A program made the translations under genes and the position numbers. A stretch of DNA of 64,000 nucleotides from contig NC_135220.1 in the NCBI RefSeq assembly GCF_052324685.1, positions 8,901,820 through 8,965,819 on the forward strand, given 5' to 3'. Source of the stretch: Brachyhypopomus gauderio. Taxonomy: Eukaryota > Chordata > Actinopteri > Gymnotiformes > Hypopomidae. The notes beneath the pieces were generated by a model. That model was not told where the DNA came from, made no database searches, and saw only the letters and a list, made by a program, of their open reading frames with translations. Below are positions 1-64,000 of this stretch, in pieces. Numbering within the stretch: position 1 is the stretch's first letter; the number at the start of each line of letters is the position of its first letter.

Positions 1-357
1 CTGCACAGCCCACGTGGGCTTGCATTATTTCTATTATATAACTTTATATAACATATATAAAGTTGAAAAGAACAAATAAATGAAGGTCATGTGAATGCAG
101 GATGTGTGAAGTATTTGGACATTTCTACATAACCCACATATCACAGCTGCAGTATTTCTGGATGCAGTTGTGGGTCAGAACAGCAGAGGTTGCAATAATG
201 TGGGAAGGCTGTAGTGTTCACAAGCGTTGCCAATACACCTATGACATAAATGAGTCACTTCCCTCCTGCCAGACAAGAGCTTTCCAATCACTCCCAGACA
301 GCTTACAGCTCTGTGTCATCTATTAAGGTGTGGGGAATGTTTACTCACTCCATTATA
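1..357. repeat. Outer block of inverted duplication, left copy
   Basis: This block reappears in reverse complement at 28,633-28,992 with very few differences; for example the 74-codon open frame at 102-326 is repeated without change at 28,664-28,888 on the other strand. Similarity runs to the first base of the window, so the duplication must extend further left. It stops near 357, just after a shared CACTCCATTATA. No coding capacity is recognised and the shared open frame looks fortuitous. Confidence 0.9.
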
Positions 358-1459
358 CTCCGAGATATTTTGAAATTATTCATACTACTTACATGAAAAT
401 ACTTACAAAGAGACCTCCGGCCAACCTGTTTCATATATTTAATGATTAAAAGCTGAAACCATCTTCTCTTTGAATAGCTCCCCTGGTACAGCAGGCAGAG
501 CCCAAAAATGACAAGGTCATGGTTCCCAGGAAGTATGTGGACACCATCATGGAGACAAATACATGCAAGTTGCTCTGGATAACAGTATCTACCAAAAGCT
601 GAAAATGTATAATGAAATGAAAATGAACCAGTCGTTTAACGCCACAGTCCTGCTGTACAATCAGACACAATCACTGTTTCTTCACACTGTTTCTTCACAC
701 TTCTTCCCAGGCCACCATGCTGTCATTGCTGCCGTCACCCATATTAATCAATTATTTTGTTCAGATTTTACAGGCTGTAAGAATATTATGTGTGACTTTA
801 CATATACTGCATCAGATCCTGTTCTTTTCCAGTGAAGTGTTGTCTTGAGCAAATATATTTCATACGTATTGAATATGATGGTTTCATGTGGTTTTCATGT
901 GGTTTCAGTTCCTTATTTCAGAGTCAGCACAGAAACGAGTGAGAAATGAATAGAGCTAATCTGGCTTGTTCTTCCCTCATAAAACCAACAGATCAACAAA
1001 AACTACAGAATCCTACATCACTGTGGATATGAGTGTCAGGACGACATTGTTTTGTTTTGGATGACAACTTCATTTTTATATGATATACAGCAGATTCATG
1101 TTCAGAAAGCAATAAAACCATTTACACGAGACTCAGTGGCATATTCACTGTAATATTTGTCTATAATGAAGTCTGACCCTGACTAAGTGAACTTTGAAAT
1201 CATGCCATTCCTTGAGATACAAGGCCGCATGGAGGGGGTTACTTAAAAATTATACTCACACAACCATAGTTATCGGCTTAATTCATTTCAACATGTACAT
1301 TCAAGCCTGCCAGACTGAATAATTGTGTGAATGTAAGTCTGTTCTCACTCCTGTGCTCCCCAGTGGCCAGTGATGCAATGTTTTGGCTCCATATCCTTTC
1401 ATGCAAATTGCCTTATATGATTGAGTGCTACTGGGTGTCAGTAAAACACACATTTATAC
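358..1459. other. Gene-free stretch upstream of gene A
   Basis: I recognise no gene or repeat here. It lies between the two blocks that match the right arm. The corresponding right-arm interval (27,161-28,632) looks unrelated and contains a SINE and a MITE, so one or both arms were rearranged here after duplication. A 90-codon open frame at 563-835 has no recognisable domain and was not called. Confidence 0.5.
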
Positions 1460-1657
1460 CGTATTTTTAAGATCCTTTGATAAGAATGGAAAAGAATGCA
1501 TTGAGGAAAAAAATGAACACACAAAAAAACTGACATCAGTTTTGACTTCAAGGCACATGTAATTAGTGCAGAATTCCAGGTGGTCCTTGTTGTGCACTGG
1601 TAGCACTAGGTAACCGAGGGCTCGTCTAAAGGAGGAACATTCACGGCTGCTGCAGGG

Positions 1658-4600
1658 ATGCCCTGGTCAAGTCTGCTCGTCCTGGCTCTAGCGGTCATGG
1701 TGTGGACCTTCCCGGTACCCAGACCCAGTGATGCTGACGTGAAGTTTGCAAAGGTATGTGACCTAATACACCCAGCATGTATATAAAATTATCACAGCAA
1801 GGCACTAGGGGTAGGGTTAGAGTTAGGGTTAGGGTTAGAGTTAGGGTTAGGGTTAGAGTTAGGGTTAGGGTTAGAGTTAGAGTTAGGGTTAGGTGCACCT
1901 AAACTGAATTCTCTTTTTTTTCCTTCCCTTTCGTATGTCCAGTTTAAAGTGCTTATACTGCCTGTTTTCTTATCAAAACTGGTCAAATTGGAGTTTGATG
2001 ACAGCTGATATAGTGCATGCATGTTTATACGCAAGATTTTAGATGCTGGACTATAAGAATACATAACTGCATTAGTTCTATCTTTCACAAAGAGACTTTA
2101 TAAAACATTATATCAATGCAGTAATTCTATTAAAGTTATTAAGGTTATCTGCATTTGTAAGTTTTAATTTCTTTGAGACCTTGGGTCAGATATGAGAAAT
2201 ATACAGTATCTCCAGAGAATGAATGTAACAAACTCTCAGTATGAACCTGGTTAAAGGTCATGTATAATAAAATTTCATTATTATTTTTGAGATTTAGTAT
2301 TCTAAAAAGTAAACATTACAGTAATAGTACTAGCTTTTTTAACTTCATTTTGTTCAACTTGAAATTTTTCATATGGGAGGTTCCCTTTAAACAATATTGC
2401 TCAAAGGTTAACCCTAACCCTAACCCTAACTCTAATCCTAACCATAAAATAAATAAGCCATCCAAATAATCAAATCATTCCAGCATAAACCAAATCTATT
2501 TCACAAGATGTTTCTGTCACACTACAAAAACATCTGTAATTGACGACATCTATGTGCTGATGAATTTAGAGTAATCATGCTGTGTTGTGCAAACTGTTAG
2601 GAAACAATTTGTGGTTTGCATCATCACTTGGCCGTTCTAATGGTCCATGCAGTTATGTTTGTATATAGTGGCTTACAATTCATAGCACAAGTGGTTAGAA
2701 ACTGATTTGAAACCACTGGAGTACTACATATATACAAGCTGATGCGTTGCAAAAAAATAACACTGGAAAATAATTCTTAATGATACTCACTGTAAAAGAT
2801 TTTGCGAGTACAATAGCAGATGTGGTTCTTAGACAAATTAAGTCTGTCCAGTAGATTTATGTCTGTGTTTTTCCTTACCTGTCATAGCCACCCCCTCCAA
2901 AGTTGTAGCTTGGGGCTAGATTCTGGAATTTTAACAGGAAAAATATAATAAGCAGTCTTTGTCCTAAGGTAAATAATAAAAACGTATAGTAAAGCGGACA
3001 GCTGTCTCACGATGGTAGCAGGTCACGATGGTTTGGAATGAAGTTTAAATGTTTTCTGTTGCCCTAGGCTAGGGCAAAAAGATACACAGCTCTCCTGTTT
3101 TCTTTCCTAGAAGAAATTCTAAAAACACCTAAACCATTTGTTTTAAGTCATGTGAAATTCATTTGCATACTGATTAAAAGTTCATCCAAGCAGCTAAAGT
3201 TGAAATGGTGGATTTGTAAAACCTTAATAATTCATATGATCTCAGGGCTATCTGGAGAAATTTTATGGGTTTAGGCCGTTAGCGGGTCGGCCGAGGCGGC
3301 AGGTGGAGTTCGGTGCCAAAGGCTTCAGAGCCAAAGTGAAGGAGATGCAGAGATTCTTTGGACTGTCTGTGAGTGGCGAGCTGGACCAGCAGACCCTGGC
3401 TGCCATGAGCAGGAGTCGCTGTGGCCTCGCAGACACTGAGCAGTTCGGGGACACTACACGCTGGAGGACCCACAGACTCAGCTACAGGTGAGGCCTGCTA
3501 TACTGGGGCCACGCTGGGGCCACGCTGGGGCCACGTTGGGGCCATTCTGGAGCCAGGCTGGGGCTATTCTGGGGCCATGCATGACCCAAGTGTTTCTGTG
3601 TTCCTCAGTATCTCCAGATATGGCACCAAGATGAAGCCCTCTCAAATCCGTAAAGTGTTCAGAGTAGCATGGAGAATGTGGGCTCGAGCAACACCCTTGA
3701 AATTCAAAAGGACAAGAACAGAGGCAGACATCATGATCTCCTTCAACACCAGAGGTGTGTGTGACAGACATCATGATCTCCTTCAACACCAGAGGTGTGT
3801 GTGACAGACATCATGATCTCCTTCAACACCACAGGTGTGTGTGACAGACATTATGATCTACTTCAACACCACAGGTGTGTGACAGATATCATGATCTCCT
3901 TCAACACCACAGGTGTGTGTGACAGATATCACGATCTCCTTCAACACTACAGATGTGTGTGACAGATATCATGATCTCCGTCTATTAATATCTACCATAA
4001 TTCGCCCTATGTGATGCCATTTTTTGTTTCGTACTTTGTACTTTCGTACAAAACTATTTGCTTCTTGCTCTTTTTTCAAGTACACAATAACATGTTGTAA
4101 ACAAAGCTTGATTTTGTTAATGCTAAATGCAGATCACGAGGATGGTTCTCCATTTGACGGTCCAGGAGGGACACTGGCCCACGCGTTTCTCCCTGGCCCT
4201 CATCTTGGAGGGGACGTGCACTTTGATGCTGAGGAGAACTGGACAAGTACCATCTCAGGTGGCAAAGAAGGGCTGAAATGCCTCTGTACATATCTTACAT
4301 CCTATGATGAAGACAGGAGACTTTTGTAGCGCAGCACCGTGAGCATACATAGCTGATTCATTTTTAAAAGCTTTTAAACTTCATTTTTAAAAACAATATT
4401 TTCTGATCTGACATCTGATGAGACACTGTGACAACACTTGTCTCCAAGGCTATAATCTTGTTGCGGTTGCTGTTCATGAGTTTGGCCACGCCCTTGGACT
4501 CGCTCACTCACCTGACCCTGGGGCAGTTATGTTCCCAGCCTACCAGTTTGACCCCCATACTGATCTGCAGCTGTCCTTCCAGGACGTCCAAGACATCCAA

Positions 4601-5851
4601 CAACTCTATGGTATGTAAGTCGGAGTATAACGCAACATGCTGCTTCATTAAAATCTGATACTGTAGTTGACTACTGCCACAAACCAGATGCTTCTTAAAT
4701 AGGTAAGAGCCCAGTTGAACCTGACAAACCACCTCCGAAAACACCTGATAAATGTGACCCTGAACTTTCATTTGATGCAGTAACAGGATTTCAAGAAGAG
4801 CTCATCTTTTTTAAAGATAGGTAACCTGACCTAAAGACTGTAGCTGTTATGTTTTTTGTACATCAGTTAAGTATTTAAAGAGAAAAATAATGAAACCCTA
4901 AAATGACGATACCCATTGATACAGAATGAAATCGTGTCCATCACAGGTTCATGTGGAGATCCCATCCGACCTTTGAAGAAATAAGGATCACATTGATAAC
5001 AAGCTTGTGGTCTGATATACCAACGTACATGGATGCTGCTTACGAGAACAATGGCACCATTGTCATTTTTAAAGGTGACAATGCCATGGTGCAAGCTGAC
5101 AGTTTTAGAACATTTCTGCCTGCAAGTGTGAGTAAACTGTTGTGTCCATGCATGTGTGTTCTAGACTCTCAGTACTGGGAGGTGAGTGGTCTGGATGTGA
5201 AGGACGGCTTCCCAAGAGACATTTCTGATTTCGGTTTTCCAGACAAGATTAGGTCTGTTGACGCAGCCCTTCATTTTCGGGAAACGCAGGTTACTGTCTT
5301 CTTCACTGGAGAGGAGTGCTGGAGGCAGGTTGTCTAATCTTTCAATACCATAGACCTAGCATGGCTAAAAACCATGTTCTGTTGGTGAGGTTAGAATTTA
5401 TACAGTTTACCAAGCACTGAGCAGCAAATTGTCTGGAGTAACTGTTCCTTCTGCGTTTAGATATGATGAAGAACAGAAGCGAATGACTGATGGTTATCCA
5501 AAAATGATGATGCGTGAGTGGGCCACGGTCCCCTGGCCAGTGGACACAGCAGTAGAGTATCAGGGTAAGTGCTGTACACAGATGTGAAATAAACTCTTCC
5601 ATGCTTTAGAACACTCTCACTTTACTGACATATGAAAGATGGGAAAGGAACTGCATCTGGGAGTTAGAGTAACACATATCAGTTGATTTTGTTGTGTAGG
5701 TCTTGTTTATTTCTTCATTGGGAATCTGCAGCTGGAATTTGACCCTGAACTCCAACGCGTCACAAACACAAGACCTGCAAACACATGGCTGCGGTGTGCA
5801 GACACCCATCATCAACATGGCCATAGGAAACAGCTCCTGGAGTTACTTTGA
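1658..5851 (+). CDS. Gene A: secreted matrix metalloproteinase, MMP1/3/27-like, 10 exons
   Basis: Exons: 1658-1753, 3246-3487, 3609-3754, 4133-4258, 4449-4610, 4703-4820, 4947-5074, 5165-5324, 5461-5564, 5700-5851. They join in frame to 477 residues. Residues 1 to about 20 are a signal peptide ([16 protein letters not shown]). The propeptide has an aberrant cysteine switch, SRCGLAD with Cys91, where the family has PRCGxPD. The catalytic site is [11 protein letters not shown] (His213, Glu214, His217, His223) with Met-turn AVMFP. A Pro/Lys hinge leads to a four-bladed hemopexin-like domain closed by Cys in DKCDPE and LRC. Beyond that Cys is an unusual 17-residue His-rich tail. Intron 8 has a GC donor (AG|GCAGGT). 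The hemopexin part resembles stromelysins and MMP27, yet Tyr, Asp and Gly positions typical of collagenases are kept, so orthology is open (a fish mmp30 or mmp20 type is possible). It would be an extracellular matrix protease. Confidence 0.85.
1807..2446. repeat. Two telomere-like tracts in intron 1 of gene A
   Basis: At 1,807-1,893 there is a run of TTAGGG units mixed with TTAGAG variants. At 2,408-2,446 there is a shorter run in the opposite sense, CCCTAA. Both lie in intron 1. The right arm shows neither: the first falls in a deleted segment and the second is absent from otherwise matching sequence near 26,530. The short open frames over these tracts are meaningless repeats of Leu-Thr or Asn-Pro-Asn. 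Confidence 0.85.
3498..3582. repeat. GC-rich short tandem repeat in intron 2 of gene A
   Basis: Seven or so imperfect copies of an 11-12 bp unit of the form CTGGGGCCACG start just after the exon 2 donor. This leaves intron 2 only 121 bp long and mostly repeat. The matching right-arm segment has been deleted. Confidence 0.75.
3724..3983 (+). repeat. Tandem array grown from the end of exon 3 plus its donor site
   Basis: The last 30 or so bases of exon 3, the splice donor and the GTGTGT after it are repeated about six times with a 38-40 bp period. The first copy is the exon itself; the later ones lie in intron 3 and show scattered changes (TCATGATCTCC to TTATGATCTAC, AGAG to ACAG). Most copies keep AG|GTGTGT, so several decoy donors follow the true one at 3754/3755. 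Using a decoy would add 38-40 bp steps, which mostly shift the frame. Confidence 0.9.
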
Positions 5852-6784
5852 AATCTCCTGAACTGTTGGGTTTTAACAGGGAATGAAACAGAACAGCAGT
5901 GATGCTACAGTTCAGCCGCCGAGATCCTGAATTATTTTTGTCACTGAAAACTCTTTGTGATTGGACATTTTGACACTAACTACCTCATTGCTGTTGTGCG
6001 GTCCAGCTTCTAGAAGTGACAGACAAGATGTGTCCACACAGGACGAGGATGAGGACACAGCATAATCTGAATGTTGAAGAAAGATTACACTTTCTTTAGT
6101 ATCTTCAGGATAGTATCTTAGGAATATTGTACACCGTCAAAGTGTGTCCAGTATTGGTATCATTTGCTGTCGTCTTGGCACCATGATGTCTCACAGGTTG
6201 TAAATCATGTAAATGTGTATGAGTCAGTCCAAAACTGCATAGGTGAGCAGGTTTATTGAAGCACCATGACAACAGCACCAACCACACCTGCTTCCTTAAT
6301 GAAATGAATCACAGATACAATGAAACGTAATGGACAATGTAATGTGTGCATCATTAAAACATCATTGGTCCAAAATATTATTAGAATTAATGCAGTAAAA
6401 GTCCCTCAGTACATTGTGTATGAATCTGATCAAGTGAATTCTCTCTAAACTCCTCATCCATCCATCGGTGCTACACACACTTCGCATTTGGTTCTTGTTC
6501 AGGCATTTTTTAAGTTTCTATCTCCCTCTACTATGATGCCCATACTGGAAAATCAGACATTACTGATATGGCATTTAGGATGTGACACAAAAGTCCTCCT
6601 GTGATTTTTACAAAGACGGTACCGTCTGTTTCTTTACCTGGTCTGCAGATTTTGCTATATGTTGTGTCCCCGCAGTCAGCCTCAGTCAGATATCCCGACC
6701 TTCACTTCATCTCTGGCAAGATGCCGCATTATTTTATTATGGAAACCCACGAAACCACCCACAGGTTCAACGTGTCTTCGATTT

Positions 6785-6985
6785 GGCAGTCATGGCCTGG
6801 TGGTTAGGGAACTGGTCTTGTGACCGGAGGGTTGTGGGTTTGATCCCCAGACCTGAGGCCATGACTGAGGTGCCCCTGAGCAAGGCCCTTAACCCTCAAT
6901 TGCTCACTTGTATAAAAAATGAGATAAAAATGTAAGTTGCTCTGTATAAGGGCGTCTGCCAAATGCCATAAATGTAATGTAAATG
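6785..6985 (+). mobile_element. tRNA-derived SINE
   Basis: A head with an A-box-like GGCCTGGTGGTTAGGGAAC and a B-box-like GGGTTTGATCCCC is followed by a body shared with the copies at 16,876-17,150 and 50,096-50,386. The tail differs: it ends in a short piece related to a common fish repeat (GGCGTCTGCCAAATGCCATA). The head is like tRNA, but it is not a tRNA gene because it does not fold into a full cloverleaf with an acceptor stem. Confidence 0.75.
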
Positions 6986-7639
6986 TGTCTTTGATTTGTT
7001 ATGTACTACCTCAGATTAAACATCGTATTCACGTTAAATGGCAATACCACTGCATTTTAAACCAAGTGGAATTCCTTTCTTCTGTTTTTTGCTTACTACT
7101 ATCAATGGCGGGTGACTAATCAGACCCCCCCCCCCCCCTGTCTTCATTTGGGGGTGTGTATGCATGCATGAATACGACTTATGTTTGGGGTTAAAACAGG
7201 GTTGTTCTGATTTCCATATCTATAAATTATTCCTTTATGATACTGTTATGATTCTGAGGTACCACTCAGAATTTCGTTGTATCATGTACAATGACAATAG
7301 ATCTCTACTCTCTACTCTCTGTTGATTTATTTTTTGATTAAGGCTTTGAGCAGGACTTGTTTACTGCCTTGACATTTTTTTTTTCATTTCACTTCTTCCA
7401 TCAATTGTTCTGTCAAACTCCTCAATAAAAAGAAGGAAAAAAATACAAAAGCAACTAATTGGTCATAATACATGACAAATGCTTCCAGTAGGAACACCTG
7501 GTGTTGAGCAGAGGAGAACAGGTTCACTTTGTGAGTCTTGGTTCCTCTGAAGGCTCCTCTGGCCATACCACGGTTACCTTTGGCTTGCTCATTGGAGGTC
7601 TGGACTCATACTCTCTGAGTCAGGGGATGTACCATGGGA

Positions 7640-7700
7640 CAGAAAGACAAAGGACAGAAGTAGACATTGTGACATTTCCTTCAGGACCAAAGGTGTGTGT
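7640..7700 (+). pseudogene. Possible relic of an MMP exon 3 with donor
   Basis: The stretch AGACAAAGGACAGAAGTAGA, then ACATTGTGACATTTCCTTC, then AGGACCAAAG|GTGTGTGT follows the end of gene A exon 3 (AGGACAAGAACAGAGGCAGA, ACATCATGATCTCCTTC, AACACCAGAG|GTGTGTGT). The match is imperfect and covers about 60 bp, with no other exon recognised beside it. It could be what remains of a further gene A-like copy. Confidence 0.5.
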
Positions 7701-8868
7701 AAGGCACGCTGCCAGGTAGATTGACCTCTGAGAGGCCTGACTGATATATTAGTCATTAGGGCCAGCACTAAGAGGGTGCTAGGGGGAGAATTGCCCCCCT
7801 AAATCAATCCCAAACCTTCCCCCCGGAAACACTCCCACCACCACCCTATTGCACCCCACATACACATTGGCTTTCAAAATATGACGTGTGTCCTTCCATC
7901 ATTAACACAGTCAAAATATGATGTATCACCCCCCCGTCAATACAGTCTATAATGGGGCCTGTTAGTCATACAAAACTTGTTAAATACTTCTGGTGAAATA
8001 ACGCAACGTCATTTATGAAATAGGACATGTAATGAGTCTGTACAGTGGAATGAACTATAACTCATTTACTAAACAAGTGATCATAAAGAAGTGATCCTTT
8101 CCCACCCAGTCAATCCCAGTACTGCTACTTCACTAAATGGAATATTTGTAGGTCGTGCAAATTATAACCTGATGCCTACACAATGTGCAGTATGTGGTTC
8201 TACTGTGTGTTTCAACACATTTTTTAAAACACTGCTTAATATGCTAAATAATCCAAATATGCTTGTCAGAATTATGTATATCATAATATAGAGAACAGGA
8301 AAGTGCAAAGTGTTATCAGGTAAAGTACATTTTAAATCTTTGAGTAACAGGTATTTAAGTCTTCAATGTCCACTTGTTTCTTATCACATACTGGTTAAGA
8401 TGATTCTTAAAATGTACAATCTTGGTCCTAATTGTCCATCGTATCTGTTGTGTTAATACATCACATGCCATGTACTCAACCTCTAGGTCCCTAGTTTTAA
8501 ACTGATCATTGTCATTTATTGTGGTCACTCCTAAATTATGGAACTCACTTCCAAAGTCTGTTTGGGTTGCTCACTGTCACTGTTTCACTTAAAACCCTGT
8601 TACTCATCTGTTCTCTCTGTTATCAGTGATCCACTGTTGTAATATAATTTGTCATGTATATGTTTTCCCTGTCTTCTGTGTTTGGTGTATTCTATCTCTA
8701 TATAAAGAGATGATGATGTTAAATAATGTGTGGTAATGGTTAAATGAAATGTCCATGTCTTGCAGGTTATTTTCAGGGGAATTCACAGTACACAGTCATC
8801 CAAATGTTGTTCCTCATCTTTCATTGCTTTATGATTCATGGTGTTGCTCAATAATTCATCCTTTATGT

Positions 8869-8875
8869 TATAAAA
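8869..8875 (+). promoter_or_regulatory. TATA box of gene B
   Basis: TATAAAA lies 55 bp before the ATG at 8924 and is conserved in the right-arm copy. An AP-1-like TGATTCA (8,832-8,838) lies 31 bp upstream of it. AP-1 next to a TATA box is typical of inducible MMP promoters; activity here is inferred. Confidence 0.65.
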
Positions 8876-8923
8876 ACAAGCAGCTAAACCTACACAGCAT
8901 ACGTGTCTTGTCAGAGAAGAAAC

Positions 8924-11474
<2,551 letters not shown>

Positions 11475-11764
11475 TGACTCACATCTAATTGCCATGCAGG
11501 TAGTGGCATAACAGAACCATACATCTATTAACTTATCCTATTTGTTATCTTATATTATCTATACTACTTATATTATTATTATTTTTTTATCAGTACTCAG
11601 TGTTATCAGAATTATCATCTTATTATTATTCATGTTCATTTGTCTAATTTGCAGTCACTTGCAGTTATTGGTTTTTTTTTATAAATGTTTCCTAATGTTT
11701 CACAACCTAGACCTGCTGTTGTTCTATTAGACACATGTTCAAACATTTAGCAATATTAATAGAA

Positions 11765-11770
11765 AATAAA
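11765..11770 (+). promoter_or_regulatory. Poly(A) signal of gene B
   Basis: AATAAA lies about 290 bp after the stop and is the first consensus signal downstream of it. It falls 250 bp beyond the end of the duplicated arm, so B and B' should use different 3' ends. Confidence 0.5.
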
Positions 11771-11886
11771 GGCAAAGAATACTGTTTTAATATTATGTGT
11801 TATATGTTGTTCTGTGTTGTTCGCTGAATCTGAATCTGTGTAATTTGCACGATTTCATAGTCAAATTGACGGACTTTCCCCTATCC

Positions 11887-11945
11887 CTTTAGGTTTAACC
11901 CTAAACCTAACCCTAACTCTTTAGGGTTAACCCTAACCCTAAACT
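11887..11945. repeat. Telomere-like tract in the spacer
   Basis: Imperfect CCCTAA and TTAGGG units lie in both orientations within 60 bp, close to the inner edge of the left arm and directly before a hAT MITE. Confidence 0.75.
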
Positions 11946-11955
11946 ATTCCATGAT

Positions 11956-12223
11956 CAGGGGTGTAGTGGGGGGGGGGTGTTGCGTGGGGTGTTGTCCCCC
12001 CACTTATTTTAACCAGTGGTGTAGTGGTAGTGTGTAGCTTATTTTAACTGGATGTTGCTCTTGCTGAGACTGTTACGTCAAACGTTAGGTTAATACATGA
12101 TGCGTTAGTAATTTGCCAACTCCTGGCGATCGATCGCCCCCCCCCCCCCCTCAACAATTTAGAATTGCTACACCGCCACACCAAAAACGACCCCCCACTT
12201 ATTTTTTTAGGACTACACCACTG
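11956..12223. mobile_element. hAT-type MITE, 268 bp
   Basis: The ends are inverted (CAGGGGTGTAGTGG and CTACACCACTG) and are flanked by a perfect 8-bp target duplication, TCCATGAT (11,948-11,955 and 12,224-12,231). Eight-base duplications are the mark of the hAT superfamily. Inside is a second, partial set of similar ends and homopolymer C and G runs. There is no coding capacity. Confidence 0.85.
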
Positions 12224-14837
12224 TCCATGATATTCCAGATAGTTTTCCAGAACCAATGGAAACCTGTTGAGTGGAGAGCAGTGGTTTACATTTCCGTGTC
12301 CACAGCATAGGCCTACCGAGTGTTTGTTTCTTTATCATTCCCCTTTCTTTGCATTTTGGTTTCTGGCTTCTTTATGCAAACAAATTCCTGTCAGTGTAAA
12401 CTGAAAAAGTTAACGATAAGGAATACATTCAGTTGTCCAAATATTGACATCTTTATTTTAAAGGAGTAGGCCTATTATTGTTTAAGTAAATGTATGTATG
12501 CCTAATTTATAACTTTCATATTAGTAGTACAAATTCCTACAAGAATTCCAAACATCAGTTTATCAATTTATGTCCATTTATTGTCTAATGGATGTAACTT
12601 TGCCGCACGCATGTATAAAAGCCGCACGGATTTTAGATTTACCCTAGTAGGTTTTATGCGTCCATATGTGTCATTCACATCAAGGCTTGGACATGGCCCA
12701 CCTCTTTCTGAAATGCCCGATATTTCAGAAATCAGCTATTACACCATTTTAATGTGTACTGTGAAAATAATAGTGTTTCACCAACAAGCTTTGGTTACTT
12801 CATTTATTAAATAATGATTTAAATCATAAGAACAGAATCAGAAAACGCTGTCACGCATGTAGGATTTGGTCACTATGCTGAGATAATAAATACGGTGTGA
12901 CTTGCGTAGGAGGCAGGCATGACGAACAAAACAACGGTGCAGCATACAACTTTAATTGACAAATAATGTGAAGCTCTGTGCGGCAGCGCAAGAACTTACA
13001 ACAGACACTTACTCAGGCACAAACTTTAGACAAAGACAAGCACGAGACATTGCGCGAACACACATTAAATAGGTGCTGAACACATTCCTCAGTGATCACG
13101 AGACAAGGCACAGGTGAGACTAACGAACACGCTCACAAACGACCCACACCCACGGAACTATAAACATGAACATACCTGCACGCAGACAACATAACAACAT
13201 GCCAACAAGGAGGGGTCCGGAGCTGTCACCGTGACAGGGGAAAATACATTAAACACGGGCACAGTTACAAACACACACACAGGCACGTTCAACATAAAGG
13301 GCACAAGAGGGAAAGGGGGTTTGGGAGAAACATTGGGATGGACAAACAGACAGGCACAGGCAGCCATGGAATCATTCAGCGTTAGCGGTGGCGCGACCCC
13401 TCCTGGGCTCGCAGGCGAGACAGGCAGCGGAGGCCCTCCGGTCTTCGGGACTGAGCTCCCAGCGTGTGCTGCGCTGCTCGGTGCCCCTGAAGATCGTGCG
13501 CACCGTTGCTTCCCTCGGGGCACTTCAGTCGCCTTTCGAGGCGCTACCGGGGGGCTTGCTTTATGCCGCTCGCTGGCTACTGTCCGCGGCGCCTCCACGG
13601 GTACCCCTAACCCCCACGTCGGGCCACGGTTTGGGCCAACGCCCACTCGCGCTCCCTGGGACAGCGCTGGCTCGCCCCTCGAGGTCTCCATCTCTTCCTC
13701 CTCCTCGGAGCCACCCCGACCTAGAGACATTGGCTCCTCGGTCGTACAGTGTGAACAGTCCATACTGCTCCCCTCCGAGGGGGCACGAGGAATGTCCACT
13801 CCACTCGGGAACCCCTTCTCAGACTGGACTGTCACCTCAGAGTACCCAGAGGCGCTGTCCTCCTCCTCGCTCTCGCTGTTGTGCTCAGAGGGCGGTGTGC
13901 AAACGGACGGAGGGGGACTGACGTCATCCTCCTGCTCACCGTAATACTCGGTGGACTCCGACTATATGGATGGAGTAGGGCTGATTTCTTCTTCCCTGTA
14001 ATACTCAGTAGGGATCGAGTAAACGGATGAAGGGGGGCTGACGTCTTCCTCCTCCTCACTGTAATACTCTGTAGGGGCAGAGTAAACAGAAGGAGGAGGG
14101 CTGATTTCCTCTTCCTCCGCACTGTGGTGCTCGGTGGGGGTCGAGTGGTCGAGCTGGCCTCCTCTTCGCCTTCCCTGTAATACACCGTTGGCACCGAGCA
14201 CAATGACGATGGGGGGCTGACCTCCTCTTCCGATATCCGAGAAGCTGCAGACACGGGGGGAAGCCGCTAGCCTCGCCCTCACTCTCCTCTTCTGAGTACA
14301 CGGAGGGGGGGGGACTCTCCTCCTCTCCGGACTCTCCGCTCTTGAACTCGTACTCGGGGGGGGTCAGGGCAAAGGCACCTGTACCCACCACTATGGGCGC
14401 GCTGGATTCCTCCTCATGGTACGCCAAGGGGATGTCCTCTCTCATAAATGCGTGGTAACCCTCTCTCCACGCCACCTCGAAGAACGGCTCTGCGTCCTTA
14501 TCCCGCACGTTACACCGGGGCAGAGGAAGACGCGTGACGGCGCTTGGCCTTCTTCTTCCCCTTCTTCCCGCGGGACGTGTATCCTGGCATTTTGGTGGCT
14601 CGTCTTTCTGTGATGTGCGGAGGAGGCAGGCACGATGAACTAAACGGTGCAACATACAACTTTAATCAACGAATAATGTGAAGCTCTGTGCGGCAGCGCA
14701 AGCACTTACAACACACACTTACTCAGGCAGGAACTTTACACAAAGACAAGCACGAGACATTGCGCGAACGCACATTAAATAGGTGCTGAACACATTCCCC
14801 AGTGATCACGATATAAGGCACAGGTGAGACTAACGAA

Positions 14838-15823
14838 CAGTGATGTCAGTAACGCGTTACTTAGTAACGCGTTACTCTAATCTTACCACTTTTTTCGATA
14901 ACGAGTAATATAACGCGCTACTATTTCCAGTCCAGTAATCAGATTAAAGTTACTTTTCCAAATAACTGTGTGTTACTATTTATATTTTCCCTAGTAAAAT
15001 ATATATTTTTGCTTTCTTCTTGGCTCAGTTCTACTTTTGCGTCTGACTGTAGCGCTCGACTCCGCACGCTGCGCGCGACCCTGTGAGAGCGCGAGCACGT
15101 TTTACAAGTCATTCTTTGCTGTGTCCTCCCGTAACGATATGTAGTAGTATAAAGAAACACCCCTCAAAAACAGGGGAAGGAACATTTACCTGATGAATTT
15201 TAATGTTGCTTTGTGTTCCACGTTTGAAAAGTGCTGGAATTTTGACTAACGTGCTTGAAATTGTAATGGTATTTCGTTTCACAAGCTGTCTGACTGAACT
15301 GGGGTGGGTTTCCCGAAACGCTCGTAGCTTCATACGAGGTTACGAAGTACTTGGCGCTACGAACGTTTCGGGAAACCCACCCCAGTTCGCTTGTATTACG
15401 TTTACAAATAAATTTACAAATAATACCGCGCAGCTACACAAACGTAATGTCAGGAGATACTGTAGCGACTCCTACTCCTCACGGCGAGTCTTGCCCTTTA
15501 AGTGACACTGGGGGGCGGAGCCTGCGCGCGCCAGGGTTGCGTTATCAATAAAGTTTCCCTCCTCGGGATTTTTTGGATTAAGCAGTTTCTGCCTCGGTTA
15601 CCGAACCTGCTTCAATACATTGTTACTGTTAAAAATGCACTTCCAATAAAGTGAGTATTGGAAAAATGTATTTTGCTGCTGAATGTAACTACTAAAGTAA
15701 CTTGTAATCTAACGTAGTTACTTTTAAAATCAAGTAATATGTAATGTAACTAAGTTACTTTTAAAAGGAGTAATCAGTAATCAGTAATCGGATTACTTTC
15801 TCAAGGTAATTTAGCCATCACTG
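14838..15823. mobile_element. hAT-type element inserted in the right LTR
   Basis: Ends CAGTGATG and CATCACTG are flanked by a perfect 8-bp duplication, CTAACGAA (14,830-14,837 and 15,824-15,831). Removing the element restores the sequence of the other LTR. The subterminal regions are rich in GTTACT/AGTAAC motifs, as in a common fish hAT family. No transposase is recognised. It is younger than the LTR element that it interrupts. Confidence 0.85.
15296..15388. mobile_element. Foldback MITE nested in the hAT element
   Basis: A 93-bp foldback begins GAACTGGGGTGGGTTTCCCG and ends with its near-perfect reverse complement, separated by a short loop around CATACGAGGTTACGAAGTAC. It gives a third level of nesting: MITE in hAT in LTR element. 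Confidence 0.75.
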
Positions 15824-16875
15824 CTAACGAACACGCTCACAAACGACCCACACCCATGGAACTACAAACATGGACATAACTGCATGCAGACAACATAACA
15901 ACACGCCCACAAGGAGGGGTCCGGAGCTGTCACCGTGACATATGGCATAATTTGTATGTATTTGTATGTAATATTTCCAAATCAAATGCTCGTAAACTCA
16001 AACGTCTTGTAAACATGTTTATAAAATTGTTCAATGATCTTGCTTGATTTCTTGAAGGGAACCGAATTTGAGGAGCAGCTCAGGACAAACAAAGCCACGA
16101 CTACCCAAATAGTTTATACAGACTTCTGAATCTGTGGTGTTGATGTCAGCCAGAAAATGAGTTGAAATTGTCCCTTCCCGAAATGTTAACGCCCTTGTAC
16201 ATTACCATCAGACTAACATTTAATGGTCAATGATGGATTAGCTGCTGTTTTATAGCCTACATTTTAGTTCATTTGTGTAGTCGTTATCAAAGTTTGCTTT
16301 ATGTCTGTATGCAGTGATTTAGGCATACCTTTAATGAAAATTTAATCATTCATTTTGAGTTCTGATATAAAAAAAATGAACATCAATTTAATTGAATGTG
16401 CTTTTATTGAAATTATATCCTTAATATGAAATCTTGTAATAATTTGTATTCCAGAGAATGTTTGGAGCCAACATGCTGTGAAAGTGATGAAGTAGGCTAC
16501 ATACATTTACTAAAATAACAATACTCAGGTATTTAAAAGTGAGATGTAAATACAATTGAATGTTGTATTTTTGTGTTGTTTTGTATTTACTAGTTGCAGT
16601 CCTTAAACAATGGTACAGTAGCATTTACATTAATTTGTTTCAATAAAACAGAATCTGCATTTTCTAAAAAGCAAAACAGCCAACATCAAAGGGGAACATG
16701 CGACAAGTGAACTAGGGTGTGGCACGAGGGCGAGGCACGAGGGCGTGACACAGAAACCAAAATACAAAGAAAGTGTAATGAAAAAGAAACAAGCTAAAGT
16801 CGTGCTGCTGACACGCCGTCAGGAGTGATGTCGAGACTCCAACTGTTAAACAGTCACCCAGTCATGGTGACATAG

Positions 16876-17150
16876 GGCAATCATAGTCTGGTGGTTAGGG
16901 ACGTGGTCTTGTTCCCGGAGGGTCGTGGGTTTGATTCCCAGGTCTGAGGCCATGACCGAGTTGCCTTTGGGCAAGTCACCTAACCCCAACTGGGTGCCGG
17001 GCTAGGGCTGCCCACTGCTCTGGGCATGTGTGCACCACAGCTCTCTAGTAATCACTAGTGTGTGTGTTTTCTAATTGCACAGATGGGTAAAATGTGGAGG
17101 ACAAATTTTGATTGCGGTGAAAAATCACAATTGACAAAAATATGGCACAT
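16876..17150 (+). mobile_element. tRNA-derived SINE
   Basis: Same family as 50,096-50,386: the head has GGTGGTTAGGGACGTGG and GGGTTTGATTCCC, and the body has the shared GCCGGGCTAGGGCTGCCCAC. It diverges in the tail, near ATTTTGATTG. Confidence 0.75.
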
Positions 17151-18114
17151 TTACATTTACCCACCTGGGTACTTTTGCTTACTTTTTAATGCCTACTATG
17201 TATTCGGCCCACCATTATATCACATAGCTTGTTCAATAGAAATGACCAAAGCTGTTCACTTCAACATCAGGCTAGCACGAAGGTTTGTCCAAACACATAT
17301 TGCTTTAGTAACTGAGTGAGACTTAAGATTAGCTTCTTTCTTCTAGCCGAAACTGAATAAGTAATGAAAAAATAATGAGCCTGGTATTGAGAGGGCTTAT
17401 TCCCCCCAGACAAAACAAAAACATGCACATGGAGCTCCATGGGAACCCGACACCAGAAAGGGAAACCGTGAGTGTTTCTTAATATTTCATATTTTGAATG
17501 TTTTAAATTTCTTAATATTTCAAATTTCAAATTACACAAATGACGCTTTCTGTGATGCTGGATAGATGACAAAGGCGTTCAGTAAATGAGGCTCGAGCAC
17601 ACACACACAGTCCAGTCCAGGGGTATTCCAAGTCAATTAAAGCAAATTAAATCATGCAACAGTACCAAAGAATCAAAGTATCAAACAAACCAGGTTGAAC
17701 CATAAATCACTAAATATAAACACTCAATATGCTTATCTAGAAAGTGTGGGCAATACTTCACACTGAACACTTGGTGTAGCTAGACTTCTATAGTTCTGTA
17801 TAACGAGAAACAGGTGGTTTAGTAATCAGGAGAGGAGGATCTGTGTCATCTGTGTATAGCCTGCTGGGAAGTGAAGTCTCCGGGGCCAAGGGGCGTGACA
17901 CTTAATATATATGTGAATAACACATAATATACAATACATTATGGGTATTCTTTGGTATTCTGAAAGGCGCTATATAAATTGAACATTTATTTCATTCATT
18001 CATTTATAACACATAATGTGTGCATCACACATTTCATATATTGCATTTATATCTTTTTGATGTAAGTTGAAAGTTTCTGTGCTTTGGCTTATTTAGTACC
18101 TACATTGTCTATTA

Positions 18115-19706
18115 CAGTTTTTGACGACTGCTAACATGCGTTTCCCAATACTTGTGATACATTGTCAAAACTCTAAACACAGCAACACATTGACCTCACA
18201 CAAATAGCCAAATAGTTAATATCGTGTTCAAAAGCGCATTTTCTTAACGAACTAACAACTCTGCATTTCACAACGCAGTTTTCTCTTTATACACCAACTT
18301 TGTTAAAACACAGCAAACCTGGTTCATTATCCAATCATTCTTTCAAACACTAGCACAGATTCTCTATTCGAGATGAACATAGTCAATCACTGTACAACCA
18401 CTGTAAAAAAACTAATATTTGATGGCAGTACAAAAACACCATTACATGTAATATTTTACTCTCTCCCAGCAAACAACAGATATTTTAGAGTAACATTTGT
18501 TGTTTTCTTAGTCAGTTCATTTTTACTGTAATCCGCTTCATTTGGACTTTTTTTTTCAAATGTGTGCATTTTTGGCAACATACTGTCTACACAATGAGTG
18601 ATATTTACTGTTAGGTACTATATGGAATGTAGATTAGACAAAAATGGAGTCAGTAACAGTTTTGCAGTAAAGGTAATATTTTACTGTATTAGGAACATTA
18701 CTGTAAATTGTGGCCTAACCCAAAAAATAATTACCGTAATTGTAAACATAATTAGCCATGGTCCCATATGTGTAAAAATACACATATACAAAAAAGCCAC
18801 ACAAGGGGGAAAAACAGGATACAAAACTGAACAGTCTTGTTATGTGTAATGTAAGTGGTCTTCAGCAGTTGGCCACATGTTTTCATCCTAATTACATCTG
18901 ATGTTGACCCTTGCCATGCACCTGAGATAGAAGAGCTTGGTATGCCTTATTCACCCCTGGCAATCTTCAGCTGAAATGTCTCTGCAGCCAGCATCCATTG
19001 CATCCGGGACATTTGGTCATGGGGCCGATGATCATACACCTTCCACCTCCAGACTGAAAAAAGTTCCTTAGTGGGGTTGAGGAAAGTCGAGATGGGCGGG
19101 AGGAAAAGGGACATCACTCTTGGATGGTCTATAAACCAGTGTGTGACAAATGACAAAATGCTACATTGTCCCATCACAAATGTTCTCGTGTTTCCTCCCA
19201 ACTGTTCCATTTCTGCTTCTGGAACCTGGAATCTGCTTCTGGCATTTGTGAAGGACCAAACCAGAACTTGAGATTGCAGGACTAATTGTTATATTTGCTC
19301 CTCTCTGACCCAGTACATTACTGTATTTCATTTTATTTCATTGATCTATATGTGCAAAAAATGTGAACAACAGTAATAACTTTTCAGCTGCCTTTGTTTT
19401 TGCAGAACTTGGCATTTTATACGATATTTAAGGTTTTGAATCTTAGGTTTTCATTTTTGGCATGCTGTGTACAAGCAATTGTAAATAAGACAAAAACTAT
19501 CCAGAATTTTGTTATTGGATAACGTTGTGTGTATAGAAAATGTAAGCATTATAAAAACATATAAAATGACTGCATTTTGTGCCATAACAACATGAATTGA
19601 ACTAATAGTATAGCCACTGAAGACTGATGTTGTGTTCAATGTGTTTAGAGTTTTGAAAGTGTGACTACAGATTGGACAAACGCACGTTAGCAGTCGTCAA
19701 AAACTG
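18115..19706 (-). mobile_element. IS630/Tc1/mariner-type DNA transposon, 1.6 kb
   Basis: Terminal inverted repeats of about 29 bp start CAGTTTTTGACGACTGC, with one mismatch between the ends, and are flanked by TA on both sides (18,113-18,114; 19,707-19,708). On the minus strand a frame at 18,947-19,210 reads LPPISTFLNPTKELFSVWRW, the end of a DDE transposase of the IS630 superfamily (usual form LPPYSPFLNPIEEFFSAWRW). The rest of the transposase is decayed. The right end lies only 202 bp from the inner edge of the right duplication arm. A second, partial copy is at 61,012-61,409. Confidence 0.8.
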
Positions 19707-19948
19707 TAATATAGCAAAAGGTGTAAACATATGTTAAATAGAGAATTCTTATAGCAGGCTTGGATTATTTATGAAACATTTATTTAAAAAAAACAACAAA
19801 AATTTGCAAATGACTGCAAATTAGACTAAGAAAACCAACACGAATGATAATACTTTTAAAACTAAGTACTGATTTTAAATTAGTAATAATAAATTTAGAT
19901 TTATAGTCCTGTTATGCCACTACCTGCATGGCAATTAGATGTGAGTCC

Positions 19949-22398
19949 CTAACACGGCAAAAAATAGCTGTTGTTCAGCACCCGCATTAGTCTTTGACCA
20001 TCAGAGGTGAATTCAAACATGCGTGGTCCACTGAACAGGTAGATGAAACCTGGAAACAGAAAACAGTGGGAAGTGTCAGAATGAGAAAGTGACTAGATAA
20101 TTTTAATCCAGTGATATATCTGAGATTATCTAAAATTGTATTCATTAAATACTAACCACGGTATTGTAAAGCTGCAGTGATTTTTGCTGTCATTCCTGGG
20201 AATCCCTCTTCTACCGGTTTAGGGTAACCCTTGTCCATCTTCTTATTTCTGTGGTCATAGCTACAATTTGAGAAAATGTTTTGTTAGAAACATGATTTAA
20301 AATGTATAACTATCTGAATATTTCATCCATTTTTTGTGTTTGTTTATCTTGATATATTTCATAACCTACCTGTAGTATAATTTGCCAACAAAGAACAAAG
20401 TTTTGCCCGTATCAGAGTTATAAAGCGCAGCCGTGATCTTCTTGACATTAGGGGGCAGGCTTACACTTCTGAGGCTCTTGGGATAGCCCTGTGCAATGTT
20501 ATAACCATCTACAGCCCATATCTTCTGACCTGAGGTTTGTGGTAACAAATCCATACAAATATTTAATGCCATTCGCAGATAGAGACTGTGCACTCTATAT
20601 ATCATTTCAGTAAAAGTGTGGATTCCTGTTTGGTTGGTGCACGTACCTTTAAAGAGGTACACTGTATCTTCTGATGGATCCTCGTAAGCTGCATCTATGT
20701 TATTTGGGGCGTCAGGCCAGAAGCTCGTGATCAGATGTTGCTCAGTCTCAGGACTCAGTGGGCCACGGCGCCAGAACAAGCTGAACAACACAGTTCAGTA
20801 TGAGATGACTTAGAGAACTTCTGAGATTAGAAACCTTAAGGTGACTTCTTTCAAGATTCTTTTGGGGGAGCTTACTTTTTCTTGAAGAACATCATCTCCC
20901 CTCGCAGTAAAGTAACTGCATCCAGCACCAGCTTAGGGTCACAGGCATCAGGGGTGACCGGGTGGATAGCAGGGTCAACGGAGTCAGGATTTGGTCCTGT
21001 TGAATACATTTTCCCTCATTAAATGCATATTGGACAGGACTTACATTGTTACATGGCAGGCAATACAATAATTGGCTTCTGATTCATACAGCCTACCATA
21101 GAGAGCCTGAATTCCATTGACATCATCTTGGGGCAGAATGAAATTATTCCTGTAGCTGTATATTGGATGCATCAGAGCACCAGGATCTTTAGAATGGTCA
21201 AGGCCCAGTGCATGTCCAAATTCATGGGCAGCGACCAGGAACAAGTTGTATCCTGCAACAGACGTATATAATGTGACATTGTGTGCTGTTTATCATGTGT
21301 GATATCACAAGGCATGAGATTCAGGCTCAGCTAAATGTTGCCATTCTAACCTTGAGGGGATGAGAAAGTAAAGGTCTCATCATCATCAAAATGGGTATCT
21401 CCACCAATGCCAGGACTGGGGAAAAAGGCATGAGCCAAGAAGCCATTGGGTCCATCAAATGGGTAACCATCACCATGATCTGATAAAAAAGAAACCATGG
21501 AAGTATTTTAAAAGACCACAAAAGCCGTGATATATTTGATATATTTTGTACTAAGGCTTTCCATTTTCAAATCTACCCTATGAAGAAGATGTGAGATGTT
21601 TTGTGGTACCCCAAAGAGAACATCTCTCAGGAAGCAGTACTAATGTCACTTTCTACAGTCAACACTAAAATGAGGATGACTAGATGAAGCAGGAGCCTCA
21701 CCTCTCACACCGAAGGAGATCATGATGTCGGCTGTGCCACTGTAGATGCGGGTGAACTTCAGAGGAGTAACATGGGCCCAGACCTGCAGCGCTCTCTGGA
21801 TGGAATCATCCACTTCAGCCTGAGTCATGTCAGGAGTGTAGTTCTCAATCCTGTGGTGTGGGTAGAGGGCCCAAAGCTTAAAGCTTAACTTACTGAACAT
21901 GTTTGACTCTGTCTGTAAGCAGTAAGTAAGAGCAGAAGGTAAAACCCGTTCATGTACCTGTAAGTCAGCTGGTTCGAAGGCCATTTGTACTGCCCAGGAG
22001 ACAAGACGTATGCAGCCACGTCTGGAACTGCACAGCGGGGCTGTGTCATCACTTCCAACGTCTCCCTGTCCAGAACTCCTGTCACGTTCAGCTTGAAAAA
22101 CTCCTGCATCTCGCTGAGCTTCTGACTCATCTCACTGACACTGCGCCCATAGGGCGTCTTTTTCTCCTCTTTCAGGTCATACAGTTTCTCCAGATATGTC
22201 TGGTAAAACGGGCATCATTTACAGTTAGACACCTGAACTGAATATCGGCTCTACAAAACAATGTTAAGATGCAGAGTGGAATGTCATCCTTACCTTTGCC
22301 AAAATCTCCTCATCCTCGCCAATAGGTGCTGGTACTGGACCAGTGTGAACACTGATCATCAGGCCAATTAAAATGCAAAGCTGGTAGTAAACCTTCAT
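19949..22398 (-). CDS. mmp13-like: Gene B': inverted MMP13-like copy, 10 exons
   Basis: Exons in transcript order: 22398-22294, 22199-21958, 21850-21702, 21479-21351, 21252-21097, 20996-20876, 20780-20647, 20529-20370, 20260-20157, 20049-19949. Every exon has the same length as in B, giving 466 residues with no interruption. Differences from B are few: Val to Met in the signal peptide, KKMPYRR to KKTPYGR and FFR to FFK in the propeptide, [12 protein letters not shown] to [12 protein letters not shown] at the active site, YRK to YRN, and EDI to EDT in the hemopexin domain. The Asp after GL is the residue of human MMP13. The switch is PRCAVPD, shared with B. Exon 2 ends with the usual AG|GTAC donor, unlike B. 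B and B' face each other tail to tail. Both look functional. Confidence 0.9.
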
Positions 22399-22446
22399 GT
22401 TTCTTCTCTGACAAGACACGTATGCTGTGTAGGTTTAGCTGCTTGT

Positions 22447-22453
22447 TTTTATA
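22447..22453 (-). promoter_or_regulatory. TATA box of gene B'
   Basis: TATAAAA on the minus strand, 55 bp before the ATG at 22,398, mirrors the gene B promoter. The upstream AP-1-like TGATTCA is also present (near 22,484-22,490). Confidence 0.6.
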
Positions 22454-22617
22454 ACATAAAGGATGAATTATTGAGCAATACCATGAATCATAAAGCAATC
22501 AAAGATGAGGAAGAACATTTGGATGACTGTGTACTGTGAATTCCCCTGAAAATAACCTGCAGAACATGGATAACACATTCAACCATTACCACATATTATT
22601 TTATATCTTTCTCTCTA

Positions 22618-22618
<1 letters not shown>

Positions 22619-22716
<98 letters not shown>

Positions 22717-22730
22717 CTCTCTCTCTCTAT
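22619..22730. repeat. (CA)n-(CT)n microsatellite
   Basis: About 45 CA units run into about eight CT units. It lies roughly 220 bp upstream of the start of B' and is absent from the matching position upstream of B, so it expanded after the duplication. Alternating CA/TG tracts can adopt Z-DNA. Confidence 0.95.
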
Positions 22731-23951
22731 TGATATATTGATATAGATTAAGAACTCACTAAACTGATAACAGAGAGAACAGATGAGTAACAGGGTTTTA
22801 AGTGAAACAGTGACAGTGAGCATCCCAAACAGACTTTGGAAGTGAGTTCCATAATTTAGGAGTGACCACAATAAATGACTGACCACCCACAGTAGTCAGG
22901 TTAACATTCCTCTAGTGTAACAGTTCTGGCCGACCCGTTTGTAGGTTTTAAATGCATGAAAGTACTACACACATTTGTTTATTGCTGCAACAATAAACAT
23001 AAAATAAATGTAGTTTTAAAATTAAATTATAATATGCTCTTGTTAAAATAATTACATTTCTGTTGTTAGGGTCAGTTTTGACCCAGGTGTAATTAGAAAA
23101 CTATAATAATTGTAATAATAATTGCCAAAACTAAAATCATAAACACACTATATACCAACTGGCCACAGAAGCTCTTCTTCCAGATGATTTTCAGTTAGGA
23201 GCTTCTGTCTTTGCCTTTTTCACAAAACAAGCAAAGCCATACATTTCCATTTGTTTTTATGGTATCTAATGGCTGATTTGAGTCACAGGTAAAAACCGAC
23301 CCGTTAAGAGATAGTAACAGAAAACCAACACAAGAGGAAATTTGGAATTTGGATTCAGCATGTGAAAACTTATTTTCAATGGGAAATAATCTTATGTGAC
23401 TTCAAATATCTTCCTTTTCCTGGAGAAGTTGTATTGGAACTGATTGGATGGGAAAGGATCTTTCAGACATAATGTACAGAAGAAATGTTATTGTATTATT
23501 TAATTCTAATAAAATTTTTGACCAGTAGTCATCCGCTGTGTTTTTACTTTGTGTTTTATTGTCCATTAGTTTCCTGTTCCACTTATTTGTGTTTCATTTC
23601 ATGGAGGAAGTTTGTGGTTTTTGTTAATCTTACGAAATGCTGTTGTTGCAGGTGCTTCAATTAGCCTGTGCTAATACAAGTTTGAACTGGCTCATACCCA
23701 GAAGTACTTGATCTACAGACTGATTATATGAAAGTTAAAATGAGATGTAGTTAGTAAGGAAACTGTAATCTTATATTTCTTCAACATCCAGATTGTGAAG
23801 TGTGGCGAGATCTGGAAGAGTAGAGACCAGAGAATGTGGACACATCCGCCCGAATAGCCATGAGGCAATTAGTGTCAAAATGTCCAATTACAAATGTTTT
23901 TAATGACAAAATGAAAAACTTCCCTGTTAAGACCCAACACTTCAGGAGATT

Positions 23952-25750
23952 TCAAAGTAACTCCAGGAGCTGTTTCCTATGGCCATGTTGATGACGGGTG
24001 TCTGCACACCGCAGCCATGTGTTTGCAGGTCTTGTGTTTGTGACGCGTTGGAGTTCAGGGTCGAATTCCAGCTGCAGATTCCCAATGAAGAAATAAACAA
24101 GACCTACACAACAAAATCAACTCCCAATTACTCCAACTCCCAGATGCACTTCCTTTTCCTTTCTTCATATGTCAGTAAAGTGAGAGTGTTCTAAAGCATG
24201 GAAGAGTTTATTTCACATCTGTGTACAGCACTTACCCTGATACTCTACTGCTGTGTCCACTGGCCAGGGGACCGTGGCCCACTCACGCATCATCATTTTT
24301 GGATAACCATCAGTCATTCGCTTCTGTTCTTCATCATATCTAAACGCAGAAGGAACAGTTATTCCAGACAATTTGCTGCTCAGTGCTTGGTAAACTGTAT
24401 AAATTCCAACCTCACCAAACCTGGTTTTTGAAATGTGCCATATTTTTAGCCATGCTATGTCTATGGTATTGAAAGATTAAACAACCTGCCTCCAGCACTC
24501 CTCTCCAGTGAAGAAGACAGTAACCTGCGTTTCCAGAAAATGAAGGGCTGCGTCAACAGACCTAATCTTGTCTGGAAAGCCGAATTCGGAAATGTCCTTT
24601 GGGAAGACGTCCTTCACATCCAGACCACTCACCTCCCAGTACTGAGAGTCTGGAGCACACATGCATGGACACAACAGTTTACTCACACTTGCAGGCAGAA
24701 ATGTTCTAAAACTGTCAGCTTGCACCATGGCATCGTCACCTTTAAAAATGACAATGGTGCCATTGTTCTCGTAAGCAGCATCCATGTACGTTGGTATATC
24801 AGACCACAAGCTTGTTATCAATGTGATACTTATTTCTTCAAAGGTTGGATGGGTTCTCCACATGAACCTGTGATGGACACGATTTCATTCTGTATCAATG
24901 GGTATCGTCATTTTAGGGTTTCATTATTTTTCTCTTTAAATACTTAACTGATGTACAAAAAACATAACAGCTACAGTCTTTAGGTCAGGTTACCTATCTT
25001 TAAAAAAGATGAGCTCTTCTTGAAATCCTGTTACTGCATCAAATGAAAGTTCAGGGTCACATTTATCAGGTGTTTTCGGAGGTGGTTTGTCAGGTTCAAC
25101 TGGGCTCTTACCTATTTAAGAAGCATCTGGTTTGTGGCAGTAGTCAACTACAGTATCAGATTTTAATGAATCAGCATGTTGCGTTATACTCCGACTTATG
25201 TACCAGTTGTTGGATGTCTTGGACATCCTGGAAGGACAGCTGCAGATCAGTATGGGGGTCAAACTGGTAGGCTGGGAACATAACTGCCCCAGGGTCAGGT
25301 GAATGAGCGAGTCCAAGGGCGTGGCCAAACTCATGAACAGCAACCGCAACAAGATTATAGCCTTGGAGACAAGTGTTGTCACAGTGTCTCATCAGACGTC
25401 AGATCAGAAAATATTGTTTTTAAAAATGAAGTTTAAAAACTTTTAAAAATGAATCAGCTATGTATGCTCACGGTGCTGCGCTACAAAAGTCTCCTGTCTT
25501 CACCATAGGTTGTAAGATATGTACAGAGGAATTTCAGCCCTTCTTTGCCACCTGAGATGGTACTTGTCCAGTTCTCCTCAGCATCAAAGTGCACGTCCCC
25601 TCCAAGATGAGGGACAGGGAGAAACGCGTGGGCCAGTGTCCCTCCTGGACCGTCAAATGGAGAACCATCCTCGTGATCTGCCTTTAGCATTAACAGGATA
25701 TTCAAGGCTAATTGCATTGCATTGTGTGTCCCCTATTTTTCCAGATATCC
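23952..25750 (-). pseudogene. Gene A': inverted copy of gene A lacking its 5' exons
   Basis: Exons 4-10 are recognisable in transcript order: 25677-25552, 25361-25204, 25111-24994, 24867-24740, 24649-24490, 24339-24236, 24103-23952. Exon 1 (signal peptide) is missing. Of exon 2 only about 15 bp survive (ending at 25,750, GGATATCTGG after an intact acceptor), and exon 3 is gone, so the propeptide, cysteine switch and first third of the catalytic domain are lost. Exon 5 has a 4-bp loss at its 3' end (CAACTCTATG to CAACTG), which shifts the frame into exon 6 and alters the donor. Exons 7-10 are still open, keep [11 protein letters not shown] upstream of them, the GC donor of intron 8 and the His-rich tail (with one His to Arg). 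It is almost surely a pseudogene. Confidence 0.85.
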
Positions 25751-27205
25751 CTGAGATCACATGAGTTATTAAGATTTTACAAACCCAACGTTTAAACTTT
25801 GTTGCTTGGATGAACTTTCACCAGTATGCATAAATTGATTTCTTATAACAGTTAAAAAAAATCTTCTCAAAAGGAAAATCCATTCAGAGGAAGAGCTGTG
25901 TGGATTTTTACCCTAGACTAGGGCAACAGTCTGAAAACATTTAAACTTCATTCCAGATATTCTGCTACCAGATATTCTGCTCTTTTTATTATGCTTCTCA
26001 TTCTCCAGACTGTGTATTATATTTTTACTGTTAAAATGCCAGAATCAGCCTTGAGCTACAACTTGGAGGGGCTTGCTAGGACAGGAAATAGGAAAAACAC
26101 ACATACCTCTGCGGGACAAGCTTCATTTTTCTCACAACCACTTCTGCTCCTGCATTTGCAAAATCTCTTTTACAGTGCCACACAAACCACAAATTGTTTC
26201 CTAACAGTTTGCACAACACAGTATGATTAAGCCACACTGACCAGCAAATAGATGTCATCAAGGCCTGATGTGAAATATTCTTTTGTAGTGCAACAGAAAC
26301 AGCTTGTGAACCAGATTTGTTTTATGTTGGAATGATTTGCTAACATTTCAGAGATTACATGCATGGTTTAATTATTTATTTGTGGTATAATAATTATTTC
26401 ATTATTGTGATCTTAAACTCCTGTGTATTTACTTGACTAAATTTAATGGACCTTGAATAAAGGGTGTGTTGCATATTTATTGATTCTACATGTTACTAGA
26501 GTAATGAAAGTAATGAAATAATTATCATCTAAAGGGAACTTCTAATTAAAATTATTACACGTAACCTCCCATCTGAAATTTTTCAACCTGAAAAAGATGA
26601 AATGAAGGAATGCTAACATGTTTACTTCTCAGAGCCCTTATCACAGTTGCCCCACCCCAGTTGCCCCGCCCCAGTTGCCCCGCCCCAGCTCCTTTGTCCC
26701 TGTGACTTCCTGTCTCGTGGCTTTGTTTTGCTTCCTGGTTTTCTTGCATGTGCTTGTATGCACATGTATCTGCCTTGTGATCGCTCCACACTACAGCTCT
26801 AAAAGAATTCTGCAGTTTAATTGTACTTCATGAGAAGTTTGGCCTTCATCTGTTCCTACTGAGAGTTTGTTGCATTCATTCTCTTTCTCTGGTCTATTGA
26901 TAAAATCTGATCCAAGATCACAAAGGAATGAAAACTTGCAATTACACCCTTAATAAAGATAATTGATAATTGATTTTTTTTTGTTTTGATAATGTTTTAC
27001 CAACACTCTTTGTGAAATAAAAAAAGAATGTAATAATGAGAATAAGGGTCACCTGGAAATTATATGTGCCTTTAAGTCAAAACTGATGACAGTTTTGTGT
27101 GTGTGGTCTTTTTTCTTGATGCATTCTTTTCCATTCTTATCAAATGATCTTCAGAATATAATATAATTGTGTGATTTACTCATATTCAGCAATATCCATT
27201 GCAAC

Positions 27206-27640
27206 AGTGTCTTGGTGGTTAGCACATTTGCCTCTCAGCACTGTCTTGGGTTCAAGTCCCTATCTGAGTGGAGTTTCCATGCTCTCCTCGTGTATGTGTG
27301 GTTTCCCTCTAGGGTCTCTTGATTTACTCTCTCAGTCCAAAAACATAGAGGTTAGGTAAATTGGCAGTCCCTGACAATTTCTCACTGAATGTGTGAGTAT
27401 GTGTCTCTTCATGTCCAATAAAAACAGTGTCTGTGCAGGAATGTGTCTCCCCTTCCTGCACCCCATTCAGTCCCCCAGGGGGCTGTGGATCCTGGTAGAG
27501 AGGACGCTGTGTGTGATTGGCTGTTGCTTCTCCACGGTGTGTGATCGGTTGTATAAGACTTGTACCTGTGTTAAAATTGTAAAGGTGCAAAATAAATTGA
27601 AGATTCATTTATTAGTTCAGTACTTCTCCTCCAGTGGAAT
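27206..27640 (+). mobile_element. tRNA-like SINE and a second fish repeat
   Basis: 27,206-27,400 has a tRNA-like head (CTTGGTGGTTAGCACATTTG, GGGTTCAAGTCCC) and a body with AAAACATAGAGGTTAGGTAA, as in fish V-SINE-type repeats. 27,440-27,570 (CCCATTCAGTCCCCCAGGGG and following) matches the reverse complement of 54,190-54,260. Neither is in the left arm, so they arrived on this side or the left lost them. Confidence 0.6.
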
Positions 27641-28164
27641 TCTACATAACAACCTGATGTGTCTTTCCGCTTCCAGCACGGCTCTGTTCTCTTGTGATTG
27701 AAGCTGCTAGGAACTGTATCAGGGCACCGCTCTTCTGACACACTCCCATTAATGTGTTGATATAGGTGGCTTCAGGATGTGTGTGTGGGAGGAGAAATTT
27801 CCCACATGCTCATGACTAGTTTCTTTAATTGATCACTATAGCCGTGTGAGGTTTGAAAATAGCGTCTGACAGGCCAGTGAGGACATTCAGGCTGGATAAA
27901 AGCAAAATCTTGTGGGCACATTCATCAGAGCCCCCTGACCACTATTCTCATTAAATGTTATTACAGCCATTTAAATATACTACACTACTGACATGCTCAA
28001 ACTCACTTCATTTAAATATACTACACTACTGACATGCTGCAACTCCCTTCAGATTTCTCATTCTTCCTGAGTTCTCAGATAACATGACTCTCAAACGAAA
28101 GGTTTCACCAGTTGTAACAAACAAGGAAATGGTCTTGTTTTCTGGTTAAAGGCAACAAATACAG

Positions 28165-28553
28165 TACAGTACAGGCCAAATGTTTGGACACGCCTTCTGT
28201 GTTTTCCTTATTTTCATGACTCTATATTTACATTGTAGATTCTCACTAAAGGCACCAGAACTATGAATGAACACATGTGGAGTTATGTAACAAAAAAGGT
28301 GAAATAACTGAAAACATGTTTTATATTCTAGTTTCTTCAAAATAGCCACCCTTTGCTCTGATTACTGCTTTGCACACTCTTGACATTCTTTCAATGAGCG
28401 ATTGAGAGACCCTGATAAGGCAAACCTGAAGTGAGAGAATTCCATAAGTGTTTTGATGCCTTCAGTGAATCTACAATGTAAATTGTCATGAAAATAAAGA
28501 AAATGCATTGAATGAGAAGGTGTGTCCAAACTTTTGGCCTGTAGCCTACTGTA
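28165..28553. mobile_element. Tc1-like MITE, about 390 bp
   Basis: Inverted ends of the form CAGTACAGGCCAAATGTTTG and, on the other side, CAAACTTTTGGCCTGTAGCC are set in TA-rich flanks. The interior resembles a common fish non-autonomous Tc1-like family and encodes nothing. It separates the two matching blocks of the right arm. Confidence 0.65.
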
Positions 28554-28632
28554 TATTCCATTTTATGTAAGAAATATGAACAAATCAGAAATGTCTGAAC
28601 AAATCAGAAATGTCTCAGAAATGTCTAAGGCT

Positions 28633-28992
28633 TATAATGGAGTGAGTAAACATTCCCCACACCTTAATAGATGACACAGAGCTGTAAGCTGTCTGGGAGT
28701 GATTGGAAAGCTCTTGTCTGGCAGGAGGGAAGTGACTCATTTATGTCATAGGTGTATTGGCAACGCTTGTGAACACTACAGCCTTCCCACATTATTGCAA
28801 CCTCTGCTGTTCTGACCCACAACTGCATCCAGAAATACTGCAGCTGTGATATGTGGGTTATGTAGAAATGTCCAAACACTTCACACATCCTGAATTCACA
28901 TGACCTTCATTTATTTGTTCTTTTCAACTTTATATATGTTATATAAAGTTATATAATAAAAGAAATAATGCAAGCACACGTGGGCTGTGCAG
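28633..28992. repeat. Outer block of inverted duplication, right copy
   Basis: Reverse complement of 1-357, differing by a few bases and a small insertion in the TATATAA-rich part. It ends in the window at CACACGTGGGCTGTGCAG, which pairs with the very first bases of the window, so the true outer edge of the duplication is not seen here. Confidence 0.9.
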
Positions 28993-31384
28993 AAACATTT
29001 CTGTCTACCTCTGTCCCCAACGCTAAGTCATCACTACACTAATGTGAGACACGTTAGACTTTTAAACAGGGAAAAATGCCAGTGCTTACTCATTATATCA
29101 GAACCAACATTTATTATAATTTGAATGTTGCTGCCATCATCACATGGCATTATTTTATTATATTGCTTTTTAAATCACAAAGAAGGTCATAAATGTAATT
29201 GTAAATGAAGTGCTTACTCTTCGTATTTTCATAAGATGGACATTTGCACATCTAGCCCCGCCTCCTGCTGTTTCTGTTCTGTCCATGATATCACAGTAGC
29301 TAATAATAAAAATTATTAAACAACAGACTTAAAGGACAATCCAAAATCACACAAACTTTAATTTCACAAAATAGGAGATGACCGAACATACAGTAGTTAA
29401 ACAAAATGCATGACAGTTTCATCAGTCTGTATCAGTAGGAGATGATAGTGTTTCTGCCTGATATTTAATGTTACGTACCAGAAAGAAAAAGCAACAATGT
29501 CAAGTGACTCGTCACTCGTCATTTTGCCACTAACTGGCCAATAGTAGCACATAATACAATGATGTAGATAATCTATTATGCATTGGCCTTTAAGAAAAGA
29601 AAACACTTCCTCATATAAAACAGAAAACATCACGACTCATCAATTTTTAAGCATTAAGAAAAGGAGCCACTTCAATAATAATAAATAAAATCAATTACAT
29701 ATTAGCAAAAGCATTACATATTAGAAATACAGCAAAACTTCATTGATTAAACTAAAAGCCTTTATATCTTACTCAAAGGAGACCAGCAAAGGAGCTTAAT
29801 AGGTGGTAATAGTCCTTTACCATTGGATACATAAGTAGGATGTGAGGAAAGGTCAAAGGTCAAGGCCCAATGCACACAGGTTGTAACCAAAACCTCAGTG
29901 GGGATAGAATACGCCCATGTGTACTACTGATTATGTATAGGCTTGCATCCTGATTAATGCCACTCAGAATATGGTCTGCAGGGGATTTAACGTTTATGCT
30001 TCAGAACTTAAAATACTTAAAATAGCAAAATGAATGATGATGATCCAATAACGAGTTGTATTTTTAAATGATTAAAGCATAAACTTTCAATCCTGTGCAG
30101 ACCAGTTTGTATCGTTGGTGTAAACATCCTAATGCGCACAGACCAGACCCGAGGTTTATTTCAAGCTATATTTTACTTGCACTGTTAAATACTGTTAATT
30201 ACAAACAATGAACAAATTCTTATCCCGTATAAAATTTAATGTTAAGGTCTCTAAACTTTCGTTAGCGAGATCCACCATGACGTTTTAAACAATGAGCGAA
30301 CCTACAAAAATACAAAAGAACCGAAACCTGCGGGAAAAGTGCTGAAATAAAATACTTCTGTAAACAAAGTATGTTGTTCAATGCCAGAAAAATAAATAAA
30401 CCAACAAATGAATCAGGGACGCCAGGGGAAGTAGCTGGCTCTCTGACCGTAACAAAAAAACCTTCCCAAAACAACCAAAAATCCAATAGAGAAACAAACA
30501 GCAAAGGAAAACTTGAGAATGGCCAAAGAAATGCGCAGGAGTGAGAACACTTGAGATAGTAGGGACAGGGATTAGGGTTTGGGACAGGGGTTAGGGTTAG
30601 GGTTTAGGACAGGGGTTAGGGTTTGGGATAGGGGTTAGGATTTGGGACAGAGGAACATCTCCAAACGGAGAAATTAGAAACGGGATCATCACTGTGATCT
30701 TGCTGCAAGGAGCTGGCTCATGGTCTCCCCCCAGTGGCGGCAGGTGTAACGATCCTGGAGACAGCCCTGACACTAAGTCTGACCATCTCATACTGAATTG
30801 TATTGGTCAGATGATTTTAAAGGTAAAATCACCAACCATTTTTATTGAATGATATATAATGTGCACAGTCCCATCAAGCAGTAATAGATGATCTAGACAC
30901 AGATCATAGCAAACCACAGTACAGCCTCTGCACCTTTTGAGAATCACTAAATGAGGCCGGAAGGTCTGATCATATCTGAACACCAGCCAAGCCTCATTGT
31001 CATGTTTAATATCTCCAAATTTAGAGCTCCTGTTACTGCTAGAAAATGTCCAAAACATTATGAAATTCAAACCTCAAACAAAATAATGAACACATGTGCC
31101 ATACCATACAATAATCAGTAATGATGCCTGTAAACAAGAAACACAGCAGTGCAATTCAGGATATTTCAAGACATTTCAACAAGTGCAGGATTAGTAATCA
31201 TTCATATGCTGCATAAATAAAGGAGTCTTCAGAAATCATTTCTGCACAGGACTTCCTCTTTTATGTACTACTGTAATTTTGTAGTGCTGTTTTGACTATA
31301 TACATGATTCCACTAATACTGCAGATTATGAACATTTGTATTTTTGTTTTATTTAAAAGGAACATTTTGCTGTTGCTGGAAATA
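28993..31384. other. Gene-free interval right of the duplication
   Basis: No intact gene. It contains a telomere-like tract (30,555-30,655; irregular TTAGGG, TTTGGGA and CAGGGG units) and a short MMP relic (30,784-30,870). The remainder is AT-rich sequence in which I recognise nothing. Confidence 0.6.
30784..30870 (+). pseudogene. Relic of MMP13-like intron 6, exon 7 and intron 7
   Basis: CATCTCATACTGAATTGTAT ending in TGGTCAG matches the end of gene B intron 6 (CATCTCATACTGAACTGTGT ending in TGTTCAG). It is followed by only 12 bp of exon (the TTTAAAG end of exon 7) and then by sequence matching intron 7 of B' (CACCAACCA; ATTGAATGATATATA; GTGCACAGTC). Exon 7 itself is almost wholly deleted. 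No neighbouring exons were found. It shows that a further B-like copy once lay here, outside the right arm. Confidence 0.7.
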
Positions 31385-32563
31385 CACTATATTGCCAAAT
31401 GTATTCACTCACTCATCCAAATGATCAGAATCGGGTGTTCCAATCACTGCCATGGCCACAGATGTATAAAATTAAGCACCTAAGCATGCAGACTGTTTTT
31501 ACAAACATTTGTGAAAGAATGGGTCGCTCTTAGGAGCTCAGTGAATTCCAGCATGGACCTGTGATAGGATGCCACCTGTGAAAGAAATCCGTCCTGAAAT
31601 TTCCTCGCTCCTAAATATTCCAGTCAACTGTTAGCTGTATTATAATAAAATGGAAGTGTTTGGGAACAACAACAACTTAGCCATGTAGTGGTAGGCCAGG
31701 TAAACTGACGGAGTGGGGTCAGCAGATGCTGAAGTGCATAGTGTTTCAAATTAGCTCAAGAACAGTGTGCAGAGAGCTTCATGGAATGGGTTTTCATGGT
31801 CAAACAGCTGCATCCAAGTAATACATCAGCAAGTGCAATGCAATGCATTGGATGCAATGGTGTAAAGCATGCCACCACTGGACTCTAGAGCGATTCTCTA
31901 GAGCGACGAATCATGCTTCATCATCTGGCAATCTGATGGACGAGTCTGGGTTTGGTGGTTGCCAGGAGAACAGTACTTGTCTGACTGTATTGTGCCAAGT
32001 GTAAAGTTTGATGGAGGGGGCATTATGGTGTAGGGTTGTTTTTCAGGAGCTGGGCTTGGTCCTTTAGCTCTAGTGAAAGGAACTCTGATTGCTTCAGCAT
32101 ACCAAGACATTTTGGACAATTTTAGGCTCCCAACTTTGTGGGAACAGTTTGGAGCTGGTCCCTTCCTCTTCCAACATGACTGTGCACCAGTGCACAAAGC
32201 AAGGTCCATAAAGACATGGATGGCCGAGTCTGGTTTGGATGAACTTGACTGGCCTGCACAGAGTCCTGACCTCAACCCGATAGAACACCTTTGGGATGAA
32301 TTAGAGTGGAGACTGAGAGCCAGGCCTTCTCGACCAACATCAGTATGTGACCTCACAAATGTGCTTCTGGAAGAATGGTCAAAGATCTCCATAAACACAC
32401 TCCTAAAACCTTGTGGACAGCCTTCCCAGAAGAGTTGAAGCTGTTCTAGCTACAACGGGTGGACCAACATCATATTGAACACTATGGATTAGGAATGGGA
32501 TGTCACTTAAGCTCATGTGTGAGTCAAGGAAGGTGAGCAAATATTTTACAATACAATATAGTG
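31385..32563 (+). mobile_element. Tc1-like DNA transposon, decayed
   Basis: The ends CACTATATTGCCAAATG and CAATATAGTG are flanked by TA. The 1,179-bp body has the N-terminal DNA-binding part (GRS-type start near 31,520) and the DDE part at 32,073-32,438, with FQHDCAPVHKARSIKTWM and DWPAQSPDLNPIEHLWDELE. The region between about 31,740 and 31,910 is shortened and out of frame compared with full-length relatives, which are about 1.3 kb longer-bodied, so the transposase is inactive. Confidence 0.85.
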
Positions 32564-35500
32564 TATGTTGTTTGGACAGTTGCTTCCTGTTTCACTGTTG
32601 CTTCCACTCCCCGTTTTGAGATTATGCTTATACTGTTTTGGTCCAATTGTCAGTCACAAAACTTTGCACATGCTCTGATGTTGTGCCCCTGGTTTCTTGT
32701 GTTTGTCTTGCCCTGGTTTCTGATCTATGTTCCTAGTCTTTGATTTGATTCTTTTTCTGTTTCTGTGTTTCTATATATAAGAAAACATTGTGAACCAGCA
32801 TCACAATGTCTATGAACACAAAACCACAAATGAATGACAACCATTGTATTGCATTTTTTATATTCAGTGCTTGCTGACAAGCAAAGATCTGTACTTTTTA
32901 GTAATAAAGGTTTGGAGTATAAGACGCAGTCCCTCAACAGACATCAATCAGTATGTGGTTATTTTTTTAGGAATAGTTTTCTTCACCAGGTCATTGCAAC
33001 AGCTAATTTCTTACAACAGAAAAAGAGGAACTATATACAGGAACAATTAGCAATGCAGGAAGTAGTTGTTAATAAGTGTATGCAAGACCTTGTTGCTTGA
33101 GGAGCTGAACTCAAACAAGAGATGTATATAACCTGTAACGCAGTTTAGATGTCAGGATTAACACGTCAACATTCCCATTACCACCATTACCAAATACCAG
33201 GACTCCCTTTCCATTGCCCTCCTGCTACAGGAATAACTGTAATAATTAAGCAGTTATATTTTTCTGCATCCATTAGAAAATATTCAGGTTTCAAATATCC
33301 AGTTTCTCTCTGCATTATGAATAGTTACATTATTACTGTAAATGCACATTTTGTACACTTTTGTTTTTCCTTTGGAGAGGCACGTTATGCAGATTGAGAG
33401 TTTACACACCACAGCAGCTGCAGCTCTGTGAAACGCCTCCTAGATGCTGAGGAGACACAGGGCGCAGAGTAAAGAAAAAGGAGAGAAAAAACTGAAGAAC
33501 TGCAAACACACAGGACAGATTTGGATGCTGGGACACTGCAGCAGACATGAGGGATCAAGGAGCAAACCCAACCAGGCAGGACGCGTCTACAGGTGCTGCT
33601 CAGCCTTATTGTTTATTGGAACACTCCAGAAGAAGAGCATACATTCTGTGCCCTCACAGAAGCAAAATACCCAACACGCTCACCATCTCACAACTCTGAA
33701 TTTGTCTATCCTTTTTACAAAATATAACTCTTTACACCCTGTGCTAATTTCCAGAAATGTACAATTATATCCTCCTACCTGTTATTATTTGTAGTAGTCA
33801 TTTTTTGTGTATTTTGTAGTACAATGCTCACATGAAAAACAAGCCACATGTTTCTGTGTGATCATTTAAACATATAAAGATTTTATTTAATTGTTGTGGT
33901 TTCACATTATTGTTTTGATTGCATAACATTTTGTAAATGTCACAGATTAACATCTGGTCTCTGGCTTTGCCTCTGGTTACATTGCAGTCCAGGCATGCCC
34001 TGCTGACTGTCAAAACCATTATTACAGACAGTAAAAATAGATAACAGATAATCTCCACACTGAGTCTGAGCACAAACGCTCCTATGGAATGTATCCTTAT
34101 CCGACTCCCTATTCATGCATGAACTCCAACACTCCCCCAAATCCAACGATGATGTCCCACAGGGCCTCATCACAGAAGAGTCACGAGAGACAAGATCAGA
34201 GTGTGGCCTGAGTGATGTGATGACACCATCCTGCTCTTCAACATCAATAACACAAAGGGGATGCTTGTGAACTACAGGAAACTGCAGACACTCCCTTACA
34301 TATGTGTGGGGCTGCTGTAGTGTTATGATTCACACAGTGCCCCTCACTGAATTACAACACCTGCTCATCAGCAACTCGACTTTTTGCAATTGCTGACCTA
34401 CGCCCTAATATGCTCAGAGAGCCATCTGTCATGGCTGCATAACTGTATGGTGTGACAACTGCTCTACCTGCAACCATAAGGTCTTTCAGAGAGCAGTGAG
34501 AATAGGTGAACTCATCCTAGACAACATGCTCACAGCATTACAGTCTATCAGTCCCAATACCTGAGGAAGATCCACAAAATCACTACACACTGCAGCCACA
34601 CTGTTCACCAAGCTGTACCAAGACTGTTTGTTGTCTGGGAAAAACATTTTTGAAAAATAATAGCATTTTTGAAAATCATCCATGTGTCTTCCTGTGCTTA
34701 ACCAGTGAGTTTCAAAGCAAATATGTGGTTTTTTTAATGACTTCAAATTACAAATAAAGTTGCCTTATTTTGGCTTGTTCAGATTCCATGACTGTATTAT
34801 TCATCAACATCAATGTCCAATAAAATGTTACTCATTCCTTTGCACTGAGCAAGGATTTGCAGTCTATGGTTCAAATTTAACTACACATGAGCCAGTTCAA
34901 ACCAGCAGAAACAAACAGAAGGAGACAGTTACGCACGATGGATGTGACATCAATTGCATTGCTTAATGCCACAAAACACTGCGTTGCCAAACTCAAGACA
35001 TAAAATGATTTATAAATGCAACTCTATAGAACTATATTGAAGTGTTTTGGACTAAATCATGCAGATCATAGATCATAACAGTTAATAAATTATATTTTTA
35101 CACGTGATTTTTTTGTAGGCTATGCAGATGTTTTTCCCCTGACAAGCTGACATTTTACTGGGAAAAATATTTCCGTACATAATCTTCCATGTTTATCATT
35201 AATCTGTGTGTTGCGTGGCACACAGCCAAAACATCTATTCACTTTTATAGTTATATTATTTTGAAGAGTATGAAGATGAATATGATTCTTAAATGCAGAG
35301 ATCGGCAGTTCCCCAGCAGGCGGCACAGTATTTACACATACATCTTAGTGTTTTCACCCTGTTTTTCTACTCCAGTGGCAGATCTAGGATTTTTTAAATG
35401 AGTAAGGGCCATCACATGGCCCCAATATTCATAACGGGGCCAATTACAACAATTTGTCCAACATCCCCTGAGGGGAAACATGGTGTAGTATAGTGTAACA

Positions 35501-37425
35501 TTGTAACATGATTTACATTTGAATAGTCAGATTGGTAGAGACCACATCAGCTGCATGGAGATACTGATAATGAAGGAGGTGAAAACTGTCCTTCATTTAA
35601 GCTGTGCCTAATATAAATGGCTCAAATGGTCTTGAAGACCAATTCAGGTCCAATAGGAAGCAAAAATTATTTTTCATGTCCTCCTGTGGCTTATTAGAGC
35701 AACTCCTTTCTTTCTGAAGCTTCACTTCCAGTGCTGTCTCTATACAATACACTCTTTGGATACACAAAGCAAAATTCTCTAAATCAAGTACCAAGCCATC
35801 GATTAAGACTTATTTTGGTTTTCCCCTAAAGCTCTGACCATGTGTAATGTTGTCAGGCTGAAAATGTGTTAGTTTCAAGGATGTTAGCTTCAAGCTCCTG
35901 AGTGGAAACATAGTCTAGTATAGTATTAGCTTCAAGGATGTCCCTTGTGAGTGAAATCGTAATGATACAGTAAAGTTTCTTGATGATAAATGCCTTAGCA
36001 TGAATGGGTGGCACTAAAAATTTCAGTAGTCCAGAATGCAACGGATAATCAGTGAGTTATTTCCTTAAAGATACTGTCCTAACATGCATCAGCTAGAATG
36101 CAGGGCTTTAACATTTAAAAAAAGAAAAAAAAACATTTACAAAATATTACAACATGAACCAAAGCCATCACTTTGTTCAATAATTTTGGATGTTACTTTC
36201 TTTTGCCTTTTTTAGTTATGGAAGTAATCAATAAGTTGAATCTAAAATTCATAATAGTTACAGACTAACAGACTGAAATGTTTAGGCTTGGTTTATTTAT
36301 GTAAAATACACATCTCCTCACTCACCACACTGGAATTAGATCAGTTTGAGTACAATGTATTCATGTTCAAGAAACCAGTTTGAGAAGATTTGAGCTTTGA
36401 GACATGACAGGTTATTCTGTTGAAAGTATAGGCCTACTGTAGTCATAAAGGAGCAGACATGGTCAACCAGACTCTCATAGGCTGTGTTGTTATTTAAATA
36501 CTCAATTGGTATTAAGGGCCTTAGAGTAGGCCAAGAAAATATCCTCACACCATTACACCAGGGTAAGGGTAAGCTTTCATTGAGACTAATCAGAACAGGC
36601 AACATTTTTCCAATCTTTTATTGTGCAATCTTGGTGAGCACTTCTTAGCTAAAGGGAATGGTACTAAGGAAGATCTCCTGCTGTTGTAGTCCATCTGCTT
36701 CAAGGTTCAAAGTGTTGTGTGTTCAGAAATGCTCCTCTGGATAGCTCAGAGTGGTTATTTGAAATACTGTTGGTGTCTATCAGCTGCAATCAGCCTGACT
36801 ATTCTCCTCTGACCTCTAGAATTAGCAAGGCAGTTTAGCCAAGAGGAAGATTAGATAAGTTAATCCTTTAATAGTCCCACACTGGGGGAGTTCACAAGAG
36901 AACTGAACAACAGAGAACTGAACACAAGAGACTCACTGAAATGTAGGTGTTACTTCATTTGGATGTTTTACCAAACATATTTTAGATTTGTGACAAAAAT
37001 GTGGCAAAAAAGGAGAAACCTTTATAAACCTTACCATTTTATTAAAATATCTTGTTCTTATAGGAAAATGACAATAAAATACATCTTTAAGCAGAAATAA
37101 AACTCAGGGGAGATAGTCACCAAAGCAGTTTGTTTTTATTCGCACGGTTATTTAACACAACATTCAAATTCTTTAGTTTTAGGGGTAAAATATGTAATAT
37201 CACAGAACAATGTTAGCATTTAAAACATCATTTTAACAATAAATAAAAATCCTAAATGTGCAGAATGTAAAAATTAATAAAGACAAGTAAACAGCATTAT
37301 AAACATTTCTTTACACACCATTTACAGAGTGCAAAAGTAGTAATCATCAAAGAAATCCAGATGTGTCTTGAACTAAACACTCACATGATGACTAAATCTA
37401 TTGCACAACATGTCTGTGTATGGTG
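32564..37425. other. Gene-free interval upstream of gene C1
   Basis: Nearly 5 kb with no gene that I can support. 34,140-34,640 faintly resembles the 3' part of a fish non-LTR retrotransposon (a run of phrases such as CTGAGGAAGATCCACAAAATC), too decayed to name. 32,570-32,830 has the base make-up of a solo LTR but no clear ends. The rest is AT-rich and unrecognised; short open frames there show no domain. Confidence 0.5.
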
Positions 37426-37432
37426 TATTTAA
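37426..37432 (+). promoter_or_regulatory. TATA-like box of gene C1
   Basis: TATTTAA lies 61 bp before the ATG, in a setting (GTCTGTGTATGGTGTATTTA) shared with C2 and C3. The same heptamer in the same place in three paralogues supports it. Confidence 0.65.
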
Positions 37433-37486
37433 GCCTCCATCCCTCTGTGTGCAATCTAAAGAGTAGATTCTCGAGGACGAGGCAAC

Positions 37487-40099
<2,613 letters not shown>

Positions 40100-40246
40100 A
40101 TGTTCCTGTCTGTATTGTACATTTTTAACTTTTGCAATAGTATTCACTTTATCTTTAAAGTCTCTTGAGTGATGTGTGTCGTAATATGGTTTCCAATTTG
40201 AAAACTATATGTAATATTGAATTTGCCTCTGATTACTTTATAACCA

Positions 40247-40252
40247 AATAAA
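40247..40252 (+). promoter_or_regulatory. Poly(A) signal of gene C1
   Basis: AATAAA about 150 bp after the stop codon; the first consensus signal downstream. Confidence 0.6.
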
Positions 40253-40754
40253 AAAATTGTCAGTCAGTCACTTAAGCAATTTTTGACCACGTACACCACT
40301 GTATATGGTAAATCATTTACGAAACTGCACTGTTCTAACTGGAATAGCTTTGAATTGGTTCCAGTCATTTCTCACCAGTTATGAGTACTCTTGGTGAAAG
40401 TAACTTCCATGTGCTTTCCCCACCACATTTTGATGAGTCTGCTGTTGACATGCAGATGACACTTATATTTATTCCTATCCCCAATTATATTTGTCCCTAG
40501 CCACTGACACCAGGGGTTCCATTTAGTTGAAATCTAACTGTCATAAAGACATCAGGATGGATGTGTCAGAATGTGCTGCAACTAAATGATATGTGACATA
40601 ATTGACACAGAAAGGCACAATAAACTGGGCAGGATCCGATGTGTGGGTGAAACTACACACAAACCTAGTTGCTCAATAAATCCAAACACAAACTTTATGG
40701 TATTGGTTGCACTGGTAGTTATACCAATAACACACATTTTCTTCTCTTTATTCC

Positions 40755-40930
40755 AATGTTCAAGTCAAGTCAAATGTATTTATATAGCGCTTTTTACAAC
40801 ACGTTGTCACAAATGAATGAATGAATGAATGTTCGATTTATATAACGCCTTTCCGAATTCCCAAGGCGGTTCACAATTTAACACAGGTACAAGTCACAGA
40901 CAACCAATCACACACACACCGGTGTCAGCA
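40755..40930. repeat. Fish interspersed repeat with (GAAT)n
   Basis: Contains TTTATATAGCGCTTTTTACA, a (GAAT)n tract and a second TTTATATAACGCCTTTCC motif. The same kind of sequence recurs at 54,095-54,345 and, in part, at 17,960-18,005. It is a common teleost short repeat; I cannot assign the family. Confidence 0.55.
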
Positions 40931-41335
40931 GTGAATCAGCCACAGCAGTGAATCAGCCACAGCTGTCTCTCCACCTACTTAAGGGAGAGAGTTGTAGCAG
41001 TTCACTGCTGAATCGTTTTGGTCCCCATGCCTTATGTCTCTCAGCATGCGTTCTCTTGTCAGTCGTGTTGTGTTTGTTGGTGTTTTGCCACTATCTCTCT
41101 CTAATCTCCTTTTGTTCCCTGTCACTTTTTGAGTACTTACCTCCTGCGTCGCTATGAGCTTATGAGGGAGGTGAATGCCTTTGTTACGCGGTGGTATGTG
41201 AACCCATACAACGCGTGAAATATTTAACAGGAGAAGAACCCAAACGCCAATCACAAAAAGAAACAGTGAACTGAAACTTCTCCCAAAAGGAATGCGGGAA
41301 AAGCACAAAAAAGGAAAAGCAATGACCGCGTCATT

Positions 41336-42196
41336 TTGTCAGTAACGGGATAATATAATGAATTACTTTTCCTGTCGTTACAACGCCGTTGACGTTACTG
41401 GTCATTAAAAGCGGTGCGTTACTATATATTGATATACTAACAGTAATGCGAGCGGACCGCTGCCCAGGCTAGTGAGGAGTAACAGATCTCGATAGGTCAC
41501 CATTCTTGATGTAACACCTGTTTAACTTAACAAGTCAGTAAGCGATTGGCTAAGGCAGCGTTATGGTAGCCAATCAGATCCAGTGTTTTTACACGTGCGC
41601 CGAAACACGCCAGTGACCGACACAAATGGAGAAGAGGCGGAAATGGCGAGTCAGGAGCAAGCCGAAGAACAATTTGCATTTTCAAGGTGGCGATATAAAC
41701 ATTATTTAAGAAAATACAAGTTCCTGAATGTCTACCAGACTGGGAATTTGATTTATTTAATTAAGAATAGAGGTTTTATTGTTAAGTTTACTTCTGTTGG
41801 GAACAAACCAGTTGTCTCAGGTTGAGAGAATTTAATTTAATTTGATAGATGTAAATGCACTTTATATAGTGTAACTGTTTACTTTTGCTTTTTTTTACAA
41901 AGATTTGGGATTTTAAAGGACTTTATCCTTCACTGGTCTGTGGATGTGCAATAAATATCAAAAGTTAAACGCCTTTCTGATCTACTCATTTCAACTGACT
42001 GTGAAAACTGCTTTTTCAAAAAAATCCTTATTCATTGGCATATAACTTTTTTTTTACTGTAACGCAAATAGTTACTTTGCCTGGTAACGAGTTACTTTTA
42101 TTATAGAGTAATTCAGTTACTAACTCAGTTACTTTTTTGAACAAGTAGTGAGTAACTATAACTAATTACTTATTTAATGTAACGTTCCCAACACTG
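41336..42196. mobile_element. hAT-type element related to 14,838-15,823
   Basis: The right end reads GTAACGTTCCCAACACTG, a hAT-like terminus, preceded by dense GTTACT/AGTAAC motifs. The left end is less clear, near GTCAGTAACGGG. An 80-codon open frame (41,583-41,825) has no transposase motif that I can recognise. Confidence 0.55.
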
Positions 42197-42239
42197 CTGG
42201 TTATCTAAAAACTGCTTGCCTTACATTGTGCACTAAATG

Positions 42240-43500
42240 GGCTCATTCTGTTCTTCTCAAGGCCACTGTGGCCTCCCCACTTCTGCTCTCCCACAGTCTT
42301 CCAAGAAAACATTAAGTTTAGTTTCACCTTTAAGTTTTTTTTTTCCTACACACTTCGGTTTGATGAATGCGCCCGCTGTCTTCCAGCGATTCATCAATGA
42401 AGTTCTTCACGAGCCATTGGACTGTTACGCCTTCATCTACTTGGATGATATTTTAATCTATAGTCGTGTGAGGTGGAGTATGCGCAGCATGTGAGGAGGA
42501 TTCTCAAACTTAATCCCAGACAGGCTAGGTGGTCCATGTTCTTCGGGCGATTTGATTTTGTACTCTCCTACTGCCCAGGAACTAAAAATACCAAGCCGGA
42601 TGCCCACTCCCACCAATGGGAGTCACCACCTGAGCAATCGTCACCCAGCACCATTATCCCCGCGGCCAAGATTGTTGCCCCCATTCAATGGGATGTTGAG
42701 GCCGCGGTGCAGCAGTCCTTGGCCACTAATCCAGGTCCAGGTGGTGAAGCATCTGGGCGGTTGTTTGTGCATCCGCACTTGTGTAAATAAGTAATGGAGT
42801 GGGGTCACGACTCACTCACACATGTGTCCATGGATATCATTACTGGGTTGCCTCCCTCTCATGGTAATAGTTGACCATTTTTCGAAGGCCGCCAAATTCG
42901 TGGCATTACCCAAACTCCCCTGCGCCAGTGAGACTGCGTCCCTATTTCTGCGCCATGTTGTTCCCTCTAGACGTGGTTTCCGATAGAGGTCCGTAATTCA
43001 CCAGCCGTTTCTGGGGTGCTTTACTGGGATCTCTGGGACTAAGGTCAGCCTGTCCTCTGGGTTCCACCCCCAGACTATTGGCCAAATGGAGAATGTTAAC
43101 CAGGACCTGGAGCAAACCCTTAGTTGCCTGGCCTCATCTAACACCTCCTCCAACGGGTCTGGCTGTCGGCCAAGGATCTACCGGTTCGTGGTGATACTCG
43201 CTACCTGGTGCCGATCAAAATTATACAGCACATTAATCCAGTGCGCTTCCTCTGTCGCTCAGGTTTCATTTGCTGTTTCACGTCTCACATCTCGGATCTT
43301 CCTGCTCCCCGTATTATCCATGGGGCCCCAACTTACACCGTCTGTCACCTACTTACATTTTACATTTACATTTTCTGCATTTAGCAGATGCTTTTATCCA
43401 AAGCGACTTACATAAGTGATATCCGCCGGGTCCGTGGGCATGACCAGTACCTCGTGGACAGGGTGGGATATGGCCCCAAGGAACGGTTTTGGGTTCTGGC
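42240..43500 (+). mobile_element. Ty3/gypsy pol fragment (fossil)
   Basis: Reverse transcriptase is recognisable from [18 protein letters not shown] and [10 protein letters not shown] near 42,355-42,465, followed by pieces of RNase H and integrase up to about 43,500. No LTRs were found. It is an old, heavily broken fragment with many breaks. A short common fish repeat (about 43,355-43,415) is inserted near its end. Confidence 0.75.
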
Positions 43501-43838
43501 CTAATTTAATTTTGAATGATGAATGAATCAATGAACATAATCATAAACCTCAACATCTTGTTTATTTTTCCACCAGTCTTCTACACAGTCCAATAGATGA
43601 GTGCAGAAAACAGAGCAAACAGTTTTCAGAACACTGGAAATTGACCAAAAATTTGTTTTGCTCAGGATATTGGAAGAATAAGAAGAACTGAAGTAAATCA
43701 GATGTTTTTTAATATCATTTTAGATGGTAGACTTTCTTTAATTTCCCTGGCCTCTGCCACAGACATCTCCATAGTGCCTAGAAGTGGTCTTCTGCATGCT
43801 CAAATCAAATGACTGGATCTTCCACTCATCATCTATAC

Positions 43839-44627
43839 CAAGGATGGGCAACGTCCATGATAAAGAGGGCCAAAATTTTTTCAGCACTATTATTGGAGGG
43901 CCACATGACCACATACTTATGAAAGACACTCAAATTATTCTCAATATGAACACATTTTAAATGAATTCAGATCTGTATGTTTATTGCATCAACATACATC
44001 TATTTTCTGCCTATAAATGCATTAACTTAATAAGTAACAAAGACAAAACATTTGCTTAATATAAAAGTGCAAAAAGGAATTTGAACTCCTTCATATCAAA
44101 GAACTGTAACGCGTAGCGCGCTTCGGAGCGAGGAGGCGGACACAAACGCTGAGAAGAGCGAGATTTAATAAGGGGAATTCCATAGGCGAAGTCGTTTGTA
44201 CAGGCACGGGTCAAAACGGGAGAGCTGTCCAAGTGGTCAACAGGACAGGCAGGAGTCGTAACAGGAGAGCCATTCACAACGGAGAAACACAATGGAGACG
44301 GAAAATACCAGAACAGAGATGACAGAGATAATCCACAAAACTGAACAAACCACAAATAACCGACAACGGGCGAAACACAGAGATACAAGTACACAGGACT
44401 AAACTAGACATAGCTGAACACAATGACGACACAGGCGTGGCAGACAGAGGGAAACCAGGGCAACAGACACGCAGAGCGGGATAACCGGGCAAGGAACAAC
44501 ATCGACACAGGAGAGGGGGGCGTAGCCCTACGTGACAAGAACAGAAAAGTCCTGCTCTATTGTTTTTTTTCTTTTAATTATTAAATTATTATCGATCTAT
44601 TTGCGGGCCGCCAGTTGCCCATCCCTG
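43839..44627. mobile_element. hAT MITE inside the ZBED-type relic
   Basis: Ends CAAGGATGGGCAAC and GTTGCCCATCCCTG are flanked by a perfect 8-bp duplication, ATCTATAC (43,831-43,838 and 44,628-44,635). Removing it brings two parts of the hAT transposase relic together. It contains a solo LTR. Confidence 0.9.
44105..44537. mobile_element. Solo LTR inside the hAT MITE (fossil)
   Basis: A 433-bp block starts TGTAACGCG, ends CTACGTGACA and is flanked by a perfect 5-bp duplication, AGAAC (44,100-44,104 and 44,538-44,542). There is no interior, as expected after recombination between two LTRs. It is the youngest of three nested layers. Confidence 0.85.
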
Positions 44628-45200
44628 ATCTATACTATGAGCTGTCACACCAAGATAATTCTTGTTGCTAACAGAGGTCCAGTGATCCCCAGTCAAAGCC
44701 ACATTAGTGGCGCTCTTCACAATAACCTGTTTTACTTCCCTTTCCTCATCATACAGCTGCTGGATTTTCTTCGACATTTTCTTTCTGGACAGCAGTTCGT
44801 AACTTGCATCAGCTGACACAATATGTAGCACTTCTTGTAAAGCCTGGATTATACTTGCCGCATCTTAATTAAGCCTTCGACAACAGAGAGTGGTCTACAG
44901 TTCACAGCAATCCATCTCGCCACTGAATTGGTCAATTTGACGTGGACTTTGACATTTTGTTTCTAAATTTGAACCCCGACATGTGGTCGAGTGTTGACTG
45001 GCGACACTACTAGGAATACATTTAGCAGCTAAGTTATCATTACTGACTTGTGCGTTAGCCCCAACATGTTTTGCGTTGAGGTGGTAACGAAGGGTGGAAG
45101 TGCTCCTGTGATAAGCGAACTCCTTCCTACATAAAGTGCAAATAACATTATTTTTGTTTGTACTTCCACCTGGATTAAATTTAAAATTCCCATCCACCAC

Positions 45201-47045
45201 CTTCAGTCATCTCCATCATGCTCATCTTATTGTGCGTCCATATTATCTGTATGCCTGGAACTCGTGCACTGAGAAACATTCCATGGTGCAAAAGTGTCTC
45301 ATGGGTTAAATGCGTTAAAATGCGTGTTTTTAGTTCGTTATTTTCCCTGTAATTAATTAATCGAAATTAACGCGTTAAAGTCCCACTACTATTTTTTATG
45401 GATTGAGTTCTTCTGTGTCTTTTCAGTTTGCATCTTTATTTCTCCCGCACGTTTGTGACAGTATTTCTTTTCTTACTCGTTGTATTTATTCCACGTAATT
45501 TAAGTTGGAGTTTTTCCCGTTTCCCTGTGTCTGCCTGCGTCTCTTGCTTTTCAGCGTATATTGTGGTTACTCGTTGTGCGAGCTGGCACTTGGATCCACC
45601 TTATCTCAGTATTTTCACATCGTGGTTTTGTTTACTGTAACTCACGTTCTCTTTTCTTTATACCAATAACATACATGTTATTGGTATAAAGAGAAGGGAA
45701 CAACAACTAAAAATCAACCCATGTCCCTCTGAGCTGCCATATGCTTCTGTGTTTTCTGCATGAATCCTCAATGCCAGTAACTGCTTCTAGATGCAGTTAG
45801 AAGCAGTTAGAAGCAGTTTTGTTATCTTGTGGGTAAACAAAAGTGAGGTTTCATTCAGAAATTGTGCAGGGTGTCACGTTTCACATCCAGACTAACTCAT
45901 GGGTGATGTGCTGAGGCGGAAATGTGAAAGTCTCTATGACGTCTCTCAGTTCGTAAAATCCAAACAGCAAAGCAACACAACCATAATGACAAATGCTTTA
46001 CCACGTCTTTATGTTGTGTAAGAAACATTCCAGGTATGGTGTTATGTAAAACACCAGCAGGACTCAGTGACTCATATCCTTACGCTGTCCTGACATGTGT
46101 GAACACGTCTGTAGGGGTTTCCATGTTACAATGGGAGCATCACACTTTCTATAAGACATATTCTCTATGCTAGACCTGCTATAACACAGGACAACACAGC
46201 TCTGACGTTTCTATTTTATGCCATTACTCTTAATGTTAGATATCTTTTATAAACTTGCTTATATATTTTGAAATATTTTAATTCAGTGTTTCATCAGTTG
46301 ATTCAATTGAAAAATTATAAAATTCTACAAATTGTAGACATACTCCAGATATACCTTACAATTTAATTAAAGAAACTTCATTTATTTCATTAGTAAATAA
46401 AAAATTTAAAGTGCAGTGCTGAAAATGAAGCAATTAACATAAATCACAGCAAATAAACCTGAACTGTCATGCTTCTCTGCTAATGTCATGATTCCCTGGG
46501 TAACTGATCTTGTGTCTGTTTTGCCTTCTTTACTGGATTAGTTCCTTGTTCCTGTGTCTTCTTCATTGTTCTAGCCTCTGTCGCGATAATTGTTCTAGCC
46601 TCTGTTGTGTTCCTTGTGTCGTGTTTATAGACTGATATCAGGTGTATTTCCGTTTCGTACTCCTAGTTTCCTTTTGTTTTTGTGTTTAGGTTTCTGTTTT
46701 TTTTATCATGCATTCTGGTTTTGTTTTTCTTTGTTCCTGTAGTCTGATAAATACATCTCTCTCTTCTCAGTGTAGTTGTCCATCTCCATATCAGTCTACA
46801 TTACATGTACACAACAATGAAAAGTTCTTAACCACAATTTTCTTTTAAGCAATCAGGCACATGTATATGTGTGTGCGTACATTTCAAAATGTCAACTCAA
46901 TTAGATCTTATTCCAAAAAAGGAACACATTCATGGGAACATTTCCTTATCCATCACTGTGTGGGTGTAACCATGCCCATCAATTGTTGTGTTTCCCGACT
47001 GCCAAAGACAATGACTAACTCTGTTGCTCAACTTGTACTGAGGTG
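45201..47045. other. Interval upstream of gene C2
   Basis: No gene recognised. At about 45,655-45,695 there is an inverted repeat (TTTATACCAATAACAT, two bases, ATGTTATTGGTATAAA). 46,480-46,790 has the T-rich make-up of an LTR but no ends I can define. The last 250 bp resemble the upstream region of C1 and C3. Confidence 0.5.
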
Positions 47046-47052
47046 TATTTAA
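47046..47052 (+). promoter_or_regulatory. TATA-like box of gene C2
   Basis: TATTTAA, 63 bp before the ATG, same heptamer and place as in C1 and C3. Confidence 0.65.
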
Positions 47053-47108
47053 GATCCATCTATCCGAGTGCAATCCAAGCAGGTGTAGATCCCTGAGGAC
47101 GAGGCAAC

Positions 47109-49588
<2,480 letters not shown>

Positions 49589-49923
49589 ATGTTCCTATGT
49601 GTATGTCACTGAGAAAGTATAGCATTAATTATATTTATTAATACTATTTATTTTTAAATGTGTCATCATTTGTAAACTGTTTTTTTGTTTTGTTTTGTTT
49701 CTTGCAACCTGCAATGTTTTTTGCAGGTTGGATTACAAATAACTACCTCCGATTATACAATTAATGTATTCATCATGCAAAATTAATTATAAATACAATA
49801 ATGTTTATATCACTGGTTGAAATTACTAAACATTCTCTTGGGATCAGCAAGCTGTATTGTGTTTTGACTCTAAACTAGCTTTCTCATGTTCTAAGTAATC
49901 AACTGTACAGAGGGTTACTGCAA

Positions 49924-49929
49924 AATAAA
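49924..49929 (+). promoter_or_regulatory. Poly(A) signal of gene C2
   Basis: AATAAA about 335 bp after the stop codon, the first clear consensus downstream; 3' flanking sequence here no longer matches C1 or C3. Confidence 0.45.
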
Positions 49930-50095
49930 TAACCAAACCTTGCATATGTGCTGTTTCTGACACCAAAAATGCTTGTTATTCAAAACTATGGAGCTTTGCC
50001 TGCAAACAATGATTATAAAATATAATTTAACTTATATTATTCATTATATCACTAAAACACTGGCTGAGGACAAAGGACACTGTGCAATTTTTTTG

Positions 50096-50386
50096 GGCAG
50101 TCATGGCCTGGTGGTTAGGGAACTGGTCTTGTGACCGGAGGGTCGTGGGTTCAATTCCCAGACCTGAGGCCATGACTGAGGTGCCCTTGAGCAAGGCACC
50201 TAACCCCAACTGCTCCCCGGGCGCCGGGCTAGGGCTGCCCACAGCTCTGGGCACGTGTGATCCACAGCCCCCTAGTAATCACTAGTGTGTGTGTGTGTGT
50301 TCTGACTGCACAGATGGGTTAAAAGCGGAGGACAAATTTTGATTGGGGTGTAAAAATCGCAATTGACAAAATACTACACATTTACA
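50096..50386 (+). mobile_element. tRNA-derived SINE, fullest copy
   Basis: The head has A-box-like GGCCTGGTGGTTAGGGAAC and B-box-like GGGTTCAATTCCC; the body has GCGCCGGGCTAGGGCTGCCC, a (GT)n run and TGCACAGATGGGTTAAAAGC. It belongs to the family at 6,785 and 16,876 and is the longest member here. A Harbinger element starts only 11 bp after it. Confidence 0.8.
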
Positions 50387-50396
50387 ATAGGGAGCT

Positions 50397-52723
50397 GGGG
50401 CCTCATGTACAAAGCGTGGATTTCTTACTAAAAATTGCCGTATGTACAAATCCAGAAAATGGCGTACGCATTTAAAAAAAAAAACATTTGGTGAAAGTGG
50501 AGACGCTCCTGAATGAGGTAGAGGCATGGAAAAAATGTTTGTTTGGCACGTTGTGGCATTACGGCAAAGCGCAAAAGTTCTGAGTGGGACAGCGTGTGTG
50601 AAGTTTTAAATGTTGTGGGGTCAGAACAATGCACACTGGCAGAATAATATAGTTCACCTAAAAATAAATAAAATAAATTCTCAATAAAAGAATTGGTTAA
50701 AAATTGAATGCTGTCACTTACCTTTTTATATTTTAGCTATGATTTGTTGCCTTGCTTGTATGGCACCTGGGTTAGTCTGCGCAGGACCCCACATGCCCTC
50801 ACAATACGACACACCTTCTCTGGCCGATACACGAGCATCCCCCAGTCCTGTCCAGGCAGTGCCACCGGCTTTCCAGCTGCCCAATCCCCCTCTCCACGAC
50901 TGACCGGGTGTGGGGATGGGTGAGAATTGTATCTCCGCTTCCGGTCAGTCTGTGAATTACAAAGGGTCATCAGCCACATCTTAAGCGCCTAGCCGCTGTT
51001 TCCTAAGTAATTGAACAATTACCCATGTTTTAAATTACCCATGCTTTAAATTTGATGCTTACCAAGAAACCACCCATCACGCACTCTGCTAACTTGTAAT
51101 CTTATCCCAACCATGCTGGATGTATGAATCATTGGGTTGATCCAGGCCAATGTGCCACTAGGCACATTTTTGCATCACATATTATTTGCACGTTTATGGA
51201 ATTAAAGTGCTTTCTATTCACATAAGCAAATTTCTCCTCAGATGATGCCTTTATAGAAATGTGTGTGCAGTCGATCGCTCTGATTACATTAGGGAAACCG
51301 GGTATCGCTGCAAATTGCGTTTTAATGTTTGCCTGGTCAACCGCTTCATATGGGAACTTTATATAGGCTAAATAGCTGACATGCAGATGATCCCATCCAA
51401 AATAGCTGGCATGGCCCGGCTCAAAGATGACTGGGATCTCCCGGACCGGTCTGCCAGTTCTCTTTGAAACGAGCCAGTTGCCAGGAAGCCGAGCGTTGTC
51501 AGCACCTGTAAAGGAACTGGCAATGTGCGACTCCTCGCGTTTCTCTCTCCAAAACTGGACCCAACTCAGCGCAAGAGGACAGTTCTTGGAAATCTGAAAC
51601 GTCTTATAAGCCAGTCATCATCATGGGCCAAAAAAATTATAATGGTCATGGAAAACGCGCTCTCGGCGAATTCGGCCATTAGCAATATCTTCCATCTCCC
51701 AAGAACTCCAGCGCAACATTTAATGCATGTTTATATAATCTAGGCTAAGTAGAAATGATTATTTCAGTAAGGCAATGGAATTGTCTGATTAATTTACTGA
51801 TTAATTTTCTGACTAATTTACTTTATTTTACACAAAACAGGCTTTATTACAATGTGTGCATGAATGGTATCTTAATAGTTGTAATTTCAATGCATCACCT
51901 CCAAGTGTCGCTAATTGACAAAAACACATTAGAAACATGCGTACGCCTGAATTGAAAGTGTCGTGGGTGTACGCACTTTCTCACGTTCAAATCACATTTA
52001 GTAGGGGAGAGTGGTATGGAGATAATTCTGTAGCAAAACTTTTAGTTTACAGGTTCTCGCATCAAAAATACAAGTGCAAATTTTAGTTTACAAGTTCTCA
52101 AATTAAAAATACACGTACAGAATTGGTTTTACAAGTTCTCAAATCGGGTCCTTCACGCTCTCAAGTTTTGCTACAGATTTATCTCCATAGTGTGGGGACA
52201 GTTGCAATGTGTGGCAGTTGCAACACTGCAGATTTATCAAATCAGAAACAACCTAGAGTGTTGACAGTCATACTGCACATGTTCAGTTGGACCCTCCTTC
52301 TTTCTGCAAGATTGCAGCCGCTTTTGAACATCTCTTCTGGGTGAACAAAAAAACATGGTAGAAAAGTAAATAATTTTATGAACAGAATTTGTCTCATAGT
52401 GTCTAATCTGTTTGCATCGTGTCTAAACTCAAAGCATCTTTTATTTTCCGAGCTCATCTGGCGTACCACCGCGGGGTGCTCTGCGTACCACCAGTGGTAC
52501 GCGTACCACAGTTTGAGCACCACTGTGCTAAGCTATTTCACTTGTTGAAATTGTGACAGATGTGGGTTTAATGTATTAAAAAATTGTCTTTCTATTGCAA
52601 ATGGTCTCTGAGATACTGAAGGAAATACATAAAGTGTTGCAACTGTCCCCACTCTCCCCTACATCTGACCGCTTGCGTGAAGCAATGTTTTTGTGCGTAT
52701 GCACCGTTCGTACATGAGGCCCC
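50397..52723 (-). mobile_element. PIF/Harbinger DNA transposon, decayed
   Basis: Inverted ends GGGGCCTCATGTAC and GTACATGAGGCCCC bound 2.3 kb. On the minus strand near 51,110-51,370 there is a HARBI1-like nuclease segment: FAAIPGFPNVIRAIDCTHIS with the catalytic Asp, then EEKFAYVNRKHFNSINVQ. Two further coding pieces lie near 51,420-51,720. The frame is broken. Another element is nested at about 52,000-52,664. Confidence 0.75.
52000..52664. mobile_element. Inverted-repeat element nested in the Harbinger element
   Basis: The ends GTAGGGGAGAGTGG and CCACTCTCCCCTAC (left and right, inverted) enclose 0.66 kb without coding capacity. A clear target duplication was not identified, so the family is open. 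Confidence 0.6.
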
Positions 52724-53082
52724 AGGTTTGGTTGTTAGAGAAGACTACTGTCAATTACTGTCAGTATTGTCAATGTCTTTTAAATTGATCGTGATGACAC
52801 GGAGGGCACGATCACGACGAGACATAACCAAGAGACAAGACAGACTAACAGAGAGAGTAAACAAAACACATGATTACAGACACAAACCGAAACCAAAAGA
52901 AAAACTGAAATAACTGAAAAAACTGAATAACGGAAATTTCAGAAAACCAACTAGGAAGGACAAAGACACAACAGAAAACAATAATCTGACTCGCAACCCT
53001 ACATTGAAACTGAAATATATACTAAATGATCAAACAAACTAGAAACAGGTTATTTCAATGACAAAGGGGTGGAGTAACAGAG

Positions 53083-54513
53083 TAGAGGTCTGCGCGGGAC
53101 TGCTTTTTTTCATCCTGCTCCTGCCCGCTCCCGCTTGTTTTAGACCCGCTCCCGCCCGCACCTGCTTGTTTTAATCCCGCTCCCGCCCGCACCGGCCAAA
53201 AAATCGCTTGTTTTAATCCCGCACCCGCCCACCACGTACACATTTCTGTCGCCCCCGCCCGCAATCCTAATATGAATTGAATTAATTAGATTTAGTACTT
53301 GAAATTTTCTTATGTATTTATTAAAACAGCAATATAGCGATTGATCGCGCTGTCCCATTTCTTATCACAGTCCAAACACATCCCGTTAGGTGACGTACAC
53401 CAACACTTTCTGACATGTATCACAACAAGCCGATTTCCATCTCCATTAATTACAATGGAATATGACTTCCATACATCAGACTTTCCTGTAGTTGGCTTAA
53501 TTGTGGTGTATTCGCCTGTTATAATAGAATTTTCCACAGCTGAAACTGGTTGACCGTCTACAGCAGGGGTCGGCAACCTATGGCACGCGTGCCACCATTG
53601 GCACACCGAGGCATAGTCACTGGCACGCGACACGCTGGACCAGCATCAGCAAAAATATATATTTTAATACAAATTATTATATTAATGGATTATACTTTCG
53701 CGAGTGACCGTAGCCGCACTCCGCACGCACAACTCGCGCGAACGGCGGAGGCGTTTAAACTTGGCGATCGATCGCGATATAATACTTTTAGTGTCGATTT
53801 ACACCTCCCCCCCTCCTCGGTCAACAATTTAAACTCGCCGCCATAGTGGCACACTCATTGACTGGACATGTTAAAGTTGGCACTCCATGTCTCAAAGGTT
53901 GCCGACCCCTGGTCTACAGTCTCTGCCATTTCTGTATCAAAATGACAAAATGACACACTTCATGTTCACGTGATCAGTTGCTTAGCCAATATTTTGAATT
54001 AGTTTATTGCTTACTTACTGAATGATTAGTTGTTTTCGTCCTGTTCCTTATGCATGGAAATCATTGCGTTGTTATTATTACAATTTTCTAGACTATTGAA
54101 TGAATGAATGAATGTTTCAGTTTATATAGCGCCTTATCTAGATACAGACAACCAATGACACACCGGCGAGAAGCGGCAGCCAATTGCGCACAGCGTACTC
54201 TCTACCGGGATCCACAGCCCTCTGGGGGACTGAATGGGGTGCAGGAAGGGGAGAGAGGACAGACCCTAGTGGCAGAGCACCATCCACCACTGGGCACACA
54301 AGCACACACACATTCATGCACACACACTCAGACAACATTTTAATTATTAATTTGCGGGATTTTTCTACATGTATATGTGGTCCCGCTCCCGCATCGCCTG
54401 GACTAATTCAACTCCCGCTCCCGCCAATAACAATTAAATTCTGTCCCGCGCCGCAAGATATTCTGTCGGGTCCCGCGGGACCCGCGGGATTACCGCGGGA
54501 GTGCAGACCTCTA
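53083..54513. mobile_element. hAT-type element, 1.4 kb
   Basis: Ends TAGAGGTCTGC and GCAGACCTCTA are flanked by a perfect 8-bp duplication, TAACAGAG (53,075-53,082 and 54,514-54,521). The subterminal parts are rich in CCCGCTCCCGC repeats. It holds a second hAT MITE (53,564-53,911) and a fish short repeat (54,095-54,345). No transposase recognised. Confidence 0.85.
53564..53911. mobile_element. hAT MITE nested in the 1.4-kb hAT element
   Basis: Ends CAGGGGTCGGCAACCT and AGGTTGCCGACCCCTG are flanked by a perfect 8-bp duplication, GTCTACAG (53,556-53,563 and 53,912-53,919). Length 348 bp, no coding capacity. Confidence 0.9.
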
Positions 54514-54636
54514 TAACAGAGCCCAAAACAGAGCAAGGGCTAAACAGGAGACAAGTCTGACAGGAGGGGGCGGGGCTAAACCTCACAGCAAAGGACAAAG
54601 TCAGAGCATGTGCAAGGTGTTGCGAGTGCTAATATG

Positions 54637-55380
54637 CAGTGGTGGACGAAGTACACAAACCATATACTTAAGTAAAAGTACAGATACCCAAGGTAAAACA
54701 AGTACAAGTAGAAGTACGCCCATTAGACTTTAAGTGAGTTAAAGTACAAAAGTATTGGCCTTCAAATGTACTTAAGTACTGAAAGTAACGTTCCATCAGT
54801 TAGGCTCTATAAATAAGGCTTTAATATCCTGTTATCCCTATACCATGACTCTTGCATTATCAACTCATTTATGTGGACAGGCTCGACTCTTTGAACACAA
54901 ATATTTTAATATTATTAATTATATGTTTATAGAGTTAGGTTTTTTTGTTTATTAAAATTATCATAAGCAGAAAACACAGAAGGCATATAATTTCTATTTT
55001 GATAGCAGTGGCTATGAAGTAACTTCTTGCAAACAAGCAATATTTTGGTTAGATATATTTGCAATTGCACATCCAGATATCAATCTCCTTCTATTTGATG
55101 AATAAAAGAAACATTTCCTGTATTTTACTGCACCATAAAACATAGGATACAGAATAGTTTAGTTATTGCAAAATACTGCAAAAGCACAAACTTTAAGACA
55201 AAATATAAACTAGCAGCTACCTGCTAACGGTTTTAGGTCTCTAATGTGTAGAGCAAATCTAGTTCAGTTTCACAGTGAAAACTCAAAAAGTTGCAATTTT
55301 ACAATTATTTACTGTAACATTATACCATACATTGCTGTGAAAGCCTTTTATGATAGGTAAATTAATATTATATGACTGTA
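54637..55380. mobile_element. hAT-like terminus and AT-rich flank
   Basis: CAGTGGTGGACGAAGTACAC followed by repeated AAGTA/TACTT motifs to about 54,790 is the 5' end of a common fish hAT-type repeat. I found no matching right end before the minisatellite, so the element is truncated or its limit is not seen. The remainder to 55,380 is AT-rich and unrecognised. Confidence 0.5.
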
Positions 55381-55524
55381 ACGGGAGGATGGAGGTGCAG
55401 GAGGTGAAGGCAGCAGCACAGCTTTAATGTCCATTATGAAAACACCTTAGAACAAAGATCAGTAGGTGCTAGCTAACAAACTCAGAAACATCCTGTAGCA
55501 ACCACAAACAATAACGAAGGCAAA

Positions 55525-56795
55525 CGCTGTGAGTGAAGAGGCCAGATGAGAAGCAGCCTGTGAATGAAGAGGCCAGGTGAGAAGCAGCCTGTGAGTGAAG
55601 AGGCCAGGTGAGAAGCAGCCTGTGAGTGAAGAGGCCAGGTGAGAAGCAGCCTGTGAATGAAGAGGCCAGGTGAGAAGCAGCCTGTGAATGAAGAGGCCAG
55701 GTGAGAAGCAGCCTATGAATGAAGAGGCCAGGTGAGAAGCAGCCTGTGAGTGAAGAGGCCAGGTGAGAAGCAGCCTGTGAGTGAAGAGGCCAGGTGAGTA
55801 GCAGCCTGTGAGTGAAGAGGCCTGGTGAGTAGCAGCCTGTGAGTGAAGAGGCCAGGTGAGTAGTAGCCTGTGAATGAAGAGGCCAGGTGAGTAGCAGCCT
55901 GTGAGTGAAGAGGCCAGGTGAGTAGCAGCCTGTGAATGAAGAGGCCAGGTGAGAAGCAGCCTGTGAATGAAGAGGCCAGGTGAGTAGCAGCCTGTGAGTG
56001 AAGAGGCCAGGTGAGAAGCAGCCTGTGAGTGAAGAGGCCAGGTGAGAAGCAGCCTGTGAATGAAGAGGCCAGGTGAGAAGCAGCCTGTGAGTGAAGAGGC
56101 CAGGTGAGAAGCAGCCTGTGAGTGAAGAGGCCAGGTGAGTAGCAGCCTGTGAATGAAGAGGCCAGGTGAGAAGCAGCCTGTGAATGAAGAGGCCAGGTGA
56201 GTAGCAGCCTGTGAGTGAAGAGGCCAGGTGAGAAGCAGCCTGTGAGTGAAGAGGCCAGGTGAGTAGCAGCCTGTGAGTGAAGAGGCCAGGTGAGTAGCAG
56301 CCTATGAATGAAGAGGCCAGGTGAGAAGCAGCCTGTGAGTGAAGAGGCCAGGTGAGAAGCAGCCTGTGAGTGAAGAGGCCAGGTGAGTAGCAGCCTGTGA
56401 GTGAAGAGGCCAGGTGAGTAGCAGCCTGTGAGTGAAGAGGCCAGGTGAGTAGTAGCCTGTGAATGAAGAGGCCAGGTGAGTAGCAGCCTGTGAGTGAAGA
56501 GGCCAGGTGAGTAGCAGCCTGTGAATGAAGAGGCCAGGTGAGAAGCAGCCTGTGAATGAAGAGGCCAGGTGAGTAGCAGCCTGTGAGTGAAGAGGCCAGG
56601 TGAGTAGCAGCCTGTGAATGAAGAGGCCAGGTGAGAAGCAGCCTGTGAATGAAGAGGCCAGGTGAGTAGCAGCCTGTGAGTGAAGAGGCCAGGTGAGTAG
56701 CAGCCTGTGAGTGAAGAGGCCAGGTGAGTAGCAGCCTGTGAGTGAAGAGGCTAGGTGAGAAGCAGCCTGTGAGTGAAGAGGCCAGGTGAGAAGCA
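55525..56795. repeat. Minisatellite, about 41 copies of a 31-bp unit
   Basis: The unit is AGCAGCCTGTGAGTGAAGAG followed by GCCAGGTGAGA. Variation is confined to a few positions (GAGTG or GAATG, GAGA or GAGT). Because 31 is not a multiple of three, the array is open in one minus-strand frame for 164 codons as a 31-residue repeat, which is an artefact. Each unit carries CCAGGTGAG on the plus strand, a consensus splice donor. It lies 1.4 kb upstream of C3. Confidence 0.95.
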
Positions 56796-56796
56796 A

Positions 56797-57147
56797 CTCG
56801 GCCAGTGCTGCTGAACTGGGACTGTCAGGTTAAACAGTGACAGAAAACAAAGGGCCCACTGTGACAATAATATATTTCATATCAAAGAATCTGGCATTAA
56901 AATTGTTCTAAAAAGTCCCTAATTTCATTGTTTCCTGTCTAAAATAATGATGGTGCCTTAACTCACAACCATGAGGGCGAATTTCCTAATCCCTCTTTTA
57001 GTTTGATAAATTGTTACATTCACATACTGTATGTGTCTTAGGGAGTGAATTTGCATAGAGGCCAATGAATATAAAATAACACTGTACAACATTCTAGTAC
57101 AGCAATACCCCCACCCCATCACCCACACCTCCTAACTCTGTCTATCA

Positions 57148-57227
<80 letters not shown>

Positions 57228-57604
57228 CTGATCGATCACTCCTCCTCTCTCTCTTTCTCTGTCCTGATCCATCACTGCTACTCTCTCTCTCTATGTTGTG
57301 ATCCATGTCTTAGTCACTGTCCCTGTTTTAGTCATCTTATCGTTCTGCCATTTGTCAGGACACGGTGGCTGTAACAGTGCCCCCCCACACCCATAAATGA
57401 CCATATATGACATTACATGCTCAGACAGACAATGATGATATTAATCCAGTTCACACATTCACCATTAAAGCCAATCATTACACTCATGACACTTCATGCA
57501 CTTTTTTTCTGTAACAAAAAACACTGATGCAATCCATATATGGTGTTGTGTAAAACAACAGTGTGTGAGGTCTTTGCTTGCATGGCTGATTCTGGACTCA
57601 TCCA

Positions 57605-57653
<49 letters not shown>

Positions 57654-58117
57654 TGAGTCATCCATAAAGTTGCGGATGTGGCATGTGTAGACAAGTGTGG
57701 GATTTCCACATGATACAATGAGAAAAACATACATTCTTCATGAAAATTAAGTAAATACACTGAAGGAAAATAATTCTTTTCAATTTGATATTTATCTTAT
57801 TCATGCATTTATTTGTCTTTGTATTTATATTGGAAGATTTCCTATATTTTTCATAGTGATTATTTCATGATTTAAAACAAATCAAAATGTCAAATGTACG
57901 CTATGATCATTACATTTTTCTTCTTATTTACTAAGCAATGATCTTCAAAAAGTACAGATTGAAAATGAGGAAATTAAGACAAGAATTTATCCAGACATGA
58001 ACCATGACGACATTTCCTTGACATCGTGTGGGTGAAACCATACCCAGAAATAATGATGTTCCATGACTGACAGAGAAAGATGACAAAGACTGCTGCTTAC
58101 CATGTCTGTGTGAGGGG
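56797..58117. other. Interval upstream of gene C3 with two microsatellites
   Basis: (CT)n at 57,151-57,225 and (GT)n at 57,609-57,650. The rest is AT-rich and has no gene; the last 200 bp resemble the upstream region of C1. Confidence 0.8.
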
Positions 58118-58124
58118 TATTTAA
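58118..58124 (+). promoter_or_regulatory. TATA-like box of gene C3
   Basis: TATTTAA, 55 bp before the ATG, within CATGTCTGTGTGAGGGGTAT shared in part with C1. Confidence 0.65.
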
Positions 58125-58172
58125 GCCCTCTGAACCCTCCAAGCTAAAGTGGATCCCTGAGGACGAGGCAAC

Positions 58173-60774
<2,602 letters not shown>

Positions 60775-60973
60775 ATGTTCCTGTCTGTGTACTACTGAAT
60801 TACAGATATAGCAAAAAATGAAATGTATATAATAATATACAATATCAATAATAATATAGGGTGGTTCAAAGCTTTTTGAGTGTTTCATCTTTAATTTAAA
60901 TGTGTTTTAAAAACATTTTAAATTTATTTTTCAGTAACACATTTGATTATTTATGGATGGTTGGTTTATAACC

Positions 60974-60979
60974 AATAAA
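60974..60979 (+). promoter_or_regulatory. Poly(A) signal of gene C3
   Basis: AATAAA 200 bp after the stop. A fragment of an IS630/Tc1-type element starts 33 bp further on. Confidence 0.55.
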
Positions 60980-61011
60980 TGGAATGTTTTTATTTGCATC
61001 TGATCATTTTA

Positions 61012-61409
61012 CAGTTTTTTATGACTGCTAACATGCATTTCCCAATACTTGAGATACATTTTCAAAACTCTAAACACAGCAACACATTTATACATTTATA
61101 CTCATACAAATATCCTGTTCAAAGGCACAAGTTTCCTCTATATACACCAACTTTGTTAAAACACAGCAAACCTTGTTCATTCTTTCAAACCCTAGCACAG
61201 ATTCTTTATTTGAGATGAACATAGTCAATCACTGTGAAAAAATTTACAGTTGATGGCAATACAGAAACAGTATTACATGTAATATTTTACTCTCTCACAG
61301 CAAACAACAGACATAACAGACATTATACAGTAACATCTGTTGTTTTCTTATGTCAGTTCAATTTTACTGTAATCCGCTTCATTTGGACTTTTTTTCAAAT
61401 GTGTGCATT
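61012..61409. mobile_element. 5' fragment of the IS630/Tc1-type element
   Basis: Matches the left 450 bp of the element at 18,115-19,706, starting CAGTTTTTTATGACTGC after a TA and ending near TTCAAATGTGTGCATTT, with a small internal gap (the ACCTCACACAAATAGCC part is missing). No right end is present. Confidence 0.8.
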
Positions 61410-62439
61410 TAAAACATTTTAAATAAAGCACATTTTAAAATCTTAAATATTACAAATTGTCCAAGAATTAAAGACTGCAATCACAACAGGATATGTTCAC
61501 AGACACAACAACCATGTGTGGCAACACCTGTTTATGAGCACTAAAGTTTTCAGTAATAAATATAAACTCATCTAAACAAGACCAAGACACAGATCATCAT
61601 CACTGACAACAGCATGCGGCATCCACTCTGTTTTGACTACAGTGCAAGACCTAAAACCAGAGACACTAACACACTGACTACACGAAAACGTTAGACGGCC
61701 AGCCAAAAAACACCTAATAACGGAATGCCAACCTCATAATTATCTTCCTCATTACCCTCAACCTAAACGATTGTTGCTGTTCAGTAAGGTGGAGGGTAAT
61801 GATAAGGACAATGATGCCCTCAAACTCCATTATCACTGTGTGTAGTACAGACTCAATCAGTCTGATTCTCTAGTTCCGCTTACACAACTGCTTCATCAGA
61901 TTTTATGACTCACTCCCTTGGATGACCAAAGAGAGATGAATTACGTCTGTTAAGTCATAAGGTTGGTTGGAGAGGTGAGTCGTCTGGTGAGGTCAAAGCT
62001 ACTAGGGGTTCTACAGCTTTCTATCTGAAGTTTGTGCCCCTCTCAGACAGGATCTCCCTCCTCTGGCTCCAAGATTTCTCGATGCCATCAGGAATACATC
62101 TGTGTGCTATTCCTTGTTAAACTATTGTCAAATCTCCTGTTGGAAGGTAGATAGTGTCACGGTAGGCCCGTCTTGGGGTTCAGGGGAGACACCCATGACC
62201 CAACAATCCACCTCTCGCACACTCCCTCATTCAGTCACCTGCCTACTGACACTCTCTCTGCTACACACCTGTTCCTGATTTATTCTCTCCTTTAAAAGCT
62301 CTGCAGGTCCTGTCATTCAGTGCTGTGTATTCCTCCAGCTCACAAAGGGAGGTCCTGCACCTGCACGACCGAGACAACTCTGAGTTTCCTTCGCCTGCCA
62401 GTTGGCACACTTAAAAACCGTAACTGGAGTGAGTGAGTG
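61410..62439. other. Gene-free interval
   Basis: I recognise no gene. 62,157-62,410 (from TGTCACGGTAGGCCCG) has the look of part of an LTR, with a TTTAAAAG box, but the ends are not defined. A short (GAGT)n run sits at 62,427-62,458. Confidence 0.45.
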
Positions 62440-63338
62440 AGTGAGTGAGTGAGTGAGTGCTTCGGGATGGCCGTGATGCGGGGAGCTGCTCCAACTATCG
62501 GGGGATCACACTCCTCAGCCTCAGTTTATGCAGGGGTTCTGGAGAAGAGAGTCCAGTCGATATTCAAATCTCAGTTACAGGAAGAACAATGTGGGTTCCG
62601 TCCTACTCGTGGAACACTGGACCAGCTTTTTACCCTTGTGAGTTTTTACCCCTCGGGTGCATGGGAGTTCACTCAACCAGTCCACATGTGTTTTGTGGAT
62701 TTGGAGAAGGCATTCAACCGTGTTCCTCTGGGATTCCTCTAGGGGGGTGTGCCCTCTCTGGGCTGGGAGCGAGTCCTTGCCTCAAGTGGACAAGTTCAAG
62801 TATCTCGGGTTCTTGTTCACAAGTAAAGGAAGGATGGAATGGGAGACTGACAGGCGGAGGTGAGCCAAAAGGCAAAGCTATCGATTTACTGGTCAATCTA
62901 CTTTCTGACTCTTACCTATGGTCATGAGCTCTGGATAGTGACCGAAAGAAGGAGATCACGAATATAAGCGGCTGAAATGAGTTTTCTCCACAGGGTGTCT
63001 GAGCTCTGCCTTAGAGATAAGGTACGGAGCGCGGTCATCCGGGAGAGGCTTGGAGTAGAGTTGCTGCTCCTCCATGTAGAGAGGAGCCAGTTGAGGTGGT
63101 TCGGACATCTGGTCAGGATGTCACCTGGGTCCGGGCATGTCCAACTGGGAGGAGACCCCAGGGAAGACCCAGAACACGCTGGATAGATTATATATATTAG
63201 CTGTCCTGGGAATGTCTCTGTATCCCCCCAGAAGAGCTAGAAGAGGTGGCTGGGGAGAGGGAAACCTGGGCCTCTTTGCTTAGGCTACTGCTCCCGTGAC
63301 CTGGATAAGCAGTAAAGAATGGATGGATGAATGGATTG
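62440..63338 (+). mobile_element. Truncated LINE (RTE/Rex3-like reverse transcriptase)
   Basis: Reverse transcriptase pieces in different frames: CSNYRGITLLSL, EEQCGFRPTRGTLDQLFTLV and PVHMCFVDLEKAFNRVP (62,470-62,735), then KFKYLGFLFTSKGRMEWETD (about 62,790-62,850), then MSFLHRVSELCLRDKVRSAV and QLRWFGHLVRMSPG (62,977-63,130). The segment holding the catalytic FADD block is deleted between the first and second parts, and there are frameshifts. The 5' end is cut off. The 3' end closes with a short (ATGG/GGAT)n tail near 63,325, as in this family. Confidence 0.8.
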
Positions 63339-64000
63339 AAATTAACTTCAGTATTTCTGCATATACCCTGTTGTATTTTACTTATATTTGTAAATAGCTG
63401 ACTCGCTACCTTCCGCCATTTCTTCTCTGCTCTGAAAGCCTCCACTGCTCCTGTTGAATTATGGAATAGGACGGGGTGCCAAAATCGCATACTTCAAAAT
63501 GGCGCCCAATTCAGTAGGCCATCCAGGTACTTTTCACTTATATTGTGTATTCGGACACACTAGCCTTTACTGCTTTGGCGTACTGAATAGGAGGGAAGTA
63601 TGGCATTTTGGATGGAGTCTGAAATGAAAGGAAAGTGAGGAATGATTGACAGGGGGTGGGGCAACGCATTACAGTCTTGTCATTGAACAGGTAGAGGTGA
63701 GCACCTTCTAGCCCAGTGACTGAAAAGGCGACTTTCGTGACAACCAATAATGAAAGTGTTGACTGTTTATTTATTTTTATATGTGCACTTTTGGTCTCCT
63801 CTTCTACTGAGCCTGAGGATACAAATTGCCCTTTGGGCCCTCTGGGCACCTTAAAAATCAATCTCTATTGGCGCATATGCAAGTCATGTGTTCTGGTTGG
63901 CCACATGTCCAACAGTATATTTGCTGCTGGTATTCTTTGGTCAATTTGTATTGTGTGGTGTTCTGGTAAACAATTTAACCACTGAAACAGGTCCCTACAC
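63339..64000. other. Right end of window, nothing recognised
   Basis: Two overlapping open frames of 89 and 107 codons (63,716-63,985 and 63,538-63,861) lie on opposite strands and show no domain or splice context I can use. No repeat family was recognised. Confidence 0.4.

Follow-up and report, generated by a model that had tools for sequence, protein, structure and literature searches.

The window, a stretch of 64,000 nucleotides from Brachyhypopomus gauderio, was examined together with 40 kb on either side (144 kb of a single genome), and it lies on a contig of 25.3 Mb in an assembly of 796.5 Mb and 840 contigs, which was covered by the genome searches. Ten units of matrix metalloproteinase (MMP) genes span about 89 kb, and are from left to right A, B, B' and A' (the latter two in reverse orientation), C, D, E, F, G and H (Table 1). 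The sole run of N within the 144 kb is found at 73501-76000, outside the inverted duplication formed by the first four units and with none in its arms or spacer. Genome searches with 20000-22000, exon 3 and 1-400 as queries found no near-identical copy beyond the cluster. Upstream of the window the list of open reading frames shows a leucine-rich-repeat-like frame at -8568 to -7384 (L012), apparently tsukushi-like, a serpin-like frame at -13241 to -12498 (L011), apparently serpinh1-like, and a transposase-like frame at -26919 to -26149 (L010), presumably of the Tc1 type. Elsewhere in the assembly two matrixin matches of equal score are located on a large and a small contig (G000:C14:7168260-7168844 and G000:C91:443861-444445), and this pair is possibly a haplotype copy of another MMP.

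Table 1. Features of the MMP cluster, in window numbering; negative positions precede the first base of the window.
Feature	Position	Strand	Remarks
MMP gene A	1658..5851	+	10 exons, 477 codons + stop; exon model, splice sites, Pfam
MMP gene B, collagenase type	8924..11474	+	10 exons, 466 codons; exon model, Pfam, structure matches
MMP gene B'	19949..22398	-	10 exons, 466 codons; tail to tail with B
A' remnant, exons 4-10	23920..25695	-	4-bp deletion in exon 5
Spacer, repeat-rich	11759..19706	.	
Diverged outer right arm	25735..29781	.	relics of A intron 1 and upstream sequence, T1 partner inside
Tract T1, outer low-divergence, left arm	1..360, on to -195	.	partner 28630-29198
Tract T2 (A exons 4-10 and introns)	4115..5883	.	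partner 23920-25695
Tract T3 (B promoter and whole gene)	8721..11527	.	partner 19896-22601
Exon-3 island in B	9466..9614	+	6 intron bases and first 143 bases of exon 3
Exon-3 island in B'	21708..21856	-	148/149 positions agree with C
MMP gene C	37487..40099	+	10 exons; exon 3 at 38048-38196
MMP gene D	47109..49588	+	10 exons; exon 3 at 47651-47799
MMP gene E	58173..60774	+	10 exons; exon 3 at 58730-58878
MMP fragment F, exons 3-5	64145-64306 and 65532-66081		

The predicted products of A and B both pass the Pfam cut-offs for PF01471 (PG_binding_1, propeptide-type), PF00413 (matrixin) and PF00045 (hemopexin), and with the propeptide, catalytic and hemopexin domains all present the two genes are, by their predicted domains, matrix metalloproteinases. 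The solved relatives that score best for both are interstitial collagenase and collagenase 3. Hallmarks of MMPs are the zinc-binding motif HExxHxxGxxH and the cysteine switch; the former is present in A, B, B', C, D and E, and the latter reads PRCAVPD in B and B', PRCGVPD in C-E and SRCGLAD in A, the last deviating from the consensus. The model of A is complete, with a single GC splice donor following exon 8. At 3725-3979 a 40-bp unit is repeated 6.4 times; the repeat extends over the last part of A exon 3 together with the splice donor of this exon, which is thereby multiplied.

All 10 exons have equal lengths in B and B', with 14 differences between the two genes in 1401 coding bases and 9 in the residues. 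The original prediction, made from the letters of the window, had a duplicated pair of intact genes in which B and B' keep equal exon lengths and differ at about seven residues; the exon lengths and the intactness of B and B' hold, the residue count was too low, and A' is a broken copy. Exons 1 and 3 are missing from A', as is almost the whole of exon 2, and the 4-bp deletion shifts the frame of exon 5. On the right arm no match was obtained for exon 1 or exon 2 of A, and A exon 3 matches there over only 18 bases, inside exon 3 of B'. That arm does retain relics of intron 1 of A, and the last relic block holds about 16 bases of exon 2.

The analysis confirms the inverted duplication, which is old. 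With the flanks added its homology extends from -1493, paired with 29781, inwards to 11758 and 19707, giving a left arm of about 13.3 kb (1.5 kb of which precedes the window), a right arm of 10.1 kb and a spacer of about 8 kb; since the homology continues past base 1, this base is the edge of the window and not the end of the arm. The inverted identity is 98.6% at the inner end (722 aligned columns), 98.1% in B (1996 columns), 96.2% in A (1784 columns) and 98.3% at the first bases of the window (360 columns). A global alignment of the arms puts unrelated stretches at about 40%, and such bins are background. BLAST-type matches thus place the inverted homology where it had been predicted, with introns and flanks alike as well as exons, and the high-identity inner ends (11527 and 19896) agree with the predicted spacer of 8.4 kb; the duplication itself stands, and is larger than predicted (arms of about 7-11 kb). 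A repeat of the spacer, at about 14835-15500, has matches of 94-99% at 38 further genomic places among 40 candidates scored. The insertions differ between the two arms.

The likeness of the arms, taken in the original prediction to be arm-wide, is patchy, with three near-identical tracts (T1-T3, Table 1) between and beside which relic blocks are only 78-89% identical. Because near-identity does not extend over the whole arms, the locus is classed as a patchily converted inverted duplication and not as a maintained palindrome. Mismatches number 15 in 556 aligned bases of T1, 44 in 1758 of T2 (exons 15/949, non-coding 29/809), and 36 in 1995 and 8 in 706 in the two pieces of T3, where 30 of 1300 non-coding bases differ and a difference of 91 bp, as given by the match borders, interrupts the tract at 10716-10806. 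Pooled, the three collinear tracts have 104 mismatches in 5132 bases, or 2.0% (75/2782 in non-coding bases), as against 300 in 1763, or 17%, in the nine alignable relic blocks, the remainder being lost or unalignable. The K2P distances are 0.009-0.027 in five tract pieces and 0.12-0.27 in the nine blocks, and p-values for the contrast of pooled mismatches are overstated because the tract borders were chosen by identity. The patchwork holds in collinear position and includes non-coding DNA and a pseudogene, A' matching A about as closely as B' matches B. The left edge of T2 coincides with the A' deletion and that of T3 lies at a (CA)n array of the right arm.

The relic blocks are BLAST matches, some trimmed by hand and one (6230-6440) picked by eye, with unalignable stretches excluded. 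Each of the nine outscores all of 500 random draws from outside the arms, and when draws were allowed inside the locus 2 of 193 reached block 6230-6440 and none reached the other eight. T1 was also considered as a mobile or dispersed repeat, which is ruled out, as 1-400 matches only two places in the genome, both of them the arm copies.

To the right of the duplication, C, D, E and F form a direct array. In E the dS to C is 0.32-0.74 for exons 6-8 and 0-0.13 for the other exons, and exons 6-8 of E are, judged from these values, of other descent than those of C and D; with the rest alike, this indicates that segments would have been exchanged within the C-F array too. The reading frame of F is broken in exon 5, and its exon 3 is not followed by GT but is still 97% like that of B'; the right-hand side of F can be read only as far as the N run. 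A 31-bp unit repeated 40.9 times with 96% matches is located between D and E (55527-56795).

Exon 3 of B, B', C, D and E and of the broken copy F is 95-99% identical. The common tract is 149 bp, with borders at most 6 bp from the exon edges, and is found in both orientations. A genome search with B exon 3 finds seven places, every one in the cluster, namely B itself, B', C and E (99%), F (97%), D (95%) and G (81%). The 149 bases of B' exon 3 share 148 with B, 144 with C, 143 with E, 141 with F and 138 with D, and further 117 with G, 86 with H and 64 with A, while in the 30 bases flanking the exon on either side B' shares 9-14 with C, D, E and F. The six matching intron bases are part of a splice-site motif and may match through constraint. 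Over the other exons pooled the dS from B' is 1.44 to C, 1.27 to D and 1.34 to E, whereas over a 144-base piece of exon 3 it is 0.03 to C and E, 0.07 to D, 0.10 to F and 0.31 to G, and not computable for H. Synonymous change is thus nearly absent in exon 3 and only there. In the four of the seven tested pairs that join B or B' to C, D or E, the most identical segment is exon 3, extended in the spliced frame by 5 bases of exon 2, and none of 2000 shuffles is as high; for the remaining pairs this segment is exons 2-5 in C-E and exons 1-5 in D-E (0/2000 each), and C-D gives 28/2000. Exon 3 is thereby a bounded tract of near-zero synonymous divergence with diverged genes around it, as is expected of interlocus conversion. 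Exon 9, with a dS of 0.33-0.38 from B' to C, D and E, is also below most exons, a possible older exchange event.

In trees of exons 3 and 4 the forks are mostly weak, and the only firm one (99/99) is the exon-3 group of seven genes, B, B', C, D, E, F and G; because of the weak forks the divergences were relied on and not the topologies. The signs of GC-biased conversion are weak in the tracts as well as in exon 3: the GC content is 36.9% in non-coding tracts and 32.6% in relics, and GC3 of exon 3 is 0.62-0.66 in B-E, yet 0.71 in the unconverted H.

Divergences of 2% and 17%, both in collinear and largely non-coding DNA, are impossible for sequences of equal age without exchange, and replacement in place fits. 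The locus is very probably an old inverted duplication with patchy gene conversion from arm to arm, to which the same process limited to exon 3 is added, as judged from the sequence pattern. The pair A-B would have been duplicated long ago in inverted orientation, after which substitutions, insertions and deletions would have separated the arms and A' would have lost its first exons. Gene conversion, the non-reciprocal copying in recombinational repair, would have kept overwriting wherever long enough similarity remained, leaving three near-identical tracts whose edges fall on or close to insertions, deletions or diverged stretches. Confined to one exon, this process would also keep exon 3 alike in B, B', C, D, E and F. 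Conversion as the mechanism, its recurrence, and loss of homology as what sets the tract edges are what we infer from this pattern, and the predicted intrachromosomal conversion is supported in that low-divergence tracts lie within the same arms as strongly diverged relics.

The main alternative of the original prediction was an inverted haplotype copy, that is, an assembly error in which the other allele was placed backwards as the second arm. The tracts are only about 2% apart, and such a value lies within the allelic divergence of some animals, but within these arms the relic segments diverge by 11-22%, which is not allele-level arm-wide, A' has lost exons and decayed, the arms carry different insertions and are free of N runs together with the spacer, and the sequence at 1-400 has just two copies in the assembly. 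As the exon 3 common to C-F is also left unexplained, this alternative misfits the locus and is the most improbable of those considered. Selective constraint, which would preserve tracts and exon 3 without any copying, is scarcely more credible. The catalytic domain begins in exon 3 (the Pfam matrixin match begins at residue 107 of B), but the introns and the broken A' are equally similar, and fragment F, with its splice donor gone, has kept the likeness. Moreover, in four MMP genes on other contigs, taken from L017-L021 with the first gene of L018 and the gene of L020 left out, the synonymous sites of exon 3 have passed saturation or are close to it, with a dS from B' of 1.15, 1.86, 2.04 and not computable, and the dN is 0.32-0.43 for exon 3 against 0.19-0.29 for exon 4; since these copies change faster in the exon 3 protein, the exon is not specially constrained.

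Unequal crossing over, or the repeated duplication of segments, could also have made a mosaic, and is unlikely, if less so than the two preceding explanations. In a direct array such as C-F exons can be mixed, and the deviating exons 6-8 of E are what would be expected. The three tracts of the arms, however, are in mirror position within diverged flanks, which requires replacement in situ; one crossover between opposite orientations would leave the intervening stretch inverted, and a double crossover is formally the same as conversion. Arm-to-arm conversion with a smaller counterpart at exon 3 is thus the preferred reading, and we tentatively add that exon 3 might be a self-sustaining conversion island, overwritten repeatedly in both orientations while the other exons escaped, because it would be the sole block in which B-type and C-type genes remain similar enough for recombination.

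The process is of a known kind, and the locus is unusually legible. Sex-chromosome palindromes are kept alike through arm-to-arm gene conversion (PMC6790999, PMC3403216), and they share with this locus gene-bearing inverted arms that are homogenised between each other, but here only patches are homogenised and the relics in between are diverged by 11-22%. Mammalian BMP8A and BMP8B, one of several pairs reported in concerted evolution (PMC2720389), are an inverted pair, parts of which, introns included, are more than 97% identical while other parts diverge, as in the MMP arms; the BMP8 genes are about 235 kb apart, unlike those arms, and the screen required two consecutive exons with their intron, whereas here a single exon is shared beyond the pair. 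The LWS opsins of livebearing fishes (PMC3087554) likewise have tail-to-tail copies in a tandem family of fish, with conversion proposed; the gene family is another one, and the passages of that paper at hand contain no exon-bounded island across saturated genes. Mmp13, likewise an MMP of collagenase type, is reported as duplicated in all non-salmonid teleosts studied (PMC12649390); the present locus has ten units within about 89 kb; in the accessible part of that account 'tandem' does not occur, and 'conversion' occurs once, meaning turning into pseudogenes. Among the literature matches listed there is no study of gene conversion in MMPs, and as the coverage is thin for subscription journals this does not imply absence. 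According to a review, conversion between duplicates persists until substitutions, transposable elements or other large indels disrupt the pairing (PMC3924837), and the tract borders found here look like such disruption.

Locked and escaped blocks are thus found side by side in one inverted duplication. The exon-sized conversion island across the cluster goes beyond what was originally predicted; it suggests that some 150 bp of sequence remain able to exchange between genes whose synonymous sites are saturated elsewhere. If exon 3 is indeed such a self-sustaining island, the layers of dS from B', with C and E nearest, then D, F and G, would be successive rounds of overwriting, and the tracts of the palindrome would be the same process in longer blocks. 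A tree of these MMPs based on exon 3 would misgroup the genes.
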